The notes beneath the pieces were generated by a model that was not told where the DNA came from, did not search any database, and saw nothing but the letters and a program-made list of their open reading frames with translations. Made by a program: the position numbers and the translations under genes. From assembly GCA_017505745.1 (NCBI GenBank), contig JAFVOP010000117.1, positions 1-44,705 on the forward strand: a stretch of 44,705 bases of DNA, in the 5' to 3' direction. The DNA comes from Clostridia bacterium. GTDB taxonomy: Bacteria; Bacillota; Clostridia; Oscillospirales; CAG-272. Positions 1 through 44,705 of the stretch are shown here, piece after piece. Position 1 is the first letter of the stretch, and each line of letters starts with the position of its first letter.

Positions 1-10
1 AGGCGAATAG

Positions 11-89
11 AATATCACTGAAGCCGCAAGGCTTCAATATCACTGTCGCGTCAGCGATAATATCACTCCGACGAAGTCGGAATATCACT
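11..89. repeat. Array of four AATATCACT repeats separated by small hairpins
   Basis: The 9-mer AATATCACT occurs at 11-19, 36-44, 59-67 and 81-89. Each gap is a different perfect or near-perfect hairpin: 20-35 pairs GAAGCC with GGCTTC around a GCAA tetraloop, 46-57 pairs TCGC with GCGA, and 68-80 pairs CCGAC with GTCGG. The constant 9-mer with changing but always self-complementary spacers shows that structure is kept while sequence varies. The array may begin before position 1. It ends just before the -35 box of the cassette promoter. It resembles intergenic hairpin repeats of gut Clostridia, but the family name is not known to me. Confidence 0.8.
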
Positions 90-90
90 C

Positions 91-119
91 TTGTTTTTTC
101 TGCCAATGTATGATATAAT
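91..119 (+). promoter_or_regulatory. Extended -10 promoter of cassette A
   Basis: TTGTTT at 91-96 and TATAAT at 114-119 are separated by 17 bp, with a TG one base upstream of the -10 (TGaTATAAT). The same layout and much of the spacer recur at 37414-37442 before the Nudix gene, which supports a shared cassette promoter. Confidence 0.75.
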
Positions 120-132
120 ATAATCAGTATTA

Positions 133-216
133 TAGGGGTATGGGCTTTGCCCGATGCCTTTGTAATACAAAGGCGAAACTGGCGATAAATAAGAATTTGC
201 GATAAATAAGAATTTG
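133..216 (+). repeat. Left-flank repeat of cassette A, with a tandem 17-mer
   Basis: Positions 133-154 and 161-189 are identical to 37-kb copies in cassette B (22 and 29 bp). GGGC-TTT-GCCC (142-152) and GCCTTTG-TAATA-CAAAGGC (156-174) are small hairpins. CGATAAATAAGAATTTG occurs twice in tandem at 183-199 and 200-216, but only once in cassette B. The region forms the 5' leader of the GNAT gene and ends right at its ribosome binding site. Confidence 0.8.
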
Positions 217-229
217 AGGAGAAAATAAA

Positions 230-661
230 ATGGTACACTTGGTTGATATTGATGGAGGGAATTGGCGAGTTCCCTTAAAGGTTTCAAAATCGCAAGAAGT
301 ATATGTAGCAAACAGCACAACAATCCTTGCACGAGCATATGCATATCGTGACGCTAGAAGTCGTGCATTCTTAATCTACGAAGATGAAACACCCATAGGA
401 ATGGTTTTATATCATGATGAAGAATCACTCGACGCATATATTTTTAGTGAAATATTCATTGATGAACAGTTTCAAGGAAAAGGATATGGGCGAGTTGCAA
501 CGGAGCAGGTGCTCGACAACATGAAAAAAGACGGAAAATATAGCAAGGTCATTCTTTGCTACATTGAGGGAAACGAAGCTGCACAGAAACTGTATAAAAG
601 CTTTGGCTTTGTTGAAACAGACCGTGATGAGGATGAAATTATTATGGAATTGGAACTATAA
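230..661 (+). CDS. GNAT family N-acetyltransferase
   Basis: A 143-residue protein of single-domain GNAT size that should move an acetyl group from acetyl-CoA to an amine of a small molecule or protein. The acetyl-CoA pyrophosphate loop is visible as Q82-GKGYG-R88, after the beta strand SEIFID. The C-terminal signature N115-x2-A-x3-LY...GF128 is also present. The start at 230 is backed by an AGGAG box 8 bases upstream. It is the first cargo gene of cassette A, followed after 38 bases by a methyltransferase. The substrate cannot be told; acetylation of antibiotics, polyamines or ribosomal proteins are all possible in this family. Composition is AT-richer than the core genes, which fits acquisition. 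Confidence 0.85.
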   Translation: MVHLVDIDGGNWRVPLKVSKSQEVYVANSTTILARAYAYRDARSRAFLIYEDETPIGMVLYHDEESLDAYIFSEIFIDEQFQGKGYGRVATEQVLDNMKKDGKYSKVILCYIEGNEAAQKLYKSFGFVETDRDEDEIIMELEL

Positions 662-699
662 GGAACACTTAAGCCAATTCCAATTTTGTGAGGTGGATG

Positions 700-1335
700 A
701 TGGATTCATTTTGGGAGAGCTCATGGAAAAGTGTTAATCCAAGTCGTATTGTGGAGTATATAAACACTTTCAATATGCAATCAGATGATTTGATTAGCAT
801 ATTGCATCAAAATCATATACATAGTGTTTGTGATGCAGGCTGCGGATGTGGAATATATGTACTGAAGCTTGCGGCAAATGGGTTTTGTGTCAGTGGATTC
901 GATGTGTCCTCTCATGCGGTAGAGATTTCGCAAATGCTACTGGACAAGGAATCCTTGACGGCTGAACTAAAAACTGCAAGTATATTGACGACTGGATACA
1001 CAGATGGTCAATTTGACTGCGTAATATCTCGTGATGTTTTAGACCACATAAGTAAGGCTGATGCAACCATAGCGATTAAGGAACTCTGCCGTATTACAAA
1101 AGACGATGGAATTATTCTGTTCACACTGGATTCTTTAGATGAGGAGTACAAAACAGAGCCGCACAGTGTAAACACGGATGGGGACTATGTGTACACTGAT
1201 GGAAAATGGAAAGGAATGTTTTTTCATCCGTACAGTCGAGAAACGGTATATGAAATTATTCCAGCAGGTGTAAAAAGTGAGATAATAGATAGCCATGGAG
1301 AATTAACCATTTTGTTGAGAAAGAATACCGACTAA
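700..1335 (+). CDS. Class I SAM-dependent methyltransferase
   Basis: A 211-residue Rossmann-fold methyltransferase. Motif I is VCDAGCGCG at residues 43-51, followed by the acidic loop FD at 67-68. The stretch FDCVISRDVLDHI matches the motif IV region of small-molecule methyltransferases of the UbiE/Tam type. The start at 700 is chosen because GAGGTG at 690-695 sits four bases upstream; a GTG at 688 and an ATG at 697 are in frame but overlap this box. It probably shares a transcript with the acetyltransferase before it. A stem-loop follows at 1357-1389. Substrate unknown. Together with the GNAT gene it may be a small-molecule modification pair. Confidence 0.8.
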   Translation: MDSFWESSWKSVNPSRIVEYINTFNMQSDDLISILHQNHIHSVCDAGCGCGIYVLKLAANGFCVSGFDVSSHAVEISQMLLDKESLTAELKTASILTTGYTDGQFDCVISRDVLDHISKADATIAIKELCRITKDDGIILFTLDSLDEEYKTEPHSVNTDGDYVYTDGKWKGMFFHPYSRETVYEIIPAGVKSEIIDSHGELTILLRKNTD

Positions 1336-1339
1336 ATTC

Positions 1340-1487
1340 CAATTTGTCGAATAGCAAACGCCGACAGATCTAAAGAATCTGTCGGCGTTAATTATTTGTC
1401 TACCGCTGAGCAATTCCGCATTATATAAACAAACTGAATTATGATTTTTCCGATAAGAACATCACCCATTCGCTGCGGATGTTTTTT
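1340..1487 (+). repeat. Right-flank repeat of cassette A
   Basis: Begins with CAATTTGTCGAA (1340-1351), includes the hairpin above, then ATTTGTCTACCGC and a CCGATAAGAACATCACCCATT segment. The same elements in the same order are at 38265-38408. It ends with AACATC (1458-1463) pairing with GATGTT (1478-1483) and a run of T, which would also stop transcription. Confidence 0.75.
1357..1389 (+). terminator. Stem-loop after cassette A cargo
   Basis: A perfect 13-bp stem (1357-1369 with 1377-1389) with a 7-base loop, followed by an AT-rich tail rather than a clean T-run. The GACAGA/TCTGTC core is shared with the hairpin at 38291-38318. Confidence 0.7.
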
Positions 1488-2066
1488 TTAATGCAACTCT
1501 AAAATACGGTCTGCCATAGCTTCCGCGTCACCTTTCTGATGTGTGACGAAAATTGCAGATGCTCCGGTTTCACGAATCTTTTGTTTCAGCCATACAGTAA
1601 GTTCCCGCCGCGCCTTTTCATCCAACGCTGCAAAGGGCTCGTCAAAAAGATAGAGATCACCGCCGTACAACATGGCGCGCGCCAACGATACGCGACTTCT
1701 CATTCCTCCCGAAAGCTCAGAGGGATAGAGGCGTTGAGTATCCTCCAATCCAATCTCCCGAAGGATCCCGTAGATCTCCTCGTCTGTCACTTTTCGGTCG
1801 GTTACCACGGCGCGCAGATTTTCAGCTACCGTGAGCCAGGGGAAGAGCCGGGGCTCCTGAAAGGCATATGCAATTTTTTGCGCGGAAGAGGTGATTGTAC
1901 CGCGATATCCGCGGCGCAATCCCGCAAGCAGATGCAGCAGGGTGCTCTTTCCGCATCCGGAGGGCCCCATTACGGCGAGAATCTCTCCTTCTTTTAATTG
2001 AAAGGAAAGGTCTTTTAAAACTTCTTTCTTACCGTAGGCAAAGGATAGCTTATCAACCTTTAACAT
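1488..2066 (-). CDS. ABC transporter ATP-binding protein (SsuB/TauB type)
   Basis: A 192-residue ATPase that would power the importer encoded just upstream. Visible motifs are Walker A GPSGCGKST (34-42), Q-loop Q70, signature LSGGM (118-122), Walker B LYLFDEP (138-144) and switch histidine H176. It is short for the SsuB/TauB/NrtD family (usually about 240-260), ending soon after the H-loop. The start at 2066 is preceded by GGAGGTG; a longer upstream reading only runs through the permease gene. It overlaps the permease by 7 bases, so the two are translationally linked. Its 3' end abuts the right flank of cassette A, which raises the possibility that insertion trimmed the C-terminus. Confidence 0.9.
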   Translation of the reverse strand: MLKVDKLSFAYGKKEVLKDLSFQLKEGEILAVMGPSGCGKSTLLHLLAGLRRGYRGTITSSAQKIAYAFQEPRLFPWLTVAENLRAVVTDRKVTDEEIYGILREIGLEDTQRLYPSELSGGMRSRVSLARAMLYGGDLYLFDEPFAALDEKARRELTVWLKQKIRETGASAIFVTHQKGDAEAMADRILELH

Positions 2067-2830
2067 GTGGACACCTCCGTTTCGGAAGGATCTTTTCCAA
2101 TACGATTGAGGAGCGCGGCAAAGACGAACTCGATCACCAGGCTGAGCAGAATCACCGTAAGAGTCCAAGCAAACATATCCGCAGTGAGAATGTACTGCTT
2201 CGCATCTCCGATCATGGTTCCGATGGTATTCCGCGGGGACGCGATGATCTCGGCGGCGATGCCTGCTTTCCATGCAAGCCCCAATGAGGAACGACATGCC
2301 GAAACGAAATAGGGCTTGAGGGAAGGGAGCGTAAGAGTGGTCCAACGCCGCCAAAGTGGCATTTTATAGACTCTTGTAACCTCCCAAAGGTTGCGGTCGA
2401 TCTTGGAAAATCCAACGTCCAGATTGGTCCAGATCAAGGGTAAAACGATCAGGATGGTGATAAAGGTAGGGACCTTCTTCGCGCCGATCCAGATCAGTGC
2501 CAGAATGATAAAGGATGCCACGGGAGTGGCTTTGATCACAGTCATGATTGGAAACAGAAGATCGCGTAAGGGTTTCACGCGCGCGGTGAGCGTGGCAAGG
2601 ATACACCCCGCAAGCACCGCAACCAGGATGCCCGAGAGGACGCTCCAAAGCGAATTGCCAACCACGGTGTAAAATTCCTTGGTCTGCGCCAGCTCCCACA
2701 GCCTTGTCAGAACGGCAAGGGGAGAGGGGAAGAGCAATGGCTTTCCCACTCTCCATGCGGCAAATGCCCAAAGTGCGATCCAGAATGCCGCAACAAGCAG
2801 AATGCGGCAAACACGCCACAGGTGTTTCAT
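2060..2830 (-). CDS. ABC transporter permease (SsuC/TauC type)
   Basis: A 256-residue inner-membrane permease of the BPD_transp_1 family with about six hydrophobic helices, the first at residues 5-28. The cytoplasmic coupling loop lies near WEVTRVYKMPLWRRW, followed by the TLPSLKPYF segment typical of the SsuC/TauC/NrtB group. It forms the channel of the importer with the ATPase and the binding lipoprotein. Its start overlaps the stop of the binding protein by four bases (ATGA), so the genes form one operon. The ligand is not evident; sulfonates, nitrate, pyrimidine precursors and others are carried by this family. Confidence 0.9.
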   Translation of the reverse strand: MKHLWRVCRILLVAAFWIALWAFAAWRVGKPLLFPSPLAVLTRLWELAQTKEFYTVVGNSLWSVLSGILVAVLAGCILATLTARVKPLRDLLFPIMTVIKATPVASFIILALIWIGAKKVPTFITILIVLPLIWTNLDVGFSKIDRNLWEVTRVYKMPLWRRWTTLTLPSLKPYFVSACRSSLGLAWKAGIAAEIIASPRNTIGTMIGDAKQYILTADMFAWTLTVILLSLVIEFVFAALLNRIGKDPSETEVSTC

Positions 2831-3927
2831 TTTGCGTTGTAATAGAAGTCAGCCGCGGGGAGCTTTCCGCCAATCGACTGTGCTTTGATCGCAAGCAGAA
2901 CGTTGAGGTATTCCTCCATGGCGCTCTTCATTTCCGCGCCGTCGAGGTAGCAGACGTTGCAGTTGGGAATTGCCTTTTTGGCTACGTTCGCGTTTGCAAA
3001 AATGCCGTTGTCGGCAATCATCTGCGCGGTTTCCTCCACGTGTTCGGTCAGATATTGGATCGATGCCTCGTAAGCGGTGAGGAAGTTTTCCACGGCCTCG
3101 GGGTTTGCTTCCAAAAAGGCGGTGCGAACGACCACACATCCCTGTACGAGAGAGCCTTCGGTATGCACCTTATCCCACTCGGCGGTCAGATCCATGGCGT
3201 TGGTGACGTTGATGTTTTGTTGCTTTGCAGAGGAAATGGCAATGGTAACCATCGGCTCGGGAAGCACGGCAATATCCACTGCACCGCTTGCAACGGCGTC
3301 GCGCAGATCGGCGGGAAGCTTATAGCTGCTGGAATCGATGTCCACTTGATCGGCACCGGTTCCAATTTCCAAGCCGTTCTTCTTTACCAGCTCCTGTACG
3401 ATAAAGCTGGGGTTTTGCTGGGGCGTGTAGACGGTTTTTCCCTTGAGATCGGCAAAGGATTCCACGGTGGTGCCTTCCTTGGTAAGCAGATAGAGGCAGC
3501 CGAGCGTATTCACGGCCAGAATTCTGACACCTCCCTCGGTGACGTTATAAAGATTTGCCGCGGCGTTGGTAGGAAGGGCAGCAATGTCCACGTCTCCGTT
3601 GATCAGTGCCGAGGTGATCAGAGAAGCGTCGGATTGAACGGTAAAGGTATAGTTCTCGGTAGTGTATGCGCCGTTTTTGGCATCGTTCATCATTTTTGCA
3701 AAGCCAAAGCCGGTGGTTCCGTTTAACGTATAAACGTTGACGTTTACGGGATCGGTTGCAGTATCGGGGTCGGTTTCACTCTCGCTTTCGGTTTCGGTGC
3801 CTTGCGTAGAGGATTCGGTTTCGCTGTCGGTGGTGTCTGCAGGATCCACAGGTTTTTCCACACAGGCAGTCAGGCCGGTGAAGAGAAGTGCAAACACGGT
3901 GAGAAGGGTAAAAATTCGAAGTTTCAT
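2827..3927 (-). CDS. ABC transporter substrate-binding lipoprotein
   Basis: A 366-residue solute-binding protein. A signal peptide ends in the lipobox LTAC (19-22), so Cys22 should be lipidated and the protein held outside the membrane. Residues 25-62 are a low-complexity Ser/Thr/Asp/Glu linker. The rest matches the NMT1/SsuA/TauA fold, with DLKGKTVYTP and the hinge region AVLPEPM. It would capture the ligand and pass it to the permease. It lies 39 bases after the Crp/Fnr-like gene with no terminator between, so one transcript probably covers all four genes. The ligand cannot be assigned from the sequence. Confidence 0.88.
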   Translation of the reverse strand: MKLRIFTLLTVFALLFTGLTACVEKPVDPADTTDSETESSTQGTETESESETDPDTATDPVNVNVYTLNGTTGFGFAKMMNDAKNGAYTTENYTFTVQSDASLITSALINGDVDIAALPTNAAANLYNVTEGGVRILAVNTLGCLYLLTKEGTTVESFADLKGKTVYTPQQNPSFIVQELVKKNGLEIGTGADQVDIDSSSYKLPADLRDAVASGAVDIAVLPEPMVTIAISSAKQQNINVTNAMDLTAEWDKVHTEGSLVQGCVVVRTAFLEANPEAVENFLTAYEASIQYLTEHVEETAQMIADNGIFANANVAKKAIPNCNVCYLDGAEMKSAMEEYLNVLLAIKAQSIGGKLPAADFYYNAK

Positions 3928-3966
3928 GATGAAATTTCCTTTCTTTTATAGTTTGTTTATCTTTTA

Positions 3967-4635
3967 TCAGCGGTAGGCGTTCAGCATACCCTCTGCATCA
4001 AGCAAGGTAAAATTGCGTCCTTCCTTGCGGATAAATCCGTCCTCGGTCAATTTATCAAAGGCGCGGTAGAGCGAGGCTCGTCCTACGTCCAAAAGCTCGG
4101 AAAGGGCAGAGATCGAGGCGTCGAGCCGTACGGTCTCTTTGCCAAGGGAGGCGAGATAAAGCGCCAGCTTTCGCTCGGCACTTCCTGCGCTCAAAAAGCC
4201 AATCTTTCGATTGAGATATCGGATCCGTCCCGAAAGGAATCCGAGATACTGATACAAAAAGGCGCGGTCTTCTTCTAAAAGCTTGCGGATCGCTGCCTCG
4301 GGGATCCAACATATGCGCCCGTTTCCGGAAGCGCGGATCACACTGACGTAGGGGGTATCGCTAAAAAGATTGGCAATGCCAAACATATCTCCTTCATGCA
4401 AAAAACGAAGCAGGGTATTGTGGGATTCCCCCGGTGTGGTTACAGTAGCTGATCCGGCCAGTAAGATTCCAATCTGTCCGCCTTGTTTTTCCGGAGAGTG
4501 CAGCAGCTCTTCGTCGCAAAAATTCAGACATTCAGCCCCACAAGCATCCAGAACATACGCAAGGGTGCTTTTGTTGGCGCTTGCAAGCAGTTCATTTTTT
4601 AATAGCTTTTGAAAATCGCGGTCTGAGATCTTCAT
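3967..4635 (-). CDS. Crp/Fnr family transcriptional regulator
   Basis: A 222-residue regulator with an N-terminal cyclic-nucleotide-like beta-barrel (about 50-115), a dimer helix (about 120-148) and a C-terminal winged helix (about 173-205). It has no clear cAMP-binding arginine/glutamate set. It carries cysteines at 32, 36 and 40 (CX3CX3C) plus C109, a pattern that recalls the iron-sulfur cysteines of FNR but with different spacing. As first gene of the importer operon it is likely the local regulator, and a palindrome at 4648-4663 next to its own -10 box suggests autoregulation. The effector is unknown. Confidence 0.85.
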   Translation of the reverse strand: MKISDRDFQKLLKNELLASANKSTLAYVLDACGAECLNFCDEELLHSPEKQGGQIGILLAGSATVTTPGESHNTLLRFLHEGDMFGIANLFSDTPYVSVIRASGNGRICWIPEAAIRKLLEEDRAFLYQYLGFLSGRIRYLNRKIGFLSAGSAERKLALYLASLGKETVRLDASISALSELLDVGRASLYRAFDKLTEDGFIRKEGRNFTLLDAEGMLNAYR

Positions 4636-4647
4636 AATTGCTCCTTT

Positions 4648-4663
4648 TGTATCATTTGAGACA
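4648..4663. promoter_or_regulatory. Candidate operator palindrome at the regulator promoter
   Basis: The minus-strand sequence TGTCTCAAATGATACA is a near-perfect inverted repeat (TGTnTCA-aa-TGAnACA). It lies directly downstream of the -10 box and covers the transcription start region of the Crp/Fnr-like gene. Position and shape fit a repressor-type site for this protein. Confidence 0.5.
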
Positions 4664-4692
4664 ATTATAACACATTGTTAAGTTTTTGTCAA
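4664..4692 (-). promoter_or_regulatory. Consensus sigma-A promoter of the regulator-importer operon
   Basis: On the minus strand TTGACA (4687-4692) and TATAAT (4664-4669) are both perfect consensus boxes with a 17-bp spacer. Such a strong promoter is compatible with control by repression at the adjoining palindrome. Confidence 0.85.
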
Positions 4693-4757
4693 TAGGATTC
4701 TAAAAAAAATAAAAATATATTTTTGCCTGTTTTTATCTTTAATTTTGAAAAAAGCTC

Positions 4758-4786
4758 TTTACTTTTCGATGATTTTCGTGTATACT
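4758..4786 (+). promoter_or_regulatory. Promoter of the sugar gene group
   Basis: TTTACT (4758-4763) and TATACT (4781-4786) with a 17-bp spacer, 33 bases before the start codon of the nucleotidyltransferase. Confidence 0.65.
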
Positions 4787-4818
4787 TAAAAGAGACTAAC
4801 ATTTGGAGGAAATCAAAC

Positions 4819-5730
4819 ATGACGCTGGTTATTTTGGCGGCGGGGATGGGATCGCGCTACGGTGGACTCAAGCAGCTGGATCCGATGACTGACGCCGGTA
4901 ATTTTATCATTGATTTTTCGATTTACGATGCCATTTATGCGGGATTTGATCACGTGGTGTTCATTATTAAGGAGGAGAATTTGGATCTCTTCCGTGAAAG
5001 CATCGGCAATCGCATTGAAAAAAGAATCAAGGTGACGTATGCATTCCAAAAGACGGATGCGCTTCCCATGCCTTACACGCTTCCCGAAGGACGGGTGAAG
5101 CCGTGGGGAACCGGACATGCGATCTACTGTGTACGGGATATTGTAAAGGATAATTTTGCGGTGATCAACGCCGATGATTTCTACGGAAGAGATACGTTCT
5201 TGCAGTTGGCAAAGCATCTGCGAGGAGCGGATGCCAAAGGCGGTGTGGCGCATCATTGCATGATCGGATTCCGTCTCGGAAACACGCTGACCGAAAACGG
5301 GACTGTTTCGCGCGGCCATTGCAGCGTGGATGCAAACGGCATGCTGCAAAGCGTGACCGAGCGTACCAAAATCATGAAAAAAGAGACCTGCGCTGCTTAC
5401 TTGGCTGATGACGGTGAAACATGGATCGATCTGCCGTTTGACAGCATCGTTTCGATGAATTGCTGGGGCTTTACTCCGGATCTGTTTACCAATCTGGAAT
5501 CGGATTTCTCGGATTTCTTGGCGAATTTGGGAGACAATCCTCTCAAAGCCGAGTTCTATTTGCCCTCGGCAGTCGATCTGCAACGCAAGGCAGGGCTTTG
5601 TGACGTCAAGGTCTATCCCACGCAGTCGGTTTGGCAGGGCGTGACCTACGCCGAGGATAAGGAGCGTGTGAAGGGCGCGATCCGCGCCATGATCAAGGCA
5701 GGGGAATATCCCGCGTCTCTTTGGGATTGA
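4819..5730 (+). CDS. Sugar-phosphate nucleotidyltransferase-like protein
   Basis: A 303-residue protein of the NTP_transferase family, which joins a nucleoside monophosphate to a sugar phosphate to make an activated sugar. The nucleotide-binding signature LAAGMGSRYGGLKQL is at residues 6-20, and the metal site NADDFYG follows mid-protein. The start at 4819 is preceded by TGGAGGA; an in-frame upstream extension runs through the promoter and is discarded. It is followed by galE (48 bases) and galM, so a role in galactose or surface-sugar metabolism is likely. It differs from classic GalU in length and lacks clear proof of which sugar it uses. Confidence 0.75.
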   Translation: MTLVILAAGMGSRYGGLKQLDPMTDAGNFIIDFSIYDAIYAGFDHVVFIIKEENLDLFRESIGNRIEKRIKVTYAFQKTDALPMPYTLPEGRVKPWGTGHAIYCVRDIVKDNFAVINADDFYGRDTFLQLAKHLRGADAKGGVAHHCMIGFRLGNTLTENGTVSRGHCSVDANGMLQSVTERTKIMKKETCAAYLADDGETWIDLPFDSIVSMNCWGFTPDLFTNLESDFSDFLANLGDNPLKAEFYLPSAVDLQRKAGLCDVKVYPTQSVWQGVTYAEDKERVKGAIRAMIKAGEYPASLWD

Positions 5731-5778
5731 TCGAGATCCTTTTTGCTTGGAACTATTTATTGGAAAAGAGGAATACAT

Positions 5779-6795
5779 ATGTCTATTTTAATTACGGGAG
5801 GAGCCGGCTTTATCGGCTCTCACACGGCGGTAGAATTTTTAGAGGCCGGATACGATGTGGTGATCGCGGACAACTATTACAATAGCAGCCCCAAAGCGCT
5901 TGATCGCATCAAGGAGATCACGGGAAAGGATTTCCGCGCATACGAGGTAGATCTTTGCGATAAGGCAGCTCTGGAAAAGGTGTTTGTGGAAAACCCCGAA
6001 ATTGATTCCGCCATTCACTTTGCAGGGCTCAAGGCTGTGGGAGAATCGGTGCAAAAGCCCGGCCTTTACTATTACAACAACCTGCTCAGCACGCTCAATC
6101 TGGTGGAGCTGCTTGCCAAATACGATGCCAAGCGCATTGTATTCAGCTCGTCTGCAACCGTTTACGGAATGCCCAAAACGGTGCCGATCAGCGAGGATTT
6201 TCCGCTTTCTACCACCAATCCTTACGGAGAGACCAAGCTTATGATCGAGCGGATCCTCAAGGATCTGTGGGTCTCCGACAACTCTTGGAGCGTTTCGGTG
6301 CTTCGCTATTTCAATCCCATCGGTGCGCATAAGAGTGGTTTGATCGGAGAAAACCCCAAGGGGATCCCAAACAATCTTCTGCCTTACGTGGCAAAGGTTG
6401 CGGCCGGTCAGCTTCCGTACCTGTCGGTCTTTGGCGATGATTACGATACCAAGGACGGAACCGGAGTGCGTGATTACATTCACGTGGTTGACCTTGCCAA
6501 AGCGCATCTGAAGGCCTTGGAGCGCGCCGAGCGCGTACAGGGCGTAGAGCACTTTAATATTGGAACCGGCACGGGATATTCGGTGCTTGAAATCGTCCAT
6601 GCTTACGAAAAAGCAACGGGGCTCAAGGTGAACTACAAGATCGTGGATCGCCGCCCCGGGGATATCGCCACCTGCTATGCAAATCCTGCCAAGGCCTATG
6701 AGGTGCTTGGATGGCAAGCCGAAAACGGCATTGAAGAGATGTGCCGTGACCTTGCAAACTGGATGAAGAAAAACCCCAATGGATATGGAGAATAA
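5779..6795 (+). CDS. galE: UDP-glucose 4-epimerase
   Basis: A 338-residue short-chain dehydrogenase-type epimerase, the usual size for GalE. It interconverts UDP-glucose and UDP-galactose with bound NAD. The NAD-binding motif GGAGFIGSH lies at residues 7-15. The catalytic elements SSSATVYG and YGETK (Tyr-x3-Lys) are present. Late motifs RRPGDIATCYA and LGWQA are typical of GalE. The start is at ATG 5779 behind AAAAGAGG. It is followed six bases later by galM, so the two form the core of a galactose-use group. Confidence 0.95.
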   Translation: MSILITGGAGFIGSHTAVEFLEAGYDVVIADNYYNSSPKALDRIKEITGKDFRAYEVDLCDKAALEKVFVENPEIDSAIHFAGLKAVGESVQKPGLYYYNNLLSTLNLVELLAKYDAKRIVFSSSATVYGMPKTVPISEDFPLSTTNPYGETKLMIERILKDLWVSDNSWSVSVLRYFNPIGAHKSGLIGENPKGIPNNLLPYVAKVAAGQLPYLSVFGDDYDTKDGTGVRDYIHVVDLAKAHLKALERAERVQGVEHFNIGTGTGYSVLEIVHAYEKATGLKVNYKIVDRRPGDIATCYANPAKAYEVLGWQAENGIEEMCRDLANWMKKNPNGYGE

Positions 6796-6801
6796 AGAAT
6801 T

Positions 6802-7863
6802 ATGATTACGAAACACTTTTTTGGAACAATTGATGCCGGACAGGAGGTGTACACCTACACCCTCAAAAATGCAAACGGAATGACGGTTCGCATTTGCGAA
6901 TTCGGCGGCGCGATTATGGAGATCAAGGTTCCCGACCGTTGGGGAAGACACTCCGACGTGGTTGGCGGATTTGATTCGCTGCGCGACTACGTATTGGCCG
7001 ACGGATACATCGGTGCTTTGATCGGGCGTGTGGGCAACCGCATCGGAAAGGGCAAATATACCTTGGACGGCGTGGAATATTCGGCTTACTGCAACGACGG
7101 TGAGAATACGTTGCACGGAGGCAAGGTTGGCTTCTCACATAAGATCTGGAACGTGAAATGTGTGGATGGGGACGAGCCGAAGCTGATCCTGACTCTGACC
7201 TCTCCCGACGGGGAAGAGGGATACCCCGGCACTCTGAACGTGACCGTGACCTACGCGCTCCTCGCGTCCAACGCGCTCTCGATCCATTACGAAGCAACCA
7301 CCGATAAAAAGACGATCGTCAACCTGACCAACCATGCCTACTTCAATCTGGGGGGATATGCATCCGGAAAGATCTTTGACCACGTGCTCCAGATGGATGC
7401 CGACCGTTACCTTCCCACCGACAAGGGTTTGATTCCCACGGGTGAGATCCGCGCAGTGGACGGCACGCCGTTTGATTTCCGTGAGCCCAAGACCATCGGC
7501 CGTGATTTTGATAAGAGCAACGAGGATATCGCAATTGCCGGCGGCTTTGACCACTGCTTCTGCTTTACCGGTGGCGAGACCAAGGAGCCGGTTTTGCGCA
7601 TTGAGGTGTATGAGCCCAACAGCGGACGGATTATGCAGGTCTACACCGACCAGCCTGCCGTACAGTTCTATTCCGGTAATTTCCTCAATTCCGAGGAGTT
7701 CCCGCTCAAGGGCGGATATCCGCAAAATACCCAGTCTCTCTTCTGCCTGGAAACGCAAAAAATGCCCGACTCGATCAATCATGCGGGATTTGATAACGTT
7801 GTGCTCAATCCCGGCGAAACCTACTCTCACACCGCAATCTATCAGTTCTCTGTAAAGAAATAA
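6802..7863 (+). CDS. galM: Aldose 1-epimerase (mutarotase)
   Basis: A 353-residue galactose mutarotase that speeds interconversion of alpha and beta sugar anomers, feeding the Leloir pathway. The family motifs NRIGKGKY, LTNHAYFNLGG (with the catalytic His) and FDHCF are clear, as is the C-terminal QNFLN-like stretch YSGNFLNSE. It begins six bases after galE and is probably translated from the same message. Length and motif order are ordinary. Confidence 0.93.
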   Translation: MITKHFFGTIDAGQEVYTYTLKNANGMTVRICEFGGAIMEIKVPDRWGRHSDVVGGFDSLRDYVLADGYIGALIGRVGNRIGKGKYTLDGVEYSAYCNDGENTLHGGKVGFSHKIWNVKCVDGDEPKLILTLTSPDGEEGYPGTLNVTVTYALLASNALSIHYEATTDKKTIVNLTNHAYFNLGGYASGKIFDHVLQMDADRYLPTDKGLIPTGEIRAVDGTPFDFREPKTIGRDFDKSNEDIAIAGGFDHCFCFTGGETKEPVLRIEVYEPNSGRIMQVYTDQPAVQFYSGNFLNSEEFPLKGGYPQNTQSLFCLETQKMPDSINHAGFDNVVLNPGETYSHTAIYQFSVKK

Positions 7864-7881
7864 GATCGGCAGGACAGATCA

Positions 7882-8613
7882 ATGACAGAAGAATTTTTGC
7901 TGATCGTGTTGGTCTGCACGTTGGCGTCCTTTGGAGGCGCGTTTGTTCAACGTGTGAGCGGCTTCGGTTATGGCATTTTCGTCATGATGTTTTTTCCGTA
8001 TGTATTGATGCATACGGAGGCAACCGCGCTATCGGGCTTTGTGTCTCTGGTGTCGGCAGCTTACGTTGCGTTTCGCTTACGAAAGCAGGCGCGGTGGAAA
8101 GCCGTATGGCTGCCCCTGCTGAGCTATGTGATTACCAACACAGTGACTACAAAGGTGATCGTTGATCTGGATACCGCGCTTCTCTCCAAGATCCTTGGCG
8201 TTGCTTTGATTCTACTGAGCCTGTACTTCTTCTTTTTCAGCGCGAAGATCAAGATCCGCGATACCAAGACCAACGCCTTGATCGCGGGAGGCCTTTCGGG
8301 GATTCTGAGCGGCGCGTTTTCCATGGGCGGACCGCCCGTTGTGGTTTACTACCTCAACAGCTCCAAGGATAACGACGAATACATTGCCACCATTCAATGC
8401 TTCTTCATTTTTTCCAATATTATTTCCACCTTTAACCGCGCCATCAACGGATTTTTTACACCGCGTGTGCTTTGGTTGCTCCTTCCAACGGTTTTGATCA
8501 CCTTCCTTGCCAATTATCTGGGAAAGAAGACTTATGGAAGGATTCGTCCCGACATGCTCAAAAAGGTGGTATACGCTTTTATGGCGGTCAGTGGAGTGAT
8601 AGCTTTATTCTGA
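7882..8613 (+). CDS. TauE/SafE family membrane permease
   Basis: A 243-residue integral membrane protein with about seven to eight hydrophobic segments and the family hallmarks GAFVQRVSGFGYG near the N-terminus and GGLSGILSGAFSMGGPPVVVYY in two pieces mid-protein. TauE/SafE proteins are proposed exporters of sulfite or small organic anions. It follows galM by 18 bases, so it may be co-transcribed, though no functional tie to galactose is known. The presence of an SsuABC/TauABC-like importer a few kb away is suggestive of organosulfur traffic but unproven. A good terminator follows. Confidence 0.85.
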   Translation: MTEEFLLIVLVCTLASFGGAFVQRVSGFGYGIFVMMFFPYVLMHTEATALSGFVSLVSAAYVAFRLRKQARWKAVWLPLLSYVITNTVTTKVIVDLDTALLSKILGVALILLSLYFFFFSAKIKIRDTKTNALIAGGLSGILSGAFSMGGPPVVVYYLNSSKDNDEYIATIQCFFIFSNIISTFNRAINGFFTPRVLWLLLPTVLITFLANYLGKKTYGRIRPDMLKKVVYAFMAVSGVIALF

Positions 8614-8621
8614 TTTTATAT

Positions 8622-8659
8622 AACTGCCTCAGGCTTGTGCTTGGGGCAGTTGTTTTTTT
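8622..8659 (+). terminator. Rho-independent terminator after the permease
   Basis: AACTGCC (8622-8628) pairs with GGCAGTT (8645-8651), with extra pairing inside the loop, and is followed by a T-run to 8659. Confidence 0.85.
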
Positions 8660-8713
8660 CGGTGTTGGTATATCATGATCCTTTTTTTCATAGATTACAA
8701 TGAGGTGATGATT

Positions 8714-9928
8714 ATGAAACGATCGATCTTTTTGCGACAAATGCTGGTGTCGCTGATGGCAATGCTTTTGCTCCTTTCGTGCACGCTCTCTGCGGGAGCC
8801 GACGGAATGGATCCGATTTCCGAGGAGGGTGCGCAATCTACCTCCTTTCCGTTTGGCGCAGAGGACGATTCCCTGCATTTGCCCTGTAAAAGCGCCGTTT
8901 TGATGGAGGCCGGTACCGGCGCGATCCTGTACCGCCAAAATGCCGACGAGGCGCTTCCTCCTGCATCCGTAACCAAGATCATGACGCTATTGCTTGTGAT
9001 GGAGGCGGTAGATACGGGCATGGTACATCTTGACGATACGGTTACGGTTTCGGCCAACGCCGCTTCTATGGGTGGATCTCAGGTCTATTTGGAGGAGGGA
9101 GAGCAGATGGCGTTGGAGGATCTGCTCAAAAGCGTGATCATCGCCTCGGCAAACGATGCGGCAGTTGCTCTTGCCGAATACGTGGCGGGAAGCGTCCCCT
9201 CCTTTGTGGAAAAAATGAACCAACGTGCCCAAGGGCTTGGGATGAAGGAGACGGTATTTGAAAACGTAACGGGTTTGGATGATACCGCCGAGCGGCATCT
9301 GACCAGCGCACACGATATCGCCCTCATGTCTGCCGAGCTGATCAAGCATGAAGCAATCTTGAAATACAGCTCGATCTGGATGGATACGATTCGCAACGGA
9401 GAATTTGGACTCACCAACACCAATCGCTTGGTTCGCTTTTATCCGGGCTGCACGGGACTCAAAACCGGTTCTACATCAAAGGCGGGCTTTTGTGTAAGTG
9501 TAACGGCCGAACGCGACGGATTCTCTCTTATCTGTGTGATCATGGGAGCCGAATCGCGTGACGTGCGAAACGCGACGGCCACACAGCTGCTCGATTGGGG
9601 ATTTGCTAACTACGGCCTGTATTCGGCAGAATCCGGAAAATTGGATCCTCTTCCCGTGACGGGGGGATCGCAAAGCGCCTGCCCGGTAGCCTACGGTGCC
9701 TTTCAAGCCGTGCTTCCCAAAAGCATGCTTTCCGCAGTGGAAGTCAGAATCGATCTGCCGGATTCGGTTGTCGCACCGATTCGGAAGGGCGACGAAATCG
9801 GACGCGTGGAATTTTGGTCAGGCGAGACCTGTATCGGTGAGATTCCGATTGTTGCAGAAGAGCGCGTTGATAAAATCAACTTTTTTGAGATCTTTACGCG
9901 GATGCTGGCCCGTTTTTTGCTGATTTGA
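8714..9928 (+). CDS. D-alanyl-D-alanine carboxypeptidase (DacF/PBP5 type)
   Basis: A 404-residue low-molecular-weight penicillin-binding protein that trims the terminal D-Ala from peptidoglycan side chains. A signal peptide covers about residues 1-30. The three active-site motifs are S85-V-T-K88, SAN (145-147) and KTG (250-252). A C-terminal beta domain is followed by an amphipathic end (IFTRMLARFLLI) that should anchor it to the outer face of the membrane. The start at ATG 8714 is chosen from the GAGGTGAT box at 8702; an earlier in-frame ATG at 8708 overlaps it. In spore-formers such enzymes help shape cortex or wall. Confidence 0.9.
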   Translation: MKRSIFLRQMLVSLMAMLLLLSCTLSAGADGMDPISEEGAQSTSFPFGAEDDSLHLPCKSAVLMEAGTGAILYRQNADEALPPASVTKIMTLLLVMEAVDTGMVHLDDTVTVSANAASMGGSQVYLEEGEQMALEDLLKSVIIASANDAAVALAEYVAGSVPSFVEKMNQRAQGLGMKETVFENVTGLDDTAERHLTSAHDIALMSAELIKHEAILKYSSIWMDTIRNGEFGLTNTNRLVRFYPGCTGLKTGSTSKAGFCVSVTAERDGFSLICVIMGAESRDVRNATATQLLDWGFANYGLYSAESGKLDPLPVTGGSQSACPVAYGAFQAVLPKSMLSAVEVRIDLPDSVVAPIRKGDEIGRVEFWSGETCIGEIPIVAEERVDKINFFEIFTRMLARFLLI

Positions 9929-9951
9929 TTCTTGAAACAGCCAAAAAACTA

Positions 9952-9980
9952 TTGATTTTTTTCCTCTTTTGTAGTATAAT
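9952..9980 (+). promoter_or_regulatory. Promoter of pgi
   Basis: TTGATT (9952-9957) and TATAAT (9975-9980), 17-bp spacer, 45 bases before the pgi start codon. Confidence 0.75.
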
Positions 9981-10024
9981 ATGTTCGAATGATTGATATA
10001 TCGAAGAAAAGGAAGGTAAATCTG

Positions 10025-11365
10025 ATGTCGATTAAGTTAAATGATAAGTATGTTTCTTCTTTTATCCGTGCTCATGAATATGAGTACATCCAGCCGCAGG
10101 TAACGATGGCAGACCAAAAGCTACGCTCGAAAACCGGTCCCGGCAAGGATTTCCTCGGTTGGGTCCATCTTCCCGAGGAATATGATAAAGAAGAATTTGC
10201 ACGGATTCAAAAGGCCGCAAAGAAAATTCAGGGAAGCTGCGACGTGTTGATCGTGATCGGTATCGGCGGCTCTTACCTTGGTGCGCGCGCAGTGATTGAA
10301 TATTTGAAATCGCCACTGTACAACACCCTTAAAAAGGACACCCCCGATATCTACTTCGCGGGCAACTGCATCAGCGCCGATTCGCTTAACGAGCTGCTTG
10401 CCATTTGCGAGGGCAAGGACATTTGCGTCAACGTGATCTCCAAATCGGGAACCACCACCGAGCCTGCAATCGCATTCCGTGTGTTCCGCGCTCTTCTGGA
10501 GAAGAAGTACGGCAAGGCAGGCGCGAAGGACCGTATTTTCGTAACCACCGATAAGGCACGCGGAACTCTGAAGAAGTTTGCTACCGAGGAAGGCTACGAA
10601 ACCTTTGTGGTGCCCGATGATGTGGGAGGACGTTTCTCGGTTCTGTCGGCTGTTGGTCTGCTTTCGATCGCCGTTGCGGGCATTGATATTGAGCAGCTGA
10701 TGGCAGGTGCCGCAGCAGCCAGCCACGCGTACTCCGATCCCGACCTTAATAAAAACGATTGCTATCGCTATGCCGCCATCCGTAACATTCTGTATCGCAA
10801 GGGAAAGGTGACCGAGGTTCTGGCAAGCTACGAGCCGTTTTCGGCCATGTTCCACGAATGGTGGAAGCAACTGTACGGCGAAAGCGAAGGCAAGGACGGA
10901 AAGGGCATTTATCCCGCTTCTGTAATTTTTTCCACCGATCTGCATTCGCTCGGGCAGTTTATTCAGGACGGCAACCGCAACCTGTTTGAAACTGTTGTTG
11001 ACATTGCCGATACGGGCAGCAGCTACGAGATCCCGATGGATCCCGATAACATTGACGGACTCAACTTCCTCTCCGGCAAGGATCTCAATCTGGTGAAGAA
11101 GACCGCAATGCAGGGCACCATTCTTGCACACGTAGATGGCGGTGTTCCCAATATTCTGATCGAGGTGAGCGAAAAGAACGAGTTTGTGCTTGGGGAGCTG
11201 CTGTACTTCTTTGAGCTTTCCTGTGCGATCTCGGGATACCTCAATTCGGTCAATCCCTTTGACCAACCCGGTGTGGAGTCCTATAAAAAGAACATGTTCG
11301 CTTTGCTTGGAAAACCCGGATACGAGGACCTGAAGGCCGAGCTTGAAGAAAGACTGAAAAATTAA
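10025..11365 (+). CDS. pgi: Glucose-6-phosphate isomerase
   Basis: A 446-residue isomerase linking glucose-6-phosphate and fructose-6-phosphate in glycolysis and gluconeogenesis. Sugar-phosphate-binding motifs are [13 protein letters not shown] (about 78-90) and [14 protein letters not shown] (139-152); GGRFSVLS and the C-terminal [12 protein letters not shown] are further PGI signatures. The size fits the short bacterial form. The start at 10025 follows AAGGAAGG; the longer in-frame ORF start overlaps the promoter region. No clear terminator precedes the next promoter. Confidence 0.96.
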
Positions 11366-11386
11366 CAGAATACAAGAGAAAAAGTC

Positions 11387-11415
11387 TTGACTTTGTTTCC
11401 TAAATTTGTTATAAT
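11387..11415 (+). promoter_or_regulatory. Promoter of the small P-loop gene
   Basis: TTGACT (11387-11392) and TATAAT (11410-11415), 17-bp spacer, followed by an AGGAGGA box and ATG at 11471. Confidence 0.8.
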
Positions 11416-11470
11416 GATAATACGAGAACGGAATTGACTTTTTCCGTTTGGATATGAGGAGGAAAACATT

Positions 11471-11878
11471 ATGTTGAAATTGATTATCGGTGTAAAAGGC
11501 ACAGGCAAAACAAAAACGCTTATCAATCTGGTAAACGGTGCTTTGGAAGTAACCAAGGGCGACGTTGTTTGCATTGAAAAGGGCGTAAAGCTGAGATACG
11601 ATATTAAGCCGACCGCACGCTTGGTTGACGTAGACGAATATATGGTAAGTGATGCACAGTCTCTGTATGGCTTTGTTGCAGGTATTCTTGCAAGCAACCA
11701 TGACGTAACTGATCTGTTTATTGATAGCACGCTCAAGATCTGCAAGGGTGACATTCCCTCGTTTGAGGCGCTGGTTGCGGAGCTGGATAAGCTGGTGAAT
11801 AAGCTTGGCGTAAACCTCACCATGACGGTTTCGATGCCCGAGGGAGATGTTTCCGAGGCCGTTCGTAAATTCATCTGA
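11471..11878 (+). CDS. Small P-loop nucleotide-binding protein of unknown role
   Basis: A 135-residue protein with a Walker A loop at residues 7-15 (GVKGTGKTK) right after the first beta strand. An acidic strand end (LFIDS, about 94-98) could be the Walker B equivalent. It has no signal peptide or membrane segment. Its size is too small for a usual NTPase with a separate functional domain. It has its own strong promoter and terminator, so it is an independent unit. The lack of extra domains fits a single-domain kinase-like or regulatory P-loop fold. I do not recognise a named family, and no function is assigned. Confidence 0.75.
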   Translation: MLKLIIGVKGTGKTKTLINLVNGALEVTKGDVVCIEKGVKLRYDIKPTARLVDVDEYMVSDAQSLYGFVAGILASNHDVTDLFIDSTLKICKGDIPSFEALVAELDKLVNKLGVNLTMTVSMPEGDVSEAVRKFI

Positions 11879-11912
11879 TTTCAATTCATAAAACAGGTTC
11901 CGAGAACCGATC

Positions 11913-11950
11913 GACCGCAGTTCTGCGTAGCTTTCGTCAGAACTGCGGTC
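11913..11950 (+). terminator. Terminator after the P-loop gene
   Basis: GACCGCAGTTCTG (11913-11925) pairs perfectly with CAGAACTGCGGTC (11938-11950), followed by TTTATGT. Confidence 0.8.
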
Positions 11951-11982
11951 TTTATGTAAAAAACTTGGAAAGGAGAAACGGT

Positions 11983-14208
11983 ATGGTTTTGATCATTGCG
12001 GAAAAGCCGAGCCTGGGTCGCAACATCGCGGCAGGAATCGGACCGATGCAAAAACGGCAAGGCTATCTGGAAGGCAACGGATACCTGATTACCTGGGCGT
12101 TTGGGCATCTGTTTTCGTTGTGTGACATCGAGGCGTACAACCCGTTGCCCGAGGGAAGCAAGCATTGGAGCATGCAGAATCTGCCGTGCTTTCCAACCGA
12201 TTTCCGCTTTGAACTCCGCAGAGGCGATAACAAACAGGTGGATCCCGGCGTGCGCGCACAGTTTGAGGTGATCCGCGCACTCTGCAACCGCGAGGACGTG
12301 GACACCGTGGTCAATGCGGGGGACGCCGACCGCGAGGGAGAGATCATCGTACGTCTGTGCATGAAAAACGCGTTGCAAAGCAAAAAGCAGCTCAAACGCT
12401 TGTGGTTGCCCGATCAAACGCCGCAAACGGTAGCAAAAGCTCTTTCCGAAATGAAGGACGAGACCGAGTACGATCTTCTGGCGTCTGAGGGATTTGCGCG
12501 TACCTATATCGACTGGCTCTACGGCGTAAATCTGACCCGCTATGCGACTTTGAAAACCGGAACCCTGTTGCGGGTGGGGCGCGTGATCGTTCCGATTGTG
12601 AAGGCGATCTATGACCGCGATATGGCGATCCGCAAATTCGTCCCCGGGAAATACTACGCGATGGTGAGCCGCGAGACCACCAACGGGGAAGTGGTGGAGC
12701 TGACCTCAAAGAACCGGTTTGACGAAAATCAGTTCTACGAGGCACAGCAGCTGTGTGCGAAGTACAACGCCACGGGAGCCGTGGTGACGGGCGTGAAAAA
12801 CAAAAAGGAAAAGCTCTTTCCGGGGAAACTGTATTCGCTTTCCAAGTTGCAAAACGTGCTTGGAAAGAAATATAAGATGTCGATGCAGGAAAGCCTGGCG
12901 CTTGTGCAGGGGCTTTACGAAAAAGGCTATCTCACCTATCCGCGTACCAACTCCGAGTATCTTGCCACCGCAGAAAAGGACAAGATCCGTCAGATCCTGG
13001 CCGGCTGTGCCAAGCTCGGCTATCCCGTAACCTTTAAGGATGGCAAAACGATTTTCGATGACTCCAAGATCGAGTCGCACTCCGCCCTTACCCCCACTTA
13101 CAAAATTCCTTCCAAGGATCAGCTCAGCGAGCGCGAGATGCAGGTGTATTCCACGGTGTTCCGTCGGTTTGTGGCGGTGTTCTGCGCCGAGGACTGCACG
13201 GTGTCGCGTACCGAGATCACGATTGCCGTGGGAGAGTTGGAGACCTTTACGCTCAAGGGCATGACGGTGTTGGAAAAGGGATGGACGAAATACGACGATT
13301 TCAGTCAAAAGGATAAAATCCTGCCTGCCTTGCAAAAAGGGGACTCGGTCAACATTTGTTTCAAGCCCACCGAAAAGGAGACCTCGCCGCCCAGGCATTA
13401 TACCATTGAAACGCTGAATAATTATCTGAAAAATCCATTTAAGGACGATAAAAAAGCGGCAAAGGATGCATCCGCTGCAGAAAACGCCGACGGCGAAGAC
13501 AGCATCGGCACCGACGATAGCGAGGACTACCGCGCGATCTTTGAGGGCTTGGAGCTTGGAACCGAGGCCACGCGTACGGGCATCATCGACAACGCGCGCA
13601 AGAGCGGATATATCGAGCTGAAAAAGGACGTGTACACCATCCTTCCCGGTGGAGAATTCCTCATCGAGGCGCTGACACAGATGCAGATCACGATGGATAA
13701 ATACAAGACCTCGCAGCTCGGACAAGCGCTCAAAAAAGTGTATCGTGGCAGTATGACGGTGGAAGAGAGCGTTCGTTTGGCCGAGCGGGAGATCCGAGAG
13801 GTGTTTGACAAGAAGACCGACGCAACCTTTTCGCGGGAAAGCGACACCGGCTTTTTTGGAGACGTGGTGGCAAAGTGCCCGCTTTGCGGAAAGGACATGA
13901 AGCGGCAACGCTCCTTTTACGGCTGTTCCGGATATAAGGAGGGCTGTAAATTCTCGGTCAATACAGCTATTTGCGGCCGCGTGATCTCGATTGCCCATTT
14001 AAAGGAATTGGTAGAAACCGGAAAGACCTCCGTGATCAGCGGCTTTGTTTCTCCCAAAAGCGGAAAGACCTTTGATGCCGCCCTGAAGCTGGAAAACGGA
14101 CGCGCCGTTTTTGATTTTGAACGGAAAGCGCCCGCGCGCCCCGATCCCTCGCTTCCCATTTGGGACGGGGAAGGCGCGCCGCTCCCTGAACCACCGCCGG
14201 AGTATTAG
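11983..14208 (+). CDS. topB: DNA topoisomerase III
   Basis: A 741-residue type IA topoisomerase that relaxes or unlinks DNA through a transient tyrosine-DNA bond. The TOPRIM acidic set is NAGDADREGE (residues 111-120). The catalytic tyrosine is Y319 in TYPRTNSEYL. A low-complexity acidic and lysine-rich insert lies at about 487-515. The C-terminus ends with a zinc-finger-like CPLCGK...CSGY..GC segment. The start at 11983 has AGGAG upstream. TopB of this type occurs both on chromosomes and on mobile elements of Firmicutes; here composition matches the core genes. It lies just before the tRNA-Arg island. Confidence 0.93.
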   Translation: MVLIIAEKPSLGRNIAAGIGPMQKRQGYLEGNGYLITWAFGHLFSLCDIEAYNPLPEGSKHWSMQNLPCFPTDFRFELRRGDNKQVDPGVRAQFEVIRALCNREDVDTVVNAGDADREGEIIVRLCMKNALQSKKQLKRLWLPDQTPQTVAKALSEMKDETEYDLLASEGFARTYIDWLYGVNLTRYATLKTGTLLRVGRVIVPIVKAIYDRDMAIRKFVPGKYYAMVSRETTNGEVVELTSKNRFDENQFYEAQQLCAKYNATGAVVTGVKNKKEKLFPGKLYSLSKLQNVLGKKYKMSMQESLALVQGLYEKGYLTYPRTNSEYLATAEKDKIRQILAGCAKLGYPVTFKDGKTIFDDSKIESHSALTPTYKIPSKDQLSEREMQVYSTVFRRFVAVFCAEDCTVSRTEITIAVGELETFTLKGMTVLEKGWTKYDDFSQKDKILPALQKGDSVNICFKPTEKETSPPRHYTIETLNNYLKNPFKDDKKAAKDASAAENADGEDSIGTDDSEDYRAIFEGLELGTEATRTGIIDNARKSGYIELKKDVYTILPGGEFLIEALTQMQITMDKYKTSQLGQALKKVYRGSMTVEESVRLAEREIREVFDKKTDATFSRESDTGFFGDVVAKCPLCGKDMKRQRSFYGCSGYKEGCKFSVNTAICGRVISIAHLKELVETGKTSVISGFVSPKSGKTFDAALKLENGRAVFDFERKAPARPDPSLPIWDGEGAPLPEPPPEY

Positions 14209-14223
14209 AGAGAAGCATTTTTT

Positions 14224-14257
14224 GTGGGGGCACCTTCTTGAAAGAAGGGACCCCCAC
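14224..14257. repeat. Long interrupted hairpin after topB
   Basis: GTGGGGG (14224-14230) pairs with CCCCCAC (14251-14257) and CCTTCTT with AAGAAGG inside, with a 2-by-2 mismatch between. It may end topB transcription despite the lack of a T-run. The shape resembles dispersed intergenic hairpins of Clostridia. Confidence 0.65.
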
Positions 14258-14300
14258 ACCCCCTCCAAGAACATTTCACACATTTTTATTGCTAAATTGC

Positions 14301-14329
14301 TTGCTTTTCTTTTCAAGATGTGATATAAT
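14301..14329 (+). promoter_or_regulatory. Promoter of the tRNA-Arg locus
   Basis: TTGCTT (14301-14306) and TATAAT (14324-14329), 17-bp spacer, with an extended TGa before the -10. It sits 17 bases before the broken tRNA-Arg copy and is the only visible promoter for the intact copy downstream. Confidence 0.75.
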
Positions 14330-14346
14330 AGCGGTGTTCAAAAAAT

Positions 14347-14393
14347 GCCTGCATAGTTAAATGGATATAATAGCCCCCTCCTAAGGGGTAGGT
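14347..14393 (+). pseudogene. 5' half of a tRNA-Arg(CCU), broken after the anticodon stem
   Basis: About 42 of 47 bases match the first part of the intact tRNA-Arg at 14526, covering the acceptor 5' strand, D arm, anticodon arm with CCT and the variable loop. Two differences in the anticodon stem keep pairing (A28-U42 becomes C28-G42), so this is another working version of the gene and not a decayed copy. Beyond 14393 the T arm and acceptor 3' strand are missing; instead GGTCTATC pairs with GATAGACC (14391-14412). It is best read as the resident tRNA split by integration. Confidence 0.7.
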
Positions 14394-14460
14394 CTATCCT
14401 ACAAGATAGACCGAAACACTATCGGGATATACTCAAACACTACAAGGATTTTGTGTCCTA

Positions 14461-14499
14461 AACCTACTAAGCGCAGTTTTGTACACCCTTTGTACACCC
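14461..14499 (+). repeat. Left-edge motifs of the island: AACCTACTAAGCG and paired TTGTACACCC
   Basis: AACCTACTAAGCG (14461-14473) is followed by TTGTACACCC at 14479-14488 and 14490-14499, a tandem pair with period 11. Related motifs with the same period lie at 17661-17680 and 17721-17733 at the other edge. Tandem sites one helical turn apart are typical of integrase arm-binding sites, which is an inference here. Confidence 0.5.
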
Positions 14500-14525
14500 A
14501 AGCGGAAAACACAATTTAATAGCAC

Positions 14526-14600
14526 GCCTCCATAGTTAAATGGATATAATAAACCCCTCCTAAGGGTTAGTTATGGGTTCGATTCCCGTTGGGGGTGCCA
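14526..14600 (+). tRNA. tRNA-Arg (anticodon CCU)
   Basis: A full cloverleaf can be drawn. The acceptor stem pairs GCCTCCA with TGGGGGT with two G-U pairs, the D stem pairs GTTA with TAAT, the anticodon stem pairs AACCC with GGGTT around CTCCTAA, and the T stem pairs ATGGG with CCCGT around TTCGATT. The 3' CCA is encoded (14598-14600). It has no promoter of its own within 100 bases and likely depends on the one at 14301. The sequence version differs from the broken copy upstream, so it may have arrived with an element. Confidence 0.93.
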
Positions 14601-14603
14601 CAT

Positions 14604-14639
14604 AAGGCTATATTCGACATAATATAGCCTTGATTTTTT
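14604..14639 (+). terminator. Terminator of tRNA-Arg
   Basis: AAGGCTATATT (14604-14614) pairs perfectly with AATATAGCCTT (14621-14631), followed by GATTTTTT. It ends only 20 bases before the next start codon. Confidence 0.9.
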
Positions 14640-14658
14640 CAAAATCATGAGGTGACAA

Positions 14659-15507
14659 ATGTACGAATTAACCAATATTTTGATTACCATTTCTGCTGCC
14701 TCTGCAAGCTTTGTTGCAATTCTTGGTGGTTTTATAGCTAGTAAACTAATTACTATTAGCGGCGAACGTTCAGTCACAACAGAAAAAATAGCAGAAGTTG
14801 AAAAGGAATTACAATTCCTTGAAGATCAAAATACAACACTTTTAACAGAAGTTCTAGAAGATGATGCTGTGGATTTTATAATTGACCATATTCAAGCACT
14901 AATACGCGGAGAAAAGTTAGACTTCATATATGATGATGGCACCCCTAAAAGAATAACTTTAGAAGATTTAAAACCTTTTTGGGAAAAAGCTGTGCACATT
15001 TATCATAGATTTCTAAACATTGCGAGTTCCGGAAAACCGCCACTAAATGATGATTACATACCGATGGATTTAGCACATGAATTGAAAGGGGATAATTTCA
15101 GTTATACTGTATGTAAAGGAATTGCTGACGAATGCAAGAGAAGTATTTCGTCTTATTCGATTTATTCACCTATAACGGCGAGAATTACTCCTAAGTGGTA
15201 TAATGATAATTTGGACATTATAAAATCAAACAAACAGAGAATAAAATTTTTGGAATTTACTAAACAACAATTGATTGATAGAGAAAAGGCATTAAAAGAA
15301 CCCGAAGGAATAAAAATCGGTTTTTTAATTTTTGCGTTATTTAGTGCTTTTTGTATAGTTCTTCCACTTGTTTTTACACCTTTTAGAACAGATGATTATT
15401 GTTTGTTTTTGTGCCTAAAAATCACTTTTCTTAGTGTTTTCGCACTTGGATTGTTGGCTATATTTGGTTACTTGATTTCTTTGTTAAAATTCACGAAAAA
15501 GAAATGA
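14659..15507 (+). CDS. Three-helix membrane protein with coiled-coil, unknown function
   Basis: A 282-residue protein I do not recognise. A hydrophobic helix spans about residues 5-31, followed by a charged coiled-coil-like stretch at 40-66, a mostly helical soluble middle (67-213), and two further membrane helices at about 219-240 and 248-275, ending in a lysine tail. The start at 14659 has GAGGTGA upstream. There is no promoter between the tRNA terminator and this gene, so expression may rely on read-through. It is very AT-rich compared with flanking genes and belongs to the tRNA-Arg island with the HNH protein downstream. A partner, sensor or pore role is possible but unproven. Confidence 0.7.
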   Translation: MYELTNILITISAASASFVAILGGFIASKLITISGERSVTTEKIAEVEKELQFLEDQNTTLLTEVLEDDAVDFIIDHIQALIRGEKLDFIYDDGTPKRITLEDLKPFWEKAVHIYHRFLNIASSGKPPLNDDYIPMDLAHELKGDNFSYTVCKGIADECKRSISSYSIYSPITARITPKWYNDNLDIIKSNKQRIKFLEFTKQQLIDREKALKEPEGIKIGFLIFALFSAFCIVLPLVFTPFRTDDYCLFLCLKITFLSVFALGLLAIFGYLISLLKFTKKK

Positions 15508-15552
15508 CTGTTATATGTGCAAGGTGGGTATCCCACTTTGCTAAACTCTCGG

Positions 15553-15594
15553 GGTGGGGTGAAATTGTCGAAGTGACGGCAATTTTACCCCACC
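15553..15594 (+). terminator. Strong hairpin after the membrane protein gene
   Basis: A 15-bp stem (15553-15567 with 15580-15594, one G-U pair) and a 12-base loop. There is no clean T-run, but it is the only candidate stop for the upstream gene and isolates the structured RNA unit. Confidence 0.65.
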
Positions 15595-15607
15595 TCTTAT
15601 CCTGTTC

Positions 15608-15651
15608 CCTAAAATAATATTTTCATGGGGTTCTGTGTCCTATATTTTAGG
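15608..15651. repeat. Inverted repeat just upstream of the RNA promoter
   Basis: CCTAAAATA (15608-15616) and TATTTTAGG (15643-15651) form a 9-bp inverted repeat with a 26-base centre, ending seven bases before the -35 box at 15659. It could bind a regulator or recombinase. Confidence 0.45.
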
Positions 15652-15658
15652 AAATTTA

Positions 15659-15687
15659 TTGACATTTCACCCTAAATGTGATATACT
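15659..15687 (+). promoter_or_regulatory. Strong promoter of the structured RNA
   Basis: TTGACA (15659-15664) and TATACT (15682-15687), 17-bp spacer, with TGa before the -10. Transcription should begin near 15693, exactly where the closing stem of the RNA starts. Confidence 0.8.
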
Positions 15688-15691
15688 GTAT

Positions 15692-15852
15692 TTGCTACAC
15701 GAATCGCATAACTTTCATAAAGAGTGCGCATTTTTACTTATGGTAAAAATGCATACTCCCTTTTCTGCGTTCTCTTATGAAAGTAGCGAAGATTTGTGTA
15801 GCAACAATTGGAGGTGCGTTTTTCATGCGCTCCAGTTGGGGCGCATTTTTTA
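15692..15852 (+). ncRNA. Compact structured RNA with its own promoter and terminator
   Basis: About 160 bases. A 14-bp closing stem (15692-15705 with 15791-15804, one G-U) encloses an internal loop, a 10-bp stem (15711-15720 with 15775-15784), and a long inner hairpin (GAGT/ACTC plus a 10-bp stem, 15722-15758) with a 5-base loop. A 16-base unpaired stretch (15759-15774) lies on the 3' side only. A rho-independent terminator follows at 15826-15855. The rod shape recalls 6S-type RNA, but conserved 6S features are not evident. It may be a free small RNA, or a regulatory leader for the HNH lipoprotein gene that starts 14 bases after the terminator stem's T-run. No known family could be assigned by eye. 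Confidence 0.65.
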
Positions 15853-15869
15853 TTTTGGAGGCATTATGA
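15825..15869 (+). CDS. Putative 14-residue leader peptide overlapping the HNH gene start
   Basis: ATG at 15825 lies eight bases after a strong GGAGGTG box (15810-15816) and opens the ORF MRSSWGAFFILEAL. Its TGA (15867-15869) overlaps the ATG of the lipoprotein gene (15866), giving the ATGA arrangement of translational coupling. The ORF runs straight through the terminator stem, so a translating ribosome would block that hairpin from forming. This is what an attenuation leader looks like, but the ORF is short and could be chance. Confidence 0.4.
   Translation: MRSSWGAFFILEAL
15826..15855 (+). terminator. Terminator of the structured RNA, before the HNH gene
   Basis: TGCGCTCC (15826-15833) pairs with GGGGCGCA (15838-15845) around AGTT, followed by TTTTTTATTTT. 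An upstream TGGAG (15809-15813) can instead pair with CTCCA (15830-15834), which would break this stem, so a switch between terminator and antiterminator is possible. Confidence 0.8.
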
Positions 15870-17482
15870 AGCAAAAAGTTTTTTGCATATTTGTGATACT
15901 AATGGTTATGGTTGCTTTGACTAGTTGTTCTTTTAGCGGTCAAAAAGATACTCATAAAATTGATATTGATTACGATAAATTTAGTTTTTCAGATGTCGAT
16001 GACGGTTATAGGATGGGGAGCAGTAGCGGTTTGTTCTCCAAAAACATACAAGGGGTTTTGACAATTCCTGAAACTTATGATAACATTCCTATTGTAGAAG
16101 TAACAGGTATGGATAGTTGGTTTAGTAGAGATGTTACAAAAATTGTTGGTTCAAAAAATTTGCTTTCTATTAATTCGTGGTGCTTTGCAGGTCGAGATCA
16201 AAATTCTATGAATAATCTTACAGAGGTAATTTTTCCTGCAAATGGAGAATTAAAGAAAATCGATACAATGGCTTTTTATTGGCAAACTGCCCTTCAAACG
16301 GTTGTTTTACCTAAGAATATTGAATATTTAGGAGATGGTATTTTTGAGCGTTGTTATAATTTGGAAAATCTAATTATTTATAATAAGATGCCGCCCAAAA
16401 TGGATGGCGATATTTTCAATTGGGCACCTACATTGAACGGTAATGAATACTTCCATACAAAACCTAATAAAAATTTCACTGTTTTTGTTCCGAATGACGC
16501 AGTTGAAAACTATAAAAATTCTCAATGGAAAAAATACAATATTCAACCGCTGTCTAACATTCAAGAAGTTATCGATAGTTATCAATTGCTATTTTCTCAA
16601 AATGATACACCCAACTCTTTGGAGTCGCAAACCTACACGAATGAACTAACAAATAATACAATTGGGATTGTACATATCATAACCGCTATTGTAGCTATAT
16701 TAATGATAATTTCTGCTATTGTTATTGCGATAATATATTGGCGAAGAAGGAAGATTGTCTTTGAAAATAGTCAGCGTATAAAAGAGCTTTTGGAATTAAA
16801 TAAAACAATTCAGTTTAGACATATACAATCACATTACTATAATCAACAAGAATGTAATTCTAAAAGACAATTAGATAATCTTTCTATGAATGATTATTTG
16901 ATTTCATTAATTGATTCCAATGAAAGTTTTTATCGCAATATTATTGAATCTATTTCATTCAATCAAAATAAATATAACGATTACATTATCAAAAGCAAAA
17001 GAATCATATCAACGGCAACGGAAGATTTTTGCAAATCGCTTAATTTTACATTAATAAAATTCCAAAAATATGAGGAACGAATTTTCAAAAGAAAATTGCT
17101 TCGCAAACCGCAATTTGATGTTACTATACATTGTAAAGCCACATATATCTCTCCACAAGGAAGAAATCATTATGAGAAAAAACGGGATTATAAGTACTAT
17201 GAACTAAAAAGGTTTTACGAATATACTACTCAACTTAAAGTACAACGTCAAACACAACAATATCAGATAAAAGTAGAACGTGCAAAAATGACGGACTCTT
17301 TAAGATATGATATTTTTAAGCGGGATAATTTTCGTTGTCAAGTATGCGGTTCTAGCGCCCAAGATGGTGTTAAGTTGCACGTGGATCATATAATTCCAGT
17401 CTCAAAAGGCGGGCAAACGATAGAAAGCAATTTAAGAACTTTGTGCGATAGATGTAATATGGGAAAAAGTGATAAAATGTGA
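15866..17482 (+). CDS. Membrane-spanning lipoprotein with BspA-type repeats and a C-terminal HNH nuclease
   Basis: A 538-residue protein of unusual build. The N-terminal signal peptide ends in LTSC with Cys21 as the lipid site. Residues about 60-215 contain BspA/LRR_5-like repeats (for example LTEVIFPANGELKKID and ALQTVVLPKNIEYLGDGIF). A single transmembrane helix spans about 266-291, followed by YWRRRK, which puts the rest inside the cell. Residues 300-470 are helical and charged. The HNH domain has C491-x2-C494, H505-V-D507-H508, N522 and C527-x2-C530. The start at 15866 follows TTGGAGG; a longer in-frame ORF reads through the RNA region and is rejected. An extracytoplasmic sensor joined to a cytoplasmic nuclease is the plain reading; the trigger and target are unknown. 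Confidence 0.82.
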   Translation: MKQKVFCIFVILMVMVALTSCSFSGQKDTHKIDIDYDKFSFSDVDDGYRMGSSSGLFSKNIQGVLTIPETYDNIPIVEVTGMDSWFSRDVTKIVGSKNLLSINSWCFAGRDQNSMNNLTEVIFPANGELKKIDTMAFYWQTALQTVVLPKNIEYLGDGIFERCYNLENLIIYNKMPPKMDGDIFNWAPTLNGNEYFHTKPNKNFTVFVPNDAVENYKNSQWKKYNIQPLSNIQEVIDSYQLLFSQNDTPNSLESQTYTNELTNNTIGIVHIITAIVAILMIISAIVIAIIYWRRRKIVFENSQRIKELLELNKTIQFRHIQSHYYNQQECNSKRQLDNLSMNDYLISLIDSNESFYRNIIESISFNQNKYNDYIIKSKRIISTATEDFCKSLNFTLIKFQKYEERIFKRKLLRKPQFDVTIHCKATYISPQGRNHYEKKRDYKYYELKRFYEYTTQLKVQRQTQQYQIKVERAKMTDSLRYDIFKRDNFRCQVCGSSAQDGVKLHVDHIIPVSKGGQTIESNLRTLCDRCNMGKSDKM

Positions 17483-17513
17483 GAAAAACAAATTTATATG
17501 ATTAGAGGTTTAT

Positions 17514-17636
17514 ATGCGAAGAAACGGATTTTATTCATTCAGTACTTTGGAAAGTTTAATGAAATGTTTTGTAGGTATAATTTTTCTTCCTTTTGTGCTA
17601 ATTGGGCTAATACTGAATTTGTTTAGAAAAAGATAA
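17514..17636 (+). CDS. Small single-helix membrane protein (40 residues)
   Basis: The ORF starts at ATG 17514 behind AGAGG and encodes 40 residues: a short basic N-terminus (MRRNG), a polar stretch, a hydrophobic helix at about 18-37 (CFVGIIFLPFVLIGLILNLF) and a basic end (RKR). It lies 31 bases after the HNH gene in the same direction, with the same AT-rich composition. It may be a toxin-like or accessory membrane peptide of the module. At this length, chance cannot be excluded. Confidence 0.45.
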   Translation: MRRNGFYSFSTLESLMKCFVGIIFLPFVLIGLILNLFRKR

Positions 17637-17660
17637 TAAAGAAAATCGTTGTTTTAATTT

Positions 17661-17733
17661 TTGTCCACCCCTTGTCCACCAACACGCCGCAAGGCACCAT
17701 AAAATCACTTCCAAGCACACAACCTACCAAGCG
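17661..17733 (+). repeat. Right-edge motifs of the island
   Basis: TTGTCCACCC (17661-17670) and TTGTCCACC (17672-17680) form a tandem pair with period 11, and AACCTACCAAGCG lies at 17721-17733. These correspond to TTGTACACCC pairs and AACCTACTAAGCG at 14461-14499, though in the other order. Confidence 0.45.
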
Positions 17734-17770
17734 TAAAATCTGCTTTTCTTGCGGATTTTACGCTTATTTT
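17729..17770. terminator. Terminator closing the island
   Basis: AAGCGTAAAATC (17729-17740) pairs perfectly with GATTTTACGCTT (17754-17765), followed by ATTTTAT. The reverse direction also gives an A/T-rich tail, so it may act both ways. Confidence 0.75.
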
Positions 17771-17782
17771 ATAAGAAAAATA

Positions 17783-17855
17783 CCCACGCGAAGATAGGCG
17801 TCCCCCTCCTCGTCGCTTTGCAACGGGGAGGGGGCATACCAAGTATAGGCGTGGG
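17783..17855. repeat. Nested inverted repeat between the island and the phospholipase gene
   Basis: CCCACGC (17783-17789) pairs with GCGTGGG (17849-17855). Inside, a pyrimidine-rich CCCCCTCC and a GGAGGGGG arm flank CGTCGCTTTGCAACG. The inner part resembles the core of the palindromic element at 37454-37586 in degraded form. Confidence 0.55.
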
Positions 17856-17858
17856 GCG

Positions 17859-18542
17859 TTATTCCTTGGTTTCTAAAAGCTTTTCTACGGCGGCTGCAAT
17901 GCAGTCTGCCGCTTCTGCCACAAAGGCATCCATCTCTGCTTTGGTCAAATAGGGATAAACGCGGTCTAGGTTGTCCTTTTCTTCCCGATAAAAGGACGTG
18001 ATGTATTTTCTGCGATTGTCAAAGGCGTCGGGGGAAAATTCGTCCATATACGTGTTTTCAAAGCCTTTGGCGCTTTCGTAAACGGCAAAGGCGCGGAACT
18101 CGGGATGCTCCCGCAAATACAGAAAGTCCAGGTCATACCAATCTTCTTTCCATTTCCAAATCGCTTGCTGCCGATCCTTCCGATAGGAATCGGAATCTTT
18201 TTCGATCGAGGCGGCCACGATCTTTTCCACCCATAACAGATCGGTCATCAGATGGGTGAAATACCCGATGTAAAAGGAATATTGCTTTTGATCGTATCCG
18301 CGTATTTTTTCATTGGTAAAATACTTTTCGCGGTATTTTTCCGGCAAAACCGCCTTTTCTCCGTTTTCGTCTTTGACCTTAAAATGGGAAACGGTAGTGT
18401 TGGGAGTAAATATGCTCCAATCCTCATTGGGAACGCCGCTGTCGGGCGCAATATTACCAACAATAAATTCGGTTTCTGATAAATTTGCAATTTTTGAAAG
18501 CAGGCTTTCCGCAACGCGTAAGTGCACCATCCAGGATGCCAT
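17859..18542 (-). CDS. Zinc-dependent phospholipase C-like protein
   Basis: A 227-residue cytosolic protein with the metal-ligand pattern of the zinc_dep_PLPC family: H7 in WMVHLRVAE, D34 in GNIAPDSG, H53 in VSHFK, and H97/D101 in YFTHLMTD. Family members may hydrolyse phosphodiesters, but those without a signal peptide, as here, have no established substrate. The start at 18542 has AGGAGG upstream and its own extended -10 promoter. It reads convergently with the tRNA-Arg island, and the two share the terminator region at 17729-17858. Confidence 0.75.
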   Translation of the reverse strand: MASWMVHLRVAESLLSKIANLSETEFIVGNIAPDSGVPNEDWSIFTPNTTVSHFKVKDENGEKAVLPEKYREKYFTNEKIRGYDQKQYSFYIGYFTHLMTDLLWVEKIVAASIEKDSDSYRKDRQQAIWKWKEDWYDLDFLYLREHPEFRAFAVYESAKGFENTYMDEFSPDAFDNRRKYITSFYREEKDNLDRVYPYLTKAEMDAFVAEAADCIAAAVEKLLETKE

Positions 18543-18575
18543 TTTTTGATGTCCTCCTTTTTTACCGGATGCTTT

Positions 18576-18604
18576 ATTTTACCATAAAAACCGCAAAAAA
18601 ACAA
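18576..18604 (-). promoter_or_regulatory. Promoter of the phospholipase-like gene
   Basis: On the minus strand TTGTTT (18599-18604) and TAAAAT (18576-18581), 17-bp spacer, with TGg before the -10. Confidence 0.65.
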
Positions 18605-18670
18605 TAGTTCTGCGTGTTTTTGTTGAAATCTGTGTAGAAAGAAAAATCACGCATTTCCTCCTTTTTTTGC

Positions 18671-18699
18671 TTGACATTTCTTTGGCAATCTGCTATACT
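18671..18699 (+). promoter_or_regulatory. Consensus promoter of the SanA-like gene
   Basis: TTGACA (18671-18676) and TATACT (18694-18699), 17-bp spacer, extended TGc. The promoter position rules out longer versions of the coding region. Confidence 0.85.
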
Positions 18700-18736
18700 G
18701 GTATCAGAGATTACATTGGAAGAAGGGGGTGAACGG

Positions 18737-19549
18737 TTGAGGAAAAAGAAACAAACAAAAACGAAAAAACAGGAGACGGAAAAAAGCGAAAAGAAGCCTT
18801 TGAGAGTCATATTTTCCGAATGGATCCACCGCCTTTCCCAAACAAGACTCATCCTTTGGATCACAAAAATTCCGTGGCAAACGGTAGGAAAGATCTGCCG
18901 AAAGGTCTGGAAAAAAGGCGTGTTGCCGATTACGGCGTTTTGTTTGTGTGTTGGTGTGTTGCTCTCTGTGATGGCGCTGGTGATCAGTGCCGCCGTGTGT
19001 GATAAGACCGAGGAGCGGATCGTTACCGCCGAGCAGCTTTTGGAGATGGAGGGCGAATTTGACTGCATTTTGGTTCTTGGTTGCCGTGTATATTCGGACG
19101 GGCGACTGAGCCACATGCTGGAGGACCGCCTTCTGACCGCGTTTTCACTTTATGATCAGGGTGTTTGCGACCGCCTTTTGATGAGCGGAGATTCTCAAAC
19201 GGTGTATTACGACGAGGTTGGCGCGATGAAACGGGCGGCTGTGGAGCATGGAATTCCCGAGGAAGCGATCCTAACCGATCCCGCCGGGCTTTCCACTTAC
19301 GATAGCATCTCGCACCTGCTTTCGCATTATGAGGGCAAGCGCGTGGTGATCGTGACCCAGGAGTATCACCTCTATCGCGCGCTATACGTGGCTGAAAAGC
19401 TGGGTGTGGAGGCTTGTGGTGTCAGCGCGGACCGTCGGCCTTATGTGAATCAATGGAAATACAGTCTGCGTGAAATTGCCGCGCGTTGCAAGGACGTGGC
19501 TTATGCGTTGGTGCAACCCAAGGCGGCGGAGATTCCGCAGGGAACTTGA
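18737..19549 (+). CDS. SanA/YdcF-like (DUF218) membrane-anchored protein
   Basis: A 270-residue protein with a very basic N-terminus (lysine-rich, about 1-20), a transmembrane helix at about 63-85, and an extracytoplasmic DUF218 domain. Family motifs are LVLGCRVYSDGRLSHML, LMSGD, and STYDSISHL; TQEYHLYRA carries the conserved His. SanA homologues support envelope barrier function and vancomycin exclusion at high temperature in enterobacteria; the chemistry is unsettled. A TTG start at 18737 is chosen because it is the only in-frame start after the promoter and has AAGGGGGTG upstream. fucO follows 40 bases later with no terminator. Confidence 0.8.
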   Translation: MRKKKQTKTKKQETEKSEKKPLRVIFSEWIHRLSQTRLILWITKIPWQTVGKICRKVWKKGVLPITAFCLCVGVLLSVMALVISAAVCDKTEERIVTAEQLLEMEGEFDCILVLGCRVYSDGRLSHMLEDRLLTAFSLYDQGVCDRLLMSGDSQTVYYDEVGAMKRAAVEHGIPEEAILTDPAGLSTYDSISHLLSHYEGKRVVIVTQEYHLYRALYVAEKLGVEACGVSADRRPYVNQWKYSLREIAARCKDVAYALVQPKAAEIPQGT

Positions 19550-19589
19550 AATACATTTTTTTATGATAAAAAAGAAAAGGAGAACAATT

Positions 19590-20735
19590 ATGGCAAGAAT
19601 CATCCTGAATGAAACGTCCTATCACGGCGCCGGCGCGATCAACGAGATCGCAACCGAGGTGAAGGGCAGAGGACTGAAAAAGGCGTTGGTATGCTCCGAC
19701 CCCGATCTGATCAAGTTCGGCGTTACCAAAAAGGTATTGGACGTACTTGACGGCGCAGGACTTCCTTATGAGGTTTATTCCGACATTAAGGCAAATCCCA
19801 CGATCGAAAACGTGCAGAGCGGCGTTGCTGCCTTCAAGGCAAGCGGAGCCGACTATCTGATCGCCGTTGGCGGAGGTTCCTCGATGGACACCTGTAAGGC
19901 CATTGGTATCATCATTGCCAACCCCGAGTTTGCGGATGTACGCAGCCTGGAGGGCGTGGCTCCCACGAAGAATCCTTCGGTTCCGATCCTTGCCGTTCCC
20001 ACCACGGCCGGAACTGCCGCAGAGGTCACCATCAACTACGTGATCACCGACGTGGAAAAGAAGCGTAAGTTTGTATGCGTGGACGTACACGACATTCCCG
20101 TGGTTGCCATCATCGATCCCGATATGATGAGCACGATGCCCAAGGGACTCACCGCCGCAACGGGCATGGATGCTCTGACGCACGCGATCGAGGGCTACAT
20201 CACCAAGGGCGCATGGGAAATGACCGATATGTTCCATCTCAAAGCCATCGAGCTGATTGCAAAGAGCCTGCGCGGCGCGGTTGCAAACACCAAAGAGGGC
20301 AGAGAGGGCATGGCGTTGGGTCAGTACAATGCCGGTATGGGATTCTCCAACGTAGGTCTTGGCATCGTGCACTCGATGGCACACTCGCTGGGTGCTGTAT
20401 ACGATACCCCTCACGGCGTAGCCAACGCGATCCTGCTTCCCACCGTTATGGAATACAACGCTTCCGAAACCGGTGAGAAGTACCGCGACATTGCAAAGGC
20501 AATGGGCGTGGAAGGCACCGAGAAGATGACGCAGGACGAATACCGCAAGGCGGCTGTGGAGGCTGTGAAGCAGCTTTCCAAGGACGTTGGAATTCCGCAG
20601 GATCTCAAACAGATCGTGAAGGAAGAGGATATCCTGTTCCTTTCCGAGTCGGCAATGGCAGATGCTTGCCGTCCCGGCAACCCCAAGGATCCCACCCTGG
20701 AGGATATCGTTGCGCTTTATAAATCGTTGATGTAA
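19590..20735 (+). CDS. fucO: Lactaldehyde reductase / 1,2-propanediol oxidoreductase
   Basis: A 381-residue iron-dependent group III alcohol dehydrogenase. It is close to E. coli FucO through most of its length, with shared blocks such as MARIILNETSYHG, DTCKAIGII, NPEFADVRSLEG, TTAGTAAEVTINYVITD and HGVANAILLP. Metal ligands lie in the DALTHAIEG and HSMAHSLGA/HGVANA segments. The enzyme reduces L-lactaldehyde to propanediol with NADH at the end of fucose or rhamnose breakdown. The start is at 19590 behind AAGGAG. It may be read with the upstream gene, and a clear terminator follows. Fucose use would fit a gut habitat. Confidence 0.88.
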   Translation: MARIILNETSYHGAGAINEIATEVKGRGLKKALVCSDPDLIKFGVTKKVLDVLDGAGLPYEVYSDIKANPTIENVQSGVAAFKASGADYLIAVGGGSSMDTCKAIGIIIANPEFADVRSLEGVAPTKNPSVPILAVPTTAGTAAEVTINYVITDVEKKRKFVCVDVHDIPVVAIIDPDMMSTMPKGLTAATGMDALTHAIEGYITKGAWEMTDMFHLKAIELIAKSLRGAVANTKEGREGMALGQYNAGMGFSNVGLGIVHSMAHSLGAVYDTPHGVANAILLPTVMEYNASETGEKYRDIAKAMGVEGTEKMTQDEYRKAAVEAVKQLSKDVGIPQDLKQIVKEEDILFLSESAMADACRPGNPKDPTLEDIVALYKSLM

Positions 20736-20742
20736 TCAAAAC

Positions 20743-20768
20743 GGGAACCCTTTTTCGGAAGGGTTCCC
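20743..20768. terminator. Bidirectional terminator between fucO and sigG
   Basis: GGGAACCC (20743-20750) pairs with GGGTTCCC (20761-20768) between two converging genes, with A/T-rich tails on both sides. Confidence 0.8.
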
Positions 20769-20778
20769 ATTTTGTATC

Positions 20779-21552
20779 CTATAATTGCTTGCGAATCTTT
20801 TCGAGCGTCGCTTTTTCTAGCCGCGAGACCTGTGCTTGAGAGATGCCGATCTCCTCTGCGATCTCCATTTGGGTTTTGTTGAGAAAAAAGCGGAGATTGA
20901 TGATCTTCCGTTCGCGCTCGTTCAAACGCTCAATGGCTTCCTTCAGCACGATGTTTTCAAGCCATGCCTCGTCGCCGCCCGAGGAGTCGGCCAATTGGTC
21001 CATCAGATACAGGGCGTCGCCGTTGTCGTTGTAGACCGGCTCATACAGGGAGATCGGCTCGGCAATGGCTTCCATCGCGTGCATTACGGCTTCCTTTTTC
21101 TCTCCCAGACGCTCGGCAATTTCGGCAACCGTTGGCTCTTTTTCCTTTTGCGAGATCAGCTCCTCCCGCGCTTGCAGGGCACGGTAGGCAAGATCACGCA
21201 TCGAGCGGCTGATGCGAATGGCGTTATTGTCCCGCAGATAACGGCGGATCTCTCCAATGATCATCGGAACGGCGTAGGTTGAAAATTTCACGTCCATTTC
21301 CACGTTGAAATTGTCCACAGCCTTCACCAGTCCAATGCATCCCACCTGAAAAAGATCGTCCAGATTTTCGCGGCGTCCGGTGAAGCGTTGCACGATTGAG
21401 AGCACCAGACGGAGATTGCCGTTGATTAATTCCTTTCGCGCCTGCTCGTCTCCGGCGCGTGTTTTGAGCAATAGATTGTGTTTTTCCTCATCGGTCAGTA
21501 CCTTCAGTCGCGAGGTGTTGACCCCGCATATTTCGACTTTGTTATAATACAT
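20779..21552 (-). CDS. sigG: Sporulation sigma factor SigG
   Basis: A 257-residue sigma-70 family factor that directs late transcription in the forespore. The N-terminal VEICGVNTSRLKVLT is a hallmark of sigma-G. Region 2 follows (LFQVGCIGLVKAVDNF, KFSTYAVPMIIGEIRRYLRDN), then region 3 and the region 4 helix-turn-helix (KTQMEIAEEIGISQAQVSRLEK). Length equals the family norm. Its presence is the firmest sign of a spore-forming ancestry. It is not next to sigE or the spoIIAA operon here. Confidence 0.95.
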   Translation of the reverse strand: MYYNKVEICGVNTSRLKVLTDEEKHNLLLKTRAGDEQARKELINGNLRLVLSIVQRFTGRRENLDDLFQVGCIGLVKAVDNFNVEMDVKFSTYAVPMIIGEIRRYLRDNNAIRISRSMRDLAYRALQAREELISQKEKEPTVAEIAERLGEKKEAVMHAMEAIAEPISLYEPVYNDNGDALYLMDQLADSSGGDEAWLENIVLKEAIERLNERERKIINLRFFLNKTQMEIAEEIGISQAQVSRLEKATLEKIRKQL

Positions 21553-21656
21553 CCCTGCAAATCCTTACATTTCGTTTCAAGAAAAGTATTCCCTCATGGG
21601 GGATTTTTTTATTCAGGCAGAATCTGGAAGGCGGCGGTTTCTTTTTTCGAAAAGCA

Positions 21657-21684
21657 TTGACTTTTTTACAAAATTTGTTATAAT
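21657..21684 (+). promoter_or_regulatory. Promoter of the sugar isomerase-like gene
   Basis: TTGACT (21657-21662) and TATAAT (21679-21684), 16-bp spacer, 39 bases before the start codon. Confidence 0.7.
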
Positions 21685-21722
21685 AAAGGGCAGTGATCAA
21701 ACATGCGGAAGGAGCAAACACG

Positions 21723-22553
21723 ATGAATATTGGAATCAATCCCACACATTTTTATAAGGCTGCCGTTTGGGAAGAGAATCGCACGCTGACGGAAATTCTG
21801 GAGCTGGTACGTCTGGCGGGATTTCGTCACTTGAATATCAATGCGGCATCCCCGAAGGATGCGGAAACGATTGCCGCTTACGTGGAGCAACACGGCATGC
21901 AGGTAACGCAGAGCCATATGCCGTTTAACCGCTACGATAAAAAGGACGCGGAAGTGTTTATGAACACCGTAATGACCTACGCCAACCATGCAAGAATGAT
22001 GGGCGCTGGTATTTTGGTGGTGCATGCCGACGAATTTGACTATGCAAACCGTCCCTATACCGGGCGCGGGGCGCTGGAATACAACTACCAAACCTTTTAT
22101 AACTTGGTTGACTTTGCCGAGAAAAACGGCATGCGCGTTGCCTTTGAAAACACGTTTCAGGAGGCCGGAATGGTAACACAGCCGCATTTTTGTTCCTTGG
22201 TAGACGATCTGCTGGCACTGGTGGAGCGCTATCATACCGATGCGGTTGGTATTTGCTGGGATACCGGACACGCGAAAATGCAATACAAAAATAAAGATAT
22301 GGCGGCCTTAAAGGAAGTGATCGACCGCGTGATCTGCACGCATATTCACGACAACTATTACGAGAAGGATCTGCATTGCTTCCCGTGCATGGGAACGGTA
22401 CAGTGGAAGGAATTGATGGAGATCCTGCGAAATGCCAACTATCAGGGTGATTTCTCCTTTGAGTTGGTGTACGATCGCCTGCCCAAGGCGCTTGCGCCCG
22501 ATTATTTAAAGCTTCTTTACCGAACGGGCGAATACTTGATCAACGAGCTTTGA
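21723..22553 (+). CDS. Sugar phosphate isomerase/epimerase-like TIM-barrel protein
   Basis: A 276-residue AP-endonuclease-2/xylose isomerase-like protein. Metal-site motifs are visible along the barrel: VVHADEFD, the glutamate in VAFENT, WDTGHAKM and HIHDNY, with a late glutamate in FSFELVY. Such proteins usually rearrange sugars or inositols. The start at 21723 follows AAGGAG. It is a single-gene unit with its own promoter and a perfect terminator. The substrate cannot be set by context, since its neighbours are housekeeping genes. Confidence 0.85.
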   Translation: MNIGINPTHFYKAAVWEENRTLTEILELVRLAGFRHLNINAASPKDAETIAAYVEQHGMQVTQSHMPFNRYDKKDAEVFMNTVMTYANHARMMGAGILVVHADEFDYANRPYTGRGALEYNYQTFYNLVDFAEKNGMRVAFENTFQEAGMVTQPHFCSLVDDLLALVERYHTDAVGICWDTGHAKMQYKNKDMAALKEVIDRVICTHIHDNYYEKDLHCFPCMGTVQWKELMEILRNANYQGDFSFELVYDRLPKALAPDYLKLLYRTGEYLINEL

Positions 22554-22554
22554 T

Positions 22555-22592
22555 ACAAAAACATCCTCGGCTGCAGCCGAGGATGTTTTTGT
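22555..22592. terminator. Perfect bidirectional terminator
   Basis: The 38-base span is a perfect palindrome centred on CTGCAG with A-run and T-run arms, placed between two converging genes. Confidence 0.92.
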
Positions 22593-22600
22593 ATGAAAAA

Positions 22601-23992
22601 TCAGGATTCCTGCTTCATCATGTTGAGCACTTCGTAAATGCCTCGCACGGGGACGATCTCAATGCCTTCGCAAATCAGCTTCCGCTTTTCGATATTGCGG
22701 TAGGGCACGATGGCGTGTGTAAATCCGAGGCGCGCCGCCTCCTTTACACGCTGTTCCAGATTGGAGACCGCGCGGCATTCACCGGCAAGTCCCAGTTCTC
22801 CAACCGCGATCAGGTTGTCGGGAATGATGCGGTCGGTCATGGACGAGATGAGTGCCATCGCCACCGAGAGATCGGAGGCCGGCTCGTCCAGCTTGAGTCC
22901 GCCGATGACGTTGAGGTAGACGTCGTTCTGATAAAATTTCAATCCCAAACGCTTTTCCAATACCGCAATGATCAGGCACATGCGATTATAATCAATTCCG
23001 TTGGTGGTGCGACGGGGAGCAGGGAAGGCGGTGGGGGCCACCAAGGCCTGAATTTCGGCAATCAGCGGACGCGTGCCCTCCATCGTGCAAACGGCACAGT
23101 TGCCCGAAATATTCTTCGGTCGGCCTGCCAGCAGCATTTCCGAGGGGTTTTCCACCTCCAAAAGACCTTTATCGGTCATTTCAAATACCCCAATCTCATT
23201 GGTCGAGCCATACCGATTTTTGATTGCGCGGATGATGCGATAGGCTTGCTGGCGCTCGCCCTCAAAGTAGAGCACCGCGTCCACCATGTGCTCCAGCACC
23301 TTAGGTCCCGCAATGCTTCCTTCCTTGTTGACGTGCCCCACCATGATCACCGACATCCCCTTGGATTTGGCGTTGTTGATCAGGGAGAGCGCGGTCTCCT
23401 TTACCTGCGTTACACTGCCGGGGGTGGAATTGACCGATGCGGAATACATCGTTTGGATCGAGTCGACGATCATGACGTCGGGTTGAATCTTTTCGGCTTC
23501 CTTCAAGATGTTTTCAATATTTGTTTCGGTCAGGATGAACAGATTTTTTCCCATGACCCCCAGGCGTTTCGCGCGCAGCTTAAGCTGGCCGCCCGATTCC
23601 TCGCCCGAAATATAAAGTACCTTTCGCGTGCCGCCCAACACGTCGCAGATCTGCATGAGCAGGGTAGATTTACCAATGCCGGGCTCGCCCGAAAGAAGCA
23701 CCACCGAGCCGTGCACCAAGCCGCCGCCCAGCACACGGTCCAGCTCGTTCAGTCCCGTATTCTGACGCATATATTCGGGAATCTCCAGATCCTGAAATCC
23801 CACGGCGCGGTTGTCCCCTAAGGAGGGAATCATGCTTACACGTTTGGCGATCTTTTCCGAGGCTGCCGGTGCGGTTTCCACCACGTCCTCCACAAAGGAG
23901 TTCCATGCGCCGCAGGCCGGGCATTTTCCCATCCATTTCGGCGTTTTGTGCTCGCATTGGGAGCAGATGTAAATTGTTTTCAGACCTTTCAT
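22601..23992 (-). CDS. radA: DNA repair protein RadA (Sms)
   Basis: A 463-residue RecA-like repair ATPase and branch-migration helicase. An N-terminal C4 zinc finger has C10, C13, C24 and C27. Walker A is GEPGIGKST (102-110), and the RadA-specific KNRYG motif follows at about residue 250. The C-terminal half is Lon-protease-like (GGLKLDEPASDLSVAMAL). The start at 23992 is chosen at MKGLK, the usual RadA beginning; an in-frame upstream extension would overlap the promoter region. A perfect consensus promoter precedes it. Confidence 0.96.
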   Translation of the reverse strand: MKGLKTIYICSQCEHKTPKWMGKCPACGAWNSFVEDVVETAPAASEKIAKRVSMIPSLGDNRAVGFQDLEIPEYMRQNTGLNELDRVLGGGLVHGSVVLLSGEPGIGKSTLLMQICDVLGGTRKVLYISGEESGGQLKLRAKRLGVMGKNLFILTETNIENILKEAEKIQPDVMIVDSIQTMYSASVNSTPGSVTQVKETALSLINNAKSKGMSVIMVGHVNKEGSIAGPKVLEHMVDAVLYFEGERQQAYRIIRAIKNRYGSTNEIGVFEMTDKGLLEVENPSEMLLAGRPKNISGNCAVCTMEGTRPLIAEIQALVAPTAFPAPRRTTNGIDYNRMCLIIAVLEKRLGLKFYQNDVYLNVIGGLKLDEPASDLSVAMALISSMTDRIIPDNLIAVGELGLAGECRAVSNLEQRVKEAARLGFTHAIVPYRNIEKRKLICEGIEIVPVRGIYEVLNMMKQES

Positions 23993-24028
23993 GAAACCGC
24001 ACGTCCTTCTTTCTTTCTCGATATTCCC

Positions 24029-24057
24029 ATTATAGCACAAATACCGTGCTTTGTCAA
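24029..24057 (-). promoter_or_regulatory. Perfect consensus promoter of radA
   Basis: On the minus strand TTGACA (24052-24057) and TATAAT (24029-24034), 17-bp spacer, extended TGc. Confidence 0.88.
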
Positions 24058-24061
24058 TCGG

Positions 24062-24790
24062 TTATTGGTCGCGTGCCTCCAGAATCGCGAGGGCAATGAC
24101 AAAGGCCAGTTCCTTTTGATATTCGGGGGTATTTAACTGCTCGGCCTCGGCCGCATTGGAGAGGAATCCGCATTCCACCAGGATCGCGGGGCAGGTGAGA
24201 TGATGCAACAGATAAATATTGCTGCCGGCCGCCTTGGTTTTGCGGTTGTTTTGGGGTTGCAGCACCCGTTGGGCATTGCTTTGGAGGGTGTCGGCAAGCG
24301 TGTGGGACTCTGGATGATGCTTGGAATACCACACCTGCAGACCGCTGTATTGCGGCAGGGGGTACGCGTTCATGTGAATACTGACGAAGATCGCGTTTTC
24401 GGTCTCCTCCGCGATCCTTCTGCGGGCTGCCAGGTCCAAGGCTTTTTTGCGCCCGTGATAGTCGACGTTGCGGTCATAAAGCAAGGTATCCGTTGTTCGT
24501 GTCATAACAACGGTCACTCCGTTGGCGGTCAAAAGATCGCAAAGTTGCTTCGCAATGGCAAGGTTGAGATCCTTTTCATAGATCCCCGATGCGCTGACCG
24601 CGCCTCCGTCCTCTCCGCCGTGCCCCGCATCGATCACCACCGTGATCGGGCGTGGGGCAGAGGTGCTTTGCGAGGTCTGCTTCGGAATTTCAAAGGCTTG
24701 CGCAAAGAAAGAAAACAGGCCTGCCAGAAGTGCCAGCGCCAACACAAACAGAAAAAAACGGGCGGTTGCCGAACGTGCCGAGTGCTCCAC
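24062..24790 (-). CDS. cwlD: N-acetylmuramoyl-L-alanine amidase, CwlD type
   Basis: A 242-residue zinc amidase_3 enzyme with an N-terminal membrane anchor or signal (about 12-32). The zinc set is DAGHGGEDGG, the glutamate in YEKDLNLA, and SIHMN; ILVECGFLSN holds the catalytic glutamate. In spore-formers CwlD cuts the peptide from muramic acid as the first step of muramic lactam formation in the cortex. A GTG start at 24790 is preferred, since GAGGAGG lies six bases upstream, whereas the ATG at 24814 has no ribosome binding site. It ends five bases after radA's -35 box, so radA's promoter lies directly downstream. Confidence 0.88.
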   Translation of the reverse strand: MEHSARSATARFFLFVLALALLAGLFSFFAQAFEIPKQTSQSTSAPRPITVVIDAGHGGEDGGAVSASGIYEKDLNLAIAKQLCDLLTANGVTVVMTRTTDTLLYDRNVDYHGRKKALDLAARRRIAEETENAIFVSIHMNAYPLPQYSGLQVWYSKHHPESHTLADTLQSNAQRVLQPQNNRKTKAAGSNIYLLHHLTCPAILVECGFLSNAAEAEQLNTPEYQKELAFVIALAILEARDQ

Positions 24791-24830
24791 AGGATCCCTC
24801 CTCGCAGTAGACATGGAATAAAACTACTTC

Positions 24831-24859
24831 ATTGTATCGGTAATTCACTTTTTTTATGC
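24831..24859 (-). promoter_or_regulatory. Possible sigma-E-type promoter of cwlD
   Basis: On the minus strand GATACAAT (24831-24838) differs by one base from the sigma-E -10 pattern CATACAnT, and GCATAA (24854-24859) is placed like a sigma-E -35. cwlD is under mother-cell control in Bacillus. The match is modest. Confidence 0.35.
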
Positions 24860-24931
24860 AACAAATGGCGTCGGTTTGCCGAAAATATTCAGTAAATATA
24901 CAATTTTTATGAAGAGATTTGGCGTTATAGG

Positions 24932-24960
24932 TTGACTATTTTGCACTTTTGATGTATAAT
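24932..24960 (+). promoter_or_regulatory. Promoter of the nusB cluster
   Basis: TTGACT (24932-24937) and TATAAT (24955-24960), 17-bp spacer, ahead of a long run of closely spaced genes up to recN and beyond. Confidence 0.8.
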
Positions 24961-25032
24961 GAGTATTATGGATGATTATGCGCTCTTATGTGGCGCGAAG
25001 CGATCAGGAAAGGAAAAAAGGAAAGGTCTGAC

Positions 25033-25455
25033 ATGGCTGCAATGACAAGAAAAGAAGCACGCGAGGAAGTATTCCGCTTGCTGTTTGAAACCGAATTTCG
25101 TAGCGAGGAAAGTCCCGAAGCGATCTATGCACTCTCGGAGGAGGCTCGTGAGATTTCGGAAAACACCTACGTGAAGGAGGCCTATTTTGGCGTAAGAGAG
25201 CATCTGGAGGAGATCGATGAGATGATCACGCGCCATTCGAACGGATGGAAGCCCTCCCGTATCTCTCCCGTTTCCAGATGTGCGGTGCGGCTTTGCATCT
25301 ACGAAATGCGATACCGAACCGATATCCCCAAGGTGGTATCGCTCAACGAGGCTATTGAATTGGTGAAAAAGTTTGACGATCTGAAAATGCGCGCGTTTGT
25401 TAACGGTCTGCTCAACGGAGCCAAGGACGAGATCGAGGCCACGGAAAAAGCATGA
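25033..25455 (+). CDS. nusB: Transcription antitermination factor NusB
   Basis: A 140-residue all-helical NusB protein, which binds boxA RNA with NusE to keep RNA polymerase processive on rRNA operons. The N-terminal TRKEAREEVFRLLFE and the C-terminal IPKVVSLNEAIELVKKFDD and FVNGLLNG blocks are the family hallmarks. The start at 25033 follows AAAGG. It is the first gene of the cluster and overlaps the next gene by four bases. Confidence 0.93.
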   Translation: MAAMTRKEAREEVFRLLFETEFRSEESPEAIYALSEEAREISENTYVKEAYFGVREHLEEIDEMITRHSNGWKPSRISPVSRCAVRLCIYEMRYRTDIPKVVSLNEAIELVKKFDDLKMRAFVNGLLNGAKDEIEATEKA

Positions 25456-26411
25456 AAAAAGCCTGCTTTGTAGGATTTGATACCAGCAATTACACCACGT
25501 CTGCGGCGGTTTGCACCTTCGAGGGCGAGGTGATTGCCAATATCAAAGCTCCGCTTCCCGTGCGCGAGGGCGAATGCGGTCTGCGACAGAGTGACGCCGT
25601 GTTTGCGCACGTGCGGAATCTTCCGGGAGTATGCGAAGCATTGAAAGATGCGGTTCGCCCATACCAAGTATTGGCCGTAGGCTATTCGGCGCGTCCACGC
25701 TCGGCCGAGGGCTCCTATATGCCGTGCTTTTTAGCGGGGCAGGCGGCGGCGCAGGCCTTTGCGGCCGCACTGGACGTTCCAACGTTTGATTTTTCGCATC
25801 AGGACGGTCATATCATGGCGGCGCTTTATTCCTCCGGCCATATGGACGAGTGGATGCAACGTCCGTTTGCGGCTTTCCACGTTTCGGGAGGAACCACCGA
25901 GGTGCTGTCCGTTACACCTCCCGAGGAGGCCTTTTCGGTAGAATTGGTGGGGGAGACCGAGGATCTCAATGCGGGACAGGCAATCGACCGTATCGGTGTG
26001 ATGATGGGCTTGCAGTTTCCCTGCGGCAAAGAGCTGGAGCGCCTGGCGGAGCAGTATTGCGGTGCCTTGCCCAAGCCCCGTATCTGCGTGCGAAACGGAA
26101 ATTGCAATCTTTCGGGATTGCAGAATCTGGCGCAAACGATGTGGGAGAGTGAACGGGATGCTTCCAAGGTGAGCGCCTACGTGCTATCCTTTTTGGGCGC
26201 GACGCTGAAAGCGATGACCGAAGCACTGGATGCGCGATATCCGGACATTCCTATCGTCTATGCAGGAGGCGTTATGAGTAATCGCTATTTGCAGTCGGTG
26301 CTTGCGGCGCGACCGAATACCGGTTTTGCCGAGCCGCAATTTTCCGCCGATAACGCGGCTGGAATTTCTCTGCTTTGCAGAAAAGCGTTTTTGAAAAGCA
26401 ATCCCATTTGA
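25452..26411 (+). CDS. TsaD-like peptidase M22/glycoprotease family protein
   Basis: A 319-residue ASKHA-fold protein related to TsaD, the enzyme that makes t6A on tRNA. The phosphate loop reads GFDTSNYTTSAA at residues 8-19 where true TsaD has GIETSCDET-like residues. The metal pair H116-x3-H120 (HQDGH) is kept. A late VYAGGVMSNRYLQ matches the TsaD GGVxxN region. It is shorter than TsaD. Clostridia often carry this paralogue between nusB and xseA besides a real TsaD elsewhere. Whether it is active is unknown. It overlaps nusB by four bases (ATGA). Confidence 0.8.
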   Translation: MKKACFVGFDTSNYTTSAAVCTFEGEVIANIKAPLPVREGECGLRQSDAVFAHVRNLPGVCEALKDAVRPYQVLAVGYSARPRSAEGSYMPCFLAGQAAAQAFAAALDVPTFDFSHQDGHIMAALYSSGHMDEWMQRPFAAFHVSGGTTEVLSVTPPEEAFSVELVGETEDLNAGQAIDRIGVMMGLQFPCGKELERLAEQYCGALPKPRICVRNGNCNLSGLQNLAQTMWESERDASKVSAYVLSFLGATLKAMTEALDARYPDIPIVYAGGVMSNRYLQSVLAARPNTGFAEPQFSADNAAGISLLCRKAFLKSNPI

Positions 26412-26455
26412 ACCGTGTTGATCAATGGATCTGAAAATACAGAAAGGAGAGCTGC

Positions 26456-27688
26456 ATGGAGCGCACCAAAGGACCGCTTTCGGTCACACAACTCAACGAT
26501 TATCTGAAAATGCTGCTGGACGGTGACCGTGTACTTTCCGACGTTTGGGTGCGGGGTGAGATCTCCAACTTTACGGTCCCGCGATCGGGGCATTTGTACC
26601 TGACGCTCAAGGACGAGGAAGGGCAGGTCCGCAGCGTGATGTTCCGTACCTACGCCATGCGGCTTCCGTTCACGCCAAACGATGGAATGAAGGTCCTGGC
26701 GCACGGGCGTGTATCCCTGTGGGGGCCTTCGGGGCAATATCAGCTTTATATCGACGAGATGCAACCCGACGGCATCGGATCGCTTGCGATGCGCTACGAG
26801 CAGCTTCGCCGTAAGCTGGAGGCAGAGGGGCTCTTCGCCGAATACCGAAAGAAGCCGTTGCCCGCGATGCCGATGCGCATCGGTGTGATCACCTCTCCAA
26901 GCGGGGCGGCGGTTCACGATATCAAAAATATTTTGGGGAGACGTTTTCCTTGCGCCGAGATGATCTTGTTCCCGTCGGCAGTGCAAGGGGTTGAGGCTCC
27001 CGAGCAATTAAAGCTTGGCATTGAATTTTTTGACGCGACCAAGCTTTGCGACGTGATCATTATTGGGCGCGGCGGAGGCTCTGCCGAGGATCTGTGGGCC
27101 TTCAACGACGAAGCTCTGGCGCGTGCGATTGCCGCGTGCTCAATTCCTGTGATCTCTGCCGTTGGACACGAGAGCGATTTTACCATCTGCGATTTCGTTG
27201 CCGATCGGCGTGCTCCTACGCCGTCCGCGGCGGCAGAGCTGGCTGTGCCCGATCGCTTTGAGCTTCTTTCTTGGCTCCACGTGCAGCTTTCACGGATGCA
27301 GACGCTGACTTTGGGGCGGTTGACCCAGGAAAAACGGATCCTGCAGCAAATTGCATCGTCTCCCACGTTCAAGCGTCCCGAAAGGATTCTCGATGCGCCG
27401 CGTCAGCGAGCCGTTGATGTAGAGGAGAGACTGGACCGCGCAATGAAAAAGCGGCTGGAAACACAGGCCGTGCGACTTTCGGAATGGAGTGCTAGGCTGG
27501 ATGCGATGAGCCCGCTTGCGGTGCTTTCCCGCGGGTACGCGTTTGTTTCGGGAATCGAAAAAAATATTACAAGAGCCGCCCAGGTTTCTGTGGGAGATAG
27601 GCTAAGGATACGGTTTGCAGACGGATCGGTATACGCCACCGCAACCGATAGGGAAGGAGTAGAGAAGGATCATGACGAAGAAAAATAA
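26456..27688 (+). CDS. xseA: Exodeoxyribonuclease VII large subunit
   Basis: A 410-residue catalytic subunit of the single-strand exonuclease ExoVII, used in repair. An N-terminal OB-fold (residues about 1-100, with VRGEISNFTVPRSGHLYLTLKD) is followed by the catalytic domain with IGVITSPSGAAVHDI, IIGRGGGSAEDLWAFND and ISAVGHESDFTICDFVADRRA. The coiled-coil that docks small subunits lies at about 265-350, and the C-terminal LSRGYAFV segment closes the fold. The start at 26456 has AAAGGAG. It overlaps xseB by 17 bases. Confidence 0.96.
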   Translation: MERTKGPLSVTQLNDYLKMLLDGDRVLSDVWVRGEISNFTVPRSGHLYLTLKDEEGQVRSVMFRTYAMRLPFTPNDGMKVLAHGRVSLWGPSGQYQLYIDEMQPDGIGSLAMRYEQLRRKLEAEGLFAEYRKKPLPAMPMRIGVITSPSGAAVHDIKNILGRRFPCAEMILFPSAVQGVEAPEQLKLGIEFFDATKLCDVIIIGRGGGSAEDLWAFNDEALARAIAACSIPVISAVGHESDFTICDFVADRRAPTPSAAAELAVPDRFELLSWLHVQLSRMQTLTLGRLTQEKRILQQIASSPTFKRPERILDAPRQRAVDVEERLDRAMKKRLETQAVRLSEWSARLDAMSPLAVLSRGYAFVSGIEKNITRAAQVSVGDRLRIRFADGSVYATATDREGVEKDHDEEK

Positions 27689-27911
27689 AAGTTTTGAGGA
27701 ATCATTGGCGCGATTGGAAGAGGTTTTACAGCTTCTGGAGAGCGGCGATGCCGATCTGAACGAGCTGCTCAAGCTGTACGAGGAGGGCGTGATGCTGATC
27801 CGCACCTGCAATACCCAGCTGGAGCAGGCAGAGCAACGCGTGAAGATGCTGGCGATGCAGCCCGACGGAGGGGTTGCATTGGTGGATTTTGAACAAGTGG
27901 AGGAAAGCTGA
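27672..27911 (+). CDS. xseB: Exodeoxyribonuclease VII small subunit
   Basis: A 79-residue helical small subunit that wraps the ExoVII coiled-coil. The pattern SFEESLARLEEVLQLLESG and LNELLKLYEEGVMLI is typical of XseB. The start at 27672 lies inside the end of xseA with AGAAGGATC ahead. ispA follows by one base. Confidence 0.93.
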   Translation: MTKKNKSFEESLARLEEVLQLLESGDADLNELLKLYEEGVMLIRTCNTQLEQAEQRVKMLAMQPDGGVALVDFEQVEES

Positions 27912-27912
27912 A

Positions 27913-28803
27913 ATGACCGATGAGATTTTGCAACTGATTCTGGATCGCAACGCGACGATGACCGAGAATGCACTCCGCAAATGCTACGCGGAGGACGAGG
28001 ATCTGCAGGTTCTCCTGGATTCCGAGAGATATAGCCTGTTTGCGGGCGGAAAACGGATCCGTCCCTGTCTGACGCTTGAATTCTGCCGCCTGTTTGGCGG
28101 AGAAGATGCCGCCGCGTTGCCCTTTGCATGCGCGGTAGAGATGATCCACACCTATTCGCTCATTCATGACGATCTTCCTTGTATGGATAACGATGACATG
28201 CGCCGCGGAAAGCCAACCAATCATAAGGTGTTTGGAGAGACCACCGCGCTTTTGGCGGGAGACGCGCTACTGACAGGCGCGTTTGAAGTGGCCGGCGCCA
28301 ATGAGGCGGCGGGTGCGGAGGCTTCTGCAAAGGCAGTGGTATATCTTGCTAACTGCGCCGGTCGTTACGGCATGATTGGCGGACAGATCATGGATCTGGA
28401 GGGAGAGAAGAAAAAACTGACCCTCGACCAGCTTCTCAAGCTCCACTCGCTCAAAACCGGTGCGCTGATCAGCGCAGCAGCTGTGATGGGCGCGTTGGCC
28501 GCCGGTGTTTCGCTTACAGATTCCTGCATGGAAGATGTAGTCACCTATGCAGAAAATATCAGGCTCGCGTTTCAGATCGTGGATGATATTCTTGATCAAA
28601 CGGGAGACGCGGCAGAGCTTGGCAAAAACGTGGGTGTGGATGCCGAGCACGGAAAGAATACGTTCCTTTCCTTCTACACAGTGGAAGAGGCGCAGTTTTA
28701 CGCAGATCGCCTGACGCAGGAGGCGGTTGCCGTGATTCGCAAATACCCGGGCTCCGAAACGCTTTGCGCATTGGCAGAGTGGCTGGCAACCCGTAAAAAA
28801 TAA
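27913..28803 (+). CDS. ispA: Farnesyl diphosphate synthase (polyprenyl synthase)
   Basis: A 296-residue all-helical prenyltransferase joining isopentenyl units into C15 diphosphate. The first Asp-rich motif is D86-D-x4-D92 (DDLPCMD) and the second is DDILD at about 223-227; GKRIRPCL and GEKKKLTL-side residues bind substrates. Length and position after xseB are typical of Firmicutes. The start at 27913 has GAGGAAAG ahead. In many relatives dxs follows this gene; here tlyA follows directly. Confidence 0.94.
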   Translation: MTDEILQLILDRNATMTENALRKCYAEDEDLQVLLDSERYSLFAGGKRIRPCLTLEFCRLFGGEDAAALPFACAVEMIHTYSLIHDDLPCMDNDDMRRGKPTNHKVFGETTALLAGDALLTGAFEVAGANEAAGAEASAKAVVYLANCAGRYGMIGGQIMDLEGEKKKLTLDQLLKLHSLKTGALISAAAVMGALAAGVSLTDSCMEDVVTYAENIRLAFQIVDDILDQTGDAAELGKNVGVDAEHGKNTFLSFYTVEEAQFYADRLTQEAVAVIRKYPGSETLCALAEWLATRKK

Positions 28804-28806
28804 GGG

Positions 28807-29601
28807 ATGAGAGCCGATCTTTATTTGGTGGAGAAGGGATACGTTCAAAGTCGCCAGCGCGCACGCGTGCTGATTGAGAGCGGATGTGTAACGGTAGACG
28901 GGCGCGCGATCACAAAACCCGCGGCTTCGATTTTGGAAGAAGAACACAACGTGGAGATTCATGACGCGATCCGCTACGTTGGGCGTGGGGGATTGAAGCT
29001 GGAGGCTGCGTTACAAGCTTTTCAAATCGACGTTTGCGGAAAGCGAGCCCTGGATATCGGGGCCTCGACCGGTGGTTTTACCGATTGCTTGCTTCAACAC
29101 GGAGCCGCCTCGGTATATGCCGTGGATGCGGGCGTTGGCCAGCTTGCCAAATGCCTGTTGGAGGACCCGAGAGTAGTATCCCTGGAGCATAAAAATGCGC
29201 GAGAGCTTTCTCTTGCCGATATTGGAGGCATTCGTGCCGAGATTCTTGTGATGGATGTTTCCTTTATTTCCGCAACCTATATTTTACCGCAATTTCCAAG
29301 TCTGCTTACGGAGCGCGGCGACGCCGTGGTGTTGATCAAGCCGCAGTTTGAGGTTGGACGAGCCATGCTGGGAAAAGGGGGGATCGTAAAGGATCCCAAA
29401 GCCCACCGCTATGCGATCGAGCGCGTATTGGATTCGGGAGCCTCGGTTGGCTTGGTTCCAATTGGATTACTCCCGTCGCCCATCGTGGGAGGGGACGGAA
29501 ACCGCGAATTTTTGATTCATTTTACACGTCAAAGCACCGGCGTGACACGTGTGACCGAGCAGGATCTGCTCCGGGTCACCTCTACGCGCACGTCACTTTG
29601 A
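28807..29601 (+). CDS. tlyA: TlyA family 2'-O-methyltransferase (S4 and FtsJ domains)
   Basis: A 264-residue protein with an N-terminal S4 RNA-binding domain (about 1-60) and a FtsJ-like SAM domain whose motif I is ALDIGASTGGFTDCLL. In mycobacteria TlyA methylates 16S and 23S rRNA at cytidine ribose and controls capreomycin sensitivity; the older name hemolysin A is misleading. It starts four bases after ispA and lacks its own promoter. The enzyme likely modifies rRNA here too, but the site is not provable from sequence. Confidence 0.92.
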   Translation: MRADLYLVEKGYVQSRQRARVLIESGCVTVDGRAITKPAASILEEEHNVEIHDAIRYVGRGGLKLEAALQAFQIDVCGKRALDIGASTGGFTDCLLQHGAASVYAVDAGVGQLAKCLLEDPRVVSLEHKNARELSLADIGGIRAEILVMDVSFISATYILPQFPSLLTERGDAVVLIKPQFEVGRAMLGKGGIVKDPKAHRYAIERVLDSGASVGLVPIGLLPSPIVGGDGNREFLIHFTRQSTGVTRVTEQDLLRVTSTRTSL

Positions 29602-29611
29602 AGGAGTTCAT

Positions 29612-30487
29612 ATGCTGAAAATTGCACTGATTACCAACTTTAATATCTTTGAAAAAGCAAACGTAGCCGTCAACGTGGCAAGTCGTTTGATGCAGGAGGG
29701 ATGCGAGATCCTGATTGCGGCATTCAACCGGGAAAAGCTGATGCGGATCCACAAAAACCGCGAGGAGTTTCGGTATTTGCCGCTGGAGTCCATGTATGCC
29801 GAAGCCGATATTTTGATCGTGCTTGGAGGCGACGGAACCATTCTTGAGGCCGCGCGCCGTGCCGCACACCGCGGGACACCGATTTTGGGAATCAATCTCG
29901 GACGTCTCGGATACATGGCAGAGCTCGAAATGGGTGAGCTGGATCAGCTTTCCCGTTTGGTTACGGGCGAGTATGAGCTGGAGCAACGCTCCATGCTTCG
30001 CGTAGAGCTTTACGCGGACAATGAGCTTCGATCCTTCTGTTACGCGCTCAACGATGCCGTGATCTCTAACGGCTCGGTCTCGCGTATGATCGATCTGGAG
30101 CTTTCCGAGGGCGGAGTGCCCGTAACGACCTACCGTGCCGACGGATTGATCGTTGCCACCCCCACGGGCTCCACGGCATACTCGATGTCTGCGGGGGGAG
30201 CTTTGGTCGACCCGCGGGTTCCTTGCTTTTGCGTCACTCCCATCTGCCCGCACTCCTTCATCGCGCGCCCGATGATCTTCCCGGATTCGTCTGTTTTGGA
30301 GGTGCGCAATATCTGTGCGCGTGAAAAGATGCTTTACCTGACGGTGGACGGAAGAATGAATTTTGAACTCTACCGCAACCAAGTGGTTCGGGTTACCAAA
30401 TCGGATCTGCAAACGAATTTGATCCGCTTAAAGCACTCGGGTTTTTATCGTAAGCTGCGGCAGAAAATGACCGATTCAAAGGTGTGA
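29612..30487 (+). CDS. nadK: NAD kinase
   Basis: A 291-residue kinase making NADP from NAD. The diagnostic GGDGT is at residues 72-76, followed by NLGRLGYMAE, and the second site DGLIVATPTGSTAYSMSAGG is present. Start at 29612 follows AAGGAG, ten bases after tlyA. Position between tlyA and argR is the usual one in Firmicutes. Confidence 0.95.
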   Translation: MLKIALITNFNIFEKANVAVNVASRLMQEGCEILIAAFNREKLMRIHKNREEFRYLPLESMYAEADILIVLGGDGTILEAARRAAHRGTPILGINLGRLGYMAELEMGELDQLSRLVTGEYELEQRSMLRVELYADNELRSFCYALNDAVISNGSVSRMIDLELSEGGVPVTTYRADGLIVATPTGSTAYSMSAGGALVDPRVPCFCVTPICPHSFIARPMIFPDSSVLEVRNICAREKMLYLTVDGRMNFELYRNQVVRVTKSDLQTNLIRLKHSGFYRKLRQKMTDSKV

Positions 30488-30523
30488 TGCGGTCAAATAT
30501 TCGAATGGAAAGAGCATAAAGAT

Positions 30524-30979
30524 ATGAAGAAGAACAGACAGGAAAAAATGTTGGAGCTGATCTCCGATTATGAGATCGAAACGCAGGACGAGCTGATTGA
30601 GCGCTTGCGGGCGCATGGCTATAATGTGACCCAGGCAACGGTTTCGCGCGATATCCGCGCTTTGAAGATCTCCAAAATGACCACCGGAAAGGGCACCTAC
30701 CGTTACGTATTGCCCGGTGGACAGAGCGATCTTACCGGAAGCATGAATTTCGGCAGTACACTCACCGATTCAATCGTTAGTGTGGATTATGCGCTTAATA
30801 CCGTAGTTCTCAAAACCTACTCGGGTATGGCCCAGGCGGTAGCGGTTGGGATTGACGGGATGCATCAGCCGCAGATCCTTGGATGCGTTGCGGGGGACGA
30901 TACGATTCTCATCGTATCCAGAAATGAAGCCAGCGCATGTGAAATTGCTGAATATTTCCGCAATATGCGCCAGAAATAA
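30524..30979 (+). CDS. argR: Arginine repressor
   Basis: A 151-residue regulator with an N-terminal winged helix (KMLELISDYEIETQDELIERL, with the recognition helix in VTQATVSRDIRAL) and a C-terminal hexamer and arginine-binding domain (about 80-151, with GDDTILIV). It represses arginine synthesis when arginine is present. It lies six bases before recN, the normal arrangement in Gram-positive bacteria, and does not imply that recN answers to arginine. Confidence 0.95.
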   Translation: MKKNRQEKMLELISDYEIETQDELIERLRAHGYNVTQATVSRDIRALKISKMTTGKGTYRYVLPGGQSDLTGSMNFGSTLTDSIVSVDYALNTVVLKTYSGMAQAVAVGIDGMHQPQILGCVAGDDTILIVSRNEASACEIAEYFRNMRQK

Positions 30980-30984
30980 CCGTC

Positions 30985-32652
30985 ATGTTACGTGCATTAC
31001 ATATTGAAAACATCGCGGTGATCCGCCGCGTGGATCTGGATTTTCGCAAGGGCTTTTCGGTGCTGACGGGTGAGACCGGAGCCGGAAAATCCATTATTAT
31101 CGATAGCATCAATTTATTGCTTGGAAACCGTGTGTCACGCGAGCTGATCCGTACAGGAGCCGCGGCGGCACAGGTCAGTGCGGTATTTGAGGAGCTTTCT
31201 TGCGACGTTTGCCGCGCGCTTGCAGATATGGGATTTCCCTGTGAGGACGGCAGCCTGATGCTGCAGCGTACGTTGAACGCGGACGGTCGTTCCCAAACCC
31301 GCTTGAACGGACAAACGATTACCCAAACGCTCCAACGTGAAATTGCGAGGATGCTTGTGAGCATTCACGGGCAATCCGACAGTCAAAAGCTGCTGCAAAA
31401 AAGCGCGCATCGGGAGCTGTTAGATGCATACGCGCATCCCGAAGCCGCATTGTCCGCGTATTCCCAAATTTATCGGGAACTCAGGCAAACGCAGAAAAAG
31501 ATCGAATCGGTTTCGCGTGACGAATCCGAAAAGCTTCGTATGAAGGAGATCCTTTCGTTTCAAATCTCCGATATTGATTCACTGAAGCTTTCCGAAGGGG
31601 AAGAGGAGCCTCTGCTTCGGGAGCGCGACCGACTGTTGAATCTCGAGCAGATCAACCGCCAGGTAGAGCTTTGCTATCGCGCGCTTCGCGGTGGAGATAA
31701 GGTTTCGGCGCTTTCCTTGCTTTCGCGTGCCGAGCGTGCCCTGGAGGGTTTGGACGGCCTGATCGACGGAACCGACGGATTGCTTGAGCGTCTTGCAACC
31801 GCGATCTCCGAGATTGAGGACGTTGCAGAGACGGTGGCAGGATTTGCGGACACGGACCGTGAGGACCCCACCGTGCGCATTGACCGTATTGAAGGGCGGC
31901 TGGATGCCATTTCCAAGCTGAAACGGAAGTACGGCAACAGCGTAGAGGAAATCCTTGCATTCCGCGCCCGTGCCGCTCGGGAACTGGAGGAGATCGAGTG
32001 CTCCGACGAGCTTTTGGAGCAACTGAAAAAGCAGAAGGCTCGCTTGATTGCCGAAGCGAAAGAGGCTGCCACGGTTCTGACAAGGTTGCGCAAGCAGGCG
32101 GCAAACGAGGTGATGAAATCGGTTACCGAGGCGCTCACTTTTTTGGATATGCCAAAGGTGCGCTTTGAGATCGCCATTACTTCAACCGAGCTTTCCGAGC
32201 ACGGTGCCGATGACGTGGAATTTTTGATCGCCACCAATGCGGGTGAGCCTTTGGCTCCCATGATCAAGATCGCGTCCGGCGGCGAGCTTTCGCGCATCAT
32301 GCTGGCATTGCGCTCGGTTCTCAATGACCGCGACGGTGCCGCAACCGTGATCTTTGACGAGATCGATACGGGAATTTCGGGAAAGACCTCACGCAAGGTG
32401 GGCATCAAGCTTGCTGAAACCGCAAGGCACGCCCAGGTTTTGTGCGTGACCCACTCGGCGCAAATCGCCTCCTTGGCAACCGATCATTTTCTGATCACCA
32501 AAACCGAGCGAGAGGGACGCGCTGAAACAGACGTGAAGCTTTTGGATCCCGACTCCCGCGTGGAGGAGATCGCAAGAATTCTGGGCGGTATCGAGGTAAC
32601 CGACGTGCAGCGAAACGCCGCACGCGAAATGATCGAGGAATATGGAAAATAA
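30985..32652 (+). CDS. recN: DNA repair protein RecN
   Basis: A 555-residue SMC-like ATPase for double-strand break repair. Walker A is GETGAGKSI (29-37). Two coiled-coil arms occupy about 155-375. The signature SGGELSRIMLALRSVL and Walker B ATVIFDEIDTGISG lie in the C-terminal ATPase half, followed by the switch His in VTHSAQIAS. The gene overlaps the YitT-family gene by 11 bases. Confidence 0.96.
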   Translation: MLRALHIENIAVIRRVDLDFRKGFSVLTGETGAGKSIIIDSINLLLGNRVSRELIRTGAAAAQVSAVFEELSCDVCRALADMGFPCEDGSLMLQRTLNADGRSQTRLNGQTITQTLQREIARMLVSIHGQSDSQKLLQKSAHRELLDAYAHPEAALSAYSQIYRELRQTQKKIESVSRDESEKLRMKEILSFQISDIDSLKLSEGEEEPLLRERDRLLNLEQINRQVELCYRALRGGDKVSALSLLSRAERALEGLDGLIDGTDGLLERLATAISEIEDVAETVAGFADTDREDPTVRIDRIEGRLDAISKLKRKYGNSVEEILAFRARAARELEEIECSDELLEQLKKQKARLIAEAKEAATVLTRLRKQAANEVMKSVTEALTFLDMPKVRFEIAITSTELSEHGADDVEFLIATNAGEPLAPMIKIASGGELSRIMLALRSVLNDRDGAATVIFDEIDTGISGKTSRKVGIKLAETARHAQVLCVTHSAQIASLATDHFLITKTEREGRAETDVKLLDPDSRVEEIARILGGIEVTDVQRNAAREMIEEYGK

Positions 32653-33559
32653 GAAGAGGATTGAATTGAATATGAAACAGAGCAACGGAATCAAAACGCT
32701 TGCGTTGGATATTTTTACGGCGATCATTGCCGGTTTGATCGTTGGAACTGCGTATTTCTTTTTCCAGAACAGCAATGGATTCGCACCCGGAGGTGTGGGC
32801 GGCTTAGCCACTATCACGCACTATCTTCTTGCGGATCAGATCAGCTGGTCGATTTTGATGCTTGCATTCAATCTGCCGATTTTTATTCTGCTTTCGGTGT
32901 TCGTCAACCGTAAGCTGGGTATGATCCTCGTGATTTATATGCTGGTGCAATCCTTTACTCCCCAGCTTTGGGCGGCGTTTGGAGCCATCCCATACTGCCT
33001 TGTCAATAACGGGGAAGATTTTAACGTGGTATTTGCCTGCATTCTGACCGGTGTGATTTCAGGGGTTGGCTTTTCCATTATGCTCAAACGATTTGGTGCC
33101 AGTGGAGGGACCTACGGGATCTCCGCGCTTTTGAAGCGCGCAAAGCCCGATATGAACATTGCTTATGTTGCCTTTATTATGGATGCGAGTGTGGTATTCA
33201 TTGCCTTTTTTGTATACGGGATGAAGGTTACTCCCGTTGTTTGCACGCTTCTCAACCTTTTTATTGCCAATGTTATTGTGGATAATGGCTTGAGCGGTTT
33301 AAAGAACGGCTACAAGTTTGAAATCGTTACGGCACATCCGCAGGAGCTTTCTGCTGAGCTGCTTCAAAAGATGAAGCACGGAGTAACCGAGATCAGGGTG
33401 CACGGAATGTATTCCGATACCGACAAATACATGCTGATCTGCATCATCAACAAGCGGCAGATCGGTGAAATGATGCGTATCCTGAAACGTTATCCCGATA
33501 CGTTTGCAAGCTTTGCAAAGGTGAGCGAGATTTTTGGAAACTTTAAAAGAAAGGTATAA
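32642..33559 (+). CDS. YitT family membrane protein with DUF2179 domain
   Basis: A 305-residue protein with about five to six N-terminal membrane helices (residues 18-225, with GGVGGLATI and ASGGTYGISAL as family motifs) and a C-terminal cytoplasmic DUF2179 domain (about 226-305). Family function is unknown. The start is set at 32642, overlapping recN, with GAGG close upstream. A second in-frame ATG at 32672 would remove ten residues and is also possible. Confidence 0.85.
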   Translation: MENKKRIELNMKQSNGIKTLALDIFTAIIAGLIVGTAYFFFQNSNGFAPGGVGGLATITHYLLADQISWSILMLAFNLPIFILLSVFVNRKLGMILVIYMLVQSFTPQLWAAFGAIPYCLVNNGEDFNVVFACILTGVISGVGFSIMLKRFGASGGTYGISALLKRAKPDMNIAYVAFIMDASVVFIAFFVYGMKVTPVVCTLLNLFIANVIVDNGLSGLKNGYKFEIVTAHPQELSAELLQKMKHGVTEIRVHGMYSDTDKYMLICIINKRQIGEMMRILKRYPDTFASFAKVSEIFGNFKRKV

Positions 33560-33563
33560 CTCT

Positions 33564-34040
33564 ATGATCAAAACCAATGCTATGCGTATACTTTGCGCCG
33601 CAAAGATCTCCTTTGAGGTGTTGGAATACGAGGTGGATGAGAATGATCTGAGCGGGATGCACATTGCCGAGCAGGTGGGGTATCCGCCCGAGCAGATGTT
33701 TAAAACACTGGTTGCCAAAGGTGACAAAACCGGGCCGCTGGTCTTTTGTGTTCCGGTTGCCGAGGAGATCGATCTGCGCCGCGCCGCTGCGATTACTGGA
33801 AACAAAAAGATCGAAATGATCCACGTCAAGGATCTGTTGGCGCTCACGGGGTATATCCGAGGAGGCGTTTCTCCCATCGGCATGAAAAAGAAGTTTCCCA
33901 CGTGGGTGCATGAGAGCGCGTTGCAATTTGAACGTATTACGGTCAGCTCGGGCACGCGCGGCGCACAGCTTTTGCTGGACCGTGACGAACTTTTACGCTT
34001 TATTGACGCCAAAACCGCCGATCTTACCTCGAAAAAATAA
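33564..34040 (+). CDS. ybaK: Cys-tRNA(Pro)/Cys-tRNA(Cys) deacylase, YbaK/EbsC type
   Basis: A 158-residue trans-editing enzyme that frees wrongly attached cysteine from tRNA-Pro. Family blocks are FKTLVAKGDK, FCVPVAEEIDLRRAA and GYIRGGVSPIGMKK. The start at 33564 has AAAGG upstream, four bases after the YitT gene. The next gene, argS, has its own promoter, so this is probably the last gene of the nusB transcript. Confidence 0.9.
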   Translation: MIKTNAMRILCAAKISFEVLEYEVDENDLSGMHIAEQVGYPPEQMFKTLVAKGDKTGPLVFCVPVAEEIDLRRAAAITGNKKIEMIHVKDLLALTGYIRGGVSPIGMKKKFPTWVHESALQFERITVSSGTRGAQLLLDRDELLRFIDAKTADLTSKK

Positions 34041-34058
34041 AGAAATTGCAAAAAGGTA

Positions 34059-34087
34059 TTGAAAAGATATTTGTTTTGTAGTATAAT
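34059..34087 (+). promoter_or_regulatory. Promoter of argS
   Basis: TTGAAA (34059-34064) and TATAAT (34082-34087), 17-bp spacer, 32 bases before argS. Confidence 0.78.
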
Positions 34088-34119
34088 AAGATGTTAATAA
34101 CTGTTTGAAAGGATTTACT

Positions 34120-35853
34120 ATGCAGACCATTAAGAAACGCATTGCCGAGCAGATCGTGGAAAAGGTGCATGCGATCAACTCTGAAGCAGAGCTGAGTGCG
34201 CAGGACGTTGCCGCAATGCTGGAATATCCCCCCGATGCCAATATGGGAGACCTTGCCTTCCCGTGCTTCAAGCTCAGCAAGATCCTTCGCCGCGCACCCG
34301 TGCAGATCGCACAGGCAATTGCCGACGGATTTTCGGATGAGGCGGTAGAGAGAGCCGAGGTTGTGGGCGGCTATTTCAATCTTTATTTGAGTGGTGAATA
34401 TCTGACTTGCCATATGCTTTCCGAGGTTTCCAAAAAGGGGGCGCGCTACGGGTCTCCCGAAACCGGGGAAGGAAGGACGGTTGTGTTCGACTATTCTTCT
34501 CCTAACCTTGCCAAGCCCTTCCACATCGGCCATTTGGGCACCACAGTTATTGGGCATTCGCTCCGAAAGCTGCACGAGTTTGCAGGCTACAAGTGTGTGG
34601 GAATCAACTATGTAGGCGACTGGGGCACCCAGTTTGGTAAGCTGATCGTCGCTTATAAAAAATGGGGAAATCGCGAAACCGTAGAGAACGGTGGCGTGGA
34701 TGCACTGGTCGATCTTTACGTGCGTATCAACAATGCCATTTCCGGAAATGCGGAATTGGGGATCCCGGCAGACCCTGCGCTTGCCGACGAGGCAAGAGCT
34801 GAATTTTGCAAGATGGAGCAGGGGGATGAGGAAAATCTTGCGCTTTGGCGTTGGCTGGTAAAGCTTTCGCTGAAAGCAAACGATGAGATCTATGCACAGC
34901 TCGGTATTACCTTCGATAGCTATAAAGGCGAGAGTAACTATACCAACGAAATGCCCTATCAGGTACAAAAGCTGCGCGATGCCGGGCTTTTAAAATTGGA
35001 TGACGGTGCATCGATCGTGGATCTTTCCGAGTATCATATGCCTCCATGTCTGATCCTCAAGCGTGACGGTTCTTCGCTCTATCCCACGCGTGATATTGCG
35101 GCAGCCTATGACCGCAAGCAGCTTTACGATTTTGACAAATCGGTATACGTCACCAGCGCGGGGCAGAGCTTGCACTTTGCACAGTGGTTTAAGGTTGTGG
35201 AGCTGATGGGTTACGATTGGGCAGATAAGCTGGTGCATGTGCCTTACGGTACCGTAAGCATCAACGGCGCAAAGCTGGCAACCCGTACGGGAAACGTGAT
35301 CCTGTTGCGCGATCTCTTTGCCCTTGCCGCCGAAAAGGTTGCGGGCATTATGGAAGAAAAGAGCCCCAACCTGCCCGATAAGGAAAAGATTGCCGAGCAG
35401 ATCGGTGTTGGCGCAATCGTATTCTACTATCTCTCCAACACCCGTATGAAGGACATCAACTTTGTGATGGAGGATGCCTTGTCCTTTGAGGGGAATACAG
35501 GCCCCTATGTGCAGTACACCTATGCAAGAGCTTGCTCCATCCTTGCCCGTGCAGAAGCACCCGTGGGCGGAAAGCTTGCAGTCAGCACCCCTGAGGAAAC
35601 TGCGCTGGCAAAGGTGCTTTCGATGTTTGAAGAAAAGGTGTGCGAGGCACTGGAAACCTACGAGCCTTCGGTGATCGCGCGCTATATTCTCAGTGTGGCG
35701 GCGGCATTCAACCGTTTTTATCACAACTGCACGATTCTGGGCGCTGAGGATGAAAACGTGAAAAATACCCGTCTGTTGCTCACCGATGCCACCAAAACCG
35801 TTTTGGGGAACGCCTTCGATCTGATCTGTTTGAAAAAGATCGAGAAGATTTAA
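34120..35853 (+). CDS. argS: Arginyl-tRNA synthetase
   Basis: A 577-residue class I synthetase charging tRNA-Arg. The N-terminal ArgRS-specific domain covers about 1-110, the HIGH motif lies in KPFHIGHLGTTVIGHSL, and the C-terminal anticodon-binding helices include YTYARACSILARA and the end FNRFYHNCTIL. No canonical KMSKS is seen; many ArgRS lack it, and KLATRTGNVILL occupies that site. It is a housekeeping gene, far from the tRNA-Arg at 14526. The start at 34120 has AAAGGAT upstream. Confidence 0.96.
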   Translation: MQTIKKRIAEQIVEKVHAINSEAELSAQDVAAMLEYPPDANMGDLAFPCFKLSKILRRAPVQIAQAIADGFSDEAVERAEVVGGYFNLYLSGEYLTCHMLSEVSKKGARYGSPETGEGRTVVFDYSSPNLAKPFHIGHLGTTVIGHSLRKLHEFAGYKCVGINYVGDWGTQFGKLIVAYKKWGNRETVENGGVDALVDLYVRINNAISGNAELGIPADPALADEARAEFCKMEQGDEENLALWRWLVKLSLKANDEIYAQLGITFDSYKGESNYTNEMPYQVQKLRDAGLLKLDDGASIVDLSEYHMPPCLILKRDGSSLYPTRDIAAAYDRKQLYDFDKSVYVTSAGQSLHFAQWFKVVELMGYDWADKLVHVPYGTVSINGAKLATRTGNVILLRDLFALAAEKVAGIMEEKSPNLPDKEKIAEQIGVGAIVFYYLSNTRMKDINFVMEDALSFEGNTGPYVQYTYARACSILARAEAPVGGKLAVSTPEETALAKVLSMFEEKVCEALETYEPSVIARYILSVAAAFNRFYHNCTILGAEDENVKNTRLLLTDATKTVLGNAFDLICLKKIEKI

Positions 35854-35885
35854 AGATTTATTATTGAAAGGATATACAGAATACC

Positions 35886-36620
35886 ATGTCAGGACATAGC
35901 AAATGGGCGAATATCAAGCACAAAAAAGAAAAGACCGACGCCGCGAGAGGCAAAATCTTTACCAAGATCGGTAAGGAGATCACCGTTGCGGTAAAAGCAG
36001 GGGGAGGCGATCCTGCATCCAACTCCAAGCTGCGCGATCTGATTCAGAAGGCAAAAGCAAACAACGTGCCCAACGATAACATTGAGCGTTGCATCAAAAA
36101 GGCGCTTGGCTCTACGGGCGAGACCTACGAGGAAGTCGTATATGAAGGCTACGGCCCCGCCGGTATTGCCGTGATCGTGACCGCTACCACCGACAATCGC
36201 AACCGTACCGCCGGAAACGTACGCGCGTATTTCTCCAAATACCACGGAAATATGGGACAGACCGGTTGCGTGGGCTATCTCTTTACCGATGTTGGAGAGA
36301 TCGTGATCAACAACGAGGACGGCGATGTGGACGAGGACAAGCTGATGGAAACTGCGTTGGAAGCCGGCGCATCGGATTTCAAGGCGGATGGAGAAGTGTT
36401 TGTTGTGACCACCGAGCCCGATGATGTGTACGCGATCCAGGATGAATTAAAGAATGCAGGCTATGAGATCCTTTCGGCAGAAAAGACGAAGCAGGCATCC
36501 AACTACGTAACCCTTGAGAGTGAGGATGACATCAAGTTTATGAATCTTCTCATTGAAAAACTGGAGGATGACGACGACGTGATGGATGTTTATCACAACT
36601 GGGAAAACTGTGGCGACTGA
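35886..36620 (+). CDS. YebC/PmpR family protein
   Basis: A 244-residue protein with the family opening MSGHSKWANIKHKKEKTD and the block PNDNIERCIKKA. These proteins have been described as transcription regulators, and some as ribosome-associated factors that help with polyproline stretches. No promoter is visible between argS and this gene (32 bases), so co-transcription is likely. Confidence 0.93.
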   Translation: MSGHSKWANIKHKKEKTDAARGKIFTKIGKEITVAVKAGGGDPASNSKLRDLIQKAKANNVPNDNIERCIKKALGSTGETYEEVVYEGYGPAGIAVIVTATTDNRNRTAGNVRAYFSKYHGNMGQTGCVGYLFTDVGEIVINNEDGDVDEDKLMETALEAGASDFKADGEVFVVTTEPDDVYAIQDELKNAGYEILSAEKTKQASNYVTLESEDDIKFMNLLIEKLEDDDDVMDVYHNWENCGD

Positions 36621-36656
36621 TCAAAAATAAAGATATAAGAAAAGAGGAAATCAACC

Positions 36657-37340
36657 ATGAAATTGCTTTTGGATACTGCAAATCTTGAGGACATTCGTTA
36701 TTTTAACACGTATTATCCCATTGTTGGCGTTACCACGAACCCTACGATCCTTTCCAAGGAGGGAGGGGACGTATTGAAGCTGCTTCGCTCGATCCGTGAG
36801 ATCATTGGCTCGGAGCGTCAGCTGCACGTACAGGTGACCGAGTCGACCTACGAAAAGATCGTGGAAGAGGCAGAGGCGATCGTGGCGTTCCTCGGAAAGA
36901 ACACGTTCGTTAAGATCCCCGCCACCGATGAGGGGTTGCGCGCGGTACAAACCCTTTCTGCAAAGGGTTACGGCATTACGGTAACTGCGGTACTCACCGC
37001 GGCGCAGGCGCTCCTGGCCTCCAATGCAGGAGCTGCGTACGTAGCTCCTTACGTCAGCCGTTTGGAAAACATTTGTGCTGACGGTGTTGGAACAGTGGCA
37101 GACATTGCCGAGATCTTTGCCATCTCCGGCACAACCACGCAGATCCTTGCGGCCAGCTTTAAGACCGCGAAAGAGGTTTTGGACGTGGCTGCCGTTGGAT
37201 GCCACACCGCAACCGTTGGAAGCGACGTGATGAAGAAGCTGTTGCAGCACCCCACCACCGATACCTCCGTTGCAGGCTTTGCATCGGATTGGAAGACGGC
37301 GTTTGGAGAAAAAACACTTCTTGAATGCTTAAAGAAATAA
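36657..37340 (+). CDS. Transaldolase-like fructose-6-phosphate aldolase (FSA/TalC type)
   Basis: A 227-residue TIM-barrel class I aldolase of the short transaldolase family. The N-terminal LLLDTANLEDI and VTTNPTIL are hallmarks, and the Schiff-base lysine is K86 in FVKIPAT. FSA enzymes split fructose-6-phosphate to dihydroxyacetone and glyceraldehyde-3-phosphate, and close relatives act as transaldolase; sequence alone does not separate them. The start at 36657 has AGAGG ahead. The second cassette starts just downstream. Confidence 0.88.
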   Translation: MKLLLDTANLEDIRYFNTYYPIVGVTTNPTILSKEGGDVLKLLRSIREIIGSERQLHVQVTESTYEKIVEEAEAIVAFLGKNTFVKIPATDEGLRAVQTLSAKGYGITVTAVLTAAQALLASNAGAAYVAPYVSRLENICADGVGTVADIAEIFAISGTTTQILAASFKTAKEVLDVAAVGCHTATVGSDVMKKLLQHPTTDTSVAGFASDWKTAFGEKTLLECLKK

Positions 37341-37401
37341 GAAAAAAACGCGAACAGATTTTCTCTGTTGTTCTTAACGGAGAGTTTGCGAACACAAAAT
37401 T

Positions 37402-37429
37402 TCGGCAGAGAATTTGTTTTCTCTGCCGA
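37402..37429 (+). terminator. Hairpin after the aldolase gene, merging with the cassette B promoter
   Basis: TCGGCAGAGAA (37402-37412) pairs with TTCTCTGCCGA (37419-37429). No T-run follows. The -35 box of the cassette promoter (37414-37419) lies in its loop. In cassette A only the right arm is recognisable, so the left arm may belong to the host site. Confidence 0.6.
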
Positions 37430-37442
37430 TTTGTGGTATAAT
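37414..37442 (+). promoter_or_regulatory. Extended -10 promoter of cassette B
   Basis: TTGTTT (37414-37419) and TATAAT (37437-37442), 17-bp spacer, TGg before the -10. The spacer CTCTGCCGATTTG parallels TTCTGCCAATGTA of cassette A. Confidence 0.75.
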
Positions 37443-37453
37443 GGGGCTAACGG

Positions 37454-37586
37454 AAAGCCTCCCTCCGAGAGGGCGCTGGGTATGCGGTGGAAGGAGCCTG
37501 CGTGACTTTAGGTTTGGATAAATCTTATTGTATCGCGCTCTCCCTCAGTCGCCTACGGCGCCAGCTCCCTCCCGGAGGGAGCCTTT
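37454..37586. mobile_element. MITE-like palindromic element, 133 bp
   Basis: The ends are inverted repeats of 20 bases: 37454-37473 and the reverse complement of 37567-37586 agree except at about three positions. The inside carries a second hairpin, GTCGCC-TACG-GCG-like, in the CTCCCTCAGTCGCC segment. No ORF for a transposase is present. Cassette A lacks it at the same place, so it was probably inserted after the cassettes diverged. It resembles a common intergenic repeat of gut Clostridia. Confidence 0.65.
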
Positions 37587-37600
37587 GGGTGCTCGCAACC

Positions 37601-37696
37601 TTAGGGGTATGGGCTTTGCCCGAAGCCGGCGTTGCTTGCAACGCTGTAATACAAAGGCGAAACTGGCGATAAAACAGAACGATAAATAAGAATTTG
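37601..37696 (+). repeat. Left-flank repeat of cassette B
   Basis: The TAGGGGTATGGG block is identical to 133-154 and the block at 37645-37673 is identical to 161-189. Between them, a GCGTTGC/GCAACGC hairpin replaces the shorter sequence of cassette A. CGATAAATAAGAATTTG at 37680-37696 leads to the ribosome binding site AAAGGAG. Confidence 0.8.
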
Positions 37697-37717
37697 TAGT
37701 TGTGAAAGGAGACATAT

Positions 37718-38197
37718 ATGTTAGCAATAGACCAGTCTGGAAATAAATTATTAGAGCTTATAAAAATCGCTGAAGAGGATGCGGCTTTGCAATTTTCGCC
37801 TATAACGGTCTGCCTGCTTGTTGTAAAGATAGGCAAAGATTATCTTATGGGATTTAATCATTGGCGAAAAAGCTGGGAAATATTTGGAGGATGCCCGGAG
37901 GAAGGTGAAACCATGCGTGAGGCAATGGTACGAGAGGCTAAAGAGGAGCTGGGGATTGATTGTATTCCTGAATGGTTAGGTCTTGCCCACTTTGAAATGC
38001 AACCGGACTATTTCAGCAATGTGGTACGTGAGGAGTATGGTGCAATATTTGGGGTATCATTAGACGAAGAATATTTGGAGCAAATTGAGAAATTGCGCAT
38101 AGATAGAGAGGAAATTGAAAAAATTGCTTTGTTAGGCGAAATTTCTTCTAATGAAGAGATAAGAGAACTTGACAGAAAACTAACTGAGTTCTATTAA
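37718..38197 (+). CDS. Nudix hydrolase
   Basis: A 159-residue Nudix protein that hydrolyses a nucleoside diphosphate linked to another group. The complete box G58-x5-E64-x7-R72-E-x2-E-E-L-G-I80 is seen, so the metal site is intact. The substrate cannot be set: oxidised nucleotides, nucleotide sugars and cap-like ends are all possible. The C-terminal 40 residues are charged and helical. The start at 37718 has AAAGGAG 7 bases upstream. It is cargo of cassette B and AT-richer than neighbouring core genes. Confidence 0.88.
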   Translation: MLAIDQSGNKLLELIKIAEEDAALQFSPITVCLLVVKIGKDYLMGFNHWRKSWEIFGGCPEEGETMREAMVREAKEELGIDCIPEWLGLAHFEMQPDYFSNVVREEYGAIFGVSLDEEYLEQIEKLRIDREEIEKIALLGEISSNEEIRELDRKLTEFY

Positions 38198-38264
38198 GGC
38201 TATTTAAGGATATTGTTGAGTTAAGATGCACAAGAAACGTTCAGTTTGACGGAGCGACAAACTT

Positions 38265-38408
38265 CAATTTGTCGAACGGAACAAGAAGAACCCCGACAGA
38301 CCTTGAAATCTGTCGGGGCTATCTATTTGTTTACTGCGTATTAACTAAAGTAAATTGATTCGTTATTTCTCCGATAAGAATATCGCCCATTGATCTGTTC
38401 GCGTTTTT
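38265..38408 (+). repeat. Right-flank repeat of cassette B
   Basis: CAATTTGTCGAA (38265-38276), a hairpin with CCCCGACAGA/TCTGTCGGGG, an ATTTGTTTACTGC segment, then CTCCGATAAGAATATCGCCC and a T-run to 38410. The elements match 1340-1487 in order and spacing, with many single-base differences, so the copies have diverged for some time. Confidence 0.72.
38291..38318 (+). terminator. Stem-loop after the Nudix gene
   Basis: CCCCGACAGA (38291-38300) pairs perfectly with TCTGTCGGGG (38309-38318) around an 8-base loop. The outer stem bases differ from cassette A (CGCC versus CCCC) while pairing is kept. Confidence 0.7.
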
Positions 38409-38412
38409 TTCT

Positions 38413-39711
38413 TTAGGGATATTCGGGAGCAAGCTCGGCAATCGGCGTCCCGATTTCTTCAATGTCGGCGCCCAGCTTTTTCAGCTTACCGATCATATCC
38501 TCGTAGCCGCGCTTGATGTACTTTACACCGCCGATCTCGGTTTCACCCTCTGCCGCAAGGCCCGCAATCACAAGAGCGGCTCCCGCGCGCAGGTCCATGG
38601 CTTCCACAGGGGCACCTTCCAGCTTTTCAATGCCCAAAAAGGTAGCGGTTCTGCCATCCATGCGCACCGAGGCGCCCATTTTTCGCAATTCATCCACGTA
38701 GCGGAAGCGATTTTCCCAAATGCCCTCCTGCACACAGCTCACGCCGTTCGCCAGGCAGAGCAGAGGAGCAAATTGCGGATGCATATCGGTGGGAAATCCG
38801 GGATAGGGCAGGGTTTTGATGTTGACGTTTCGCAGCTCTCCCGTGCCTTTCACGATAACGGCATCGTCCAACTCCTCCACTGCAACTCCCATCTCGCAAA
38901 GCTTTGCCGTGATGGTTTCCACGTGCTTTGGAATTACCGAGCGGATCTTTACATTTCCACCGGTAATTGCGGCAGCTACCATGTAGGTGCCGGCCTCGAT
39001 CATATCGGGAATAATGGTATAGGTGCATCCGTGAAGCTCGCTTACTCCGTGCACTTTGATCACACTGGTACCTGCGCCGGTGATATTCGCACCGCAGGAA
39101 TTGAGAAAGTTCGCAAGGTCAACGATATGCGGCTCTCGCGCGGCGTTATCAATGATCGTGGTTCCTTCTGCCAAAACCGAGGCCAAAATTACGTTGACCG
39201 TAGCCCCAACCGAGGCAACGTCAAAATATACCGAGCTTCCGCGTAGTCCGTTTTCGGCCGACAAACGGATATATCCTTTATCGGTGGAAACCGTGGCACC
39301 CAAAGCCTCAAACCCCTTCATGTGCTGATCCAACGGACGCGAGCCGAAATCGCACCCTCCCGGCCAACCAACGGTTGCGGTTCCAAAGCGTCCAAGCTCG
39401 GCACCCAAAAGGTACGTGGAGCCTCGCATTTGCCGTACCAGATCGTAGGGCGCGGAGCCTTGCTCGATCTTTGCGGTGTCAATACGGATTGAACGGTTTT
39501 TGCGAACCGTGATCTTCGCTCCCATTCGGCGTAGGATCTCCAGCGTAGATGTGATATCACTCACCTGCGGAATGTTTTCCAATACACAGGAGCCGCGTAC
39601 GAGAATCGTTGCAAACAGGATGGGAAGTGCGGCGTTTTTCATTCCGCTGATGGAAATGCTTCCTTGCAAGGGTGTTCCGCCGCGGATTCGGATTTTAGTG
39701 GTCATGATCAT
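38413..39711 (-). CDS. murA: UDP-N-acetylglucosamine 1-carboxyvinyltransferase
   Basis: A 432-residue enzyme for the first committed step of peptidoglycan synthesis, adding enolpyruvate from PEP to UDP-GlcNAc. The active-site cysteine is C120 in GGCDFGSRPLD, so the fosfomycin target residue is present. The N-terminal ISGMKNAALPIL and the KNRS and RGST blocks are typical. The start at 39711 directly follows an in-frame stop and has no good ribosome binding site; ATG 39705 is the alternative. The 3' end lies next to the cassette B right flank. Confidence 0.94.
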   Translation of the reverse strand: MIMTTKIRIRGGTPLQGSISISGMKNAALPILFATILVRGSCVLENIPQVSDITSTLEILRRMGAKITVRKNRSIRIDTAKIEQGSAPYDLVRQMRGSTYLLGAELGRFGTATVGWPGGCDFGSRPLDQHMKGFEALGATVSTDKGYIRLSAENGLRGSSVYFDVASVGATVNVILASVLAEGTTIIDNAAREPHIVDLANFLNSCGANITGAGTSVIKVHGVSELHGCTYTIIPDMIEAGTYMVAAAITGGNVKIRSVIPKHVETITAKLCEMGVAVEELDDAVIVKGTGELRNVNIKTLPYPGFPTDMHPQFAPLLCLANGVSCVQEGIWENRFRYVDELRKMGASVRMDGRTATFLGIEKLEGAPVEAMDLRAGAALVIAGLAAEGETEIGGVKYIKRGYEDMIGKLKKLGADIEEIGTPIAELAPEYP

Positions 39712-39821
39712 CTATGGGAACGCGGCGCCAGGCGCTCCTTGCTCCTTTGCTGAATTTGCCATTTCAAAGAAAATGAATGCGACCGCATGCAAGCCCAAAG
39801 CAATGCACGGTCGATACTATT

Positions 39822-39827
39822 ATTATA
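39822..39827 (-). promoter_or_regulatory. Probable extended -10 of murA
   Basis: On the minus strand TGCTATAAT provides an extended -10, but no good -35 lies at the right distance. A leader of about 100 bases would follow, containing a hairpin at 39781-39813. Confidence 0.45.
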
Positions 39828-39950
39828 GCACACTCCCTTGTAAAAAGGAAGTGTTTTCTTGCTTTTTTCAAAAAAATTTTGTTTGTTTCCGTCGAATTCA
39901 ACAGAGCGATCTACTGTCAGTTTATGCGAATTTACCCAATGCGGTGAGGA

Positions 39951-41063
39951 TCAGTTGAATTGCGGTCGATAGTAGGCTACGGCAAGATCAACCACCATAT
40001 TATAGCTGCGCGTACCTTCGGCGGAGCCTTGACTTTGCAAATAGGAGTTGTTTACCGATTCGCTTACGTTTGCGGCAACGTTTTCACGGTATTTTTCAAA
40101 GAAACGGCTATATGCCGCCTCCTCATCCCGAACCTCCTGCGGAAGTCCGGCATACGACGTGCGGTACAGATCCTTGTTGGCAGAACGGAGCGCGGAAAGC
40201 ACGTACTCATAGACGTTGAGGCATGCGCTGTAACGGATATAGGGATCCTCCGATTCCATGCAGATCAAAAACGCGACGAAATTTGCCTCGTCCTCACGCG
40301 CAATGCCGCGTTGATGCGCCAATTCGTGCGCAGCTGTGTAAGGGACGGTGTAGTCGGGAAAATTGACGTTGATATTTGCTTCTCCGGTAAAGAAGGTGTA
40401 AACTCCCGTGATATGCGTATAAGACATCGGTTCACTGAGCATCACGGGCTTGACGCGACTGTGAAAGGTGGTCAGAAAAGAGTGATCCTCGCAGTACCGA
40501 TCGTAAGCCGAGAGGAGCTTTTCGTTCATTTCGTCATAGGAATAGGGCATGAGCGAGGCTCCGTCCTCTAAAAAAATGATCTCATCAGACAGCGATCGTA
40601 TTTCCTCGGAAAGGAGCTCCGCCGTTTGATAGAGCTCTTCGGCACTGCTTTTTTTGCGCTCCAGATCGAGCTTTTGGTCCAGTGTGCTTCCGTAATAGCC
40701 GGCGGCAAAGTTCCACACAAACAGGATTCCAACGATGCAAACGGCAGACAGTAGAATCCCCACGTAAACCAATACCGAGCGATTGCTTGCACAGTAATGT
40801 CTGATTCCGATGCCTATCAAAAGAACCAGCCAGAAGGGAATCAGAAGGAGCAGTGCTTCAGCCAGGGAGAAGGGGATCCAGGCTGTGAGGATCGCCAAAA
40901 GCTGCCGCCCCCACGCGCTGATGTGGAGATTAAACCAATCGGAAAAGGCGGTGCTTTGGGTGAATAGGAAATAAAGTACCGCACTGATAGCGGCCAGGAT
41001 ATAAACGGCGATGCAGAAGCGGGGGAGTTTTTTTTCGGTTTGGATGCTTTTTTCTGCGGTCAT
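39951..41063 (-). CDS. DUF3810-like membrane zinc metallopeptidase
   Basis: A 370-residue protein with three N-terminal membrane helices (about 15-36, 56-82 and 94-120) and a C-terminal domain carrying HExxH (AAHELAHQRG) followed by EDEANF, the likely third ligand. This matches the DUF3810 family of putative membrane-bound metallopeptidases. Substrate and role are unknown. Its start overlaps the stop of the pseudouridine synthase gene by four bases (ATGA), so both are on one message. Confidence 0.82.
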   Translation of the reverse strand: MTAEKSIQTEKKLPRFCIAVYILAAISAVLYFLFTQSTAFSDWFNLHISAWGRQLLAILTAWIPFSLAEALLLLIPFWLVLLIGIGIRHYCASNRSVLVYVGILLSAVCIVGILFVWNFAAGYYGSTLDQKLDLERKKSSAEELYQTAELLSEEIRSLSDEIIFLEDGASLMPYSYDEMNEKLLSAYDRYCEDHSFLTTFHSRVKPVMLSEPMSYTHITGVYTFFTGEANINVNFPDYTVPYTAAHELAHQRGIAREDEANFVAFLICMESEDPYIRYSACLNVYEYVLSALRSANKDLYRTSYAGLPQEVRDEEAAYSRFFEKYRENVAANVSESVNNSYLQSQGSAEGTRSYNMVVDLAVAYYRPQFN

Positions 41064-41986
41064 GGAAGACTCCTTTCGTAGGAGAAATTCAATTCGGGAA
41101 AGCAGGCGTGAATCAGCTCTTGCAGATCATTTGGAAGAGGTGCCTTCAAAGAAAGCGTTTTGTCTCGGGACGGATGCGGAAAGGTGAGCGTATAGGCGTG
41201 TAGCGCGTGTCGAGCGATCAGGGGAGAGGCAACGCCGTAAAGATCGTCCCCCGTGATCGGGTGTCCGAGCGATGCAAAATGCACGCGGAGCTGATGGGTG
41301 CGTCCCGTAATTGGGCGTGCTTCCACCAGCGTATGCGATTCCCCTCGCGCTAATACGCGGTATTCGGTAACGGAGGGCGAAGCATCGGGGGCATCGGGGG
41401 AGCAGATTTCTCGCAGGATCACGCTTTGCGCGGTTCGATGAAGCGGCCGGTCGATCACTCCGCGGTCTTCCGGGAGTACGCCGTCCAAAACCGCCAGATA
41501 ACGCTTTTGAATCGCTCCGCGCTGCATGGCTTCACTCAAGCAACTTGCAGCAATGCGATTACGCGCGATCAAGAGCAATCCGCTGGTGTTGCGATCCAAC
41601 CGGTTGATGGGGCGAAAAACAAAGGAGATTCCACTCTTTGAATAGCGATAAGCAAGCGCGTTGGCAACCGTGTCCTCGTAGTGATCGCACGAAGGGTGTG
41701 TGGGCATATTGGCGGGCTTGGAGGGAACCACCAGATCCTCGTCCTCGTACAGAATCTCGATGGGAAGATCTACCGGCTTGATCGGTGCGGAGACTTCGTC
41801 CTCGGTGGCCAGCGTTAAGCGGTCTCCCGCGCGAAGGACGTAGCGAACCGTCACGTGTGCTCCGTTTACTAAGATCCCGTCCGGCAGAAACTTCAGGTGA
41901 CGGATCATTTTTGATGACAGACGAAGCTGCTTGAGCATTTGCCGTAACAGCATGCCGCTTTGTTCCTCCGAAATTGTCAGTTGCAT
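41060..41986 (-). CDS. RluA/RluD family pseudouridine synthase
   Basis: A 308-residue RNA pseudouridine synthase with an N-terminal S4-like domain (about 12-75) and the catalytic motif RLDRNTSGLLL with its active Asp. GRTHQLRVHFASLGHPITGDDLYG is also found, in two recognisable parts. It most likely modifies 23S rRNA or tRNA, with the exact site unknown. The start at 41986 has AAAGGAG upstream and a TGgTATAAT promoter. Confidence 0.92.
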   Translation of the reverse strand: MQLTISEEQSGMLLRQMLKQLRLSSKMIRHLKFLPDGILVNGAHVTVRYVLRAGDRLTLATEDEVSAPIKPVDLPIEILYEDEDLVVPSKPANMPTHPSCDHYEDTVANALAYRYSKSGISFVFRPINRLDRNTSGLLLIARNRIAASCLSEAMQRGAIQKRYLAVLDGVLPEDRGVIDRPLHRTAQSVILREICSPDAPDASPSVTEYRVLARGESHTLVEARPITGRTHQLRVHFASLGHPITGDDLYGVASPLIARHALHAYTLTFPHPSRDKTLSLKAPLPNDLQELIHACFPELNFSYERSLP

Positions 41987-42019
41987 CGGCCCGTCTCCTT
42001 TCTGTTATTTCTGATATCT

Positions 42020-42048
42020 ATTATACCATTCTTTTGGGAAGAACACAA
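42020..42048 (-). promoter_or_regulatory. Promoter of the pseudouridine synthase operon
   Basis: On the minus strand TTGTGT (42043-42048) and TATAAT (42020-42025), 17-bp spacer, TGg before the -10. Confidence 0.7.
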
Positions 42049-42098
42049 GAAGATTTTGTAATAGAATTGAAATAATTATGAATTGTGAGGAAGGGGAC

Positions 42099-42127
42099 TT
42101 GCGAATGCGATGTTTTTATGGTACAAT
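42099..42127 (+). promoter_or_regulatory. Promoter of the BspA-type lipoprotein
   Basis: TTGCGA (42099-42104) and TACAAT (42122-42127), 17-bp spacer, TGg before the -10. Confidence 0.65.
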
Positions 42128-42163
42128 ATAGAAAAGAATGCTGCCGGAAAGGATCGGAAACGT

Positions 42164-43612
42164 ATGAACCTGAAAAAAAGAATCATTGCGGTGCTTGTAA
42201 CAGTCGGCTTATGTATCTCCATTGCCTCCTGTTCCTCCTCCAAAAATCAAGACGAGGAAACCGAGGAGCCTTTGGTTGCCGAAACCGTGGAGGAGATCGC
42301 AGAGGCTCTGCGCGCGGATTATACCGAGGACGAGACTGCAAAAGAAAAGATAGAGGAATTGCGGGCGTCTTTTGCAGATCTGCGGGAAACCGACGCCCTT
42401 GCATTCACCGTTTCATCGGAAAACGGGAAAATTACGGTCACGGGCTACACGGGAAGTGATTCCTCCGTGCGCGTGCCAACCGAGATCCAAGGGCTTCCGG
42501 TTACCGCGATCGCAGATGCGGCGTTTGCCGGAAAAAGTACGTTGAAAAAGCTTTATTTGCCGGATTCCATTCAAGCAATTGGGAAAGGGATTCTTTCCGA
42601 TTGCAGTTCGTTGACGGCATTGCGTACCCCTCTTTTGGGAGCGGACGATTCCGCGGAACAGTTTTTGGGGTACTTGTTCGAAGCAGAAAAGTATATCGAT
42701 AATCCATCCACGGTTCCGCCATCCCTTGAATATTTGGAGTTGGGGGGAGACGATCAAAAGCTGACCGATTATGCCTTGTTTGATTGCAACGATCTCATTT
42801 GTGTAATGCTCCCATCCTCAATGACCGAGCTTGGCAGCTATTCTCTGTATTATTGTGGAAGCTTATTGGCGATCAATACCGAGCATCTAACAAAAATATC
42901 CGCGCACGCGTTGGATTCCTGTTTTTCGCTCACGGTACTGGAATTTGGTGCCAATCTTACCTCGGTTGGGATCGGGGCTTTGGAGGGATGCATTGGATTG
43001 CGCAATCTTACGTTGCCTTTTGTTGGGGGAAGTGCAACGGAGCATACGTATCTCGGCTATCTTTTCGGAGCGGAAACTCCCGATTTTTCAAAGGGCTATT
43101 ATCCGCCCTACCTGACCTCCGTAACGCTTCTTTCCACTTGTAAACAACTTGGAAATTACGCATTTTATGAATGCGAACCGCTTTTGTCGGTCACTTTGCC
43201 GGATTTCTTACAAACAGTGGGTGTGCGTGCATTTGCAGGATGCTTGCGACTCACGCAGCTTCAGATTCCGGAGTCGGTGACCGAGATCCGCGAGAATGCA
43301 TGTTTTGGATGCATCAGTCTGGAGAACGTAACCTTTGAAGGAAGCTCCAAGCTTGCAACGATCGGTGTGAATGCCTTTTACCGTTGCTCGGCATTGCGGT
43401 CGGTCACCTTGCCGAAATCCTTGAAGGAAATTCCGGCATCCTGCTTTGCGGATTGTCTGAATCTGGAGTTCATCGATCTCGGGGGCGCGCAAGCGGTGGG
43501 GAAGAACGCGTTCCGCCACTGTCAAAGCCTGAACTCTCTGGTGGCTCTTCCTGAGGTCACGTTTGAAGAAGGGAATCGGAATGCGGAAGCATTACTGAAT
43601 CAAGACAAATAA
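42164..43612 (+). CDS. BspA-type leucine-rich-repeat (LRR_5) lipoprotein
   Basis: A 482-residue surface protein. Its signal peptide ends in IASC with Cys23 as the lipid site. A charged, acidic linker (25-75) leads into BspA/TpLRR units such as TAIADAAFAGKSTLKKLYLPDSI, in repeated form, with consensus AF-x2-C-x2-L-x2-V-x-LP. About ten units can be followed to the end. There is no membrane helix after the repeats. Such proteins may bind host or polymer surfaces. The start at 42164 has AAAGGAT ahead, and the longer in-frame ORF overlaps the promoter. The repeat type is the same as in the HNH fusion at 15866. Confidence 0.88.
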   Translation: MNLKKRIIAVLVTVGLCISIASCSSSKNQDEETEEPLVAETVEEIAEALRADYTEDETAKEKIEELRASFADLRETDALAFTVSSENGKITVTGYTGSDSSVRVPTEIQGLPVTAIADAAFAGKSTLKKLYLPDSIQAIGKGILSDCSSLTALRTPLLGADDSAEQFLGYLFEAEKYIDNPSTVPPSLEYLELGGDDQKLTDYALFDCNDLICVMLPSSMTELGSYSLYYCGSLLAINTEHLTKISAHALDSCFSLTVLEFGANLTSVGIGALEGCIGLRNLTLPFVGGSATEHTYLGYLFGAETPDFSKGYYPPYLTSVTLLSTCKQLGNYAFYECEPLLSVTLPDFLQTVGVRAFAGCLRLTQLQIPESVTEIRENACFGCISLENVTFEGSSKLATIGVNAFYRCSALRSVTLPKSLKEIPASCFADCLNLEFIDLGGAQAVGKNAFRHCQSLNSLVALPEVTFEEGNRNAEALLNQDK

Positions 43613-43618
43613 ATACGA

Positions 43619-43648
43619 AGAAGGCACATCCAAGGGGATGTGCCTTCT
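43619..43648. terminator. Bidirectional terminator between the lipoprotein and PEPCK genes
   Basis: AGAAGGCACATCC (43619-43631) pairs perfectly with GGATGTGCCTTCT (43636-43648) around a 4-base loop. Confidence 0.88.
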
Positions 43649-43662
43649 CGCTATAAAAGAGC

Positions 43663-44705
43663 TTATTGATTCAGATTTGCTTCGAGAGCAGCCAGCTCGT
43701 CATAAAGCTCGGCGGGAACACGGTCGCCAACCTGCTTGTAGAACGCCTTGATATTCTCAACGTCCTCCAGCCAGCTTGCCTTGTCTACGGTGAGCAGATC
43801 GCGGATGGTGTCCACGGTCACGCCATCCAGTCCCTCAATGTTGATGTCTTCTGCCTTCGGAACAAAACCGATGGGGGTTTCTACGGCCTCTACTTCGCCT
43901 GCGCAACGAGCGAGGATCCACATCAGAACTCTCATGTTATCACCGAATCCGGGCCAGATGAAGTGTCCTTCATCGTCGGTGCGGAACCAGTTCACGTGGA
44001 AGATCTTCGGAGCGTTGGGGATCTTCTTGCCCATGTTGAGCCAGTGTGCAAAGTAGTCACCCATGTCATAGCCAACGAAGGGACGCATTGCCATAGGATC
44101 GCGGCGAACTACGCCAACGGCACCTGCAGCGGCTGCGGTGGTCTCCGATGCCATGATCGAACCAACGAAGGTTCCGTGCTGCCAGTTGCGGGATTCGTAA
44201 ACCAGCGGAGCGGTCTTTGCGCGGCGTCCGCCAAAGATGATCGCGGTCAGCGGAACACCCTTGAGGCTGTTGAACTCGGGGGAGATGCAGGGGCAGTTGG
44301 AAGCCATTGCGGTGAAACGCGAGTTGGGATGTGCGCCGGAGGTTCCAACCTTATCGGCCTTGTCATACTTGGTGTAATCCCACTTTTCGCCTCTCCAGTT
44401 GAGCGCGTTCTTGGGAGGATTGTTATCCAAGCCTTCCCACCAAACGGTGTTGTTGTCGAGATCGTGGCACACGTTGGTAAAGATGCAGTTTTTCTTGGTG
44501 GTCATCAGCGCGTTGTAGTTGGAGTGCTCGTTGGTACCGGGAGCCACGCCGAAGAAGCCGTTCTCGGGGTTCACGGCGTAGAGTCTGCCGTCCTCACCCA
44601 CGCGGATCCAGGCAATGTCATCACCCACGGTCCAAACCTTGTATCCGGCCTTCTTGTAGATTTCCGGCGGGATGAGCATTGCAAGGTTGGTCTTACCGCA
44701 TGCAG
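43663..44705 (-). CDS. pckG: Phosphoenolpyruvate carboxykinase (GTP), C-terminal part
   Basis: The C-terminal 347 residues of a GTP-dependent PEPCK, which converts oxaloacetate and GTP to PEP and CO2. The gene enters from beyond position 44705. The kinase loop ACGKTN with the active cysteine is read at the very edge (codons ending about 44703), just before LAMLIPP. WNMG-like parts, FGGRRAKTAPLVYE, FVGSIMASETTAAA and NWFRTDDEGHFIWPGFGDN are typical. About 250 residues should be missing. No frameshift is seen. Confidence 0.95.
   Translation of the reverse strand, partial: ACGKTNLAMLIPPEIYKKAGYKVWTVGDDIAWIRVGEDGRLYAVNPENGFFGVAPGTNEHSNYNALMTTKKNCIFTNVCHDLDNNTVWWEGLDNNPPKNALNWRGEKWDYTKYDKADKVGTSGAHPNSRFTAMASNCPCISPEFNSLKGVPLTAIIFGGRRAKTAPLVYESRNWQHGTFVGSIMASETTAAAAGAVGVVRRDPMAMRPFVGYDMGDYFAHWLNMGKKIPNAPKIFHVNWFRTDDEGHFIWPGFGDNMRVLMWILARCAGEVEAVETPIGFVPKAEDINIEGLDGVTVDTIRDLLTVDKASWLEDVENIKAFYKQVGDRVPAELYDELAALEANLNQ

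Follow-up and report, generated by a model that had tools for sequence, protein, structure and literature searches.

Integron gene cassettes are single-gene modules with folded boundaries that normally lack a promoter of their own, and their cargo classes are comparable to those described below. Group IIC introns prefer terminators and insert beside the stem-loop. Guidance of their integration by a DNA stem-loop is described in PMC10190682. The RAYT proteins (REP-associated HUH/Y1 tyrosine transposases) of subclass 2.4 are characterized by in-frame internal REPs (PMC6006769). Among the literature matches listed, no title or abstract describes a cassette system such as the one reported here, most subscription journals and bioRxiv preprints being outside the scope of the search.

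The window (the whole stretch of 44,705 nucleotides that was analysed) contains two units, which we read as members of a family of mobile cassette elements, mostly non-autonomous and often placed inside a host terminator hairpin (probability about 0.78). The elements have a size of roughly one kilobase, are apparently mobile and occur in gut Clostridia.

Like integron gene cassettes, these elements present diverse single accessory genes as interchangeable modules between foldable sequences. Unlike them, they contain their own promoter-like site and terminator, are located in host terminators and have inverted ends. The elements share with MITEs and other non-autonomous transposons the terminal inverted repeats (recognisable on both sides in 48/129 copies), the absence of a transposase in most copies, the short cargo-less versions (L386 and L132) and possibly a 2-bp flanking repeat (TT flanks the insert on both sides in 26/30 sites, and may instead belong to the element ends). 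On the other hand, their cargo is highly variable within a constant promoter/terminator frame, and their apparent target is the loop of an intrinsic terminator. The resemblance to RAYT/REP systems (TnpAREP, REPtrons) resides in the RAYT with in-frame internal REPs of some copies and in the GTAG hairpins of several elements. REPtrons are said to be immobile as a unit, whereas some RAYT units here possess end motifs and a second gene and lie in a split terminator. The target of IS1397, ISKpn1 and IS621 is also palindromic and foldable; theirs is a repeated REP sequence, whereas the terminators apparently targeted here are unrelated in sequence from one site to the next. Finally, in contrast to group IIC introns, the cassette is inserted between the stem arms. 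The Rfam scan of the window gave only tRNA at gathering score, with no match to a group II ribozyme and no family for the blocks, and no maturase was found among the first 25 of the 73 Pfam families of cargo.

Format of the two units

The sequence-only reading had described two cassettes with the same flanks and different cargo. The shared 22-bp, 29-bp and 17-mer blocks, as well as the right-flank motifs, were all located in both units by coordinate check (Table 1), and so were the GACAGA/TCTGTC hairpins and the common promoter design. Pfam assigned the cargo to a GNAT acetyltransferase plus a class I methyltransferase in unit 1 and to a NUDIX hydrolase in unit 2. The proposed limits (91-1487 and 37414-38408) had to be revised: the true boundaries are outside those flanks and the units are longer. 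From 5' to 3', a cassette comprises a sigma-70-like promoter, a left block with two hairpins, the cargo (a single gene; in unit 1, two genes) and a right hairpin. At up to three mismatches, the 22-mer TAGGGGTATGGGCTTTGCCCGA has two places in the window, one in each unit (mean 0 in 100 shuffles).

The window start overlaps by 141 bp the end of contig C82 of the same genome. C82 holds the left end of element 1 with the hairpin GGCGTGATACTCTTAACGGAGTATCACGCC, as well as the left stem half. The gene to the right of unit 1 encodes an ABC transporter ATPase (PF00005). Unit 2 is flanked by a gene of the transaldolase/F6P aldolase family (PF00923) and one of the EPSP_synthase family (PF00275), which we take to be murA. 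An orientation count of the flanking genes based on the longest ORF was discarded, as it misread the gene to the right of unit 2. Among the matches listed for a loose pattern, many sister copies have repeats similar to the palindromic repeat of cassette 2 on the 5' side of the left block.

Table 1. Coordinates of the two cassettes and of their host surroundings in the window.
Feature	Position	Strand	Basis or remark
Cassette 1
Extent of unit 1	start on C82, end at 1470
End of small-hairpin (AATATCACT) array	1..90	+	window 1-141 identical to C82 end
Promoter-like site, TTGTTT-17-TATAAT	91..119	+	sequence; spacing equal to cassette 2
Left block	133..216	+	GGGC/GCCC hairpin, GCCTTTGT/ACAAAGGC hairpin, GGCGATAAA, tandem CGATAAATAAGAATTTG
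TAGGGGTATGGGCTTTGCCCGA	133..154
29-mer TGTAATACAAAGGCGAAACTGGCGATAAA	161..189
CGATAAATAAGAATTTG, doubled in tandem	183..199, 200..216
Cargo 1a, GNAT acetyltransferase	230..661	+	PF00583, E 2.6e-14
Cargo 1b, class I methyltransferase	688..1335	+	PF13649, E 2.1e-15
Right block, CAATTTGTCGAA and GCCGACAGAT/ATCTGTCGGC hairpin	1340..1396	+	type counted in 89/102 copies
CAATTTGTCGAA	1340..1351
Right end of element 1, inward motif TTCTTATCGGAAAA at 1446-1459	1446..1470	-	end-motif scan
CCGATAAGAA	1450..1459
Right half of split host terminator, CGCTGCGGATGTTTTTTTT	1471..1489	+	pairs with AAAAAAGCATCCGCGGC on C82
Cassette 2
Left half of split host terminator, AAGAAAAAAACGCGAACAGAT	37339..37359	+	perfect 21-bp inverted repeat
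Extent of unit 2	37360..38392		between the two stem halves
Left end of element 2, TTTCTCTGTTGTTCTTAACGGAGAG	37360..37384	+	end-motif analysis
Promoter-like site, TTGTTT-17-TATAAT	37414..37442	+	sequence
MITE-like palindromic repeat, between promoter and left block	37454..37586	.	26-nt inverted arms, 37454-37479 / 37561-37586
Left block, long-hairpin variant	37602..37696	+	sequence
TAGGGGTATGGGCTTTGCCCGA	37602..37623
TGTAATACAAAGGCGAAACTGGCGATAAA	37645..37673
CGATAAATAAGAATTTG	37680..37696
Cargo 2, NUDIX hydrolase	37718..38197	+	PF00293, E 7e-11
Right block, CAATTTGTCGAA and CCCCGACAGA/TCTGTCGGGG hairpin	38265..38318	+	sequence
CAATTTGTCGAA	38265..38276
Right end of element 2, inward motif TTCTTATCGGAGAA at 38367-38380	38367..38392	-	end-motif scan
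CCGATAAGAA	38371..38380
Right half of split host terminator, ATCTGTTCGCGTTTTTTTCTT	38393..38413	+	inverted repeat; intact at equivalent site in G021, G009, G018

Ends, host terminators and empty sites

The cassette family occurs in 15/35 genomes of the genus and in 24/394 genomes of the order, distributed over 19/168 genera. The window genome contains 8-10 left-block places on eight contigs; C24 has two of these, back to back, and the window two, 37 kb apart. A contig scan for the left-block pattern gave at least 111 stretches, and the pattern-defined copies amount to 129, the ACAAA anchor being present in 124. This set is biased toward the pattern ACAAAGGCGAAAYYGGCGATAA and favours copies that keep the left block. 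L141, a chance match in a Fibrobacter coding sequence, was excluded; the second L072 copy, a chance match inside a gene, is still counted in the totals of 129, 107, 102 and 100/91.

The flanks had been expected to bracket accessory genes, and a covarying right hairpin of the same type, with compensatory changes, lies 3' of the gene in 89/102 copies with a left block (102 of the 107 cargo-bearing copies have enough downstream sequence), a count without its own control; a looser right-hairpin test gave 80/102 versus 5/77 controls. The end motifs define the outer limits. The scan of the window observed two against 0.09 expected. In 81/129 copies, contig ends or divergence leave one end or both without a recognisable motif. 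Among the 48 both-end copies, the split-stem score is at least 12 in 25 (3/473 mispaired controls) and at least 13 in 19 (0/473), and it is below 11 in 18. Among the loci examined, all 27 end pairs with a split stem of 9 or more enclose the left block or the GGGC/GCCC hairpin, and no pair with such a stem encloses other contents. In L394 (G013) a different hairpin array lies between two end motifs spaced 344 bp from each other, with no clear split terminator. The elements without a cargo ORF, L386 and L132, are located in split stems, and a third, L035, is cut by the contig end.

Both window copies are placed between the arms of a host intrinsic terminator. The outer stem varies by site, the element itself being constant, and terminator anatomy (A-run, G+C stem, T-run) is found in nearly all of the 30 sites inspected. 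The stem duplex of cassette 1 reaches -25.0 kcal/mol, and none of 30 other right halves does better than -13.4. Its stem half on C82 has two differences, both forming G-T pairs, and was located through the end-motif search; a search for the left half at up to one mismatch matched only the window's own right half. The flanks had also been credited with a ready promoter and terminator. This holds, except that the final T-run is that of the host terminator on the split-terminator reading.

Empty sites had been anticipated in sister strains. The gene pair of unit 2 occurs with an intact terminator and no cassette in three sister species (G021, G009, G018), whose proteins are 39-41% identical to those of the window site for the left gene and 77-82% for the right gene. 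Due to this divergence, the terminators are positionally equivalent and not alignable base for base. Empty alleles were found for 1/6 sites tested, the window site alone; the flank search scored 8 candidates per genome, and therefore absent matches at the other sites mean little. The same divergence leaves some room for a very unlikely alternative, in which the element made the outer inverted repeats by fold-back duplication of its flank and no terminator existed before. Against it are the terminator anatomy of the stems, the intact terminators at equivalent sites in three genomes, and the G-T wobble (cassette 1) or mismatches in the stems, which suggest ordinary terminators.

Cargo, exchange and the mobilising enzyme

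A cargo ORF of at least 50 aa is present in 107/129 copies; the ORFs were chosen by a length rule and some short ones are perhaps not genes. The 100 non-redundant ORFs form 91 groups, with families that include GNAT, NUDIX, HAD, glyoxalase, MatE, Imm33 and DUFs. A given cargo can turn up again at another genomic site and in another frame: L095 and L106, from different species, are 99% identical over 433 bases, and L220 and L076, at unrelated sites, are homologous over the whole element (93%, -297..687 versus -276..686). In 7/18 same-cargo pairs the homology begins at or inside the left block (-4 to -33), and a recheck at E 1e-5 gave extra upstream likeness of 34 and 52 bases in two of these seven. 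The pair counts exclude the L072/L072 row, whose two windows overlap within a single locus. In L106 a second cassette begins inside the right hairpin of the first, the sole such case seen.

The exchangeable cassette format proposed from the sequence is thus supported by the right hairpin, the diverse cargo, its recurrence in other frames and sites, and the empty sites; neither flanks independent of accessory genes nor a general lack of empty sites was found. A regulon whose immobile flanks are a shared regulatory leader and terminator would equally present a conserved promoter-like site, leader and terminator, and its members could be co-regulated. This interpretation is contradicted by the split host terminators and the empty site, by the same cargo at other sites and in other species, and by the patchy spread among genomes, and is highly improbable. 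Just as improbable are dispersed integron cassettes (SALIN/CALIN type) with unusual attC sites. The cargo spectrum (GNAT, NUDIX, glyoxalase, small DUFs), the single-gene modules and the folded boundaries would suit them, but the copies are scattered, inverted end motifs lie in a split terminator, and both units have a predicted promoter, at odds with the promoter-less cassettes of integrons. No two strict left blocks less than 3 kb apart on one strand were found in the loci examined, and no integron-style array or platform was seen, the left blocks being spread over eight contigs.

For the mobile cassette element, movement may proceed at two levels. The whole element would enter a terminator hairpin at its loop, with TT as the probable site and a 2-bp duplication as the probable result, and a transposase supplied in trans would recognise the inverted ends. 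Landing in terminators should harm little, since genes stay uncut and a promoter and a terminator come with the cassette. Exchange between cassettes, we infer, takes place by recombination at the left block and right hairpin that they have in common, which would shift cargo between element frames; one frame could therefore carry many different genes.

The absence of a nearby recombinase, noted earlier, is valid within the window and does not extend to the sister copies, some of which carry RAYT or DUF559 genes. The candidates for the mobilising enzyme are the RAYT of some copies or another transposase acting in trans. If RAYT were the engine, the autonomous element would consist of promoter, RAYT, left block, cargo and ends, and the enzyme would excise and insert single-stranded DNA, prefer the single-stranded loop of terminator hairpins and move the RAYT-less copies in trans. 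This is possible, with the balance somewhat against it. A RAYT ORF or remnant is found immediately 5' of the left block in 15/129 copies, and in 14 of these 15 its stop codon is within the first bases of the block. The HxH motif is invariant in 8/8 RAYT ORFs, an inverted GTAG REP pair is inside 8/8 ORFs examined, and NCBIfam REP_Tyr_transpos (NF047646) matches 7/7 ORFs (E 4e-14 to 2e-20, below the curated cut-off in every case), whereas Pfam Y1_Tnp is above cut-off in 1/7. Of the seven RAYT copies with ends on both sides, three lie in split stems (L082, 17; L142, 13; L126, 11), and the other four score 7, 7, 7 and 9. At the left ends, stems of at least 7 are commoner than in controls (16/30 versus 7/30), which fits this enzyme; right ends form strong hairpins no more often than controls (3/30 versus 5/30).

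RAYT and left block coincide in 8 genomes versus 4.7 expected (p 0.02), an overlap raised partly because some RAYTs lie inside elements. Within the genus, however, the strict left block follows 3/16 distinct RAYT stops and a degenerate one, judged by eye, five more, the rest standing alone, and no RAYT was found in the cassette-rich G016 and G021, both incomplete genomes. The ends of IS200/IS605 look unlike inverted ends with a direct TT repeat, which also counts against a RAYT engine. Among possible autonomous partners, only the RAYT-bearing copies were seen to share the cassette ends; as for the IS200-type Y1 transposases of the genus, the four loci inspected (L235, L236, L238, L242) look like ordinary IS without them. 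Rather unlikely is an integrase-free gene-cassette system of gut Clostridia in which terminator hairpins are universal attachment sites, a RAYT-type single-strand transposase is the driver and the hairpin of each cassette can receive the next.

The left block, the right hairpin and the end motifs together are a sequence tag for harvesting accessory genes in bulk, and allow a test of whether a transposition target can be defined by hairpin structure alone. If the reading as a mobile cassette element is true, it would represent a common and apparently unnamed route that spreads accessory genes among gut Clostridia, including acetyltransferases, hydrolases, immunity proteins, transporters and many unknown families, with the splitting of terminators between genes as a safe-landing strategy.

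Organization and distribution of the cassette family

The conserved blocks that the sequence-only reading had placed around two window units, unit 1 (GNAT and methyltransferase) and unit 2 (NUDIX), were found at its positions in both. At up to three mismatches the 22-mer has no further place in the window beyond these two, which chance expectation does not explain. The genome as a whole (2.34 Mb in 121 contigs, with 87% completeness) holds eight such places, nine of a second left block and ten matches to a 67-base left-block query. A 146-base right-flank query has same-strand partners close to several left-block places (contigs C24 twice, C74, C98 and C116 twice). The two window units are therefore members of a family, and the cassette format is real.

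In the inner unit, a promoter-like TTGTTT-17-TATAAT precedes the left block, which is followed by the gene. The left block is composed of two small hairpins (TAGGGGTATGGGCTTTGCCC and GCCTTTGTAATACAAAGGC, or a longer variant) and then GGCGATAAA..AATTTG. The cargo ORF (median 149 aa) starts a median of 55 bases past the left-block anchor. A right hairpin of the AACCCCGACAGA...TCTGTCGGGGTT type lies 3' of the gene in 89 of 102 copies and shows compensatory changes, the second column being C-G in 70, G-C in 17 and T-A in 2, and the fifth G-C in 75, A-T in 11 and G-T in 3. Under a less stringent criterion, 80 of 102 downstream stretches had a hairpin of 8 bp or more, versus 5 of 77 random stretches. 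The interval between promoter and left block is empty in unit 1, contains a MITE-like palindrome in unit 2 and carries a DUF559 gene in six copies.

The cargo is diverse. By BLASTP linkage, 100 non-redundant cargo ORFs, one of them a chance match (L072), fall into 91 groups. Among 25 of the 73 matched Pfam families, GNAT reaches nine members for one model and NUDIX three, with single examples of MatE, EamA, HAD, histidine phosphatase, glyoxalase, HTH, peptidase S51, Imm33 and several DUFs. PADLOC matched 14 models, with one or two members apiece.

The exact left-block pattern occurs in at least 111 stretches of named species genomes. Apart from a chance match in Fibrobacter, the titles among the matches listed are Clostridia, Clostridiales, Oscillospiraceae or Eubacteriales, and many of the listed records are MAGs whose titles give a ruminant gut source. 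Within the genus to which the window belongs, the left block is matched in 15 of 35 genomes, at up to 15 places in a single one. Across the order, the exact 22-base pattern is present in 24 of 394 genomes and 19 of 168 genera; a reversed-pattern control over the 394 genomes gave 0 in each. By eye, one end of C67 and one of C46 in the window's genome each stop within the same RAYT (REP-associated tyrosine transposase) and GNAT cassette. Assemblies break inside cassettes, so MAGs may hold more copies than are counted.

Element boundaries and split terminators

Both element ends could be placed by their motifs in 48 of the 129 pattern-defined copies. Read inward, they are forms of TTCTTAGCGGAGAA or TTCTCATAAGGAAGTT, and the end-motif pattern matches the window twice (0.09 expected), at the right ends of both units. 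The two sides are linked by a perfect inverted repeat of 14 or more bases in 29 of 58 long-flank copies versus 77 of 638 mispaired controls, whose matches include some shared repeats. An outer-flank complementarity score of 12 was reached by 25 of 48 copies versus 3 of 473 pairings of different copies' flanks, and a score of 13 by 19 of 48 versus 0 of 473. Nearly all 30 stems scoring at least 11 are built of an A-run, a stem and a T-run, their sequences being unrelated between sites, and TT lies just inside the stem on both sides at 26 of the 30. Judged by sequence, the enclosing stems are intrinsic terminators cut mid-way. Where copies can be tested, there is strong support for a location within terminators, and insertion may involve a short target duplication.

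The contig begins inside cassette 1, the left end of which is therefore absent from the window. The end of contig C82 is identical to the window start over 141 bases and continues with the left end hairpin and AAAAAAGCATCCGCGGC, which pairs with CGCTGCGGATGTTTTTTTT past the right end of the cassette; two of the pairs are G-T. This duplex has an energy of -25.0 kcal/mol, whereas among 30 other right halves the best reaches -13.4. This overlap and pairing suggest a C82-window join, on which 1587 bases would separate the stem halves.

Unit 2 lies between a transaldolase-family gene and an EPSP_synthase-family gene, which we take to be murA. In three genomes (G021, G009 and G018) the equivalents of these genes (39-41% protein identity for the left, 77-82% for the right) are adjacent and convergent; the terminator hairpin between them is intact and there is no cassette. 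These genomes belong to other species, and the stems are therefore not alignable base for base. The comparison with empty sites in sister strains that had been proposed thus found empty equivalents in other species for the unit 2 site, and no empty allele at the other five sites tested, in the stretches fetched.

Related arrangements were also observed. Between AAAGGAAAAGCTC and GAGCTCCTTTTT there is, by eye, a solo end hairpin about 36 bases long (L392), which may be a minimal element, or a deleted one, within a terminator. At two places the same end motif comes immediately after a hairpin of another family, AACACCACCAAAG..CTTTGGTGGTGTT, and no left block or cargo is visible there. In L394, end motifs 344 bp apart surround a different hairpin array (GATGAAATC repeats) that has no strict left block and may represent a sister element family.

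Coordinates of features of the cassette family and related arrangements
Feature	Location	Position
Inverted repeat enclosing unit 2 (perfect, 21 bp)	window	37339-37359 and 38393-38413
Right stem half of cassette 1	window	1471-1489
RAYT-bearing cassette L335	G000:C67	13837-17352
Solo end hairpin	G000:C21; L392	~65042; 1981-2100
Other hairpin family	G000:C63	1-120
Other hairpin family	G000:C46	1440-1560
Different hairpin array	G013:C215; L394	1663-2007

Candidate mobilising enzyme and known relatives

No transposase is common to all copies. A RAYT ORF or remnant lies between promoter and left block, directly before the latter, in 15 copies, eight of these ORFs being 169-219 aa long. The NCBIfam model REP_Tyr_transpos matches the seven scanned ORFs below its cut-off and one of the seven reaches that of Pfam Y1_Tnp, while HxH is kept in all eight. 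A mobilising enzyme is presumably involved, and the RAYT is a candidate engine of cassette movement. RAYT and left block share a genome in eight cases versus 4.7 expected (p 0.02), an excess that is to some extent inherent, as some RAYTs are themselves part of elements. However, of 16 distinct RAYT stops in the genus, only three are followed by a strict left block and five more, by eye, by a degenerate one, and no RAYT was detected in the cassette-rich G016 and G021. Among the seven RAYT copies with both ends, three (L126, L142 and L082) lie in split stems with scores of 11 to 17, and the scores of the remaining four are 7 to 9.

In each of the eight RAYT ORFs examined (L082, L100, L135, L065, L142, L221, L124 and L126), two GTAG-type REP hairpins in inverted orientation lie within the reading frame and encode peptides such as GQSRTPVPT. 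The hairpins of a pair match in six of the ORFs and differ in L082 and L124. In-frame REPs are already known for TnpAREP subclass 2.4 (PMC6006769). In the window's genome, L335 contains a promoter, a RAYT with one stop, a degenerate left block, GNAT cargo, a right hairpin, REPs and a right end, with a split stem ACAAGCC..GGCTTGT by eye. The IS200-type Y1 elements L236, L238 and L242 lie, by eye, just past host gene stop codons.

Insertion into REP palindromes is described for IS1397, ISKpn1 and IS621 (PMC1525189), integration at a DNA stem-loop for a group IIC intron (PMC10190682), and inverted REPs on both sides for RAYTs (PMC2817692). The available portions of these three sources describe no variable-gene cassettes between terminator halves. 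In PMC6211511 'terminator' occurs only in a reference, and no description of the cassette system was found among the literature matches listed.

Movement and proposed exchange of cargo

Two elements without a cargo ORF, L386 and L132, lie within split terminators, that of L132 with one mismatch by eye; L035, also without a cargo ORF, is cut by the contig end. Cargo is common to 18 pairs of copies. L220 of the window's genome and L076 of RGIG1645 (goat) are 93% identical end to end, the likeness stopping near the element ends, and occupy unrelated sites. L095 and L106, from sheep and goat MAGs, share 99% identity over 433 bases, to the end of the L106 contig. In seven of the 18 pairs the two copies become alike only from the left block onward, at its start or within it (-4 to -33). 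Repeating the comparison of these seven at a looser E-value gave more upstream likeness in two, L047/L094 (34 bases) and L059/L142 (52 bases); the latter stretch is the promoter side, with a palindrome in one copy and a RAYT in the other before the left block. In L106, the sole such case found, a second cassette, whose right junction lies past the contig end, starts within the right hairpin of another cassette, whose relative L227 keeps this hairpin intact. On the comparative evidence the units are judged to be mobile, and the copies suggest a route by which cargo may be exchanged.
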